64,000 nt of DNA from Xiphophorus maculatus (taxonomy: Eukaryota; Chordata; Actinopteri; Cyprinodontiformes; Poeciliidae): contig NC_036456.1 in assembly GCF_002775205.1 (NCBI RefSeq), forward strand, positions 23,184,968 to 23,248,967, in the 5' to 3' direction. Below are positions 1 to 64,000 of the stretch, piece by piece. A model generated the notes under the pieces. The model did no database searches. It saw nothing but the letters and a program-made list of their open reading frames with translations, and had not been told where the DNA came from. The position numbers and the translations under genes are program-made. Positions within the stretch are counted from its first letter, which is position 1; every line of letters begins with the position of its first letter.

Positions 1-1170
1 TGAACTGGGGAACAAGGAAGCTGTAACAACAAAATATCATCACAAATACAAATATAAAGGCTGAACCGCCATTTGCTGCCCAACCTGCCAATCATAATTA
101 GCAGCAAACAATCACAGCCTCCATATTCTGGGACTTCCTGAAGTGGCAGCGCCAGACAGGAGGACTGAGGACTAAACCGTTTCATTAGCTTCAGGTTGGT
201 TAAGCTGCTCCATGTAGTTTCTGGTGCTAAATAACATTTAAGAGTTTAATATTATTTATCAGGTTATTATTACTAATAGTAAAGTACAATTGTATCCAGC
301 TAATTTATTACATGATGTTGAATGTTTACATAACAAATATGGAAAGAAGATAATGTTAGGTTTCTGCAGATGTAAATTTTTTTTAATCTTAGGTTATGCT
401 ATTTTAGATTTAGTTTCCTACCTTTTATTGGTTGAACTGTTTCTACATTGTTGGAAGATGTATTTATTGTCTGCTCGTGTCTTTCTTCCCTCTTTTGTTC
501 TTTTGATTTTATATTTTTGTTTGATGTTTTTTCCTCTATTCCCTTTAGAGATTCTTTATATGTGTGTTTTTAAACTTTAATAGAGATTTTGGGGGAAAAC
601 AAGAAAAAAACCCAAAAGAAACAAAAACAAAACATGTTACTGAGGTGTTGTTTTTTTTTATATAATGGAAAAGTAACCAAAACCTGAGATAATATCTGGG
701 AGTAAAAATAAACACACAACTCTCTGTTTTGGTTGGTTTTCAGCCAATCAAAACCAGTGACATCACAGAGGTGTTTCCTGTTGCTGCTGGGAGAGACCTG
801 CTTCCTTCTTTGTGGTTTCAGTTGGTGTTTTAAAGCGTGAAGGTAAGATCTGATCAATTGTTTCTAGAATATTGTTCAGGGCTGACAGACAGATTCAGGA
901 GGAAAGTTTTATCAACTTAAAGTTTGAGCATTTTAGTTAACAACAGACCTGAGCTGTTTTTATTTGTTTATTATGACTTTAAGAATCTAAAGTTTTACTC
1001 TGCTTCTCGTGAAGGAGATTTAAATGTCCGCACCGTGATTTAAATGTTACTTAAAGTGCAAAAACCAAACCATGTCAGACAGAAGTCATGGTGAATGTTG
1101 ATGTTTTAGTGACCAATCCAGCCATAAACAGGAAGCAGAGAGAGACAGAGTGATACTGAGAGATAAGTAT
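1..1170 (+). repeat. Arm A of a 1.17-kb inverted duplication, with a candidate noncoding first exon
   Basis: This block is the reverse complement of 22985-24141 with only scattered differences (one mismatch in the first 60 bases). The match runs off the left edge of the window and ends near 1170, where the two copies diverge. Within it, around 770-842, is a stretch ending GCGTGAAG followed by GTAAGATC, a consensus splice donor at 843-844, which is kept in the other arm. I infer a promoter plus 5' noncoding exon that was copied, or a transposable element; no coding sequence is recognised. Short open frames at 290-580 and 570-857 look incidental. Confidence 0.8.
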
Positions 1171-1242
1171 CTTTAAGTTGATCTTTAAATCTGAGTTGAT
1201 GTGGAGTTTGACCAGTCAGATATTATTATGGTTTATTTAGTA

Positions 1243-2149
1243 CAGTCTTTCTCAAACTGTGGTCCCCGGAACACTGGTGGTCCGCGGGCGCCCCCTCGTG
1301 GTCCGCGAGGTACTGCATGTAAACGACCGTTTATTTGCCGCCGTGACGTCATCTCAAAGTGCGATGCTACAGCTAGCTTACCAAAGGATTGTGTTAAAAG
1401 TACCGTAATCATGGGAAACTGGCTTAAAACCAAGTCACTCAAAAGAAAAGCTTCAGATACCGGTGGAAAGAATATTATATGATCAGAGGAAGCTACGTCA
1501 TAGCTGCTGAGTGACGTAATGATTCCTTTGAGCGGTTAGCGGCAGGAATCTCTCCGGTTTGTCAGAACTGTTCTTCGTTTTTTATGAATTTGCTTGGCAA
1601 TGAATGATGCTTTGCTTTCCCGTCTACAGCTATTATTTTTATTTAATTAAATTATTAAATTAATTAAATACATTTAACACAATTGATAGAGATGGGTGGA
1701 TTATTTTTTATATTTGATGGTGCAGAAAAGGATTTTCTGTTTCTGCCAAAGCAACTCAAGTCTATTTGTCTTTAATTGTGCTTTTAAATGACAAATAGCC
1801 CTAAATTTTATGAATGCACATAATGATGGTAATAAAGAACAACTTTTTTTTTCCAGGTGTTTTGACATCATTGAAAAGCTCAGACACTTTCAGAATTTGT
1901 AAATAACTCAACATGTCCAAGTCGACCTGGACATTTTGTGGCCAGTCACATTTACCAAACAGCACCACTCCTCTCATTAGGAAGAACAAAGAAAACAACA
2001 ATACGTGAATTAATAAGCTAATATTGTTATTTCAGGTTGCATTATATATTAAGTTGTTATCGAGGGGCAATTTTCAGTCATGGATCAATTTAGTTGGTTT
2101 GTTAAATGGGTCAACTGGTCCTCAGCCTGAAAAAGTTTGAGAAACACTG
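1243..2149. mobile_element. Non-autonomous hAT-type DNA transposon
   Basis: The element starts CAGTCTTTCTCAAACTG and ends with the inverted counterpart AGTTTGAGAAACACTG. It is flanked by ATTTAGTA (1235-1242) and ATTTAGTT (2150-2157), an 8-bp target-site duplication with one mismatch. Eight-base duplications and CAG..CTG ends are the hAT signature. A short open frame near the left end (WLKTKSLKRKASD at about 1420-1460) resembles the start of hAT/BED-type transposase ORFs, but no transposase follows, so the copy is inactive. Confidence 0.75.
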
Positions 2150-2705
2150 ATTTAGTTAAACACAAAAGCAATTTAGATTATTTCATAAAACATACTTCAT
2201 AACCAGCAACCAGCTCTCCTTTCATGTTTTTAACTTCAGTTGTCTCTGCAGCAGCAGCAGCAACATTGAACCCATCAGGAAAAACATCAACTGCATCTCC
2301 TTTCCATTCTCCATGGCGATGATATAGTATGATGTGAGTCCATGTTAGATTTTACATTAATATGGGTTGTTGTGTTGTGAGGGGTTTTAATGTGACCCTT
2401 TTTAACTTTGAGCCCCTGCCCCTCCAGAGGCACCAACACCACTAGGTGCACTAGCTCACCTACTGGTGACTGGGGTATTTTCCAGTCACATAGCACCACC
2501 TAGTGGTGCACTAGGTGGTGCTCGTGTCTATCTGTGAACATTCCTGCATGTGTTAAAAGAGGTATTTTCTAGTCACATAGCGCCATTTTGTAGCACAATA
2601 TACTGTTACCTTGGTATAAAAACGTGTTATTTAACCTGTTGAAATTGGGCCACTGTCTCTTTAAGAAGCTCCTTCTCTTTCTGTATAGTATTTAGATCTA
2701 TGCAT
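2150..2705. other. Intergenic, with a 14-bp-arm palindrome at 2492-2522
   Basis: No gene is seen. Arms 2492-2505 and 2509-2522 are perfect inverted repeats around a 3-base spacer. A related word (GGTATTTTCYAGTCACATAG) occurs twice, at about 2473 and 2562, suggesting remnants of a small repeated element. Confidence 0.5.
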
Positions 2706-2965
2706 CTCTTTTTATCTTCCTCCCTTCATGAACACTGGACTTTATATTTTTCTTTGTTCTGTTTGTCAGTTTAAAATAATCCTGCCGCTGCCACCTGACG
2801 CAACCCAGTTTATTTTAGTTTTTCTCTGTAGTACCGAGAGGTGGCCACTAGAGGTCCCTGTTCATTTGTGTCACAGGATTCAAAGCTGTGACTCATTGAT
2901 CATGTCCCATAAACTCCTCCTGACACATCAACTCATCTCTGTTGCCTGCTGTCGGCCATGATGGA
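2706..2965 (+). repeat. TRIM-flanking duplicated module, copy 1
   Basis: This segment (CTTTATATTTT, then GTCAGTTTAAAATAATCCTG, then GAGAGGTGGCCACTAGA, then GACACATCAAC, then GGCCATGATGGA) recurs in direct orientation at about 6410-6695 on the other side of TRIM gene 1. Its last part recurs inverted at about 41164-41245, downstream of TRIM gene 3. It marks the duplicated genomic unit that carries the TRIM genes. No protein is recognised in it. Confidence 0.6.
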
Positions 2966-4001
2966 GACGTTAGAGGATTTTATATTTGGCTTTAAACATT
3001 AAACACTAAATGTTTCGATGTGAGCGAGAGGATAAAAAGAAAGGCTGTTTTATCTTTTCATCTCAAATGTAGCTGTGATGTTTTCACCAACGACCACTAT
3101 AGGAGGATTGAATAAGAAACAACAATTAATGTAGAAAAGCCTGTCAGCCTCACTGTTAGCCATGGTAGTAGATGTGTGATGCTGTGGGCCTGTCAGTCTT
3201 CTGGAGGATCAGGGAATCTTGTTTGAGTGAAGGGTTTTGTTGTGCAATAGGGATCCAACAATGTTTAGCTTATACAAATATCAATAATTAAGACTGTAAA
3301 GTTATTAGTAATATAATTATTAATAAAAGTGTCTCACAGTTAAACAAGCTGGAAAAGATAATCAGGGAAAATGAGCCAAACACCTTCAGTCTCTTGTTAA
3401 TAATCTATTTTAACACCACAGGATGTCGGACGCTGGACACACACACCAGAATAAACACAAACAGTTTCTCTCCACAGTATGAGGATTTATTTTAAAGAAA
3501 TAACTCAGCCAATAAACCGTATACATAAACTACAAATATGCAACTAAGCCAAAAACAGGTGGCGAGTGAATAATAAAATCTAAATCTAATCAACTAATAT
3601 GTTGATGAAAGAAATTGGAATACTGAACAACATCAAGATTATTTAACTAATAATAGTAAAATGTAATAAACTGAAATGCAGCAAATCTCAATTCAGCAAA
3701 GACAAGCATTAGAAAAACAACCAGGATGTTTATGGCATCATGTTTCCATCAGATCATCTACACATGGATTTGGTCAACATTTGGTCTGACAGAGTAATAA
3801 CTGCAGATGTAATCAGGTGGTGAATAAAAATCCTTAGATCAGAAACAGGAAGGGGCAGCACCCAAACAAAATCCAACATCAACAAAACAAACAAGATGAT
3901 AAAGTAGCTCCATAAAGACATCTGATCTCTGAGCAGTGAAGAAATAAAGACCTGGAATTAAAATACACATTTTAACCAACTGGACCTCAGATCACTGCTG
4001 A
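2966..4001 (-). other. 3' flank and probable 3' UTR of TRIM gene 1
   Basis: The sequence just below the TRIM1 stop is related to the 3' flanks of TRIM2 and TRIM3; for example the GGGTGCTGCCCCTTCCTG segment is shared with 34716-34734. A minus-strand AATAAA (TTTATT at 3486-3491) is a possible poly(A) signal. No other gene is seen. Confidence 0.45.
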
Positions 4002-5612
4002 CTATTTAGGTTTAATAAACTCAGCAGAGGATCCAAACCACATCGGCGTAATCCCAGCATACAGAGGCTGAGTGAATCTGGTCTGGACTGTGTGGATCAG
4101 AGTCATAGTTTTAGAGACGCTGTAGAAAGACAGAATACCTGCTCTGTGGTCCAGGTACACTCCTATTGTGGCGAAATCTGAACTTGGTAATGAAGTTACA
4201 ACGTTGTTGTGATAAAATACGTTACATACAAGGTCACAATATAAACACCAAGATTTGTCATTTTGTCCAAATACTTCTGTTCTGCTCGTGTCCTTGTATG
4301 AAACTCCGACACCAACTAGTCTCCCAGTCCACTCCACCTCCCAGTAACAACGACCAGTCAGACTCTCTCTGCTCAGAGCCTGTTTATGATCAGAGAATCT
4401 GTCTGGATGATCAGGATATGACTGTTCCTGTCTTATACATTTACATTTTCTGTTCTCCTCAGACAATAAAAGCTTCTTGTGTGCTGTGTTCGGATCCAGA
4501 GTGAGTTCTTGGAAATATTGTAGGAATTCACGTCTGGTTTTTGGTTCTGTTTCTGCCAGTAGAACATCCACCTCAGTGATCTTCAGTTTGATGTTTCTCC
4601 ATGTGTCTCTCAGGACGTCCTGCATTATGTCTCTGAGCTCTGACACAGCTGCTGTCACGTCCTCAAAGTATCTCAGAGGATGGATGTTGATGCTGGATGA
4701 GTGTGTAGACTCACTGAGTGCTGGCAGTGAGGGGTAGTTGAGGAGAAACTGGTTGTGATCCTCTGTGTGTGAGAGCTGCTCCAGCTCAGCGTCTTTCCTC
4801 TTCAGCTCAGTGATCTCCTGCTCCAGCTTCTCCTGAACATCTTTGACTCGACTCACTTCAGTTTCCTGCTGGGATCTGATCTGCTGCTTCACATCAGAGC
4901 TTCTTTTCTGGAGGAGACGGATCATCTCAGTGAAGATCTTCTCACTGTCCTCCACTGTTTTATCAGCAGAGACATTGATGGCCTCCACCCCCTGTTGAAG
5001 CAGCTTCACATCTTTCTCTTGGTCCTGGATTCTCTGATGGATTTGTTGTCGATTCTCCTGGAGCTCCTTCTGCTTCTCAGCTCTTTCTGCTTCTGCAGAG
5101 ATTGTTTCATAACCATCCATCAACATCTTCATCACCTCATCATGACAAGAGCAGATGCTTTCCATGAGAGTTTTGGTGGGATTCACCAGCTTGTGCTTTT
5201 TAAAAGCAGGAGATTCATAATGAGGCTGAAGATGATTCTCACAGTAAGAAATCAGACAAACCAGGCAGGTCTTGACAGCTTTCATCTTCCTCCCAGTACA
5301 AACATCACAGGCCACATCTTCAGGTCCAGCATAGCAGTGATCAGCTGCAGCAGTTTGGAGTCCAGTCTTCTTCAGATCCTCCACTAAAGCAGCTAACATG
5401 ACGTTTTTCTCCAGATCAGGTCTCGGTATGAACTCTTTCCTGCACTGAGGGCAGCTGTGGTTTCTCCTCTGATCTTCTCCATCCCAGTGGCTTTTAATGC
5501 AGTTCATACAGTAACTGTGTCCACAGGGAATAGTCACTGGATCCTTCAGTTGCTCCAAACAGATGGAACAAGACAAGTTTTCTTCGTCCAGTTGAACTCC
5601 TCCCTGCGCCAT
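4002..5612 (-). CDS. TRIM E3-ligase-like protein 1 (RING, B-box 1, coiled coil, PRY-SPRY)
   Basis: This is a single uninterrupted coding exon of 536 codons. A complete C3HC4 RING is visible (C15, C18, C30, H32, C35, C38, C54, C57), followed by a B-box-1-type zinc module at about 102-140 (CDVC, CLVC, YCENH). A long Glu/Lys/Gln-rich coiled coil spans about 175-300 and a PRY-SPRY domain about 350-536 (motifs LDPNTA, GRCYWEVEW, GVYLDHRAG, TQPLYAG). RING TRIMs are ubiquitin ligases, and SPRY is the target-binding part; the closest general type is teleost TRIM16/TRIM25-like. The start MAQ at 5612 is preferred over the in-frame ATG at 5636 because TRIM3 aligns from MAQ. B-box 2 is eroded to ICSCHDEVMKM with its CxxC lost. 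Specific targets are unknown. Confidence 0.93.
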   Translation of the reverse strand: MAQGGVQLDEENLSCSICLEQLKDPVTIPCGHSYCMNCIKSHWDGEDQRRNHSCPQCRKEFIPRPDLEKNVMLAALVEDLKKTGLQTAAADHCYAGPEDVACDVCTGRKMKAVKTCLVCLISYCENHLQPHYESPAFKKHKLVNPTKTLMESICSCHDEVMKMLMDGYETISAEAERAEKQKELQENRQQIHQRIQDQEKDVKLLQQGVEAINVSADKTVEDSEKIFTEMIRLLQKRSSDVKQQIRSQQETEVSRVKDVQEKLEQEITELKRKDAELEQLSHTEDHNQFLLNYPSLPALSESTHSSSINIHPLRYFEDVTAAVSELRDIMQDVLRDTWRNIKLKITEVDVLLAETEPKTRREFLQYFQELTLDPNTAHKKLLLSEENRKCKCIRQEQSYPDHPDRFSDHKQALSRESLTGRCYWEVEWTGRLVGVGVSYKDTSRTEVFGQNDKSWCLYCDLVCNVFYHNNVVTSLPSSDFATIGVYLDHRAGILSFYSVSKTMTLIHTVQTRFTQPLYAGITPMWFGSSAEFIKPK

Positions 5613-5880
5613 TTTAGCTCCCAGTAACGACTGCATAGTTTCCTCCTCTGTAGAACAACAGCAGCTCTGAGCTCTGATCTAAACATCATGTGTTGCTGCA
5701 GTGAATGAGGCCTGGAAGCTGTTAGCCTCAGCAGGAAACTTCCAGATCTGAAGAGGAGGGAACAGAGATGTGTTGGCAGGATGCAGCCTAGGAGGAGTTA
5801 TCAGACCTCGGTTTCCAGGAAGAGCCTGGAGGCGTGTCTCCCAATGCTGGGGTCTCTAAGCCTGTTTTCCCAAGTTTCTA
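5613..5880 (-). promoter_or_regulatory. TRIM1 5' UTR and proximal promoter, conserved with TRIM3
   Basis: Read on the minus strand, this block matches 38520-38717 upstream of TRIM3 almost base for base, so promoter and coding exon were duplicated together. No TATA box or perfect ISRE was found, unlike TRIM2. An element such as GAAGTTTCC (about 5735) contains only a half-site. Confidence 0.6.
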
Positions 5881-6409
5881 TGTGCAGAATTACAGAGAGC
5901 TGCAGCAGAAACCAGAGAACGGTTTGTTTATAAAACAAAGAGGATTTTTAAATAATCGTCTTTTTTCTTGGTTTAGGGAACTCTGCTACTGCTGCTGAAT
6001 ATTGTTTAATTTCATTCACAGAAATAAAGAGACCAAGGTTTTGGACTAGAATAATTTAGACTTTTGAATGTGAGGGCAATTACTTTTTTACACAGTTTGA
6101 GATTGATTTGAACAACTTTTCTCCCTTAATGAATCATCTGAAAACTATTTTTAATAGTGACAAAGAAGCCGAAACTGAAGATCACTGTATTCAGACTGCT
6201 TGGTGGAATTGGGTTTTCCCATGAATTAAATCTTAACTTTTAACTTTTCAATGACACACAGTGAAAGTTTCCATCTGTATCATATGAAAGCAGCTGGATA
6301 TTTATCAATCAGAAACAGATTAGCTCTGCTATGCTAGTTAGCTCTCATCTTTCATCATAAACACTGCTAAAAAAGGAGTCTATTGGTGTTGCTATGGCTT
6401 CCTGCCTGA

Positions 6410-6695
6410 CATGAACACTGAACTTTATATTTTCATTCTTCTGTCTGTCAGTTTAAAATAATCCTGTAGCTGATGAAGAGCAGATGATGTTTAATCAGAA
6501 GGAAATTTATTTTCTGGACACCTGGCGCGTCCCTGTTTATTTAGTTTTCCGCTGCAGTAGCGAGAGGTGGCCACTAGATGTCCCTGTTCATCTCTGACTC
6601 AGGATTCAAAGCTTTGACTCATCGATTGTAAACTTTATTGATGATGAACTTTCTGACACATCAACACTTTTCTCATCAGTCTTCAGCCATGTTGG
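6410..6695 (+). repeat. TRIM-flanking duplicated module, copy 2
   Basis: This is a direct repeat of 2706-2965 with an internal insertion (about 6475-6520) and small differences. It shares the GAACACTG.ACTTTATATTTT start, the GAGAGGTGGCCACTAGA core and the CTGACACATCAAC...AGCCATG end. TRIM1 therefore sits between two copies. Confidence 0.6.
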
Positions 6696-7230
6696 ATGAT
6701 TTCAGAGCAGGAAACAGATTGAAACAGTTTCATCTTTAATAATTAGAAGTTTTCCATCTCCACAAATGTAACCTTTATATTTTATGTGTAAATCTTTGAA
6801 TTTTGGACATATTTATATTTACATATATTAATCTTCCAGAGATGGAAATCAGATGATTTTTCCTTCAGTCGGCTTTGATTGATTATTGACAGGCTGATAC
6901 TGTAATTAAATCACCATAATAAGATTCTAGAAAAGCAGAAAAATTAGCAGGAAAATTCATGAAAAGAATAAAAATTTGATGCCTGATGGAAAGAACTTGT
7001 TTTCAACTTTTCAACTTATTTAAAATCTGATGTAACACCAAAAACACAAAATAAATAATAAAATTCATGTTTTGTAACATTTTTGTAAACTTTTTAGAAA
7101 ATGTTACAAAACATGAAAAACTGATTTTAATAATTGATCACAAGGAGACTTTTTTCTGGGGAGTTTTATTACGTTTTATTTCCTTTTTATTAACAAAACG
7201 TTTACCACTGGAGAGATGCACCAGTGCCTC

Positions 7231-7263
7231 TCATTCATTCATTCATTCATTCATTCATTCATT
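7231..7263. repeat. (ATTC)n microsatellite
   Basis: About eight perfect copies of the tetranucleotide TCAT. Confidence 0.9.
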
Positions 7264-7711
7264 GATGGAACAAAACATCTAAAAACAATCTTGATATTTA
7301 AAGTCTGCTTTCTTTTAGTTTAGTGTCGAAACTCTTATTACCTTTGAAATATTTCAAACATTTATTTTTTTTGATAATTACTTAATATTAAACCAAATTT
7401 CAGGGCCTCAGTTAAAAATTGTGAAAATGTTAAATATTGGAAATAAATGTCATGTTTTCATTTGCTGTAAAATCATCATAATTACCTAAAATAAAGACTT
7501 GAAAATGAGTCTGTCATTAATATAAGTAACATGTTTCACTGAGTGAACTGCACTCCTGAACTTTACTGAATACAACTGTATATACTTATAAAAAATATTT
7601 TTAAAAATCTCTTTTTTTCATTCTCCCATTAAATTTTAAACACCTGTAAACTGAAAACAGTGTAACTGAAGTCATAATCCTTGTTTGTGTGCAAAAAACT
7701 TGTTCAAGCAG

Positions 7712-7783
7712 ATTATTATTATTATTAGTAGTAGTAGTAGTAGAAGTATTATTATTATTAGTTATTAGTATTATTATTATTAT
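7712..7783. repeat. Compound (ATT)n/(AGT)n microsatellite
   Basis: Runs of ATT switch to AGT and back to ATT across about 70 bases. Confidence 0.9.
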
Positions 7784-10700
7784 GTGATTGCATCATTATT
7801 TATGCCATACAACATGTCTGTTGTTCTGATTATTCCCAGGAAGACGAAGCGCGCTGTGAACCAGGAACCTGTTTTGCAGTCAAACATGAAGATTTCCATC
7901 TAAAATGGTGATAAAGCAGAAACGTAATGACGGCGACACAAACGAGACTGAATGCATGACTGCTTCTTTCCAAGATGAAGTGATTAACCATCAAACATGA
8001 TTCAAACAAAGGATCTATTTAAACCAGGAAGTGGATTCCTTGGTGATCTTGTTCCTGGAGCAAATGACTGGAAGTACAGAGGAAAATCTTTTCAAATCTT
8101 CCCAAAAGTTTCCTACTTGAAACAAATGTGAGATCAATGAGGAAATACCCAAATTAAAAATAGTGAGGAAACTTCAAACGCTTTCATTGGTTATTAATTA
8201 CATCGAGTTGTAAATGAAGAGTCAGTGACGGTAAATCCTCTGATCCACGTGTTTATTAAGGATGAAGGAATGTAGATTTCTCTTTGAAGGTCTAGTAAAA
8301 ACTGGGATTGTTTACGACACTGAAGCCATCAAGGAAACACCAGCAGTTATTTTTAGTTACTCTAAACTTAGATTACAGGATAATTTCCTACAGCAGGTTA
8401 GTCTATTTATAGATCTTACAGAGAAACCAGACCTTCAGAGGTTTTACTGGTTCAGGAAACAATTAACAGAAAAAACATGATGTCATCATAGTGGGAGAAA
8501 AATGTGTTTAATAAAAAATGAATTAAAGGAAGCTAACAAGAATTAATGCTGATGGACAAGGAGGTAAAATACAGGAATAAATGGAGATAAAGTGCAACAG
8601 GAACAGGAGGGAGAGGAGAACCAGAGGGACTGATCAGAGACGCAGCTGAGGAAGAAAGAAACAAAGATGAGAAACTCAAACTAAAAGAAAGAAACACTGA
8701 TCCAAAGAATAAACAATGAGAAAACATGAAGAACCACAGAATAAACTAAAAATGACAGACTATGAGTAATAATCAAACAGAAACAAATGAAAACCAAAGT
8801 TAGAACCTCTAAGGATCGCAGCACATTTATCTTTTCAAACTCCATTTAAAACACGATTTGTGGATTTATTGAACATTTTGGACCCATTCATTCATCATCA
8901 TGTTATAAAAACGTTGGAGATGAAATGGGATTGGAGGAAATCTTCAGAATAAGTTTAACACATTTAAATTTAGGAAGGGAAATGTTGGTGAAGACGTTGG
9001 TTTTTGTTGATTCCTAAACTGTCAGTGGGTTTTAGACAGAAATCAATTTTTGTTCATTTTGAAGCTTTAAAAATGTAGAAAACAACTTATTCTAATTCAG
9101 TTTTTTATTTTGTTGCTTTTGTTCATTATTGTTACTTTTAAACATCAATAATGATCTTTTTTTAACTCAAAAACAGAGAAAAATAACCAATGAAAAACAA
9201 TACAACGATCATTTTATGGTTATAAATCAGCAGGATTTACATGTTATTACCCTAAATATTTATAGATTTTCTTGTTGTAATAAAATCAAAGTGTTTATGT
9301 CCTTTTAGAAGTGGCTCTCATAAATAAGTGCTTACATAAACAGTTCAGCAGGTGAAAGCAGGTCACATGAAATCATTCATAACTTAACAGATCAGCTGAA
9401 CATAGAAACTACTGGAGGAACCAGTTTGTGGAGCGACTGATGGAAAATCATCTGAAGGAAAAACTGACGAGTAAAACCAGAAACACACAGTCAGCAACAC
9501 GACGCTTTGACTTTTCAGCTGATTTTGTTTCAGATATTTTACACAATACAGTTGAAATGTTGAGTCATGTTGGTTTGTGTTAATTTTACCCTTTAACATC
9601 TTAACCTCTGTCCCACTCAGCTTTAAGATTTTTCAGTTTGCTGGATTTTTCTGTCATTTGTTTCTTCGCTTTTCTTCTACAAATTATAGAGTGAAAACAG
9701 AGCAAAGAAAAAACCCATTTAATCTCAGACATGTAATGGTGGATAAAAACAGCTTGTTGATAAAGTTTTGTTTCCTCAGGTGGTAAAAACTCCTGAAAAG
9801 CTTCACTGAGCCTCTGGATTTCATGGCCCAGTCAGCAGCAGGTTCAGATAAAGTCCAACTTTACTCCAGTTTAAGGTCAAGGTGATAAATAATGGGTTTA
9901 TTCAAAGGAGTGAAATGTGTGTAAAATGTTAAACAATTATGGTTTATATGAGAGGGAACAATCTGATCACAAATAACTTGTTTAGAAATTGAATATTATT
10001 TTTCATGAAGGTTTGTTTTTTCTTCCTGGCTCAGATGAGGGAGTTCAGCTTCAGCTACATAAACTACACACGTCTTCCAGTAAAACCTGTAAATCTGCAC
10101 ATGATAAACACCTGAGTGAGTAATTAAAAACAAGCCGCTAACAGTTTATGGAAGAAAGGTGATGTATGATGCTTTGTAGCGCAGCTGCTAAAAATAACCG
10201 TCTCTTATCATTTAGTCGAAACGAAGCCGCTTTAATTAGGAGACTGTGAAGCTCTTTGTTTTGAAACTGCAAATCAGTGACTATATTATCTCTGAGGGAA
10301 TCAGATAAAGTTTCTGCTACAGGAAGAAATGAACAATGAACAAAAAGCTTCACTGTGGATCTAAATCTGTTCTTCGGGTTTAACATCTTCATCTGTGCTT
10401 CAAAATAAAATGCTGTGAAACTGCAAATGAAACTACATTTAAGGTGAAATTTAGTTTTATTGTGAAATTAAACTATCCAATTATGTTTTTTATTTTATAA
10501 GTTTAGAATTACAAACAGCAAATCACTTCTTCAATGGGAAACTGGCATTATTTAGCATAATTAGAAAACAAACAGAGTGAGATCGTTAATATTTATGCAA
10601 AATGAAAATAAGTAAAAAGCCTCCTTAAAAATAAAGCTAAAATAAGCTGCAGGTAAATAACATAAAACGACTGAAATTCAAAGTAAATGAAACTGGAAAA

Positions 10701-12439
10701 AATGCTAAAACTACCATTTCTTGTTCTGGTTTCCATATTTAGATTTTCAGTTTCTTTAAATAGCTTCAATACTCAACAAGTTCCTCATTTTACAAAGTGA
10801 AAAATCACAGAAAAGAGCAACAGATGTCAAACTTTCCACCAGTGAAGATTTCAGGAAATTCACTCCAATGTTGGAGCTTTCAGAAAGAAACCAGGGAAAT
10901 TCATCTCAGTTTAGTTTTATTAACTGGTATCTTATTTACCACAGCCTGTCCAGGTCTGAGGTTTTTATGTTTTTATGTGTTACTTTCCCGTCCTTTTGGA
11001 GGAAAACCATTTCCATTTCCTGCTTCAACAACCCGGTTAAACTTTTACTGCCGTCTCCAGACAGTCATCTTGTATGTGGGTCAGAAGTCTAAACAAAACC
11101 ACAACACAAAGTTTATAAAAGCAACCATCTGTCAGCCTGTTTGATTATAAAAGAAATATATTTTGTGATCCTGATGGCGAAATATCAGAACTATAAGGTA
11201 ATTTGTTTAGTGTTTGGGGTCTTGCTACTTAAAAATCTTAAATATCTTCCAAACTCCTAAAGAATAAATAAAATGCAAATATATTTTATAATTGCATTGA
11301 TGTTTTCCTTCTAAGACCTAATAATGCTGTTAGCAACTATTACATTAACAGTAATAGTTTAGTAAATGACCACTGCAGATCATATCTTAAATTTACTGAG
11401 TTAAAACTTCTCTTATGGTATTTTTTCTTTTCTGATAACAGATGGTGCAGCAGAGTTACAGTTAATTTTAGAAACTATTCTGAAACTGTTCTTTCTTGTT
11501 CCTCTGTACACTGTGGGTGAAACTGAGCCTCCTGTGGTGCATCTGCAGTCAGAAGTTTCTGTATTTAAATTAGACAAAGTTTCAGCAGAGAAGACAAATC
11601 AGTTCTGGGCTGAGCTTCTGCAGCTGCTTGTTTTCTTTGAGACGTTTCTGTGTTTTCTACTGAAGCTCTCAGGTTCATCATGTCTGATGACAGAAACTCT
11701 CCACCAGTAAATATACGTTTCAACAAAATCCCTCATCTTCAATTTGTTTTAACTGGATTAAGTTTCAAACCTGAAACTTCTGAGAAATGTTTGGTTTTCT
11801 TGATCAATTAAAACATCTGAATAGAAACTCAGTCAGACCTGATAAACTCATTTCAGAGTCACTGTTTGAATAATTTAATCACTGATGTGTGACAGCAGAT
11901 AAAAAGACTCAGGCAGAAGTTTCCCTTTTCTTAATGGTGAAGATAAAAATATATTCAAACCCTCCACAGTTACTGGCACTGTAACTGTGGAGAGATGTGC
12001 AAAAAATCTTTAAATAAAATAAATTAATATCATGTTTCTAATCTCTGACCTAAAATTGGGTAGAAAATCCTGTTTCAACATAATGTCTTCAATTAAAGAA
12101 AGTACATATATCATAAAAAATCAAGTTGATTAGATCAGCAGAGGTTTTAATTCATGAATGCAAAAGCCCACTCCACTTAGCCACTGTGCAAAATGGGAAA
12201 GACAACAAGCCACTAACTGGCCTTATGCACTGGTGGTTCTTACATCGATGCCCTCCTGGGTAATCCTGTCGTTCTGCCTCTTAACCAATCAAACTACAGG
12301 AAATATTTTCAAATCTGTGGCAAATTCAAAATGAATATCAATCCTGCACAAACAATGTGAAATAGTTTCCATATTTCCAGCCACCAGCATGGTTTTCCAA
12401 TCACAAAGGACAGTATGTTAGTACTCAGTGTGTTATTGT

Positions 12440-12930
12440 ATCTGGCGACCATCGTCGTCTCCTCTACAACACCTCCCACCCGTTCTAGTGTCGCCCTGGG
12501 CAACAGCCATGTCAACACCGGCCTCAGGGTATGAGTCAAAGAAAACATCTAAACTTACCCACATCTACAGGAAGAGAAAAACATTTACACATTTCAACGT
12601 ACAGGCTGGTAAGAAAGGATTACTCTCTGTTAAAGTAACAGTAACACAGAGAGCAATCTGTGATCACCGTGTTTCCATAGCAACCATTAGTTTTAAGGCT
12701 TTTGAACTCGACTTTGGAGGGTGCCAGTTATATACAGTGAGTGTTAAAAATTTTACCAGAAAGCGGAAAACAAAGTGACACAGAATTTATTCTTAAACAG
12801 TATTTCAGACTGACGTGGTTAACACCGGCGTTCCTCAGGGGTGTGTATCCGGCCCCCAGCTCTACAGCTTCATCACGCACAACTGGGGCCACAACTCCAA
12901 CAATACTGAGGAGTTTGTTTGACAAAACCG
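12440..12930 (+). pseudogene. Non-LTR retrotransposon reverse-transcriptase fragments
   Basis: Reading frame 12815-12917 gives VVNTGVPQGCVSGPQLYSF followed by ITHNWGHNSNN, the conserved 'TGxPQGCVLSPxLYSLF' block of LINE reverse transcriptases. The usual LSP is altered and no FADDT catalytic box follows. A related piece upstream (LGNSHVNTG at about 12495-12530) may be another part of the same decayed element. It is a relic of a CR1/L2-like LINE rather than a gene. Confidence 0.6.
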
Positions 12931-13566
12931 ATCTGATCAGGCAAACTAGCAAAGCACGCTATAATCACATCTAAACAAGAAAACAGAAACTGAGACAACA
13001 AACTCCACCTGAAACTGTTTGTTTCTCTAAAACTGTGTTTGAGTTCAAAGGAAGATTTCATTCAACTATCACGTGTGAGAACGGATATAAAGGAAACATA
13101 TGTTGGTTCAATAAGGTTTTGAAGTAAAAATCAACCAAATGCAACCTAACCACTACGATGCAGGACACTCATAAAAATAATAATAAACATTTACGGTGAA
13201 ATTCAGACTCATAATAGATTCAAACTTAAAGCAAACCAATTCAATACAAAAGTTTAATATTTTCATAGCACCAGAACCTATGCAATACAAAGTGATAACA
13301 AAAAGATGCTAAACAACTGGAAGGACAGTTAGGCTTTAATATACTGCATGAAATCACAAACTGGCCAAAAAAGGGGGGAGAAAAACCAGGAAAATCCATC
13401 AGGATTTAGATTTAGACTGAACATCTAAGCATCAAAGTGACATGTGAAAATATCCAATTTTTTAACATTTAATGACCATTGAAAAATATACACACCCCAT
13501 CATTATGAATGTTTTGTGTTTCTGGACACACAGGGGAGAGCCTCCATAAAGCTGGTTCTCATGTTA
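12931..13566. other. Intergenic, downstream of the Fc-receptor-like gene
   Basis: AT-rich DNA, probably including the 3' UTR of the minus-strand Fc-receptor-like gene that ends at 13567. Nothing else is recognised. Confidence 0.4.
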
Positions 13567-16500
13567 TCAGCAACTCTCTGGTATCACTCTGGAATAGAAG
13601 GTCGGGACAGAACTTATATCTGGGGGAAAGCAAAGAGAGAAGATTTACACCAAAATAGAAACTGTCTTCATGGTAAATGAGTCTCATTTACATAAATGAT
13701 GCCAAAGACAACAGATAAAGTCTTCAGACTTCGGGCTTTCAGGGGGTTTCTGCTCTGTAGTCGGGGCAGATGTGCAGTTTTATTAATAATATATTCTAAT
13801 TATGACTCTCCTGAGGAAGTGCAGAGAGTTTGGTCAGTCTTTCCAACCTGGACCAGGTTTTAATAACAGGAGTTGGTCACCAGAGAGGACGGGTCAAAGA
13901 TCCTTCACTCTGGAGGCTCCAGCAGGAGAAAACTGACGAACCTCCTTGTAGCAAAAAGCATTAACTGCTTAATCACCAGTAATTATTTTACAGTATATAT
14001 GAATAAACATATGGACCCGGTGCAGCCTGGCATCATGCGCGCAAAACCCCAACCCCATCTTCCTGCTGGAGGGCAAAAACCTGCTGGCTGACAATGACTA
14101 GCATTGATTTTAGCCATTAAGTTGTCATTATAATGCGCTAAATCTTAAATGTACGACCTATATATAAAAGACAAAGGGACACAGTGCTGTGCTACTAACT
14201 GTCAGCACTACCACAACTAGATAACAAGGTCAGAAAAAAGTTTTAATCAAGAAAAAAATAGCGAGGGAGAGGGAAGTAGGTCAGTTATGCTAGCTTGACT
14301 ATGACAACTGTAAGATGTAGATGTGATGTGGAATTCAACGTGTTTTGGTTCAGTTACAAAATATCATGTGATCTAAGCACCAGCTGTCAACACATAAACC
14401 TAAACACCAACTCCCTGACAGATCATCAGGGGTTCAGGGGTTTAAATTAGCTAATCAGCCACCGCAGTGTTAGCTTAGCAAATAGCAGCAGTGGCTAATC
14501 TACCACAGCGATCACTTATTAATAATCGCAAAGGCCTAAAAACATAAAACGGTAACAGACTGAATGTTCTGTTCTCTGTGTGGGAAATGTTTGAGTGTTT
14601 TTTGGTGTTAAATCCTGAAACAAAAAGTGCTGTTGTTGTCAGTTGCTATGACAACAAGTCTGTGTGTAGTGGTTTAGAGTTATTCTTTAACGGTTTTTCT
14701 GCATTAGTTTTCCCGTTGCTGTGGCGCGCTGCACTAAATTAATAATAATATTTACATCTCCAGCTAACGGAGTTGTTCTCCGGCGGCGCCGCGGCTACAG
14801 ATGGCGAGGAAAAACATCGTCTTTTTGCCCTGCTGCATTGTGCACATGTGCAAAATTCCTGGATGTGAACAACAACATCCACTGGGTCCATACTGTAGCA
14901 ACAGTCCATCTAAATCACATGATCACTCTGAAACCAGACGCTCAGGTTAATCTTTTCTAATCCACAAATTTCTCTAAAGGTTCATTTCAAATCTTATTAA
15001 GGAAAGAAAAATAAACAGTTGTAATAATTATTATTTGACCTGCTTTATTTGTTATTGTATGTCATGCCACGTGGTGTAGGAACTGTTACCATGGTGATGG
15101 ACACGCCTCTGTTTTCAGCAGAACTACATTCTTCCTGTTTTATGAACGTCAACAAAGGCATGCTGTCTGCGAGGAGCGACGTAATGAAGGGAAGTGAACT
15201 TTGGTCTAAACCACGTCAGATGTGACCAGCTCTAACGGCTGTGATGCGTTCAGGGACTGTTTGTTTATTTCAGTGGGTTTCCAGAGAACGGATCTGTTCA
15301 TAAAACTCAGATGAAACCAGAGCGACTGACTCACCGGTGATTCTCTGAGGTTTCCTGTCCTCTGAGATGATGACCTCGGTGTAGGACACAGAACGCTTCA
15401 CTCCACCTGCACAATCAACCAATCATGGTGACAGCTGGACAGGGGTCAAAGTTCAACATTTATCCTACAAAGCTGTTCTGCTGTCATCAGATTATAGGTA
15501 AAAGTTCACGAATGTTTTCTTGTGTCTCACAGAAGCATGTTTGGTATCAAAGTGGAAATCTAATTAAAATTTAATTGATTCAAACAAATAAAAACTGTGA
15601 TAAAGTCTCTGAACCAGAATCTGTTGCAGTTACATGATTTATTGTCTTGTCAGTGAAAAATTGTCTCTTAAACTAAGTTGTTATTTCTATGTTGAAAGCT
15701 GAAAAGTGTAGAAAATAAAGTTTAAAGCAGTTTAATACCTGGGTTTTGCCTTGATAGATACATTTCTCGTATTTTATTAAAATACTTTGTAGCTGATATT
15801 TTTTCACAGTAGATCTAAAGCTTGTATGCCGTGACTCAGCACTTTCACAGAGAAACCTTACAGGATTTTAATGAGTCACAGTTTGAGTCAGTCTCAGCTG
15901 ACAAAAGTGCTGACACTGCAAAAACACAAAAATACTAATTATAAAGTATTTCTGTCTAGTTTTTAGTGTAAATATGTCAGTAAATTTGAAATAAGACAAA
16001 ACTAACTCACAACTAAATTGTCAACAAGATATCTGAGCTTTTGGTAAATCAATAATTCCTTAATATTGATTTAAAACGTACAAATTATTCTATTTATTCA
16101 GCCACAGAATAACTCCTGGCTAGCTTGTCAATTGCAACACTTATTTTAAGTCAATAATTCCTTCATATTGGTTTTTAAATGTTCTAGTTCCACTGGCAGA
16201 TCTTTTTGTTTTAATTGAAAAAAATCTCCCAGTGGACTGGTTCTTTAGTTTTATCAAAATTAAAAAGTGATTGACAAGATATTTGCACCAAAAACAAGAC
16301 AAAAAATACTTGGTGAGATTTTCTGTGGAACTAGAACTTGTACTTTTTTTAATCAATATTAAGAAATTATTAGCTTAACAAAAAGCTATAATATCTTGGT
16401 GAAAATTTACTTGTATGTTAGTTTTGTCTTATTTCAAGTGTTTTAAGATATTTGAACCAGAAACTGACAAAAAATACTTGATAAGATTTTGTGTTTTTGA

Positions 16501-19500
16501 AAAAAAATAAATACATTTTCAGCTGTGATTAAACATGTAGACTAAAGTATTTAAAACAAGGTAACTCACACTGAGGATTAAAAATAAACCATGACATCAG
16601 CATTGATGCCTCACACAGACGGTCGTCTATGTTTGAGGCATTTCAAATCTTCCAACTATTCAAACTATGAAAGTCAATGAGGACACCAGTGACATTATGA
16701 CATTCAAGGCCTTAATTAGTCTCTAAGATGCTTTGAGGTGTGAACTCAAGAATCCACTTTTAGTTTTGAGGTAAAATTCCTTTCATAGAAATGCATCAGA
16801 CAGTGACGACTAACATAATCAAGAAAGATTCTTCATAATAGAGCATGAAAACAAACAAAGCAAGAGAAATGTTTAGTTTTACATGTCACTCATAGCTGTG
16901 AGGTGGAGGAACATAGTTCATAATAACCTTCGATGTTATCAGCAAAGCTATTAATGCAAAAATATTAAAATCCACGCAGTAAAACCTCCTCCTGCGTCAA
17001 AGATTATCACATTTCATGTTTGACATTTTACTCCCTTCATTCTGTCACCGCCGTGATAAAAGACGTGGTATGTGACATTTATTTATTGTGTCATAAACAG
17101 ACGTGAGGTGGAGCTGCTGTTCTCACGACACAGACTGGGAAAAAAGAAAACGGTAAGAAGAAAAGACAAAATCTCAGGAATGATCTGCATCATTAACTCT
17201 GTCTTCAGTCACTTTATGCTCTCTGTGCTGCTCTGTTCAGCACATCTGTAATCAAACTGAACGTAGGATGAGACATCATTCCTCATGATTTTAGTTCCTC
17301 AGTGAGAAAATAACATGTTTCTACGATAAATTATTTCAGAAATGTTAAGTCAATGCAGACGATGAATAATCTCATGTGGTTTAATTTATCTGTTTAACAT
17401 GAGCATCAATGTTTTCCTCTTTTAGTTTTATGCTCAGCCTTGTGGTGGAACTAAAAGTGACTAAAATAAAAACTAAACAATGAAATGAAGAGAATAATTG
17501 AAAATGTGACGATTCTGATGGTCTTTAAGTGTTTAAGATTATTTTTCAGATTTAGACATTTTATAGAGAAAATGTGGGAAAAAATGACTTCAGACTTTGA
17601 GGATGAAATTTTTACATCACTTTTTGATTTAGTGAATTAACACATGGCAAAATTTAAGTTTTAAAATCTCTAACCTCAAACTTTATACAGTACTGCATAG
17701 TAGCAACGACGCTTTCATGAACTAAAAGAATTATCAGAGAGTGAAGTTTCAAAAAGGAGAATTTCTTCCCTTTGTTTTCTGTGTCAACATTAAAAACCTC
17801 AGACTAAACACTGAAACCGCTCCAGATAAACAGATAAACCCAGAATGACTCACATCTCTGCCAGGTTTAGATTTAGAAAATGTCATTTAATTTTGACCAG
17901 GATTCTGGTCGGACCGCTAAGAATCGTTAACTTTAAGTTAAATGATTCCTTTGAAGCTAAATAGTCTGAATAATTCTGGCGTTAGCTGTAGGTCACAGAG
18001 CTTCTCGTTTCACGTAAACTCCTCCGTTTGTTTCCCTCCCTCCTTCTGACGCCTGAACACAGAGAAGCAGCAGGATGTGTTATTTCTGAGTGTTTACTTG
18101 AAAACACACTGACCTTTGTGGTTTCTCCAGTGGCAGAGCAACATCAGCGCGATCAACAGCAAAAAGCCAGCCACAACAGGAAGTAGTATGAATGTGAGCG
18201 GAGCAGTAGGCGTTTGAGGCCTGCGCCCTTCAAAATACAAAGATAGCAGGTTAGCTGGCCTACATACAAACAATACCAGCATCGCTACACAAATGAGGGC
18301 GGCAGATAAAACCCACAGCTCTGAACACCAGAAGAGATCAGATCCTTTTCACATTTATCGATGAAAGAAATGTCATTTCTTTCTGTTAAATCATATTTAA
18401 TGATGCCGCTGGGGATTAATAATCTGGTAACTCAGTTTCTAAATGCAAAGTGCCAAATTATAAGTCATCTCAAGGATCTTTAAATAGTTGTAGAACTTTA
18501 TTTGCTCCAAATTCATATCAACTGGATTCACACCAGTCTCATCAAATTTACTAAAAATTATATTATTATTCATTAGAATGAATCAACACATTTTAGAAAA
18601 AGAATGTACATTCTCTAGAGGTGTAATTTAGCACATAATAATAAAACGGAGATAGTTTTTTGGCACTATTGTCATTCCATAAAACTGCAGACAGTCATTT
18701 AAATAAAACATTTCTCACCTCTTACAGCCACCCAGCTTTCTGCTGATTCTCCTATTCCAGAGGTGTTACATTTATAAAATCCTTCATCAGATTTAGAAAC
18801 GCTTCGGATGGTGAAGGTTCCCGCAGAGCTGTCCCCGACCAGAACCCCGTTTCTATAGAAACGAGTGAGATTGGAGGATAATGGTGGCCTGGATCTGCAG
18901 TGAAGAGTCAAGTTTTCTCCTTCACTAACTGGATGTCCAGGACTGTCCAGGATTATTGGTTCATCTGAAAAACAAAATGTGGAAGAAAATGAGTTTTAAA
19001 TGAGTCAGAAAAAATATCATGAGCATTTTTATCTCCTGCACACAGGAAGAAACTCATAAACATAACACATGATGAGCTCTATCATTACAAAACTCTATAG
19101 AATAGAAAACCGTAGATTCACCCAAAGATAAATATAATATAACACTAAGAACAACATTTTGTGCTGTTATTAAAAACAGCTTCTTCTGCCGATTCAAAGG
19201 AATGTGCAAGTGAGTAGAATATATTTTTTTAAATATATGAAATGCATTAAAAACAGGCTATTGTTATTGTTACATAAAACTGTGCAAATAACAGCATGTA
19301 CTGTAAACGCGTTTTGAGTTTGTGAGGAAGGATCTTTGGTAACGCTGCTTTGTGCAGCTTGGATGCAGCCGTCTGTCGCTGAAGGAGATCTGCAGTTCAG
19401 CAGCAGCTTCATGAGCTGCATTTCTATTACAAATGTATGCAAAACTTTGTCGTTAAAAAGAAAAATGATTAATTTTGCAATTACAATGTTTCGATAAAAT

Positions 19501-20915
19501 ACAAAATGCAAATAATATCACACCTGACTAAGTTTGTTCACACAATAAATCGTTAAAAAGGCCACGCCATCATTGTCGTCGTACCACTTCCTGTTTTCTT
19601 CTTCGTCTTTCCCACCAATAGGAACATCTGGTTGTTGATCACGATTCATGTGATGTGAAAAACTTTTTCTCTTTGCAGCTTTAAAAAATACACAAATTTC
19701 AATACGGCTGAAAAACAAGCTCAATGCGGCTCAGAACCTTTTAATAGAAAACTTGTTTGGTTCTAAAGCGCCTTGTTGTTATTAAGCTAATTTTTTTAAG
19801 TCCAATTTGCACAATTAGAAAGTCACGGTCAAGTTTCTATATTACAGATTCAAGACTTTATAGATATTTCAGCTTTCAGCGTGTTGCTCTGATTACATGA
19901 GAATCAACTGAACTCGTCTGAAAGCATCAAACCAGATCCAAACTCTACTGATGTTTTATCTTGAAATAAATTTGGCCGTAATCTGAGACTGAGAGACGTT
20001 TGAGAAACCAAACCTCAAACTGAAGCTTTTTGTGTGAATTTACCTACATCCTGTTTGGTGCCTGGAGGACTTTCCTCTCTGCCTGACCACAAACAGGTCG
20101 ACCTGAATCAGTTACAGAGAAGAATTAAATCAGCTCCTGCTCACTTTTTACCCACCTGTTACTCTGATGTTGACTGAATCGCTGCGTTCGCCTGCTGCAG
20201 ATTCACACCAGTAAAGTCCAGAGTCGTGTTCATACAGCTCAGAAAAGAAGCATTCAGATTTATTAGCTTGAGTTAAATCCTGGGGACAGAGTTCACTTAT
20301 TTGTTTTGATGTACTTCTCATGACTCTCCACTCAGACCAGTTTCCTTCACAGCTCAGAGTAACAGACTCATACTGGAAGAACTGGGATCTGCTGGGAAAA
20401 AGCCTCAGACAAGCTGCAAAGAGGAGAAAAACCTTCAGAGAGGAAATGTTTTCAAAATGTTTCTGATCAATTCAGAAACAGAAAAACAATAAAATACCTT
20501 TGCTTTCAATCAAATGTTTTTACAAACCGCTGATTCACATTCATGTCAGACTCAACTACCGAAGCCGAGTTGATGCAGCTGATATAATCAGTTTGACCCG
20601 ATAAAACAAAAACGATCACAGAGGAAACACCAAAGCAGGAAACTCTCTGATCTTCATGTTTCCCATGAATAAAAAGCTCATTTAGCTGAAGATGTTTCCC
20701 ATTTTAGTTTTCATTTCACACAGAGCAAATAATTCAGATCTTAACATCAGAGAAATGTTTTCTGAAATTACTTCTAGTTAAAAACTAAAATCAAAATCTA
20801 AAAAGTGAGTTTTAGAATCAATGAACCAGAAGATGAATCACAAATAAGAGACTTTAAATGACATTAAAAAGTATTTTTACTCACCAATAACGGCGCAGAG
20901 AGCTGTTATCTCCAT
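13567..20915 (-). CDS. Fc-receptor-like inhibitory receptor, two Ig domains, TM, ITIM and ITSM
   Basis: Six exons, all joined in phase 1, give 257 codons: 20915-20885, 20413-20156, 18964-18719, 18227-18114, 15406-15335 and 13619-13567. Exon 1 starts a short leader (MEITALCAVI). Exon 2 is an Ig domain (C32-C80, extra pair C53/C65, ending DSGLYWC) with the FFQYESVTLSC start typical of fish Fc-receptor-like D1. Exon 3 is a second Ig domain (C119-C162, DEGFYKC). Exon 4 has a transmembrane helix (about 188-210). Exon 5 carries VSYTEV (Y225, ITIM consensus), and exon 6 carries TFYSRV (Y249, ITSM consensus) before TGA. These motifs recruit SH2 phosphatases or SAP-type adaptors in known families, so an inhibitory or switchable leukocyte receptor is inferred. 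The terminal exon was chosen by splice site and phase only. A tiny leader micro-exon in the first intron cannot be excluded, because the leader is short. Confidence 0.82.
15914..16500. mobile_element. Palindromic MITE (CACTGCAAAAAC family) in the Fc-receptor-like intron
   Basis: The left end (CACTGCAAAAACAC, then GAAATAAGACAAAACTAAC) and the right end (GTTTTGTCTTATTTCAAG, then TTTTGTGTTTTT) are long imperfect inverted repeats of about 95 bp. The inner parts (AATTCCTT.ATATTG, TCTAGTTCCACTGGCAGA against TCTGTGGAACTAGA) also pair, so the whole 0.6 kb can fold on itself. Elements with this look are abundant in teleosts and are non-autonomous DNA transposons. It lies in the intron between exons 4 and 5. 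Confidence 0.75.
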
Positions 20916-22984
20916 CCTGAGCCGCTGCACTGAGGGATCTCACCATCGGGGGGTTTTCGACATCACATTCTGGTGATTGTGTCAAAGACACCACAGCTTC
21001 CTGCTAATGCGATCATCTCTGGGTACAAATCTGTGAGCATCTTGTTTGTGCAAGAGCTGTGAAAAAAGAAGAGAGAAACCCTGAGAAGCTCAGAAAAGGT
21101 CAAACATTTTGGTCCACCAGTCAGCAGGAAGTGGCGGGAAGTGAAGGTCGCTGTGACCTCTGATGCAATTTACAGCTAAATGTGATTTCAGCCTGAGGTG
21201 AACAGAAACTTCCTCTACAGGCAGCGCTGACCCAAACATTTAAGTTCGAAAACCTCTAAAGCCTTTAAAGAGCAAGGGCAGACCAAGGGTTGATGCACAT
21301 CTATCTGCTGAACTCTGATTGAACCCGACTATTAAACAGCAGAACATCAAGCTGACTCTGTTCAAGTGCATCACAATAAGTTATGATGTAATATGAAAGT
21401 TAATTTACTGCTTTAATTAAATACAAATAGGAATTCAAGTATTATACAGACTAAATCAATACCAACTGTTTCATTTTCAACTAATTATTTCTACTGATGA
21501 TTACAGCAAAAGCCAAAATTCAGTTTGTTTTCAGAAATTATAATAAACCAGAGGATCAATAAAATGTTTCATGACCTCCATCAGGATGTGTTCAATGTTT
21601 GGCTCCTTTCACGACTTCCTGCTTCAGTGCAGAGCAGCTGGTGGCTTTTAACTAGGTAATTCTAAATTAATTTAGAATTTAATGTTTAACCTAATTGTTT
21701 AAATTAAGTTAAACATTAAATGTTTAACCTAATGTAACATAAAAAAGTGAAAAAACTAAACGGTTTAACAGTGTTGATAAACTTTCTGGAGTTTCGGTTT
21801 ATCCGGTTTATGCTAACCTGTTAGCAACAAGCATAAAGTACAACGTTATTTTCATGCTAGCTCATGTTGAGCTGAGCCAACTGAATAAAATGGTAATAAT
21901 CTGTTAACTTTAATAATCTGTTAACGGTATTAATCTGTTTTATTGTTGTTGCAGCAGCTGGAATCACCGTGACATCAGAGCTCTCCACAGGCTGAGGAGC
22001 AGCAGCAACATCTTGACCTCCATGAATCTTTGGAGAAACGTTGTTCTCCATGGTAACGCTTGCTCTGCTGTTTGTGGATCCGGTGGCGGTGCTCCGTCCA
22101 TAAGGCTAACGGCCTGAAGCTAGCTGGCTGATATGATCTGAGTTAAAGGCTCTGAATGAGGTGAGGGGCTGACTAAACGTAAAGTGGTTTTCCTTCTGCT
22201 GACTTGAAACCACAGCTATGTGGCACGCGCCCCAGTCCAACCAGATGCTTCCCCCAGATAGCAGCCCAGAGCGGCAGCCATGTTTTCATCAGACTCAACC
22301 AGTTTTCCTTCTCATGTGAATTATTATTTGTCCACTTAAAATTTGTTCATAATAATGTTTTGCTTTTCTTGTTGTGCTGAACTGTGTGAGTCTAATTCTG
22401 CTAAATTTGTTTTGCGTTTTACTTTAAAGTTGTGACTAACTTATCGCAGCGCCGCCATCTTGGTAGTTCATCGCTCCATTCAATCAGCTACTGACGGCTA
22501 ACATAACATTATTAACCACTAGTTCAATGTTTCTTATTCAGTAAATTATTTCTGAAACATTATTTTATTAAAATAGTGTTTGATTTTCTCTGCTGCTTTC
22601 TGAACTGGGTTTTTAAACACCAACCACTTGCTCTAGTTTCAAAACTAGCATGGCCTCATGAACAATTCTCAAAACAAACCTTGCTTTCTTTTTTATTATT
22701 ACTTTTTCATGGTTTATTAGTTTTTATTATTCTCTTCCCTACTTTAATAGCTTAGTTTTTGTTTGCCTGGTTAAAGTTGACTGAAGTATTGAGGTATTTT
22801 GTTAATAAATTCTCATATATTGGAGAGAAATTTTTATTTTTCATATGTGTGCAGGTTTCTGAAAACACGTGGAGACTTTCACTGTAGGTAGGGAATCCTG
22901 TGTGACGTCAATGTCTGGGAGATACGCAGGGATACCCATGACTAACAGGGAGTGGCTTGGTTTCCCCAGAAACTTCAGATAAAT
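20916..22984. other. Intergenic, upstream of the Fc-receptor-like gene
   Basis: The first few hundred bases should hold the promoter and 5' UTR of the minus-strand receptor gene, but no TATA box is obvious. An inverted repeat with perfect 14-bp arms lies at 21677-21690 and 21708-21721. No coding exon is recognised; the frame at 21857-22051 is short and without motifs. Confidence 0.45.
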
Positions 22985-24141
22985 ATTTACTCTTATCTCT
23001 CAGTCTGTCTCTCTCTGCTTCCTGTTTATGGCTGGATTGGTCACTAAAACATCAACATTCACCATGACTTCTGTCTGACATGGTTTGGTTTTTGCACTTT
23101 AAGTAACATTTAAATCACGGTGCGGACATTTAAATCTCCTTCACGAGAAGCAGAGTAAAACTTTAGATTCTTAAAGTCATAATAAACAAATAAAAACAGC
23201 TCAGGTCTGTTGTTAACTAAAATGCTCAAACTTTAAGTTGATAAAACTTTCCTCCTGAATCTGTCTGTCAATCCTGAACAATATTCTAGAAACAATTGAT
23301 CAGATCTTACCTTCACGCTTTAAAACACCAACTGAACCCACAGAGAAGGAAGCAGGTCCCTCCCAGCAGCAACAGGAAACGCCTCTGTGATGTCACTGGT
23401 TTTGATTGGCTGAAAACCAACCTTAACAGAGAGTTGTGTGTTTATTTTTTACTCCCAGATGTTATCTCAAGTTTTGGTTACTTTTCCATTATAAAAAAAA
23501 AAAACACCTCAGTAACATGTTTTGTTTTTGTTTCTTTTGGGTTTTTTTCTTGTTTTCCCCCAAAATCTCTATTAAAGTTTAAAAACACACATATAAAGAA
23601 TCTCTAAAGGGAATAGAGGAAAAAACATGAAACAAAAATATAAAATCAAAAGAAGGAAGAAAGACACCAGCAGAAAATAAATACATCTTCCAACAACGTA
23701 GAAACAGTTCAACCGATAAAAGGTAGGAAACTAAATTAAAATAGCATAACCTAAGATAAAGAAAATTTATATCTGCAGAAACCTAACATTATCTTCTTTC
23801 CATATTTGTTATGTAAACATTCAACATCATGTAATAAATTAGCTGGATAATATTGTACTTTGCTATTAGTAATAATAACCTGATAAATAATATTAAACTC
23901 TTAAATGTTATTTAACACCAGAAACTACATGGAGCAGCTTAACCAACCTGAAGCTAATGAAACGGTTTAGTCCTCAGTCCTCCTGTCTGGCGCTGCCACT
24001 TCAGGAAGTCCCAGAATATGGAGGCTGTGATTGTTTGCTGCTAATTATGATTGGCAGGTTGGGCAGCAAATGGCGGTTCAGCCTTTATATTTGTATTTGT
24101 GATGATATTTTGTTGTTAGAGCTTCCTTGTTCCCCAGTTCA
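22985..24141 (-). repeat. Arm B of the 1.17-kb inverted duplication
   Basis: Reverse complement of 1-1170, including the exon-like segment with its donor (GCGTGAAG then GTAAG, donor at 23310-23309 on the minus strand). The two arms point toward each other and enclose TRIM1 and the Fc-receptor-like gene. Position 24141 corresponds to window base 1, so the true outer end of arm A is not visible. Confidence 0.8.
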
Positions 24142-25032
24142 GCTGCATCAGCAGAATAAAGGGTTCATGTTGTATCTGTTCATCTTACTTTGTGAAGGTG
24201 AAACTTTCCAAGAAACAGAAGAAGTTGGATGAAAAATGCTGTTTTTATCTACGTTCTTACCCAGAACAGAGAAAATAATATCTTTATCAATGAAGGAATT
24301 ATTTAAAATTTCAAAACTAAAAACTTCCAGGCCTCCGTATTATAGCAGAGTTAAGAAGAGGCAGGATAAAAACAGGACAGGTTCTGTTCATTTAAATGGG
24401 AAAGTTAAACTTTACTCTTAAATTAAAAGCTTATTTCTGCTCTGTTCTGGTAAATCAGTGTTTATTTTTGCCTCCACAAATCAATTGTTACTGTTTAAAG
24501 CTACATTGAAATTGATTGCTAAAATGTTTTAATAAATATGAACTGGCTTTCATTTTTCACTTTTAATTTTAACTGTTATGTAAACAGATATGAATTCAAG
24601 TGAATCAATTTGTTATAAAGTTTCAAATGTTTATATGAATAAAATGAATGAATCAGGATTCCTGGTATTTCTGATTATTCACAGGAAAATAATAAATCTT
24701 TGAGCAGAGGACCCAGTCGAAGGATGTGATCATAAAAATGGGATAAATTATATAAAAACAGAAAACTAAGAAAAGTGCCTTTACACACAGATTAATTTAA
24801 TCTGGAAGCGATTATTTGTCTAGAATTGGATCCATAAATATTTAGTTATAGTTAGGTGTGTTCTCCCTACTTTCCATTACGTAAGCCGTAATTCCACGCT
24901 GTTGAATTGCTGAAACCGAAGCTCCACCCCTTTACGCCCATAAAGTCAGCACAGTTTAAAACCCACAGTTGGTTCCTTCTCAGTTCAGGGAATCCTCGGT
25001 ACCGTAGCGGCGGTGACAACAGTTCTGTTGTA
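24142..25032. other. Intergenic and upstream region of Ig1
   Basis: No gene is recognised. The last ~150 bases before the Ig1 leader are less AT-rich and should contain its promoter and 5' UTR; no clear TATA box was found. Confidence 0.4.
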
Positions 25033-27510
25033 ATGTCAGCAGCTGGTCTCTGTCAGTTTTTCTTCAGCCGTTCAGGATTTTGGACTTTTATCTTCGTCGT
25101 GGTTTTGGTCTGGACGCCTGTTAAAGGTAAACGCTGCTGCTTTTCTCCTCAACTTACGTTAAACTGTTACTAAGCAACCAGGAAACGTTTTCATTCAAAC
25201 TGAGTGAAACGGTTGCTGAACTCATTCATTGTTTCTCTAAACAGCGAACTATGAAAGACTCGGCTGCTTTCAGACGGTCTGACTGTCTCTGTTTTATATT
25301 TAAGTTACTTATTTGTGTCTTTGTTTTCCTCTGACCTCATTTCTACTGTTTATACTTATTTTATTAAATATAAAACTCACGTACAGACTTCGTCTAAAGT
25401 ACTACATCTACCGTCATGCACTGCTGCTTTCTGACAGTTCAAATTGTTTCACATTGGTTGACTAAATTAGTCTTCAAATCTGAATCTAAATTCATAAGCT
25501 TTGTTGAAGAGATTAAAATTATTTTTTTTAAACCGCTATTCATTGATATTAAAACGTATCCGCCGGTTGTCCCATAATAATTGTTCTGACTTTATTTGGA
25601 AGAGATGCTTTAAATTATTTAATGTTTACTCTTGATATTCACGGTGAGTCAGCATGAGCCCACCACCACAATGACTCATTAACTCACATGACCGAAATGT
25701 CACATTAATCAACATGAACATAGAGCTTAGTCATAATGAAACGTGGGCGTGACATCGTGTCTTAAATAAAAATAATATTTTTTTTATACCAGGTTCAATA
25801 TCATTTTAATTTTTCTTGCTCTGTTCTCTTTTTTTTTTAAAAAGAAATCACAGAAAAATATTTTCAGCAAGTGGCTTTTATTTCAATCATCCCTGATGAG
25901 TTGCACCTCAATTTATTTAAAGCTGGGCTTTAAATACATTTTAAAGCCTTCCCTAGAGGGGAAGCTAATGGAGAACAGAATTAATTTAATGATTTAAATG
26001 AAAAAATCACTAAAATAATCAGTTGTTGATTCAGGTGAGAGCAAATGGAGCATAACGATTCATCACTGCTTATCTCTCCCTGACAGGGATCAGAAATCAC
26101 CCAGTAATATTTTCCTTTTTCCACTTGTTTGCTTTCGTTTGACTAAAATGATAAATGGGACATTCTGGCAGCTGCTTATATTACATCTGGAAAGGGAGAT
26201 TTTTGGATGTTTAAAGGGAAACTTGTGAGATGTAGCCTTAGATAAAGTCCTCCAATACAAACCGATTCATGTAAATGTATTAGATAAAAGAATGCTGGCA
26301 TATTTTTTATTTTTATTTTTGTTTCATTATTGTACAGTTTTTATTTCTAACATTCAATTGTGTTTGAAATGTAAATATATTTTCTGGAGGAAACCTGGTA
26401 GAAACCCAACCCTCCACAGATGGATTGTGTTTCTGTCTGTGGGTTTTTCCACTCTTGGGGAAACTACCCTGAAGTTTCAGGGTTTTACTTTAGTTTCATA
26501 ATCATATTTATGAAACCTAATAAAATCTTCCCTGTGCTTCCAGGTGGCCTCCATCTGATTGGTTCGTCTCAGCCAATCGTAGCTGCTCCTGGAGATGACG
26601 TCGTCCTCCCGTGTCGGGTGGATCCCGAGTGGGACGCCGTGGGGAAGACGGTGGAGTGGTCCCGACCGGACCTGAGGCCGTCCGGCCCTCAGAAGCGTGT
26701 GGAGTACGTGTTCGTGTACCGCTTCAGGAAGACGGACCGAGACATGATGATGGACACGTACATCCAGAGGACGTCTCTGTCCCAGGACGGCCTGAGGCGA
26801 GGAGACGTGTCTCTGACCATCAGGAACGTCAGCCTGCAGGACCACGGCAGGTTCCGATGTTTCATCCCCCGCCTCAGGATAGAAGCAGAACTTCTGCTTG
26901 TTGTTGGTGAGAAACGGGTCCAAACTGCAGGTTCTGATCCGGATCTGTTGGGGTTTTTCTAATCAGTCCTGTTATTGTTGCTGTTTCAGATCCAGACTTT
27001 GTTTCAACAACGACAACAGAGTCGGTTCATCCCAGAAACCTCATCAGTCCGACGCCACAGGAGGAAACCGTGACGAACGGTGAGTCAGCGGGTCCAAACT
27101 CTGATGCTTCAGATTCTGAGAATAAACCAAGTTTTACTTTGTTTTGAGGTTTTCTGACATTTTTCTTCTTTTATTTCAGGTCGTCGGTCCAGGATGTTTC
27201 TTGTTTTTCCCGTTTGTCTCTTCATCATTTCTCTGAGTTCACTTTTCATCTTCAGCTTGAAAAATTGTTCCAAAACCACAAAGTAAGTCAGAAATAATTA
27301 AAACACATCAGCGCTTCTTTCTCATAGTCAGATGATTAATCAAAAAATAAACCTGTTACAGATTTCAACAGAACCCCCTGAGAGCCTCTGCCTTGCAGTT
27401 TTGTTGCTTTGCTCAAGAGCAGACCTGTGTTGATGTGGAGAAAAACTCCATCCAGTCTCTCATTGCGACTCCTGATCAACTGCAGCGTCATGGAAACTGT
27501 GGAGGCTGAG
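25033..27510 (+). CDS. Ig1: V-set butyrophilin/MOG-like receptor
   Basis: Exons by splice site and phase: leader 25033-25126 (hydrophobic, GFWTFIFVVVLVWTPVKG), V-set domain 26544-26906, stalk 26990-27079 and transmembrane 27180-27282. The first three junctions are phase 1. The V domain has C55 and C137, an EWSRPDL strand and SLTIRNVSLQDHGRFRC; the usual DxGxYxC tyrosine is Phe. A Thr-rich stalk (FVSTTTTESVH) and a helix (MFLVFPVCLFIISLSSLFIF) follow. This is a single-V B7/butyrophilin-like surface protein; the ligand is unknown. The tail is unsure. The TM exon ends in phase 2, and an acceptor at 27360-27361 (KFQQNPLRAS..., stop about 27510) or at 27396-27397 (NFVALLKSRP..., open to 27543) would both work. 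A LINE relic begins about 300 bp downstream. Confidence 0.8.
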
Positions 27511-27573
27511 TCGATCAGTCTGAGGCGTATTGATGAAACCAGGTGAGTCTGACTCATCAGTATCAGATGTCAG

Positions 27574-27642
27574 ACCATGATGTCATATGATGGTAGACCA
27601 TGATGTCATATGATGTCACACCATGATGTCATATGATGGTAG
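27574..27642. repeat. 23-bp tandem repeat, three copies
   Basis: Unit ACCATGATGTCATATGATGG plus three bases (TAG), repeated three times; the middle copy ends TCAC in place of GTAG. Confidence 0.9.
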
Positions 27643-27819
27643 AGGCAGCAGGTGATGCTCTAATAAAACGCTCTTTGTTTGACTCTGGACTTTTTCTTTT
27701 GTTCTCCTGAAGGTTCTCCATAAAGCAGCTCTCAGACTGCAGGAATCCTACAAACTTTCAGATAAACATGAGGAAATGTTCTGAATTGATCCAACAAGGA
27801 GAAGCTCGTCTGTTGGCTG

Positions 27820-28690
27820 AACTGTGTCTGTGCAGAGCAGCTCTGGGATTCTGCAGAACCTCTTCAACCATATCCTGAGCCAAGAAAAGGCTCCACTGTT
27901 CTGGAAGACATCCTGTCTGGTTCCAGTTCCAAAGAAAACTCAACCACCACAGACCTGCTGCCCTGACATCCCACAGCATGGAGGTTCTGGAGAGACTCCT
28001 GTTGGCCCACCTGAGTAAGCAGACAAGCTCATATCAAGACCCTGTGCAGTTTGCTTATCGCCATGGAAATGGAGGTTGCCATCATACACCTGCTTCAACA
28101 AACTTTGTGTCATCCAGACAAAGTGAGGATCGTGTTCTCTGATTTTTCCAGTCCATTTAAGACGATTCAGTCTGAGCTGCTCTGTGAGAAACTCCAGAAG
28201 ATACAAGTGGATCACCTGGATCTACCTGACGGACAGACAGACCACCGTTTGTGAGACTAAAGGACTTTGTGTCTAACCAGGTGGTCAGCAACATATTAGC
28301 ACCACAGGGCTCTGTGCTCTCACCATTCCTTTTCACTCTGTACACTTCAGACTTCCAGCACAAGTCCAACATCTACAGAAATACTCAGATGAGTCTGAGT
28401 TGTTGGGTGAATCAGAGATGGACAGGAGGCTGGAGGTGATCATGCAAAGAAGAATTCTTGATAAAATCAAGAAAATGATGGACAATCCTGACCATCCTCT
28501 TCATGAAACTGTCTTGGGAAGGTAGAGTATCTTCAGTCAGAGGCTTCTTTAGATTCAGTGCCGTACAGACTGCTACAGAAGATCTTTCCATCTGCAATAA
28601 TTGAAGAATTAACGAGCTACAACATTTAACTTTCCTTTGGGATTGATAAAGTATTTTTGAATCTCAATTTTTTAGGATTTTAACTTATTG
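27820..28690 (+). pseudogene. CR1/L2-type LINE reverse transcriptase, frameshifted relic with 3' tail
   Basis: Broken frames give LFNHILSQEKAPLFWKTSCL with VPVPKK, then QDPVQFAYRHG, KVRIVFSDFSSPFKTIQSEL, and APQGSVLSPFLFTLYTSDF. In this order they are conserved reverse-transcriptase blocks of fish LINEs. Frame changes occur between them and the FADD box is missing. The 3' end (CCTTTGGGATTGATAAAGTA at about 28636) is the usual tail of this retrotransposon group. The element is 5' truncated and dead. Confidence 0.85.
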
Positions 28691-30669
28691 TACTTCTGTT
28701 TAACATCACCATGTATGATCTGGTATCATCTTTCATTTTAATGTTTTTCATTTATTTTGGACTCTGCTGTTTAAACACATGTTGCATCTTTTAAACATGA
28801 AGCTCAAACATTTGTTAAAGATCTGTAGACCAGATCAAGCTGTGAAACGTTAGGAAATATTTTAAATGTGTGTGGAAAAACAAACAGTGATATAGAACTA
28901 TTTTTCATTAATGCACCAACACTGTATTTACACTAATTTTGTTATCTGTGTCTTAATGTTACACTAAACAGTAAATCAAATCCTCAATGTGAAAAGATAA
29001 AAGTCTGAGTTGTTTTCCTTGTAGTTGACCTGCTGTGGTTACATGATGGACTGACATTTATTTTCCAGTCACTTCCTGGAGACGTTTTAGAGAAATGCTG
29101 TTAAACTCTGGAGATTTTAATCCTGCTGGATTATATGAATTTTTTTAAGCTGTAATTTATTTTGCCACTTAGACACTTAAAGCTAAATTGGGACTAAATG
29201 ATTCTCAGTTTTAGCTGATTAAAACCTTATTAAGCTAATAAATTAAACATAAAGCTGTAAATGTTTCTGACTTGAATATTTATTTTTTTCTATATTTTGT
29301 AATAAAGTGAACTCTGAAGTACCGTGTTTCAGATTTCTTTAAATATATTTGCGTTTTCTTCTGTCGCTCTGAATTGGCGCCTCTGATTTTAAATAGAGGT
29401 GACCTCTGACCTCTGATCAGAACATAAACATGTTTCTTTGCTGTGATCCAAACGTCCATGAAAGATTTCATGATCTACAGTTTTCATGGCTTCCTGAAGG
29501 TTCCACTTGGAGTTAAAGGTCTGGACTTTAACTAGGCCATCCAAACTGAGAACTTTTTCTTGTCTACCTGAATAAACTTTTGCTTCTTTTTCCTTTGAAA
29601 TCCAATGAATCAGAATGTTTTCTGGAAACTTACTGTGGTTTTAATTCTGGTGAACTTTGAACCCCCCTCCAGTTCTCTCCTTTGTCTCACGTCAGATCAA
29701 ACCTTCAGGCGACGGGTAGAAACAGATCCCAGTAGATCAGTTATCTGCCGGGAATCACCTGAGACAACAACAGGCCTTCTCATGTTCAGTCAAATCCTGA
29801 TGAGTTTCAGCTCCAGGAAATTAAACCGTTTCTTTTACTTTCTGGTTCTAAAATAAAACCCAAAGGGGAAATCCAATCGAAGTGGAAAATCTTAGTTTTT
29901 ATGGAAATCAGCGCCGTTATGACAAATTAAAACCAAGAATAACAAAGAAATTGGTTGTGAATTTCCAAAACATCCTGAAGGTGTAAAATTTTCAGACCAA
30001 GTTATTATAATAAATGAGTTATTGTCTGACTAAAGTTTTATTGGGATTAAATGAGCTGTCAGAATTTATTCTGTAATCTTTAATCAACTTTCAGTCTAAG
30101 GCTGTTGGGAAATCTTAATAACTGATTTCCTCATAAAAGTTAATAAATTTTAACTTCCAAACATATTAATAGTGTTGAGATAATGAATGTTATCACATTT
30201 ATAATGTCAGTTTCACATTATGTGTGTCCAGAAAACCCCTGAATTTCTAGATCCCTTTCAAAACAAATTGACTAATAATTAAATACTTGCATCATTAATA
30301 GTTTTACTTTCTCTGTTTATTTTTATAGTCAGAATCTCCCTGGACGTCTAACAGAAACCATAAACAAGCTGTTGGGTTACGGTTGTGAATAACATCATAA
30401 ATATAATACTGATTTATTGTTTTCCTCATTTGTACGTTTTGTTCGTAAATGCAGCTCTAAACCAAAAGCACTGATTTGTTTTAATATTGGCTTTGGCTGC
30501 TTAGTTTGAAGCAAATTCTGTTTAAATGTCAGATAAAGCAACTTTTGCTGCCATCTAGTGAACTTTCTCTTTCACTTCTCCTATCATGGATGATCTGCTT
30601 TCCCTTCACTTTCCCTCTCACCAAAGTTTCATTTAGACATCCAGGACTGGACTTGACTGCATTTTGTTA

Positions 30670-30671
<2 letters not shown>
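28691..30671. other. Intergenic, between the LINE relic and the CA microsatellite
   Basis: No gene is recognised. A frame at 29605-29856 has no known motif. Positions 29516-29580 carry a Tc1-related fragment, listed separately. Confidence 0.4.
29516..29580 (-). mobile_element. Fragment of a Tc1-like dispersed repeat
   Basis: GGTCTGGACTTTAACTAGGC is the reverse complement of a word also seen at 62633-62656 (GGTCTAGTCAAAGTCCAGAC). A similar fragment is at 51249-51285. In the forward sense it reads W.SQSPDL, the conserved transposase motif preceding NPIE in Tc1-like elements. Only a short scrap remains. Confidence 0.4.
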
Positions 30672-30705
<34 letters not shown>

Positions 30706-30734
30706 ACAGACACACACGCACACACACACACACA
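30672..30734. repeat. (CA)n microsatellite
   Basis: About 63 bases of CA with a few interruptions (CCCACAG, CG). Confidence 0.95.
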
Positions 30735-30960
30735 TGCTTGCGTGGCTATCTTTGTAGGGACTTTCCATTGACTTCCATTCATTTCTACAGCCTAACCCTT
30801 ATCCTAACCCTAACCTTTCCCATTACTCGTATATTCCCGACTCTAAACTTTATGAAAAACTGATTTAAATCTTACCTCTAAACTTATCTCCTAAACCTAA
30901 ACAAAAGGTTCCACCATGTTATGATCAGGCGTTTGTCCCAGTAACACCCATAGGTCTTCA
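30735..30960. repeat. Dispersed teleost repeat following the CA run
   Basis: TGTAGGGACTTTCCATTGAC, then TTCCATTCATTTCTACAGCC and CCTAACCC-rich text, forms a repeat known to me from many fish genomes next to CA runs. Its class is uncertain. Confidence 0.5.
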
Positions 30961-31081
30961 GAATGTTAGATTTATATCGTAAATTTTATATTTAGGCCTT
31001 TTCTGGCATATTTACCGACATTCTGGAGACCTCTATCAGTTTGAATATGCCAGTCGTCCCATAGATAATATTATTTTACAA

Positions 31082-31294
31082 GTGAAACACTCCATTCTGT
31101 CACTTGTGGATAAGCAAACCCGTCTCCAGATACTTTTCACTGATTGTAGCTCAGCCTTTGTATCGGCCAGCTGGCTGATAAACACGGAGAGTCAGACACA
31201 CAGACCTTTCATGGTGAACCTGATGAAAACAGACCCAGTAGAGCTTCTGCAGCTGGTGAATCATGCTGTCTGGAAAACTTCACAAAGGAGATGA
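31082..31294 (+). pseudogene. Short LINE reverse-transcriptase relic
   Basis: The frame contains SLVDKQTRLQILFTDCSSAF, matching the 'LD....RxLFxDFSSAF' block of fish LINE reverse transcriptases. It carries no other RT block, so it is a fragment. Other explanations are possible because only one motif is seen. Confidence 0.5.
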
Positions 31295-32545
31295 CATCAT
31301 GAGGAAAGAGCATTGTGTGGAAGAACTGACAGGCATCCAGACATCAGCCAGGAAGTTACAGAGGATTATTAACTGAATAAGAAAACAAGGCCCAGTTTGT
31401 CATAAAGCTTCGCACAATTAGCACAACACCTCAGCCGAAGCTCTGAAAACACGTCGTCTCATTTGGTTTGAGTCAAGTCAAAACTATTTTATTTATATCG
31501 TACTTTTTAACAAGGCACTTCCAAGAGCTTTAATCATAATAACATCATAGAGTCAATATGAACCAATCAATAAACTGAATGTTCCTATGAAGGTTTGTTC
31601 ATAATTCCTTGTAGTTACAGGTTCCCCAAGAGCGCAGCCCGCCGCCCCACCCAGCAGCAGGTCACCATTTCAGAGCTTTACCACCACTGAGCCGCCGCAC
31701 TTTTAATCAAGCCAGAAATATGATATGATCTGGGATGATAAGGAGATTCTGGCTGCAGCTGTTTGAACAGGAAACAGGCGGAGCGCCTGTTCAGTCTGTT
31801 TACAGCAACAAACTGCAAGCTGTTAGCCGCAGAAGCTAAAGACTGCGACATTAAAGTTGATAACTGAAAGCCTGTTTCGTTCTCTGCAACTCTATTCGAT
31901 ATAGTGCCTGGACTTTAATAATAGCTTAGGGTGATGATTTTAAGTTATATTTCTGTCTAAGTTACTATTTTTATTAAAGTAATTATGTCAAATATTAATA
32001 GATAACACTTTCTACACTTCAACAGCACAGCAGGAAGGAGGTCCAGTCCAAAGTGACAGAGTTAAGTTTGGGTTCTTGTTCACAGATAATGAAAACACAG
32101 AGCAGGAGATCAATGTGTGGACTGAAGCGCCGTTAGCAGTGATGTACTGATCTGTCTTAGTGAAGAAATGTAACGTTAAATCATCATTTTTACCTTCATC
32201 TGTGGTCAAACACATGTAGATGCTTTGAGTAGTGACCAAAAGAATGAGATCATGAACATTTGGTTCCAAACAACCAGTTCAAACACAAAGCATGAATGAA
32301 GATGAAGTATTATTTTGAGAAAATAATGTTTATTGAATAATTTTCTGATTTAGAAATCAATGACCTTATGTGAAAATGATTCTTTATAACTATTTTGGGA
32401 TACCAATGTTGCGGCGTAAAAGGACAAATATAAACTAGGTTGGGATGTTGCAACAATCTATTTTAAGTCTTACTGTAAAAACCTTAAATAGCGACACTAG
32501 TTTTTATTAGCTCCAGTGGTTTGCTAAGGCTGACCACACACAGGT
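31295..32545. other. Intergenic with degraded repeats
   Basis: Around 31475-31560 is a decayed 'CTATTTTATTTATAT...' motif common in fish dispersed repeats. A short palindrome (ACAGGCGGAGCGCCTGT, about 31776-31792) is present. No gene is recognised. Confidence 0.35.
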
Positions 32546-32547
32546 AA

Positions 32548-32790
32548 ATAGACTGAACATGTATGGAGCTTTTCCAATCATTTTGCCACTCAAAACGCTT
32601 TACACTGGAGTCACATTTACCCACAAACACACACACATTTATACACCAATCAATAGGTAACTTGGGGTTCATTCAGTGCCTTGCCCAGGGGCACATCGAC
32701 ACAAGACAGGAGGAAGCTGAAATCAAACCTACAACCTTCCAGTTACAAGACGACTGCTCAACCCCACAGACAAATGGACATAGGGATCTA
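32548..32790 (-). mobile_element. tRNA-derived SINE, reverse orientation
   Basis: On the minus strand the order is TTGAGCAGTCGTCTTGTAAC, a B-box-like AGGTTTGATTTC (32719-32730 on plus), GTGCCCCTGGGCAAGGCACT, a GT-rich middle, and GTAAAGCGTTTTGAGTGGC. This order is that of a widespread teleost tRNA-related SINE. It is diverged and has no long A tail. Confidence 0.65.
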
Positions 32791-33087
32791 TATTTAGCAT
32801 CAATAGTTACCTTAGTTTAGCACAAGCAACAATTATTTAATTAGCTGATATTTTATTGGCTAAATCACACATAAGTCTGTTATTTTTTGTTTGTGAATAA
32901 AATCAAGAGTCTAAACCAACCAAAACAGCTAAAAAGTTAAAGCTCTTCTCTTTTTTTGGTTCTGTAACGGAGTCATTATCTGATCTCTGTTGTAACTCTC
33001 AGTAATTCTCCACATCCTGGAAAAACAAGCAGGTTTAGGCAGGTCTAAGAAAAACCTTACAGCTCTTCCTGGGAACGGAGGTGTGAC

Positions 33088-33099
33088 GTTTTCCCTTTC
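33088..33099 (-). promoter_or_regulatory. ISRE-like site upstream of TRIM2
   Basis: On the minus strand this reads GAAAGGGAAAAC, matching the GAAANNGAAA core of the interferon-stimulated response element. It is about 85-96 bases upstream of the TRIM2 start. Confidence 0.6.
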
Positions 33100-33143
33100 G
33101 CTGTATCCTGTAAATACGTCTCTGTTCCCTCCTCCTCAGACGA

Positions 33144-33155
33144 GAAATTGAAACT
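33144..33155 (+). promoter_or_regulatory. Perfect ISRE immediately upstream of TRIM2
   Basis: GAAATTGAAACT matches the ISRE consensus GAAANNGAAACT at every fixed base. It lies 29-40 bases before the TRIM2 ATG, so it may fall in the 5' UTR or the core promoter. Confidence 0.65.
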
Positions 33156-33183
33156 GATCCAGTCATTGTTACTGAGAGCTGAA

Positions 33184-34623
33184 ATGGAGAACAGAGGACT
33201 TCAGTTAGACCAAAGTAACTTCTCCTGTTCGATCTGTTTGGATCTATTGAAGGATCCGGTGACTATTCCCTGTGGACACAGTTACTGTATGGACTGTATT
33301 AAAACACACTGGGATGAAGAAGATCAGAGGAAAATCCACAGCTGCCCTCAGTGCAGGAAAGAGTTCATACCAAGGCCTGAACTGGAGAAGAACTTCATGT
33401 TTGCTGCTTTAGTGGAGGATCTGAAGAAGACTGGACTCCAAGCTGACCACTGCGCTCGTCATGATGACAGGATGAAGATCTTCTGCACTATGGATGAACA
33501 TAAAGACCATGAAACAGTCCCAGCTGCAGCAGAAAGAGATGAGAAGCAGAAGAAGCTCCAGGAGAGTCGACAACAAATCCATCAGAGAATCCAGGACCAA
33601 GAGAAAGATGTGAAGCTGCTTCAACAGGAGGTGGAGGCCATCAATGTCTCTGCTGATAAAGCAGTGGAGGACAGTGAGAAGATCTTCACTGAGATGATCT
33701 GTCTCCTCCAGAAAAGAAGCTCTGAGGTGAAGCAGCAGATCAGATCCCAGCAGGAAACTGAAGTGAGTCGAGTCAAAGATGTTCAGGAGAAGCTGGAGCA
33801 GGAGATCACTGAGCTGAAGAGGAAAGACGCTGAGCTGGAGCAGCTCTCACACACAGAGGATCACAACCAGTTTCTCCTCAACTACCCCTCACTGCCAGCA
33901 CTCAGTGAGTCTACACACTCATCCAGCATCAACATCCGTCCTCTGAGACACTTTGAGGACGTGACAGCAGCTGTGTCAGAGCTCAGAGACATAATGCAGG
34001 ACATCCTGAGAGAAACATGGACAAACATAGAACTGAAGGTCACTAATGTGGATGTTTTACTGGCAGAACCAAAGACCAGAGATGGACTCTTACATCATTC
34101 AAAAGAGATCACTCTGGATCCAAACACAGCAAACTGGAATCTGTTTCTATCTGAGGGGAACCAAAAAGTAATAAGGGTGATGCAGCAACAGTCTTATCCT
34201 GATCATCCAGACAGATTCACTGATTATAAGCAGGTCCTGAGCAGGGAGAGTCTGACTGGACGTTGTTACTGGGAGGTGGAGTGGACTGGGAGAGGAGTTG
34301 GAGTAGCAGTTTCATACAAGAGCATCAGAAGATCAGAAGGGTTTGGATTCAATGACAAATCTTGGTCTTTATATTGCACCAAAGATGGTAACACATTTTT
34401 TCTTGATGACATTGAAACTCCAGTACCAGGTCCAGTTTCCTCCAGAATAGGAGTGTACCTGGACCACAGAGCAGGTATTCTGTCTTTCTACAGCGTCTCT
34501 GAAACCATGACTCTCCTCCACAGAGTCCAGACCACATTCACTCAGCCTCTGTATGTTGGGATCTGTCTTTATAATGGATCCTCTGCTGAGCTGATTAAAC
34601 CTGAACAGCCATTGGTGGCCTGA
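33184..34623 (+). CDS. TRIM E3-ligase-like protein 2 (RING, remnant B-box 2, coiled coil, PRY-SPRY)
   Basis: Single coding exon of 479 codons. The ATG at 33184 gives MENRGLQLDQSNFSCSICLD, aligning with the other two TRIMs; the frame is open upstream but has no ATG. The RING is complete (C15, C18, C30, H32, C35, C38, C54, C57). The B-box-1 module of TRIM1/3 is absent. B-box 2 is reduced to C90, H93, C101, H106 and H109 (DHCARHDDRMKIFC, DEHKDH), missing the CxxC pair, so zinc binding there is doubtful. The coiled coil (about 119-240) is almost the same as in TRIM1 and TRIM3; PRY-SPRY spans about 300-479 and differs in its loops. Two ISREs upstream suggest interferon induction, so an antiviral E3-ligase-like effector is inferred. 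Confidence 0.93.
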   Translation: MENRGLQLDQSNFSCSICLDLLKDPVTIPCGHSYCMDCIKTHWDEEDQRKIHSCPQCRKEFIPRPELEKNFMFAALVEDLKKTGLQADHCARHDDRMKIFCTMDEHKDHETVPAAAERDEKQKKLQESRQQIHQRIQDQEKDVKLLQQEVEAINVSADKAVEDSEKIFTEMICLLQKRSSEVKQQIRSQQETEVSRVKDVQEKLEQEITELKRKDAELEQLSHTEDHNQFLLNYPSLPALSESTHSSSINIRPLRHFEDVTAAVSELRDIMQDILRETWTNIELKVTNVDVLLAEPKTRDGLLHHSKEITLDPNTANWNLFLSEGNQKVIRVMQQQSYPDHPDRFTDYKQVLSRESLTGRCYWEVEWTGRGVGVAVSYKSIRRSEGFGFNDKSWSLYCTKDGNTFFLDDIETPVPGPVSSRIGVYLDHRAGILSFYSVSETMTLLHRVQTTFTQPLYVGICLYNGSSAELIKPEQPLVA

Positions 34624-35588
34624 GGTCCAGTTCAGTTGCTTTTGTCTCCATCATTGTTGTCATTTCCTCACTGCTGAGAAATTTGTCATCTTGTTGTTTT
34701 GTTGGAGTTTGTTTGGGTGCTGCCCCTTCCTGTTTCTGTCCAGCCATGGAGCCGACCAAGCTTCACTTAAAATAATATCTATGTTTATTGAACATAGTGT
34801 ATAGAAAGTGTTTTAAGAGAATGTTCAAAAGTTAATGATGAAATTTGCTAAATCGACTGACTGTACTGATTGATTGACATTTATATTTATTGTTTTGTCA
34901 GATCATATTTTGTTGTTGTTGTTCAGATCCATGTAAAGATGATCTGATGTAAACTGTAATTATTAGCATTATCAACAAATCATTTTTTATTGGACAAAGA
35001 TCAAACTGTGTCAATAAAGTCGTTTTGTGACTCAGATTGTGGTTCTGTGTTTGTTTTTGTGCATTGATCAAGTTGATTCACTGTTTGAATATATAATGAG
35101 GATTTCATGTTTTATTACATTTTATTATCATGTGTCAGTAATAAAAGTTATTATTCAAAGGTAATTTTTAAACATTTCCAAATAGCAGAATCAGTTGTTG
35201 TTTTCAGATGAGAACAAAGTGAGTAATCAGAGTTTTTGTTGCTTCAGGCTGAGATTTGTTTTCTGTCTCCTGATGGCAGGAGTCCAGGATGGTCCTAAAA
35301 AGACCCAACAGAATCTACCGGGTTTTATATCTGTGTGAGGACGACAAGGCTGAGATAATACTGCGGAGAAACCTCAAGGTTGGCCACCAGATGGCGCCAA
35401 ATACCACAATGTTCCTCAGCAGGAAGAATCATGAACGCAGTTAAAGTTTTGTTTTTAAAAGATGGATTAAGCAAAAATATAAAATGTTTTCCACAGCTAG
35501 GATAACCCCAAACTAGATTTGAACATATTGGCACATAATCAGCGTTACTCTTTCTGCAAACTATTTACAATTGATAAAGTCTTTTATG
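34624..35588 (+). other. TRIM2 3' UTR and flank
   Basis: Shares GTTTGGGTGCTGCCCCTTCC with the TRIM1 3' flank. No further gene is recognised up to the transposon-like region at 35589. Confidence 0.45.
35013..35018 (+). terminator. Probable poly(A) signal of TRIM2
   Basis: AATAAA followed within 30 bases by a GT-rich stretch (GATTGTGGTTCTGTGTTTG), the standard arrangement for cleavage and polyadenylation, about 390 bases after the TRIM2 stop. Confidence 0.55.
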
Positions 35589-37544
35589 CAGGGCCGTGCA
35601 GAGACCTTTGGAGGGGCGGGGGCTCAAAGTTAAAAAAGGGCCCCATTGAACAAAAACTCCGTACAACAACACAGCAACAACCCATATTAACCAAGAATCT
35701 AACTGGATCCTACTGGATCATCGCCATCATGCAGGAAATGCAAAGCAAATCTAGTCTCTATTTTCCCCAACAGGTAAAAAGTTTCTGTTTCTGCTGCTGA
35801 CAGTCCTGGAGGGCTGAGCTGATCTGAGACTGTAGCTGTTAAACAGACCAGAGGAGAGAAGGTCAAAGGTCATGAAGTTATGAAATAAGCTGCTGCCATT
35901 TTACTAATGAAGCCCTAATAATATCTATTTAACCTCTAGAACAACCTGGCTGCAGACTGATTTATAGATCAGAAACTCAAAGGGGTTAAAACTATATAAT
36001 AGTTTGATGTTAAACCTCTAGATCTAGAATTATTAGACTGGGATATCAAGGCAAAGAAAACTCAGTACCTGCTGGTAGGGGCCATTCAGGGGCCTCCAGA
36101 CACTCAAGGGCCCCTATAAATGGTGTAATTGTAACACAGACCATAGATCTAAACCTGTAGCATCATTTATATAGAATGTTATTCATTTTTTTTATGCATT
36201 CAGCTGAGAAAAATAAATAGTACATTTAGGATTTAATTAGGACGTTTACTTTGTAAAAGTTTAAAGAATCATCTTGATAGTTTGATTGTTGTGTTACCAT
36301 GGCTACAATATGGTGTAATCTTTGTGTTTGAATTGGGTTTGTTCACAAATACATCACAGCCAATAACCAATAATCAGTGATTGATTTTAAACTGGGCCAA
36401 TAAACCTGGTCTCCCTCTCACAGATTCACCTGATCGACATTTAAACATGTTAGTGATGCTGAGGTTCTTAGTAGGACGGGGGGTTCTGGCTAAGGCCCCA
36501 TATTACCTTGGGCCGGCCCTGGAGGAACAGCTGCTGCGATGCTCATCTCTGGAATCTACCTGGAATCTACCTGGAACCTACCTGGAATCTACCTGGAATC
36601 TACCTGGAACCTACCTGGAATCTACCTGGAATCTACCTGGAACCTACCTGGAACCTACCTGGAATCTACCTGGAATCCCCCGGTGGCCCCTGTCAGTCCC
36701 CCCGATGCTTTGGAGACATTTTGGTTCATGTCATTGTGGCATGTTTGGCTTTTTGCTGCGGTTCTGATTATTGCTGCAATATTTTCTCTGATGTTTATTT
36801 TGTGACTCTAATTGGGCCGAATCTTCCTTTAACACTTGAGGTTCTGCAGTAACTTCTGTTTACAGCCCAGAACCTCCAGCGGCTTGAACCCGCCTGGTCG
36901 AAACGTTAAGGAGAAGCAGAGCGAACAGAGAGCAGGCGGTACCGGGTGGTACCAGATGGTACCGGGGCTTTGAGCTGCGTTGCGACTCGCGGTGACAGTC
37001 TCAGTGTCTTATATCAGGTTGTCTGATATAAAGACAGATATTCTTTCTATCTGTCGGTGGTTCCGACCCAGACTGCCTGTAGTGAACCGGGCTTTTAGCA
37101 GAATGATGAAGTTAAAGTCAGAAGTTTCTCTGCAGCATTTCTGAGTTTAGTGGTGAGGCGGGTTTTGTCCCGCTATTGCAGGACGATTATAAAAATATAA
37201 ATAGAAACAGTTTTTCTAACGTCAACATCAGACCTACGTTTTTATTCACAAACCAGTTAATGAAAATATTCTTGCCCATAATTAGATAGATAGAGGAACA
37301 GATCCTCCTCCTCCTCACCATGGAGTCTGAACAACATGGAGGCTCTGAGAGTCATTATTAGCCTGAGGGCAGCCAGGCTAGTTTATTTTACTACATTATT
37401 ATATTTAGAGAAATATTATTGCTGAGGGGAACAAGCAGGCCTTCTGACATACAGATTAAAAATAATAATAAAATAAAATAATAAAAATAAATTGTTTTGA
37501 AAAAAAAACCCCAAAAACTCAAAAAGGGCCCCTGCACGTGCCTG
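35589..37544. mobile_element. Probable degenerate or nested hAT-like element(s) with GGGCCCC ends
   Basis: The left boundary CAGGGCCGTGCAGAGACC resembles the reverse complement of the right boundary near 37544 (CAGGCACGTGCAGGGGCCC). Another inverted end, CAGGGCCGGCCC, lies at 36510-36521, so elements may be nested. Scattered GGGCCCC words occur inside (35638, 36110, 37526). I found no clean 8-bp target duplication, so the limits and class are tentative. No transposase frame is present. Confidence 0.4.
36551..36671 (+). repeat. 11-bp minisatellite, eleven copies
   Basis: Unit GGAATCTACCT with a C/T variant at base 6 (GGAACCTACCT), eleven exact-length copies plus a partial. Because 11 is not a multiple of 3 and the unit has no stop in any frame, all three plus frames stay open and encode the same 11-residue period (ESTWNLPGIYL), producing misleading open frames at 36381-36852. 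Confidence 0.95.
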
Positions 37545-37990
37545 GCTTAAAACTAAATATTTTTAAAAAAGTTTTTTAACATTTCTTCCTTAAACATTAT
37601 TGTTCATGTTTTCATTGTGAATTCTGTCCTTTAGATGTAAACTCGTTATTTTTAATAATAATAAATATGTAGTAGTAAATCGTTTTGATCTAAAAATTAA
37701 GATTAGGGAATTTCCCATTTCCCTATACCTTTAATAATTTTTGATTGGACAAATTATCTAAACTAGATATTAAATTGTGATTAAAACTGAAATGAATTAG
37801 CTGGTATTAAGATAAGTTGAAAGGTAAATTAGATAAATTAGGTCAATTTAAAGCGGATTTGAATTTGCAATTATTGTTGGTTTTTGCCTCTGAATTAAAA
37901 CATTAGAACCGAAATTAACAGAAATATGTAGAATCAAAATAGTTTTTAATGTCAACAGTTCTTACCGAATATGAGACGCTTTAGTTGCCA
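37545..37990. other. AT-rich spacer upstream of the Ig2 leader
   Basis: No gene or clear repeat is seen. Confidence 0.4.
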
Positions 37991-37994
37991 CTTA

Positions 37995-38090
37995 CAATAT
38001 GGCGGCCGCGCTGACGTAATTTCCGGGCACGTGTGAGATGCAGGGAGCTGCAGTCATCAGTTTTCTACCTCTCAGCTTCCTCTAGTCTCG
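37995..38090 (+). promoter_or_regulatory. Ig2 promoter, conserved with Ig3
   Basis: A GC-richer island contains ATGGCGGC (YY1-like), TGACGTAA (CRE/ATF-like) and TTTCCGGG (ETS-like), followed by the CAGTCATCAGTTTTCTA initiator region. Nearly the same text is found at 44130-44240 before Ig3, where the YY1-like word is altered to AAGGCGGC. Function is inferred from motif and conservation only. Confidence 0.5.
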
Positions 38091-38185
38091 CCTGGACATG
38101 TTTCTGGTCGCTGATGTTTTCATCGTGGATTTTTACCTTCTGCTTTTACTGGACTTTGGTTCCCGGTGAGTTTCTGCTGCTGCTC

Positions 38186-38206
38186 AATAATAATAATAAT
38201 AATAAA
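38186..38206. repeat. (AAT)n microsatellite in Ig2 intron 1
   Basis: Short ATA run just after the leader donor; a longer AAT run is at the same place in Ig3 (44343-44379). Confidence 0.85.
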
Positions 38207-38519
38207 AACTGATAAAGACATTTTAGCTAATCAGGTTTCATAACACTGAGTTTAGGGAAATAAAGTTTACATTTGTTTTTAAGTGGTTTTTAAGTCTTAA
38301 TTCATCAAGTCCAACCCTTATTTTTTATGCAGGTGAATGAAATTAAAGGAGTAACATTACTTCAGCAGCATTCAAAATTTCCAAAATAACCATAAACAGG
38401 TGAAAGCTTAAATCTCTTCTCCACTTTAAGCATTTTATAAGTAATCCATTTTCTGATTTTTGTTCTCCACATAGAAACTTGGGAAAACAAGCAGGCACAG
38501 TGGAAGACATTCCTCACAG

Positions 38520-38717
38520 TTTTTCCCGAGGTCTGATAACTCCTCCTAGGCTGCATCCTGCCAACACGTCTCTGTTCCCTCCTCTTCTGATCTGGAAGTT
38601 TCCTGCTGAGGCTAACAGCTTCCAGGCCTCATTCACTGCAGCAACACGTGATGTTTAGATCAGAGCTGCTGTTGTTCTACAGAGGAGGAAACTACGCAGT
38701 TGTTACTGTGAGCTAAA
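38520..38717 (+). promoter_or_regulatory. TRIM3 proximal promoter and 5' UTR
   Basis: Nearly the same as the region upstream of TRIM1 read on the other strand (CTCCTCCTAGGCTGCATCCT, AGCTTCCAGGCCTCATTCAC, ACAGAGGAGGAAACTA). No perfect ISRE is present. Confidence 0.55.
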
Positions 38718-40337
38718 ATGGCGCAGAGAATAGTTCAACTAGACCAAAGTAACTTTTCTTGTTCAATTTGTTTGGATCTACTGAAGGATCCGGTGACTAT
38801 TCCCTGTGGACACAGTTACTGTATGAACTGTATTAAAAGCCACTGGGATGAAGAAGATCAGAGGAGAAACCACAGCTGCCCTCAGTGCAGGAAAGAGTTC
38901 ATACCAAGACCTGATCTGGAGAAAAACGTCATGTTAGCTGATTTAGTGGAGGATCTGGAGAAGACTGGACTCCAAGCTGCTGCAGCTGATCACTGCTATG
39001 CTGGACCTGAAGATGTGACCTGTGATGTCTGCACTGGGAGGAAGATGAAAGCTGTCAAGACCTGCCTGGTTTGTCTGATTTCTTACTGTGAGAATCATCT
39101 TCAGCCTCATTATGAATCTCCTGCTTTTAAAAAGCACAAGCTGGTGAATCCCACCAAAACTCTCATGGAAAGCATCTGCTCTTGTCATGATGAGGTGATG
39201 AAGATGTTGATGGATGGTTATGAAACAATCTCTGCAGAAGCAGAAAGGGCTGAGAAGCAGAAGGAGCTCCAGGAGAGTCAACAACAAATCCATCAGAGAA
39301 TCCAGGACCAAGAGAAAGATGTGAAGCTGCTTCAACAGGAGGTGGAGGCCATCAATGTCTCTGCTGATAAAGCAGTGGAGGACAGTGAGAAGATCTTCAC
39401 TGAGATGATCCGTCTCCTCCGGGAAAGAAGCTCTGATGTGAAGCAGCAGATCAGATCCCAGCAGGAAACTGAAGTGAGTCGAGTCAAAGATGTTCAGGAG
39501 AAGCTGGAGCAGGAGATCACTGAGCTGAAGAGGAAAGACGCTGAGCTGGAGCAGCTCTCACACACAGAGGATCACAACCAGTTTCTCCTCAACTACCCCT
39601 CACTGCCAGCACTCAGTGAGTCTACACACTCATCCAGCATCAACATCCGTCCTCTGAGACACTTTGAAGACGTGACAGCAGCTGTGTCAGAGCTCACAGA
39701 CAAACTACAGGACATCCTGAGAGACTCATGGAGAAACGTTGAACTGGCAATCACTGAAGTGGATGTTCTACTGTCAGAACCAAAGACCAGAGATGAATTC
39801 TTAAAATATTCACAAGAAATCACTCTGGATCCAAACACAGCAAACATATTTCTGTTATTATCTGAGCAGAACAGAAAAGTAACATTAATGAACCGGCAAC
39901 AAGATTATCCAGATCATCCTGACAGATTCACTGGTTGTTATCAAGTCCTGAGTAGAGAGACTCTGACTGGACGTTGTTACTGGGAGGTGGAGAGGACTGG
40001 GAGTGGAGTTTATGTAGCCATTTCTTACAAGAACATCAACAGAAAAGAAGCCTTTGGGTTCAATGACAGATCTTGGTCTTTATATGGTTACACAGACAGT
40101 TACACATTTTATCACAACAACACTGAAACTCCAGTACCAGGTCCAGTTTCCTCCAGAATAGGAGTGTACCTGGATCACAGAGCAGGTGTTCTGTGTTTCT
40201 ACAGCGTCTCTGAAACCATGACTCTCCTCCACAGAGTCCAGACCAGATTCACTCAGCCTCTATATGCTGGGGTTGGTCTTTATTTCTCACTTTCCTGTCC
40301 TGGTGACTCCTCTGCTGAGTTCATTAAGTTGAAATAG
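38718..40337 (+). CDS. TRIM E3-ligase-like protein 3 (RING, B-box 1, coiled coil, PRY-SPRY)
   Basis: Single coding exon of 539 codons starting MAQRIVQLDQSNFSCSICLD. The RING ligands (C15 to C57) are complete and the B-box-1-type module (about 102-140) is intact. B-box 2 is eroded in the same way as in TRIM1 (ICSCHDEVMKMLMDGYET). A long coiled coil and a full PRY-SPRY (LDPNTA, GRCYWEVE, GVYLDHRAG, TQPLYAG, EFIKLK) complete it. It is closest to TRIM1 in the N-terminal two thirds, while the SPRY loops differ (YKNINRKEAFGFNDRSWSLY). It lies within intron 1 of the broken Ig2 gene on the same strand with its own duplicated promoter, so it is probably transcribed independently. An E3-ligase role in innate immunity is inferred from the family. 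Confidence 0.93.
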   Translation: MAQRIVQLDQSNFSCSICLDLLKDPVTIPCGHSYCMNCIKSHWDEEDQRRNHSCPQCRKEFIPRPDLEKNVMLADLVEDLEKTGLQAAAADHCYAGPEDVTCDVCTGRKMKAVKTCLVCLISYCENHLQPHYESPAFKKHKLVNPTKTLMESICSCHDEVMKMLMDGYETISAEAERAEKQKELQESQQQIHQRIQDQEKDVKLLQQEVEAINVSADKAVEDSEKIFTEMIRLLRERSSDVKQQIRSQQETEVSRVKDVQEKLEQEITELKRKDAELEQLSHTEDHNQFLLNYPSLPALSESTHSSSINIRPLRHFEDVTAAVSELTDKLQDILRDSWRNVELAITEVDVLLSEPKTRDEFLKYSQEITLDPNTANIFLLLSEQNRKVTLMNRQQDYPDHPDRFTGCYQVLSRETLTGRCYWEVERTGSGVYVAISYKNINRKEAFGFNDRSWSLYGYTDSYTFYHNNTETPVPGPVSSRIGVYLDHRAGVLCFYSVSETMTLLHRVQTRFTQPLYAGVGLYFSLSCPGDSSAEFIKLK

Positions 40338-42145
40338 TCAGCAGTGATCTCAGGTCCAGTTGGTTAAAATGTGTATTTTAGTCCCAGTTCCTTTCGTCTC
40401 CATCATTGTTGCTGAGAGATCAGCTGTCTTAGTGGAGCTTCTTTGTCATCTTTATTGTTTTTATTAATGTTTGATGTGTGATCAGAATCTCTAATTTCTT
40501 AATTTTTTTCATATTTAGCTGCATCATTATTATCACATTTATCACTTCTGATGTCACCAGAACCTGCTTGAGTTTCTGATTATTTTTAAAGCACATTAAC
40601 TAGGAGTGTTAGTGTTAGTTAATGTAACTAACATCATCATCATTAGTATTTTTTTCTGCTCTGCTTTCAGTTTATTCTGATTGAACCTCCAGAATCTCCC
40701 TGCACTTCTTACTGTCATGTTTTTAGTCTGAATGTGTAAGAAACTGGAAAGTGTGGATTGTTACAAGTATCATAAACATGATATTGATTTACTGTTTTCC
40801 TCATTTTTTCCAGTTGTTTTGTTTGTAAATGCAGACAAAATGCTCTAATTTATTTTAATATCTACTTTAGAACTCCATATATGTCATATTATTTTGCATA
40901 AAACATTTTTATGGTAGATTTTTCACTTTGCTGTTATGGTGAAAAGTCCATTAATTTTAGCATAAACCTGTCAATAAATGATCAGAGGAAAAATTGACCG
41001 ATTTATATGTCTGAACAATGGATCGGTGCATTTCTACTTTTTATATTTTAATGTAAACATCTACAAGATTCAAGAATGGACAAATAAAATATAGAGATTA
41101 CAGTGGAGTAGATTACTGACTGCTAGTTATTAAAGATTAAACTGTTCAAATCTGATTTCTGGCTCTCAAAGTCAAATCTAAAATCCTCCAACATGGCTGA
41201 AGTCCAACAGATGATGCATAAAAGTTTTTAATGTGTCAGAAAGTATGGCAAGCCGTTTTAACATAAATTCAGTTTTACCGCCCTTACATTCCAGATATCT
41301 CAAATTGTTTTATGACGTTTTAGTGATTTAAGATATCTCTAATTACAGTCTGACTAGTCGAAACTCATCTCTCCTTGATTCCTGAAATCCATGGCAACAA
41401 TGAGTTTTATTTTGTGTGTTTTTTTTTACAATGGGAATTAGCAGGTTAGCATTAGCATCAACTCCATTGTCTCTCTTTTTAACCTTGTGAATTAAAAATG
41501 TAGCGTAATCCACCTAATGAAGGATGAAACTTTAAAGATGAACATTAAAGTTTCAATGCAATAAATTCTTAGTTTCATTGCAATAGCTGTACACACAAAG
41601 CATAACGTGAGCATAATGTAAAAACGTTTACAACATAAAATAAAGGTACAATCTTAAAAACAACTTTAGTTTAGGCATATGATCAAACAAATGCAGTTTT
41701 TAAAAAAAACATAAACTTATTTACACAAAAAACATACATTGTGCTTCTATTAAAGATTCTGTTAGTAAGAGATTTTAACTCAGTTACAAATTCTTCAGTC
41801 TGTTGTTGTCAAGCCGCTGTTCGTAAACATACAACGCAGAAAATGTCACTTCAAAATAAAAGCATCAAACCGGAAGTTAATCATAGATAAAACTAATTAA
41901 AGGCGATAGACATCAAAAAGTGATACAAATAAATAAAGAACTTATTTCAGATCTAATTTGTACTTTTTATTCTTTTATTGTCTTCGCTTTCTTTTGTATG
42001 TAATCTGGACTCTGAGTTTGTAATAAAATCTATCTATTTACAAAAACACTTACACTCCACACTCTTCAGAAAAACCACATATTGTTTTGCTTCTGCTTCT
42101 TGACAAAATTCCCCAAAAACATGTAGAAATTGACCTTCAAAAATT
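40338..42145 (+). other. TRIM3 3' flank within Ig2 intron 1
   Basis: AT-rich sequence with the inverted third copy of the TRIM-flanking module at about 41164-41245 and a LINE-like tail at 42023-42040. No other exon is recognised, in particular no lost part of the Ig2 V exon. Confidence 0.45.
41164..41245 (-). repeat. TRIM-flanking duplicated module, partial copy 3
   Basis: On the minus strand: ACTTTCTGACACATTAAAAA, then a TCATC word, then CTTCAGCCATGTTGGAGGAT, as at 6645-6700. Relative to its TRIM gene it lies downstream in the same orientation as the 2706-2965 copy does for TRIM1. Confidence 0.5.
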
Positions 42146-42858
42146 GCGTGTGGAGTACGTGTTCGTGTACCGCTTCAGGAAAACGGACCGAGACATGATG
42201 ATGGACACGTACATCCAGAGGACGTCTCTGTCCCAGGACGGCCTGAGGCGAGGAGACGTGTCTCTGACCATCAGGAACGTCAGCCTGCAGGACCACGGCA
42301 GGTTCCGATGTTTCATCCCACGCCTCAGGATAGAAGCAGAACTTCTGCTTGTTGTTGGTGAGGAACGGGTCCAAACTGCAGGTTCTGATCCGGATCTGTT
42401 GGGGTTTTTTCTAATCAGTCCTGTTATTGTTGCTGTTTCAGATCCTAACTTTGTTTCAACGACGACAACAGAGTCGGTTCATCCCAGAAACCTCATCACT
42501 CCGACGCCACAGCAGGAAACCGTGAGGAACGGTGAGTCAGCAGGTCCAAAACGTTTCAGAATCACTTGTGAACCTGAATGTTCCGTTTTATTGCTTATAA
42601 TTTCTCTCATTTCAGATCGTCGCTCCAGGCTGCTGCGCTGTTTGCCACTTCATCTTTTCTTCTTCATTGTTTGCCTGAATTCAATTTCTGTCTTTCGCTT
42701 TAAAACGTTGAGCAAAAACAAGTAAGTTAAAAATAATACCTGGAACACATTCATGTGTTTTTTCTTCATCACATGTTTTAGTTCGTAATGTTTTCTTTGC
42801 TTCTCGCAGGTTTTCTGACGCTGCATCTCTGCAGAGTCCGACTCCAGCCAGCGGCTGA

Positions 42859-44244
42859 AGACGTGAATCCTGATCCGTCAGAGTCTGAATCTGCTGCTCT
42901 GCTGCTCATCTCTTCCTCAACTCTTCTTCTCCCTGGTTTTCCTGCAGTTTCTTCTGTTGACGCTGCAGGAATCTCCGCCTAGATTTGCCAACATGACGAG
43001 GACTCCAACAGATTTACGTCTGGAGAAGAAACGAGAACCGATCAAAACTCCTAGAAGTCTTCTTGAAGCGCTTCAGGTTTTGTTCAACCTCAGGATGAAA
43101 TAGATCAGGACAAAACGTCGACATCTGTACTTAATTTGAAGTGTTATTGAAAACAACCTGTTAAACTTAACAAGGTTCTTTTTATGGTAGCACTGGTTTA
43201 CTGTTGTGATAATATGTTTTATTTTTTTTGTTGTTTTTTTACTTTACTCGACTATTTAAACCACAGGATAGTTTTTCCAATCTGAATTAATGTGCCTTAA
43301 ACATTCACATCAGCAGGTCTGGAGATCAGATCTGCATTAGATGCTTTGTATATTTTACTTAATGAATGTTTCATTTTACCAGAAAATGATGCTTATTTAT
43401 AGAAAAGTAGAAACAGAAAGTTGAGTTTCTGTTCAGGTTTTTAATCCTGAAGAATATTTAACTGTTTAAACACTTAAAGTTCTTTAAAAAAAATAAAAAA
43501 TATATGTTACATTTCAATTGACAAGAGCAGCTAATAACTCCCTCTGTTCAATATGAACATTAAAGATTTTCATGTCATGAGGAAAACAATTTTATTTAAT
43601 TCTTGGATTATCCACATGGGGGCGCTAGTTAGTTATACATTTTTATTACATATTTTTGTCGATGTGAAAAATAAAGAGAGCAAAAACTCCTCTCACTCCA
43701 AATGGTTTCATATTGTTATATTTTAGTGCTGTTTTGTTTATTCTCTATAAATAATTCATGGTTGTATCTCACCTGAATTTAACTTCACAGGAATGTTTTA
43801 TTCTCATACAAAATGTAGAAAAATATTCATTAAATTGTTTTATTGACACTTGCTATATTTACAACCTGCCTGGGTATTTTTTTTTTCTGTTAATAAAAAG
43901 GTTTTTGTGTAATAAATTGTGGTTCATTTTCTCTCAGCATGACTGAGAAAATCCAGCCAGAGATCAATCTGATTGAAACTTTATTAAAAATATTTAACTT
44001 TTAGATTTAACTTTCGACCTCTTTAAAAAAAACTGTAGCTTTAAAACTAAACAAAAAACTTATAAATGTGTTTTAACATTTCTTGCTTTAAATGTTAAGC
44101 TTCATGCTTTCAGTAATTTGATTACAGTGAATTGCCACTCACAATAAGGCGGCCGCGGTGACGTAATTTCCGGGCACATGTGAGTTGCTGGGAGCAACAG
44201 TCATCAGTTTTCTAACGCTCAGGTTCCTCTAGTCTCGCCTGGAC
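42859..44244. other. Ig2 3' region and upstream region of Ig3
   Basis: Probably the Ig2 3' UTR in the first few hundred bases, then AT-rich spacer. The Ig3 promoter (TGACGTAA at 44159-44166, TTTCCGGG) is at about 44130-44240. No further gene is seen; a frame at 43758-43946 has no motif. Confidence 0.4.
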
Positions 44245-44260
44245 ATGCTCCTGGTCGCTG

Positions 44261-44343
44261 ATGTTTTCATCGTGGATTTTTACCTTCTGCTTTTACTGGA
44301 CTTTGGTTCGGGGTGAGTTTCTGCTGCTGCTCAGTCTGAGCTC

Positions 44344-44379
<36 letters not shown>

Positions 44380-46548
44380 TGTTTCTGCGGTGATAAACAA
44401 ACAAAAAACAGTTTAAATTTGTTTCTAAGTGGAGCTGAATGTAGGATTATGTGTTTTTATAGTTTTATAACTCTTATGTTTTTCACATTAATTGGATTTT
44501 AAAGTTTTATTCAACAGCTTCCATCAGAAGGCTGATGACATATTTCACTGGCTGGTGTAACTTAATCGTGTTTATATGAACCTTTATCATAATGACTTAT
44601 ATTATTGTGATAAAATCCTATCTCACATTTAAGTACTCATGTTAAATACTAATATGTGTTTCATTATTCAAAATCAGTCATTTTAATTTGATTTAAGCAG
44701 TTTTACTTTTACTATGATGATGCCTTTAGGTACTTTACAGAGCAACAATAAACAAAATATTGGGGAGTTCTCCAATATTTTGTTCTCCAATATGTTGACT
44801 TGTCTGTCAGGAAACCACAGACACGCTGAAAACCTCAGAGACATTTTGTGGTTTTTTTGTTGTTGATGTTTTTACTGTGACTGATGATGAGTTACTAGAT
44901 CACAAAAACGTGTTTTTAAATCTGATGTTCTCACACCAATGGTTTGGTGTTGAGTCGTGAATCACATGTGATTCACGACTCAACACCAAAATATATACTC
45001 AGAAAGTACCAGAGTTGTTGTTGCATGACTAAAGCTAGTCATACAAACTACATTATTATTGAAACTTTTATTAGTTCAGTAATTGATTTATTATGACCTT
45101 TTCAACCCCTTATCTTATTAATCATATTAATCAATCAATCCCTCCATTTTCTTGTCATTCTGTTCTTTTTCGCGCTAATGCAGAATTATGAGTCAAAAAT
45201 ATTTAGTTTAGTGAAACTAACTGCAGCCAGCCCTTAAGTGTGACATCACCTGAGAACTATGTATTGTATTGGTGTCATAATAGATGTTGCTGGTATGGAG
45301 ATGATATTGTAGTTCAATTGTGGATACGACTGACCATAACGATGGTTCGGATCAGTTCCTGACTGGCTTACAGGAACTGAGTTGGACCGGGTCATGGAGA
45401 GGAGCTGTTACTCAGCCGTTTGGACCAGACTGTGGTCTCCATGGATTCACTGAGGAGGAATCTGACTGCAGTGACTCAGCCTGAATCATTGATTATCTGG
45501 AGGGGAAGCTTCCAGATTCCACATTCTCTGGAAAAACTGAGTTTACGATTTCACTGTTAATTCAAATCATAAACAGCTGCTTATATTACAAACTTCCTGG
45601 AGGAAATCCAACCTCCGGGTACGTGTCAGTTCACACAGATGGATTGTGTTTCTGTCTGTGGGGTTTTCCACTCTTGGGAAAACTACCCTGAAGTTTGTCA
45701 AATACTGAGAAGTTTCAGGGTTTTACTTTAGTTTCATAATCATATTTATGAAACCTAATTAAGTCTTCCCTGTGCTTCCAGGTGGCCTCCATCTGATTGG
45801 TTCGTCTCAGCCAATCGTAGCTGCTCCTGGAGATGACGTCGTCCTCCCGTGTCGGGTGGATCCCGAGTGGGACGCCGTGGGGAAGACGGTGGAGTGGTCC
45901 CGACCGGACCTGAGGCCGTCCGGCCCTCAGAAGCGTGTGGAGTACGTGTTCGTGTACCGCTTCAAGAAGACGGACCGAGACATGATGATGGACACGTACA
46001 TCCAGAGGACGTCTCTGTCCCAGGACGGCCTGAGGCGAGGAGACGTGTCTCTGACCATCAGGAACGTCAGCCTGCAGGACCACGGCAGGTTCCGATGTTT
46101 CATCCCACGCCTCAGGATAGAAGCAGAACTTCTGCTTGTTGTTGGTGAGAAATGGGTCCAAACTGCAGGTTCTGATCCGGATCTGTTGGGGTTTTTCTAA
46201 TCAGTCCTGTTATTGTTGCTGTTTCAGATCCAAACTTTGTTTCAACAACGACAACAGAGTCGGTTCATCCCAGAAACCTCATCAGTCCGACGCCACAGGA
46301 GGAAACCGTGACGAACGGTGAGTCAGCAGGTCCAAAGCGTCTCAGAATCACTTGTGAACCTGAATGTTTTCAGTTAACTAATTTGGACTTTTTTTGTTTC
46401 TGTTTCAGGTCATTTTACCAGATTCCATCTTTGCCTAATTGTTTTTTCATTCTTCATCATTTGTCTGGGTCTGGTTTCCTTTTGTGTCGCAAGGAAATCC
46501 AAACAAATACAGGAAGTCAAATTTGGACCAGTCTCCATGGAGACATGA
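44261..46548 (+). CDS. Ig3: V-set butyrophilin/MOG-like receptor with unusual tail
   Basis: Four exons in phase 1 give 214 codons: leader 44261-44312, V-set 45782-46144, stalk 46228-46317, transmembrane plus tail 46409-46548. The leader (MFSSWIFTFCFYWTLVRG) is chosen because only this ATG is in phase with the V exon; an ATG 16 bases upstream is out of frame. The V domain has C41 and C123, W56 and DHGRFRC, and differs from Ig1 by one residue (RFKKTD for RFRKTD). The helix is FHLCLIVFSFFIICLGLVSF, then a short tail RKSKQIQEVKFGPVSMET. Unlike Ig1 and Ig2 there is no further splice: the tail reads into a hairpin-rich block. A single-V B7/butyrophilin-like membrane protein; ligand and signalling are unknown, with no ITIM/ITAM. 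Confidence 0.83.
44343..44379. repeat. (AAT)n microsatellite in Ig3 intron 1
   Basis: Twelve or so AAT units just after the leader exon; the longer counterpart of 38186-38206. Confidence 0.9.
44943..44990. repeat. Perfect 48-bp palindrome in Ig3 intron 1
   Basis: The 48 bases equal their own reverse complement with no spacer: the arm TTTGGTGTTGAGTCGTGAAT plus CACA meets its mirror at 44966/44967. No coding or known element explains it. Confidence 0.95.
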
Positions 46549-46746
46549 GGGAATTTGACAGAAGTCAAATTTGACTCAGAAGTCAAATTTGACTCACTTC
46601 CTGTATTTCTTTGGATGAAGTCAAATTTCATAATATATTTTTATGGAGAGAATATATTACTTTCATGCAGAATATATTGAAAGTAATATATTTTCCAAAA
46701 TATATTCCGTCTCCAGGTAAATGTACCTGGAGACGGAATATATTTT
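46498..46746. repeat. Hairpin-rich block at the end of Ig3
   Basis: Three inverted repeats follow one another: 46498-46517 with 46596-46615 (19 of 20 bases pair), 46651-46664 with 46679-46692 (14-bp perfect arms), and 46697-46719 with 46724-46746 (23-bp perfect arms, 4-base spacer). Between them the self-palindromic word GTCAAATTTGAC repeats in tandem. The first arm lies inside the Ig3 reading frame and supplies its C terminus. It may be one or more MITE-like insertions. Confidence 0.8.
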
Positions 46747-47627
46747 TTACGCATTTTTTTAGACTGTCACTACGTGTTATGAGACATGTAATCTGTAAAA
46801 AAGAAAAAAGCTCCTCTGCTTTCTCCCAGTGATAACTAGAAACAACCAATCATTGCCAGGAGGCGGGTCTTAGCGCTGTCAATCACCCTCCTTGCTTTCT
46901 GAGTTGAGAACTAAACATTTTGTTTTAATATTAACTCATTTTATTATTTCACAAGTAAAGGCCTCAGTACTTCCTGTCTGCTGGTCAGAAGGTTGGTCAC
47001 TCTGTCACAAGTCGGCCATGTGTTGATGCTGATGGCAGGAACTTCCTTCCTCCAGAGGTCAGCAGCTCAGGACTGCAAGTCGCCTCATCATCACTGCGTC
47101 TCCATCTGGAGCTGTTCTGCCTGGAGACGAACTTATAATAATGTTTAGTCAATATGACTGTGCATGTTGTACATTTCAGGTTTCTGTTATTATTCACTCC
47201 AAGAAACAGTGAACTAATTTATTTTATTATTGTTTTTAGTTGCTCTGGTTCCGTTTTCAGTTAAATTTATTCTGGGAATTAGTTTTTCTTTTCTATGTTT
47301 CATCAGCAAATATTTAAGTAGTTTGACTCTAAATGGAAACATTTCATTCAGATTTAAAGCTGAACTCTTTATTCTGTGGTTTGTTCTTATTGTTGCTCTT
47401 CGTTCAGTTGAAGGCTTTTCATCGCCCAAACCTTCTGATCAACACACTAATTGGTTCTGTAGAGGAACCGGTTCTGTTCACAGACCAGAACCTGAACCTA
47501 CTTTAGCTGCTTGGATTCGGATCAGGAACAAACTTTGACGTTTGATTGTTGCAATTGTTCAAAACTGAATGAGTGAAATGTTTACCAAGTATCACTGTGA
47601 TCCGTTTTTTTTTTGTTAACGTTTTTC
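46747..47627. other. Spacer downstream of Ig3
   Basis: At about 46835-46895 is text (AACCAATCATTGCCAGGAGG, then CTTAGCGCTGTCAATCA) resembling a dispersed teleost repeat. A frame at 47230-47538 has no recognised motif. No gene is called. Confidence 0.35.
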
Positions 47628-48090
47628 GGCTGCGTTCACACTGGGGTTTTTTTTTCTGAACAGCACAGGTCGGATTCTTTTCGAATGCGATGCAGGTCAC
47701 TTGGGTATCTGATAGGTATCCGTTTCAGATGCGATCTAAAGTCCAGGTCACGTTCACCTGACCTGAACGTCACTGATATTCGACAAACGTCACTATGATA
47801 CTCGCAAGCGGGAAGAATAACAGCAACCATGACGGACGTAATGAGGATTAAGTTACTAACCTGCTGCTCCGGTCGGACAACAACTTCAAATATGTAAACT
47901 ATGCTCCACTGTTAACATCCATGTTTACTTCAGCAAACACTGAGCACTTCTACTTTTTATGGCCATTGGTAGAACGCTGACGCTATTGCACCCTCTACTG
48001 CGCATGCGGGACACTTTCAGGTCCTTAGCCCGTTCACACTGCACAAAAAATCAGAATTGGGTCACTTCAGGCTGCGATGTGAACGCAGCC
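47628..48090. mobile_element. Non-autonomous DNA transposon with 13-bp terminal inverted repeats
   Basis: Starts GGCTGCGTTCACA and ends TGTGAACGCAGCC, perfect 13-bp inverted ends 463 bp apart. Internal near-ends (CCGTTCACACTGCAC) suggest sub-terminal repeats. I cannot assign a target duplication with certainty, so the superfamily is open. There is no transposase. Confidence 0.7.
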
Positions 48091-49000
48091 TAAGATTTTA
48101 ATGTTTGTTTTGCTGATTTCTGATCAAACGTTGACTGAATGTAGACGGTTTTGTTTTTTTATTACTGTGAATAAAAACTTTAATGAAAACAACAACTAAA
48201 GTTATTAAAGGGAATAAATACGTTTTTTAATCTAACATTGGGTTTTATTTTTTTAAAACATGAAGTTTTGTTTAGAAACCAGAACCTGTTTGTGTTTCTC
48301 TGTGTGAAAGTTCAGGGTTTGAAAACATTTTCAGTGTTAAATCTGATAAAATAACTGAATTGAGCAGCGGCTGAAGCTGCGACGCCTCAGATACGTCCGA
48401 CATCAGAGCCACGCCTCAGACTGAAAAAAACAAAAAGCTGCTTTTACTGAACAACTGACTTTTTTTTTCTGACCTCTTTAGTTTGAATGTCGAATAAATG
48501 TTCAGTTTTAGAGATTTTAGGTCAGAAAAATCTCAATATTCCAGGATTTTTATTTATTTAGCTATTTACTGCTGATGTTAATAAAATAAAATATTAAATA
48601 TTTCAGTGATTTATGTTAATTTTTTTTTTTAGCTCAGAACATCTACAGTCAGTCTGTCACTGTCTGGTTCTGAGTTAAACTGGACCCAGCAGAACCTCAG
48701 CTGACCCAGTTCTGATGGAGAACAGACTTGACTCATTCTGCAATAATCAAGCCTGCATTTAACTTTACTTGTTTTACAGATTTAACTACATTTGCCAGCC
48801 AAATGATACCAAGTATCCAAACAGCTGAACAGAATAAACGCAGAAACTCCACAGACTCAGAAACGACAGTTTACAGAATTTACTGACATCAATTTTTCTG
48901 TGAAACTGTAACAGGACAAACAAAGGAATACATATAAGTATCAGTGCTGCAGTAACAATGTCAAAATCACTGCTTACACCATTTTGGTACACAGACTAGT
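48091..49000. other. Intergenic spacer
   Basis: No gene, repeat or motif recognised beyond homopolymer T runs. Confidence 0.4.
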
Positions 49001-49084
49001 GGTCTTAATTAGCTTAGCAACAGGCCAAGGTCTTAATTAGCTTAGCAACAGGCCAAGGTCTTAATTAGCTTAGCAACAGGCCGA
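49001..49084. repeat. 28-bp tandem repeat, three copies
   Basis: Unit GGTCTTAATTAGCTTAGCAA plus CAGGCCAA, three adjacent copies, identical except the last base(s) of copy 3. Confidence 0.95.
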
Positions 49085-49830
49085 GTTTACTACAACATAA
49101 AATACATAATTTCTCTACAAATGAACGTGTCTAACTATTCGCATATGTGATTAATTCAATTTATAACACAGATGATGCTTAGCGGGCAGGAAAACAACAT
49201 AAACAGGGCTGAGGAAACTGCTGCACTTCTACTGCGTTTGGCAACTACCAAGAATGGCCACTAGATGGCGCTGTTTAACAAAAATAAGTTAGAAGCACAG
49301 CAGTGAACATAACGTTCATATTCAGTAATCTGGCTGAATATGGCAGATTAACGTCGCATTTTAAAATCAAGAACCTTTAAGCAGGTTTTAAACATTTTTA
49401 TTGTGTTTTTTCTTTACTGATGCGGTAAATTAATCTGCACGAATTTCTGTTAATTATCAGAATTAATAAAACAAATAAAAATTAATAAAATAATTAATTT
49501 TGTTTATTCCATAAATTATTATTATTATTATTATCTTTCTTGAAGCATCGAAGCTGGTTTTAATTCATTTGTTTCTGAGTCCTCAGTCAGCTGAAACCAG
49601 AGCTGGTATCGGGTCAGGACAGAACCGGGTCTCACGTTTTGATTGATCAGACAATAAAAACAAAACTGTCACCACGGCAATGGCGCATGTTGCTTCCTGT
49701 TTGTCTCCATGGTAACCTGGTAAAGTGTGCCTGGCCCCGCCCCCTGCTGCAGGTTGCTGTTGTTTCTCTTGCTGTTGTTTCTGGATGAGTCTGGAGACCA
49801 ACTGGACAACCGGAATGGGGGACAATAAGT

Positions 49831-49880
49831 CAGGTTAACTCAGGTTAACTCAGATTAACTCAGATTAACTCAGATTAACA
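49831..49880. repeat. 10-bp tandem repeat, five copies
   Basis: CAGGTTAACT twice, then CAGATTAACT three times with the last base changed. Confidence 0.9.
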
Positions 49881-50177
49881 CTGTATATCGTTGTTCTGGG
49901 CAGATTGTCGCTCAGTGACGCCGTTTATCAGCCACTCAAAGAGCCTCACATGAAAACCAGAAGAGTCAAAGTTCAAACCACCGACAAACCGTTTTCCTGC
50001 AGAGAGAAAAACAGAGACGTGTTGAAATAAAGACCAGATTTTATGATGATCCGGTTATTCTGGGTCAAAAGGAACTCAGTGTTTCAGCTGTAAAGCAGTT
50101 TACTAGAAGTTTGTTCCAGATCTGTGGTGAATAGAAGCTGAATGCTGCTTCTCCATGTTTGCTACATGCTACATGCT

Positions 50178-50310
50178 GCTAGCTACCTGCTGTTAACTAC
50201 GTGCTGCTAGCTACCTGCTGTTAACTACATGCTGCTAGTTACCTGCTGTTAGCTACGTGCTGTTAACTACATGCAGGTAGTTACCTGCTGTTAGCTACGT
50301 GCTGTTAGCA
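50178..50310. repeat. 28-bp degenerate minisatellite
   Basis: About four to five copies of a GCTAGCTACCTGCTGTTAAC + TACGTGCT unit with substitutions and one insertion. Confidence 0.85.
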
Positions 50311-51248
50311 GGGGGAGTCCCGGGATGGAGCCTTGAGGAACTCCAGCTGGTTCTGGTCGTGGAGCTTCTCTCTAACATTTAGGATTTATTTTGGTTTCTA
50401 CTATTTCTGACTGAGAATGTTTTTGCAGTTTTTTTTCTGTTCAGGTTGTGGAAAAGTTTTCTGTCAGGTTTGACACCTATTAAAGACAAATTAAACAAAC
50501 ACAGGAAAGACAGGAGAGTTAGATTCTTTTTATCTCGCGAGGAGAACGGACAGAGACGCGTTTCCAGTCACAAATCTCCAACCGCTCTGAAAACACATTT
50601 GTCCGCTCCTCTCTTTTTATTACTTTTATTACATCACAGAGAACATTGCAGCTCTAAGGGGTGGGGGGCAAAACACTTCATCACTGAGTTGCAGTGCTAA
50701 TGACAATCACTAACTTGTTATCTTGCACTAGATTATTCTGTTCCAGACAGGGTAAAACAGAGCAAGCTGTACGTCTTCACGGCGACAGTTTTATAGCCAT
50801 CTAGCAGGTCAAGGATGCAGATGTTTCTGCTGAGCGATAACCTGTGAAAACGGTTCTCTGCTCTTCCTCAGAGGCCTTCTGAGAAAGGAATCAGAGTAAT
50901 TCAACAACACAGAAACTTTCTTTATGCTAAGATGAAACAAATAAAGGCAAATAAGACAAGAACATTATAAAGGCACATGAAACAACAAATATTTGATAAT
51001 AATATATACAATTTACCTAACATTTTCACATCCCAACAGTTTGAGTTATGATAAATAAAGTTTATATCAAGCTAACACAGAAAGGACAGAACTTTCCCTC
51101 CCTTCTGACCCGACCGGGGAAAGTTTTCACACCCTGAACCCGACCACAGGCTCTCTAGCGTCAGTGAGATGACCTTTGACCCTCTCTGCTGAACTGATTT
51201 AATTCAGACTCTTTGGAGGTTTTAGGAGCAGGCGGTCCGGCTGCAGCA

Positions 51249-51285
51249 CTAGACTTTGACTAGGCCACTCCAACACCTTGATCTG
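51249..51285 (-). mobile_element. Fragment of a Tc1-like dispersed repeat
   Basis: GACTTTGACTAGGCCACTCC is the reverse complement of the same transposase-derived word seen at 62626-62656 and 29516-29580. Confidence 0.4.
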
Positions 51286-52341
51286 GTTAGATTATTTTAG
51301 ATTTATAATAGTTTAAAACAGAAAACCAGGACAAATCTGTAAATATGTTTCAGTTTCTGTCTGAACATTTCAGATTATATTGATGAAACTTTAATTTACT
51401 TGATTTGATAAAGAAAACAAGGGAAAAAATTAAACTTTAAATGTTTTTATTGATCAGAAACATTCAGGTAGTTTCAGTTTTATCAACAATAAAATCATTA
51501 CTACAGTTTTAGAAATGAAGCAGGTTCTGCTGGACAGTTCTGGTCATGTGACACATTGAGCCAATCAGAGAGCAGATCCGGGACAGAGTGGGCGTGGCTT
51601 CAGTTCCTCAGCGAATCGGTTCTTCACTTCATTCAAGTGTTTGATCACAATAAATAAAAACAATGAAATAATCAATAAAACACACAAATAAAAGTAGAAA
51701 CACATAATAAATAACACATGATTCAAGGTCTCACTTTCTCAAGACAAGAACTGAGTTCCAGAACAGAACCAGTGATCCCAGTAAACCCAGTAAACCCTGA
51801 CCATCACCAAGGGAACTGTCCTCAGCCTGATGCTGCAGGTGCATCATGGGAAATGTAGGCTCCACAGCATCTGCTGCTCTATGAACTTTGACCCCACAGC
51901 TTTGATCTTTTTATTTCTAATATGAAGGAAATATTTCTGACTATAATAATAAAAGTTTAACTTCCTGCTCTTTTTTTCCTCTCAAATACTTTAACGCCAA
52001 ACTAAAGTAATCAGATTACTTTTACTGTAGAATCAAACCCAGAAAAACTTTTCCTGTTTGGCTGAAAGTTAACGAGGAATAAATGTTCAACTAACTGTGT
52101 CTACAGCTGGATGTTGACCTTTGACCCCATCAGGAATAACTGCTGTTACTGATTAACATGAACAGAACCTCCAGCGTGAGGCTAACAGGGTCAAAGGTCA
52201 TCTACACTGATGATAGAGACTCAGCATGTCAAACAGGAAATCCCAGTTTGACCTTTGACCTCCTACAGAGACCACCAGCCTGGAGAGGGAGAGGTTCACC
52301 CGGGTTCTTCAGACTGCTGAGGAGAGTTTCTACCAATCATG

Positions 52342-52492
<151 letters not shown>

Positions 52493-52493
52493 C

Positions 52494-52630
52494 TGTGATG
52501 ATGTCATCTTGTGATGATGTCCTCTTGTGATGATGTCATCTTGTGATGATGTCCTCTTGTGATGATGTCATCTTGTGATGATGTCCTCTTGTGATGATGT
52601 CATCTTGTGATGATGTCATCTTTTGACGAT
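52494..52630. repeat. 16-bp minisatellite with alternating variants
   Basis: Units GTGATGATGTCATCTT and GTGATGATGTCCTCTT alternate (A/C), giving a 32-bp higher-order period, directly after the ATCT run. The alternation breaks in the last units. Confidence 0.9.
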
Positions 52631-52990
52631 GTCCTCTGAGGTTTCACTTCTTGTTTGTGACCACTTCCTGTTTCATTCGCCACTTCACGTTTGGTCTGGA
52701 CCATAGAACTCTCTCTGAGTCGTGGACCGGGCCCAACCGGGTCAGAACCAGCAGAGTAACACATCTGAACTGTCCTCAAATCATACCTGACCGCTACAGG
52801 AAGTGATGTCACAGCTGTTCGGACTTCTGATTGGCTAACCTGACACGTACCTGGCTAACCCTAACCTAACCCTGTCCTAACTCTACCTGACCCTATCTAT
52901 AGCCACACCTGGGCTCTTAGGGGGCGGGGCCACAGCAGGTAGCTGCAGCAGCGTCTGAGCTGAGAGGAGCTTCGTTGTTTGTCGTTCTGG

Positions 52991-54553
52991 TCAGACTGGA
53001 ATGGCCTGGTGAGGAGGAGGGGCCTCCTGCACAGGTGAGCTGGTGTTCAGGGGGAGGAGCTTCACGAAGCCCTCGGTCCTGCGGGTCTTCCAGATGACCA
53101 GAACCAGGAGGAGAACGACCGCAAGCAACGATGAAGACCTGCAGGCAGAGGAACCGTTAGGAACATGGCAACCCCAACATGGCAACCCCCACTGACCCAG
53201 CCAATTAGAAGTCAGACTGATGCAGCATTCAGCCAATCAGAGTTCTTCAGACAAACGGAGGCAGAACCATGCTGCAACAAGCTGGCCAATCAGAGACCAG
53301 GACTGAACCACCAACCACCTGATTGGTGGAAACCATCCTGATCCACAGCAGGACCAGAAAAAGGATCAGAACCAGGACCAGAGCCAGAACCAGGGTCAGT
53401 GTCAATGCCAAGTTCTGGTTCTGATCCACTGATCCAGGTTGTGAGACTGAAGTTTGATAATCAACTGCTGGGTCTGAGCTGCTAATGGACCAGAACCGAT
53501 TGGCTAACATGAGCAATACTTACGCAGCACCGAGTCCGATCCAGATGGAGGCAGAAGAACCTGAGGACATGAGAAACAGGAGGTCAGAGGTCACAGGAGG
53601 TTAGAGGTGAACAGTCAGCCCCTTCCTGATGGCGCTGATCTTACCTGCCATCTGGACCGGTGCTGGTACCGGTGTGGTTCTGTTCATGCAGACAGAGTTG
53701 GTGTAGGCAGAACATGGAACCACGGTCTGCTGGAGAGACTCTGGAGGACACAAGGAGACAGAACCGAGTCAGGACCAGGACCAGAACCATGAGTAGGATC
53801 AGGACCAGAACCAGAACCATGAGCAGGATCAGGACCAGAACCAGGACCAATGGGTCAGCAGCAGCTTGTCTCACCTGAACAGTCGGTGCAGGGAGAACAT
53901 TTGGTTCCGTATCCGATTCCGTCCTGGACCGTGCAGTTCCTGGTCACATAGTAACCTACGGGTCAGAACCAGAACCAGAACCCTGCATCATCATCATCAT
54001 CATCATCATCCTCATCATCATCATCATCATCATCTTCATCTGTGCTTTACCTTCTGGACATGGCTGACAGATCAGTCTCGGTAACTGAGCAGAACTCGGG
54101 TCCAACATCATCAGCAGAACCACACCAACCTGGAAACAGAACCAGAACCAATGAGAAGCGATCAGAACCAGAAGCAATGAGAACCAGAACCAGCCTGTAA
54201 GTCAGACTCTCTCTGTGTTTTTATCTTTAACCTTTAGAGTGTTTTCTGCAGTTTTCCGTTGCCTAGCAACCAGAGGCAGTTACCTGCATACCTGGGTAAG
54301 CCCTGCCCCTCTCACTCGGTATGAACCCATAAACACCGGACAAGATTAAAATCAGTAGAACTGGACCAGAACCAGAACCAACTAAAGGTCCAGACCTCCA
54401 GCTGTCCTCCTGTCCTGGACTGGAGTCTGGACCTCACATGCAGCTGAAGGCTGCAGACCTGCAGCTCTCCTCACTGAGCCTGATGACTGTTCTGGTTCTG
54501 GACCGGTTCTGAGCTGCTGGTACCGCTCTGTGTCTCACCTGCAGTTTGTCCAT
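52991..54553 (-). CDS. Short TNF-receptor-superfamily member with TRAF-binding motif
   Basis: Six exons join in frame to 151 codons: 54553-54539, 54129-54051, 53955-53875, 53740-53645, 53560-53524 and 53138-52991. There is a leader (MDKLQVGVVLLMMLDPSSAQ) and a small cysteine-rich ectodomain with eight Cys (C26, C29, C39, C51, C54, C57, C68, C76; motifs ICQPCPEGYYV, CSPCTDC, VPCSAYTNSVC). A transmembrane helix (about 96-119, split by an intron after GLGAA) and a 32-residue tail follow. The tail has PVQE (138-141), the PxQE-type TRAF2/3-binding motif, and no death domain. This is the plan of costimulatory receptors of the TNFRSF4/9/14/18 kind, but with fewer CRDs than usual; the orthologue cannot be fixed. 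N38 and N78 are in N-x-S/T contexts. Confidence 0.85.
53986..54040. repeat. (CAT)n microsatellite in a TNFRSF intron
   Basis: CATCAT run with two interruptions between exons 2 and 3. The introns around it are also full of degenerate CAGAACC words, which create long but meaningless open frames. Confidence 0.9.
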
Positions 54554-54745
54554 CCTGTTGGTCCAAAATCAGAAGTGGAGCGTAGAGAACTGAGAGACGG
54601 AGGATCAGAGACGGAGGGAAACAGCAGTGAAGGAGGCAGCCTCCAGGCTCCATAGATAAACAATGGCCACGTGACCACGCCCCCTGTTGGAGTGACCACG
54701 CCCCCTCTGTCCTACAGGACCCGCCCCGTTCTCTCCCAGGAAGAG

Positions 54746-54755
54746 CCATATAAGG
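54746..54755. promoter_or_regulatory. CArG box (SRF-type) upstream of the TNFRSF gene
   Basis: CCATATAAGG fits CC(A/T)6GG exactly and is near-symmetric, about 190 bases upstream of the minus-strand ATG. It could also act as a TATA-like element. Motif only. Confidence 0.4.
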
Positions 54756-54989
54756 GCGCTGAGGGGTGGCGTGTCCTGTATCGGTCACTTCTGCTGAAAC
54801 TTTTCTGCCCAGGTTGTGTTTGTCTTCTGGACATTTCCTCTCCGTCCCTCTGGACCACCAAGGTCCAACCTCTGAGATGTCCAATCATCTGTCTCCATGC
54901 AGGCGCTGGCCGGGTTCTGATCTGTAACATTAATCGTTGACAGGAAGTCCAGTTCTCTGGTCGACCTGGTCCGCAGTTCCTCCAGAACC

Positions 54990-55030
54990 TCTAATGGATT
55001 TCTAAATGGATCCATTAGAGATCCATTTAG
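54990..55030. repeat. Two interleaved inverted repeats
   Basis: TCTAATGGAT (54990-54999) pairs with ATCCATTAGA (55010-55019), and CTAAATGGATC (55002-55012) pairs with GATCCATTTAG (55020-55030). The two hairpins overlap, so only one can form at a time. Confidence 0.85.
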
Positions 55031-58000
55031 CTAAAGATTCATCCGGAACCGACCCAGCAGCACTCAGAGACGGAGTGAACAGAACCTTCAGAACATCTGA
55101 TCAACAGACAGAACCTCCAGCTGCAGAACCGGACCTCAGCTAGACCAATCAGAACCGGACTTCAGCTGGACCCGTTCAGAAAAAAATCAGAACCAGACCT
55201 CTGCAGGACCTATTGGGTAGCACCATCAGAACCAGGCTGGGTGGTCAGTACCTTCATCCTGCTTTGGATCAGAACCGGGTCCCTCCAGAACCAGACTGAT
55301 CAGGAGTTGCTCTGAGATGTAAAATGACTCCAGGACTTCCTGTCCCTCTGGACACCATGATGACGACTTCCTGACTGTACAGGTGGACAGGGTTGTCCTG
55401 TTCTGTCCTGTATTGTCCCGTTCTGACACGTTCTGACCCGACCCACTTCCGTTCGGGGACAGATTAAGATTCTTTCTGCTCTGACCCTCATGTCTGTCTA
55501 ACATCCTGGCTGCGGTTCAGGAAGAACCTCTGATGGCGTTCAGCTGGACATGTTTGTGTCCTCCAGACCGGTCCACCAGGTCCAATTCCTCAGGGTGTGG
55601 TTGACATTAGCAGAAGGTTAGAACCAGAACCAGATGGATCCCTCCTTCAGGTGACAGAATGGGGGGGGCAGACCTGAGAGGAATTCCTGTTGGTAGAGGA
55701 CTGGAGGTCTCCCAGTCCAGAGACTCCGCCCAGCAGGAAGCTCTTAATCAGTCACAGGGTTCACTAGAACCACAGCAGCTAAAGGGTTAAACCTCTGGAA
55801 TGAGTCACTGAACTGAGTCACTGAACTGAGTCACTGAACTGAATCTCTGAACAGAGTCTTTGCAGAGCGATTGGCTGCCTCTCCTCCATGAGGCCGTCGT
55901 ATCAGTCCGGTTTGCCTGCAGCTGAAAATAACCCAGAGGTGCTTCTGAGCATGCAGGAGTCTTGCAGGTGAACCTGGAGGACACTGTTGCTATGGTAACA
56001 GCACTACAAGGAAGCACACAGAGTCCTTCTGTTGTTTGGGCCTCTAAGGCTCCTCCACCTGAAAGGAGGAACCGAGGATGTAGAGGAGCAACGACATCTG
56101 GGTGGAGCCGGACTGCAAGTCCAGGTAACATCTGGCTGGAAGACAAGGTTCGGGTCAGTCCACCGTCACAGCTCACCTGTCCAGGTGACACCAACATGGC
56201 TGCCTGATGCTGCTTCAGATCTGACTGCTGCTCATAAAACACCAAGCAAGGTTAGCTAATGGAGTGACACAAGAGTATCCATCAGCCATCCATAGTATAT
56301 ACATCATCCAACCATCATCCAACCATTACCCCAGCTCCTCTGGGGAATCCTGAGGCGTTCCCCGACCAGAACCAAGGTCCGGTCCGGTTCTGTTTGGCTT
56401 TACTGATCCCTGAGATCAACCATCAACACAAAACAGAGGCTAACTTCATTCATTCAGCAAAAGCAGCGAGAAGGACCTCGCTGCAGCAAGCAGAAAGGGG
56501 CGGGATGGCTCATACATTATTTGGAAATGGGACCATTGCACTCCTGAAATAAAGAGGGCGCTATTTTCTATGCTATCTGCGGTCCCCAGTTTTTATTTTC
56601 TTTTGAAATCTGTGATATATCTTCACCTTTAGGAATGAGTTGTTGTTACACAGGAGAGGAAATGTTTGGGGAACTCCTCGCTGAGAAGGATGGGACGTTC
56701 TGCCCTCTGGTGGTGGAACGAAGGAAATACAACATTCATAATGGATGTGGATCCAGTTCAGATACTAATAATAATAAAAACCGAACCGATGTTTTCTGCT
56801 GTATAAAACATCTGTATTAATATTAATAAAATTAAAATTTAAAAAAAGTAACAATGAAACTCATATTTCCTATTTTTGTAAAGATTTTCCCGAATGTAAT
56901 TGTAAAAACCACATTTAACCATGATAAACAAAACAACAATAGCAAAGTGTTGCTTGAATTTCCCCTCTGAAGGTCAATAAAAGATTTTCTATTCTATTCA
57001 TTGGCAGTACAAACATATTTTGTACATTTAAAACAGCAACAAATAGAAACAAATGAAATTCTGGTAAATATTTAAACACCAAAACTCACTATGATTGTTT
57101 TTCACCTAAAACTTTAAAACATTTAACATTTAACTTAAGGGGAATTTCCTAGATTTATTTCTAGTTTATAGAATTTATATCTATTGATAAGTTTCAGTGC
57201 AAAATAATCAATTATTAAGTTACTTTGAAAAATATAAAAATTATAATCTTACTCTTTTGAATTAAGATTCGTGAAAGTTAAGTCTGATATATTATTGATA
57301 TATATATATATCAAATAAATCAATAAATTATCGACTTTGCATCAGTTTCTTGAAGATATCTACAATTAATTCATTTTAAAGGAGTTATTGGTGTTATTTT
57401 ATTATATATAATTATTTCTTCACAGTTGAAGAAAAAATAATAACACCTGTCTGAGTTTTTTCATGAATTCTGTTGATTTATTAATTTCTCTCTTATCGAC
57501 GCTCTAATTTCCCAGCCGTAATTAAAAGCACCATGAGACCCCCTGTTGAGCTGTCCATGGTGCTGAAACACTAAACTCAGCTTCTCTTTTTCTTCTTCTC
57601 TCTTATTTGAACCTTTTGTTTTCTACAAACAGCTGCTTTATCATTATACTGACGTCACAGTTATAAGTCTAAGATCCCACATCAAAGGTAAACGTCTCGT
57701 GCTCTGCTCTGCAGGGCGGCGCGTGGATGCTTCAGGGCGGCGTGTTCACGTGACAGAACAGTTCAGCTCCCTCCCTGCCGAAGATCGTCTATGTTCGAAA
57801 GAGAGTACTCCTGTGTGTTTACAAAACTTTAAGTAGATTTTTTTTCTTTTCTTTTTTTTTTTAAAGAAATTTAAAATGTTTTTTGTGTAAAAATTTACAG
57901 ACCAGTTTCAGATTCAATGTCGGTTTAAAATGAAACAAAAATGAACATGTTGGTCATTCTTGTAGGTGTGTGATGAAAAAAATAAATAAATCACTTAAAC

Positions 58001-58244
58001 AAAGTCAGAGACTTTATTTGCTATCCTAATAAGATGAATTTGTCCGAGGTAATGTTTAGAATAAATACAGCAGAAAAGAAACATTAACAAAATTAGAAAT
58101 ATTATACTAATTATAATTACATCACAAATGCAAAAATGGTTCCTTATTTACACACGATGAAGAGAATAATAGCCACTGGAAAAAGAGAAAAAAGAAAATT
58201 TTTACTTTTTCTTTTAAATCGACAACATCCACATTACAGTATAG
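55031..58244. other. Intergenic between the TNFRSF and endophilin genes
   Basis: The first part is rich in CAGAACC-type words; 55806-55845 repeats TGAGTCACTGAAC. At about 56327-56380 a CCTCTGGGGAATCCTGAGGC segment resembles a fish LINE-derived repeat. Around 56958-56997, TTTCCCCTCTGAAGGTCAAT and AAAAGATTTTCTATTC look like a LINE 3' tail. Frames such as 55805-56245 have no recognisable domain. Confidence 0.4.
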
Positions 58245-58675
58245 CAGTGGTTCCCAAAGTGTGGGGCGCGCCCCCTTGTGGGGGCGCAGTGCCATTGCAG
58301 GGGGGGTGGAAGCAGTATGGATGAATGAAAAAAAAAAAACCAGTTACACAAAAGTGTTTCACTGTAAAGATGGTTTGTAGTTTGTTTTGTTGCAACCTGA
58401 AGTGTGAAATAAACTTCAGTGGAGTTTGAAAACAAAATATGTGTTTAGGTTTATGTCTGGTTGAACGATGTGTGTGACCAGCAGTGATCTCAGTAACTGA
58501 CGTCGGATCACTTTTTTTCAGTAACGAGTAATCTAAGGCGTTACTATTAGTAATCAGATTACTTATCCAAATCACTGCGCGTTACTATTTTCTTTTGGAA
58601 TAAAATTTTATTTCCTCTACACTTCTTGGGGGGTTTATTGTAATCCATCCAGAAGAAAATCTTTGGGAACCTCTG
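58245..58675. mobile_element. Non-autonomous hAT-type transposon
   Basis: Begins CAGTGGTTCCCAAAGTGTGG, followed by GC-rich GGGGCGCGCCCCC, and ends with the inverted TTTGGGAACCTCTG. The flanking octamers CAGTATAG and CATTTTAG agree at six of eight bases, consistent with an old 8-bp target duplication. No transposase frame is present. Confidence 0.65.
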
Positions 58676-58741
58676 CATTTTAGAGTTTCACTGTAGATTG
58701 AGTCAAAAATTAAGCATTATTTTAAAATATATTTTATCATG

Positions 58742-58749
58742 TAATAATA

Positions 58750-58811
<62 letters not shown>
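58742..58811. repeat. (ATG)n microsatellite
   Basis: About 70 bases, AAT units then pure ATG units. Confidence 0.95.
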
Positions 58812-58814
<3 letters not shown>

Positions 58815-59300
58815 TTAAATTTTGAAATTAAACTTACATTTCATTTTTAAAAGTCCCATTTTAAAGAATTTATTTTAAATCATCTTAAATTAAATGAGTA
58901 ACAACAATTCACATATAAAAATTAACAGTATGTACATTTGATAAAATATCAGATTTAAATAATTTGTTCAAAGTCATTCCAGTCATAATGACTGACGTTT
59001 TTCATTTTCCAGCTCGTTTCAAAAACTGCCCCATGTTTCCAGTTGGGGTGACTCATCTTGTTATTAGACGATCTGTGTCCGCCTGAAAATAGATCCAGCT
59101 GGGTTTGGTCTGACCATCATCATCCTCGCTGGCTCCTCTTTCCTCCAGTTTCCTCGGGAAAATCGGACCGTATCCGCCGCTACCTGGAGGATTTACCGAC
59201 ACTTTCTCCTCTGAGCGCGAGTCAAAGCCTCCAGCCCGCCGGAAATAGCCTGAAATCTTTATTTCCGCTCTTTATTTCTGCCTGTGAAGCCGAAGAGAGG

Positions 59301-59345
59301 ATGTCTGTCGCGGGGTTGAAAAAGCAGTTCCATAAAGCCACCCAG
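59301..59345 (+). CDS. sh3gl2: Endophilin A1 (SH3GL2-type), first coding exon only
   Basis: The exon encodes MSVAGLKKQFHKATQ and ends exactly at a GTAAAA donor (59346). This is the conserved N-terminal amphipathic helix H0 of endophilin A, and HKATQ rather than YKASQ or HKASQ fits SH3GL2 better than SH3GL1 or SH3GL3. Endophilin A1 bends membranes through its N-BAR domain and recruits dynamin and synaptojanin by a C-terminal SH3 domain in synaptic vesicle endocytosis; those parts are encoded outside the window. The upstream 240 bases are richer in CpG and should be the 5' UTR and promoter. Intron 1 fills the remaining 4.6 kb, agreeing with the very long first intron known for this gene. Confidence 0.88.
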
Positions 59346-62300
59346 GTAAAAAGACAACGTGTTCATATATTTGTTACTTTTTCATGTTCGGGTCTCTTTT
59401 TAGGCAATAATTACACATTAATGCGGCTGAATTTGATGAAAGTCAGTTTATTTACTGAAACCTGAAGAGCTGCGAGGTAAACACTGCATCTCATTTTCTT
59501 CGTTATCCATAAAACGCTCCAATTCTTCATAAATATAGTTTCTAATGTGTTTATTTTATCCAATCAAAGCCGTGATGTGTTATTTGGCAACATTTCTATG
59601 AATATATTTGCTCATATGTTCAGTTTATAATGTTTCCTCTTTTTTTTAGATTTTTCAAATTAAATTCTCAATCGGTTGCTGTTTTATTGAGACGCTTGAA
59701 CAATTCTCGCGATATTTTGTGTGTTTTTAGCGTTAAAATGAGGGTGAACCCCCTTCTGTAACATTATGTAACAGTTTATGTGCTGGAGGTCTGCAGAGCT
59801 GATTGGCTGTTGCTTCAAGCAACAGGGAATTCCCTCCATCCTCCTCCACATTCTTCCGCCGTCATCCCTCCATCTTCCATCCTTTCTTTTTTCTTTACTT
59901 TCTTCATCAGTCTTAATTAGCATGTCTCGATTTTCATTTGTATTTTATTTCAGATCATCCAAACTCCCATCTATTATCACTCCATCATTCCTTCTCACCT
60001 TTCTATATGAAGAAATCTCTCAGTCTATGTTCACCTTTTATTCATCCATTTTATTCTCTTTTTGTCTTTTAACCTATTAATTCATGTTATTCTCTATCAG
60101 CATCTTTTCTCTGTTATTGTTCACAATTTTAAGCGTTTCTTTAACTTAAATTCATCCGTCATTTATTTATTTTTTTAACTGTATTTAGTTAAGTTGCTAT
60201 TTCCTGGGAAGGAGTCGTCATGGTGGACCTGTCAGCCAATCAAATGAGAGCTTCAGGAACCATGTGACCACATGGTGCTAGCTACATCCTGGATGCTGTT
60301 TGTGTTTGATTAAAAGTTGTTGCGGCTCGTTTTAAAAGTCTGTGGAGGATATTTAGTAGAGCGTTTATGAAAGCGGTAAGAATGAGTTCAAAGGTCACGT
60401 CTGGTGTGTTTTGTTTGATACATATAGCAGATAACACATTTTTAGATATTAGCTGAAAACTCTGGTCTTCTTTCAGTTTTTAAAAATTATTTTTTCACTG
60501 TTTTGTCAATATTTACCTTTTAGATCCTGATTATTTGCTGGAGTTTTTTCGCTTTGCCTGAAATATTTAATTTTGTTCTTCACCTGCTGGGCTTTTAACG
60601 GTTTACCAGAAGAAATATTACAAGTTACCAAAGTCCAAAGAAAAGCCAGACTGGTCAAAAAACAAACATCCCACATTTATGATAAACTAAATGTTTGTAA
60701 ATCTGTTTTACCCAGAACAACAAACAGCAGCTGATTCAAATTCTGTAAAAATAAATCTCTTATTAAGCGTCTTTTGCTATTCAGTTATGAATCAGTTTAT
60801 CAGAAAAATGATCAATAGATTGGTTCTGTATTGTACTGATGTTGAGAGGAGAATGGAAAGGTGGATTTTTTAATAATCAAATCTCTTGTAATATTTTCTT
60901 CCTCCGTCTCTGTGACATTGTTTAAATCCTGGTTTTTCTGATCCTTCCTGTTTTACATGTTTCTTGTCGTCTCTTTGTTTGTTAGCAGAATTTTAATAGA
61001 CTTCATGTTTGTTTCTGTTGCGCTCCGTCGTTTCCTATCACCACGTTCCTTCAGCAGGTTTTATTATTCTGAACACGGAGCTTTGATATTAAATTTCTCT
61101 GTTTTCCTCCTCATTCATTCATCGCTCCATATTTCCATCTTCTTTTCATCCTTTCATCATCTCTCCGTCTTTCAAACCGAACCTTTACTTCTGACTGAAG
61201 CTCATCTGTCTGTATTTGTGCGATCAGAACCAGGCGAAGCGGCTGACCCGGTTGTTAATGAGCAGAACCTCTGACCCGCTGCTCTGCCTGTCGGCTGCCT
61301 GTTGGTTCTGTTTAGGAGACGGAGACGGAGCGCGGACGGACATCCTGTCTCCTCCGCTCAGCATCCTCTCCGTCTCCGTCTCGTTAGTCCTCCGGTTTCT
61401 TCTTCTTCACTTTGCTGCTGTTGGTTCTGGAAACCCGTCAGAGGAAAGTCCAGTTGTTTACATGCCGATAAAAACTCCTAACCGTTGATTTAATGTTTGC
61501 TAGCAATGCCCCTTTTTGTTTTCTGAAAATCTGGATTTTTTTTTTCCACCATGAACTTTTTGGGTCTCCAAAGTTCAGAGTGATGTCACTGCGCCCAGGG
61601 CGGCCATCTTGTTTGGCTTTGAAGCTTCTGTTTATTTGGACTTTGATTTCAGGTGGAGAATAAAGTCATAATATTTGAGGAATGAAGTAGTTATTTTCTA
61701 AAAACTACTTTATGGAATGTTGATAATATTTTGGTGATATTTATTCAATAATTTAGCTTTAAAAAAGGTTTTTGAATTGAATATAGGGCTTACTTCAGAC
61801 CCTGAAATTAACTGGATTAAATAACTTTAATCACATCCTAATGGTTTTTAACTTTTTCTGTGAGCTCTGCAATTTTCCCCTTTATTTCACTTTAACTTCA
61901 CTAAGATTAAAAAATATCTGTATAATCCTTCCCAGGTTGATGCGCAGCAGCAATTGCTTCTCTAAGGTCACTGCTGTTGTTTAGACAAAAACGTCTGAAA
62001 CATTTTAAAATCTGGGGCATCATATAAACTTCAACAGCGGCTTCAGGAGACATTAAAAATAATCAAAATTAAATAAAAATCTAATTAATTCCACCTTCAT
62101 TTAGTGCTCTGAGCTCCTGCAGCATCATGAAATGTTTCCCGTCTGAGACCAGATAAACTCCAGGAGGAATCTTCCTGTTTTCTGTCCGGCTGTCAGCGGG
62201 ACGGATTCCTGCACATCTCTGTGGCGTTTGTCAGGCGGCAGCGCCGATAAAGAGAGGAGATGATGTTTATTGATCCCTGAGGGTGAAAACTGGGTCACTG

Positions 62301-62404
62301 CAGCAGAGCAGGAAGCAAAAACATAAAAATAAAAAGCACAGCAGCACGAACCATCCTGCTCCTTCTGCTCTGCGTGACTTTAGATTTTATTCTGTTTGCT
62401 AAAT
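59346..62404 (+). other. Endophilin intron 1, proximal part
   Basis: No exon is recognised. T/C-rich text is frequent. At about 62260-62340 (TTTATTGATCCCTGAGGGTG, then GGTCACTGCAGCAG) there is a LINE/SINE 3'-tail-like sequence in reverse orientation. Frames at 60957-61274 and 61216-61488 lack motifs. Confidence 0.45.
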
Positions 62405-63745
62405 TATTCATCCCTCTGGAGCCACACGGTGTCTTTACTGGGTTTTATGGGATAAACCAACACAAACTGGTGTATATTTTTACTGTGAAGTAAAATAGTT
62501 TCATTTTTATTTTACAAATAAAAATCTGAAAAGTTCAGCAGACACGTGTAACGTTCTCTGTGTAGGAGCAGAGATTCGTCTAAAAGTTACAAGATAGTTT
62601 ACAACAAAGCATATTCATGTGTTGGAATGGTCTAGTCAAAGTCCAGACCTACAGTAGACCCCCGGTACTCGCAGGAGTTAGGAGCCACAGCCAACCTGCC
62701 TTCTAAAATGCAGATATTTAATTAATATTTTAACAGTTCAAACATCAAACATTCATTAATATACATTAATACTCACCGTGGAAACGGGCTGGTAATAAAT
62801 CAATAACAATATCTACTGCAATAAACATCTGATCGATTAAAATATAAAATATTCAATAGTTTCACTGAACTGAGATGTAGGCAGAGAAAAGACGGCTAGC
62901 TAAAACACATTGATGGACTTTACAAACTCACTCGCTCTTTGGTTGCCTAGCAACAGCCTGATGAGTGAGTTGTGGTTGCCTAGCAACAACCTGTTGAGTA
63001 ACATGCGCAGCAGCAGTTTAAGGTTTCACCACTGTGCCTTAAAACTGCTTAGAAATAAAAAACATGAAGTGAATAGATAGAATAGAAAATGTCACGCCAC
63101 CATTTTGGAAATATTTCAGATATTTAAAACTAAAAACTAATCAATAATGATCAATATTGATTCAAATGAAACACTTATATTGTGATACATTTTTCAACCC
63201 TAAAGGAAACTGTCTTAGCAGCACAACAGAAACTAACATTAACATCTCCCATGTTTCAGATCTTTGGGGTTCAGCCAATCAACAGGAAGGAAACGAATGC
63301 CGCTCCTGGATTGGCTGCTTCGCCAACGCCAGATAATACTGTGTCAAATAGCAGTGACACAATGGTATTTGGGAAGTTGGTATTCCAACATCCCAATCTA
63401 CAGTTTTTATTACATGAGAAACATAATAAAAATTTTCTGATTTAGTTAAATTTATTTGAATCCTGAAACGGGAAAATTCAGTAGAAAAATTGGGACTTGA
63501 AACTGATGTTTCCAGATGTTTTCTTCTGAACATCTGATTTCAGCAAAATAATTGATAAAACTTCATTTTCTAGGCGTCTAAAGAGACTTCCTGTGTGTGA
63601 ATCTCTACAAACTTTGTCTTCATGAGGGCTGAATGCTTCTGCACGCCAAAACTTTATGGATTTTTATTTGCTAAAAATGTTGAAATCCATAATTTTTATT
63701 CTGCTTTACATTACTTTGTGTTGGTCTGAGAGATAAAACACTCTT
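62405..63745. mobile_element. Degenerate Tc1/mariner-like element in endophilin intron 1
   Basis: The left part (GTTTTATGGGATAAACCAAC, ACAAATAAAAATCTGAAAAG) and the right part read on the minus strand (GTTTTATCTCTCAGACCAAC, GCAAATAAAAATCCATAAAG, then ...GCATTCAGCCCTCATGA) match each other as inverted ends about 1.3 kb apart, the usual Tc1 size. Inside, TGGTCTAGTCAAAGTCCAGA reads W.SQSPDL, a transposase motif. The transposase is otherwise unrecognisable, and the middle may contain unrelated insertions. Confidence 0.6.
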
Positions 63746-64000
63746 AATCTTTTAAGAGATTAAAGCCTCTTAAAAGGACTTATTTTAGTGTGAGACATCA
63801 AAGAGTATTGTCTAAATGTTCATTTTTAAGGTGGTAATCATAATAGTTGACATTTTTCTCTTTATTAACTTAGATTTTAAAGAGAAACTTGTAACTTTGA
63901 ATCATAATAAACATTTTTATTGCTTTCAAAAGCAGAGGAAATCCCACTGATCAGTTCAAGGATCTGGCTTGATGTTTGAGATGAAAGAAAATCAAAGCTT
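63746..64000 (+). other. Endophilin intron 1, end of window
   Basis: Nothing recognised. Confidence 0.4.

Follow-up and report, generated by a model that had tools for sequence, protein, structure and literature searches.

How V-set genes come to share nearly identical extracellular exons while their membrane and tail exons differ is the question raised by Ig1, Ig2 and Ig3, three copies lying in the window analysed here, a 64,000-nucleotide stretch of Xiphophorus maculatus DNA. The initial annotation proposed paired receptors, with one ligand-binding face and different outputs. The comparisons described below point instead to Ig1 being a mosaic butyrophilin-like gene formed by recent conversion or an equivalent exchange, in a cluster that appears to swap V domains between gene ends; from sequence comparison we give this reading a probability of roughly 0.7.

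Among the three copies, only Ig1 combines a leader, a whole V exon, a stalk and a transmembrane exon with its donor. Its V domain matches the Pfam V-set family (2.3e-8) and is of the butyrophilin/MOG type, the best solved-structure matches being BTN2A1 (1.5e-12) and MOG (4.6e-12). The mammalian molecules differ in architecture: butyrophilins carry further domains (a C-type Ig and often B30.2 in addition to V and transmembrane segments), whereas the Ig1 gene model comprises a single V, a stalk, a transmembrane segment and a short predicted tail. Butyrophilins and MOG are ligand-type molecules, and the proteins of this cluster may likewise act as ligands or co-regulators.

The other two copies are broken (Table 1). 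Homology in Ig2 starts at 42146, in the middle of the V exon, so that the 5′ half with the first cysteine and the acceptor, together with any leader, is absent, and Ig2 is not the receptor like the others that the initial annotation had implied. Ig3 retains the whole V exon, and its transmembrane/tail exon lacks the donor of Ig1 and Ig2, a local inverted repeat spanning the place. No significant counterpart of the Ig1 leader was detected upstream of Ig3 or of Ig2 (best scores reached by 85 and 35 of 200 shuffles, respectively), and a scan of 27400–45780 at the chosen threshold gave no leader candidates on the plus strand, where a weak leader could escape, and three on the minus strand. The earlier remark that Ig1 has a different leader holds, and understates a situation in which no Ig3 leader was found.

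Table 1. Positions of the gene segments, shared tracts and inverted arms in the window
Feature	Position	Strand	Remark
Inverted duplication, left arm	1–1153	.	Ig0 further left, outside window
Inverted duplication, right arm	23000–24189	.	opposite window 1–1153
Ig1 leader exon, MSAAGLCQFFFSRSGFWTFIFVVVLVWTPVK	25033–25126	+	donor GTAAAC; second genomic copy only in Ig0
Exchange tract in Ig1	26415–27098	+	near-identical to 45634–46336; breakpoint test
Ig1 V exon, butyrophilin/MOG-like V-set	26544–26906	+	Pfam and solved-structure matches
Ig1 stalk exon	26990–27079	+	
Ig1 transmembrane exon	27180–27282	+	donor GTAAGT; 4/103 bases differ from Ig0
Ig1 predicted tail exon	27362–27509	+	same frame open in Ig0, 4/151 bases differ
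Ig2 V exon remnant	42146–42358	+	3′ part only
Ig2 stalk exon	42442–42531	+	
Ig2 transmembrane exon	42616–42721	+	homologous to that of Ig1; donor GTAAGT
Ig2 predicted last exon	42810–42858	+	unlike that of Ig1
Ig3 tract matching Ig1	45634–46336	+	match with Ig2, 45933–46368
Ig3 V exon	45782–46144	+	whole; acceptor present; no leader found
Ig3 stalk exon	46228–46317	+	
Ig3 transmembrane/tail exon	46409–46548	+	frame stops at 46548

The near identity of the V exons, reported previously as two differences in a shared 363-base exon, one of them changing a residue, is confirmed: Ig1 and Ig3 differ at 2 bases over 363–364, 26727 (G/A, Arg/Lys) and 26869 (C/A, silent), and the Ig2 remnant differs from each of them at 2 of 213 bases. 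A survey of V copies, in which 150 of 166 candidates were scored and the other counts are therefore lower bounds, found three near-identical copies with the next best at 48%; a large number of further near-identical copies was rejected on this evidence. The five matches to a stalk/transmembrane query all lie within Ig0–Ig3. As had been noted, the similarity extends through the flanking introns and the stalk, with 96% identity and one 19-base gap between the tracts of Ig1 and Ig3, and 97% between Ig2 42146–42582 and Ig3 45933–46368, and it ends in the next intron. From the V end to 27098 only 3 of 209 bases differ between Ig1 and Ig3, and beyond it 91 of 198. Identity that stops here excludes duplication of the whole gene, and the uniform identity along the genes that the initial annotation named as its own refutation is not seen; its alternative causes of uniformity, gene conversion or recent duplication, fare differently, with a local tract in a mosaic Ig1 favoring exchange. 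Coding constraint alone is also rejected as the cause, since the introns within the tract are about as alike as the V exon (6/227 differences, against 34/70 in intron 3 just outside; p = 3e-19). The comparison of the V exon with non-coding DNA in the tract (2/364 vs 6/227, p = 0.06) at most weakly indicates constraint on V.

The membrane and tail exons were described as unrelated in all three copies, which proves correct only in part. The transmembrane exons and donor sites of Ig1 and Ig2 align with a DNA score of 68 (best of 200 shuffles, 30) and a protein score of 57 (reached by 0 of 1000 shuffles), and the two are clear homologues. That of Ig3 is, by the same scoring, more distant, its comparisons being equalled by 11/1000 protein and 1/200 DNA shuffles against Ig2, and by 104/1000 and 1/200 against Ig1. 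The predicted last exon of Ig2 has no significant match in the DNA downstream of Ig1 or Ig3.

The mosaic nature of Ig1 becomes apparent from Ig0, its inverted partner 25 kb to the left and beyond the window (L013:9380-6570, minus strand). The arms of the inverted duplication are 96.7% identical over 1203 positions, extending 48 bases left of the window. Ig0 shares the leader, which has two copies genome-wide, as well as the transmembrane exon and tail with Ig1; its V domain is a different one, in frame, with CD276 as best solved match, and the frame is open through this V from either leader. Differences between Ig0 and Ig1 fall from 32 of 166 before the stalk end to 14 of 206 beyond (p = 0.0004). 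Taking Ig0 as the outgroup shows Ig1 to be a mosaic whose breakpoint lies at 27087–27104, where the maximum chi-square over 117 sites is 94.6, a value reached in none of 5000 shuffles (largest 23.2), which treat sites as independent. The two-block pattern has five exceptions, a single Ig0-type site before the breakpoint and four Ig3-type sites after it, and because only two four-gene informative sites precede the breakpoint the grouping there rests on distances. On the 3′ side, then, a high-identity tract adjoins a diverged homologous flank, the pattern of gene conversion. Beyond the 5′ edge there is a single 17-base match (score reached by 3 of 200 shuffles) and no outgroup.

Conversion is a probable mechanism for the mosaic, and an Ig2/Ig3-type gene is the probable source with Ig1 as recipient: Ig2 and Ig3 remain alike for some 30 bases after Ig1 has diverged from them, a stretch over which Ig1 resembles Ig0. 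The argument for direction is weakened by the altered stalk of Ig0 (19/80 differences and a 12-base deletion). On this reading Ig1 encodes a single-V membrane protein of butyrophilin-like type. The leader, tail and transmembrane exon group with those of Ig0, and the V and stalk group with those of Ig2/Ig3, probably acquired recently by gene conversion or a double exchange of equivalent effect over about 680 bp. Ig2 and Ig3, as 5′-truncated or leaderless copies of the tract, would more probably be relics or sequence donors than partners in signalling. In a separate change, Ig0 would have lost the Ig1-type V exon; the leader-plus-V segment that it carries is CD276/PD-L1-like and reads in frame into stalk, transmembrane and tail exons of the same kind, as expected if the cluster exchanges V domains between gene ends. 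A bolder and distinctly tentative extension is a germline V-exchange system, in which an inverted leader/transmembrane/tail pair receives a butyrophilin-like (Ig1) or CD276/PD-L1-like (Ig0) V, with the leaderless Ig2 and Ig3 as donors, changing ligand specificity while the tail stays constant.

Insertion of a duplicated V-stalk cassette, rather than conversion of an existing one, would account for the sharp tract edges, the weak similarity beyond the 5′ edge and the abrupt start of Ig2 in mid V. It is nonetheless unlikely, given that the 3′ edge is in register, homology between Ig1 and Ig2 continuing across both intron 3 and the transmembrane exon, and that Ig0 retains a V end, intron 2 and stalk at the same places. 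Marginally less plausible still is one transcription unit, in which the leader at 25033 splices to the V of Ig1 or, over 20 kb, to that of Ig3, with alternative tails. The common strand, the V acceptor kept in Ig3, the phase 1 of all checked V/stalk border introns and the failure to find a nearer leader for Ig3 would suit such a unit, but two TRIM genes of the same strand intervene (33049–34623 and 38712–40337), and Ig1 and Ig0 each have a complete exon set of their own.

Paired receptors, that is Ig1, Ig3 and perhaps Ig2 separately expressed with one ligand-binding face and opposite tails under selected conversion, have in their favor the whole, nearly identical V exons and different tails of Ig1 and Ig3. 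Published accounts describe conversion that keeps ectodomains alike while other parts differ in Siglec-11/Siglec-16 and CD300A/CD300C, with a nonfunctional SIGLEC16P allele acting as the donor in the conversion of human SIGLEC11 (PMC5701461, PMC12447643). Inhibitory and activating outputs are known for those pairs, whereas in the fish cluster neither a signalling motif nor another complete receptor bearing this V was found. The predicted tails of Ig1, Ig2 and Ig3 contain no tyrosine and hence no ITIM, ITSM, YxxL/I or YxxM, and the most hydrophobic 21 residues are free of charge in Ig1 and Ig3, with R and H in the truncated Ig2 only. Together with the half V of Ig2, the leaders found for neither Ig2 nor Ig3 and the weak indication of constraint on V, this makes the original proposal highly improbable. 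Raw sequence that shows one ectodomain with different tails does not necessarily point to paired receptors, and leaders and splice sites should be checked first. An assembly error that duplicated or collapsed copies in this repetitive cluster, rich as it is in inverted and direct repeats, is the least credible explanation, as substitutions and indels are spread over the tract copies, the flanks differ and the window contains no N.

Segmental exchange among butyrophilin-like genes, as in the chicken BG genes, is the best reading of the locus. The BG literature describes a cluster of single-V butyrophilin relatives beside TRIM genes, in which hybrid genes occur and V segments are exchanged (PMC5043582, PMC4046983), and mosaic genes formed by exchange between neighbors are the feature encountered here. 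The systems differ in that BG tails are long heptad repeats and the predicted fish tails short, and in that the BG array is tandem while the complete fish partners Ig0 and Ig1 are inverted, one with a V of another type; the nearby TRIM genes are a lead only for shared synteny. With Ig0 as its internal outgroup, this TRIM-adjacent cluster of butyrophilin-like fish genes is a compact example of exchanged V domains, parallel to chicken BG. Ig1 and Ig0 are both presumably expressed, and if so the pair would allow a direct study of the effect of a V swap with the rest of the molecule constant.

Base composition of the tract is also distinctive, with GC3 of 0.73 in Ig1, 0.72 in Ig3 and 0.73 in the Ig2 half, compared with 0.39–0.70 in 15 other measured V exons; such values would be compatible with GC-biased conversion, but the comparison is uncontrolled and we give it no weight. 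A gene of V-C-transmembrane-coil organization, read by eye, is present at L038.

The near-identity between Ig1 and Ig3, two of the three V-set gene units in the window, reflects a real and well-bounded homogenised tract (26415-27098 in Ig1, 45634-46336 in Ig3) that likely originated by gene conversion or an equivalent exchange. Two substitutions separate the V exons, one of them changing a residue, as the initial annotation had claimed. Elsewhere in the tract the differences amount to 4/129 bases in intron 1, where the alignment also carries a 19-base gap, 1/80 in intron 2, 1/92 in the stalk exon and 1/18 in early intron 3, and the comparison of V exon with non-coding DNA gives 2/364 versus 6/227 (p = 0.06). 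Beyond 27098, 34 of 70 bases of intron 3 and 44 of 100 bases of the transmembrane exon are different.

The mosaic structure of Ig1 was assessed by a maximum chi-square test against Ig3 (117 sites, 36 before and 81 after the breakpoint; 5000 shuffles), with Ig0, the inverted partner gene of Ig1, as an outgroup covering the 3′ side of the tract. Before the breakpoint the bases of Ig1 agree with Ig3 and after it with Ig0; the maximum of 94.6, located between 27087 and 27104, was reached by none of the shuffles, and five sites (one before, four after) run contrary to the two-block pattern. Among four-gene informative sites, 25 join Ig0 with Ig1, none of them before the breakpoint, while two join Ig1 with Ig3, both before it, and one joins Ig1 with Ig2. 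Because the likeness of Ig2 and Ig3 outlasts that of Ig1 by ~30 bases, over which Ig1 is Ig0-like, the sequence comparison favors an Ig2/Ig3-type gene as putative donor and Ig1 as recipient, with the caveat that the Ig0 stalk is altered too (19/80 differences and a 12-base deletion). Ectodomain likeness maintained by gene conversion is described for Siglec-11/-16 and CD300A/C (PMC5701461, PMC12447643).

The more interesting exchange involves the V domain of Ig0, which lay beyond the reach of the initial annotation. Ig0 and Ig1 are 97.6% identical over 252 bases of the leader region, which has two genomic copies, and differ at 4/103 bases of the transmembrane exon and 4/151 of the predicted tail exon. 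The tract-type V exon is missing from Ig0 save its last bases, replaced by a leader-plus-V segment of another type. The V of this segment is a Pfam V-set domain (1e-7) and, among solved structures, matches CD276 best (6.5e-8); next come partial matches to the polymeric Ig receptor (8.8e-7), with PD-L1 (6.9e-5) after them. A 91% copy of this segment over 507 bases lies 1.1 Mb distant. Joining the V of Ig0 to that gene's own stalk, transmembrane and tail exons is predicted to give an open frame with either leader. Since leader, transmembrane exon and tail are shared and V differs, the two complete genes present the reverse of the original finding: the same ends with different V domains. In chicken, BG genes, single-V butyrophilin relatives adjoining TRIM genes, form hybrids and swap V segments (PMC5043582, PMC4046983). 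The inverted arms extend further (window -48 to 1153 versus 24189 to 23000, 96.7%). A second inverted duplicate pairs 15076-15973 with 4576-5479 bases left of the window (96.8% over 905 bases), and the arms are therefore more complex than a single block.

Features of the locus (window positions unless prefixed; L013 is the 10 kb directly left of the window)
Feature	Position	Strand	Content
Ig0	L013:9380-6570	-	Ig1 leader, transmembrane exon and tail; different V domain
TRIM-type long open frame	4002-5678	-	RING, coiled coil, PRY-SPRY
Fc-receptor-like Ig gene (named by eye)	18094-20471	-	Resembling exons; one Ig domain, Pfam Ig_3, 8.9e-9
Ig1 V exon	26544-26906	+	
Fragments resembling a retrotransposon reverse transcriptase (by eye)	27821-28440	+	Directly 3′ of Ig1
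TRIM-type long open frame	33049-34623	+	RING, coiled coil, PRY-SPRY (Pfam run)
TRIM-type long open frame	38712-40337	+	RING, coiled coil, PRY-SPRY (Pfam run)
Ig2 V exon (remnant)	42146-42358	+	
Ig3 V exon	45782-46144	+	

The transmembrane exons had been described as unrelated, which does not hold for Ig1 and Ig2, homologous through the donor site (protein score reached by 0/1000 shuffles); the Ig3 exon is indeed more distant, its scores being reached by 11/1000 protein and 1/200 DNA shuffles against Ig2 and by 104/1000 and 1/200 against Ig1. The donor of the other two exons is absent from Ig3, a 21-base inverted repeat (46497-46517/46596-46616) spans its place, and the transmembrane/tail frame meets a stop at 46548. 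Ig2 homology begins mid V exon at 42146, adjoining unrelated DNA, and neither upstream similarity to the Ig1 leader nor a leader scan revealed a leader for Ig2 or Ig3. Ig2 can be read in a single open frame of 232 codons (42027-42725, plus strand) that takes in its V remnant, stalk and transmembrane exon as well as the two introns between them, and a surplus T in intron 2 contributes to this. Leaderless, the frame is probably due to chance.

Butyrophilin-like membrane proteins usually act as ligands or co-regulators. If expressed, Ig1 is predicted to yield a type I membrane protein of small size that combines a single butyrophilin-like V domain with a short stalk and a tyrosine-free tail. The proposal of paired receptors is unlikely, and opposed signaling by Ig1 and Ig3 finds no support in the sequence; their predicted tails are without tyrosine.

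The Ig1 V domain with stalk and transmembrane part matches Pfam V-set (2.3e-8), and the best matches of the tract V domain among solved structures are butyrophilin 2A1 (1.5e-12) and MOG (4.6e-12). A survey mentions butyrophilins in bony fish (PMC12841164); among the titles and abstract openings listed in searches of the fish literature, none describes this locus. The window occupies C14:23184968-23248967. A six-frame search across the 704-Mb genome gave at least 86 V-domain matches, at least 51 of them (our own count) on contig NC_036456.1 (C14) at 20.4-24.5 Mb. Among the 150 of 166 candidates scored, three copies are near-identical, every one inside the window, and the fourth-ranking match has 48% identity. 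The three TRIM-type frames are 87-90% alike, in DNA blocks, and by eye the one at 33049 apparently lacks part of the B-box region. Further butyrophilin-like V exons occur at C14:8397000-8401500, at L015:298-645 (another stretch of the genome) and at C14:22784000-22788000, the last apparently with a C-type Ig domain and coiled coil, as read by eye.
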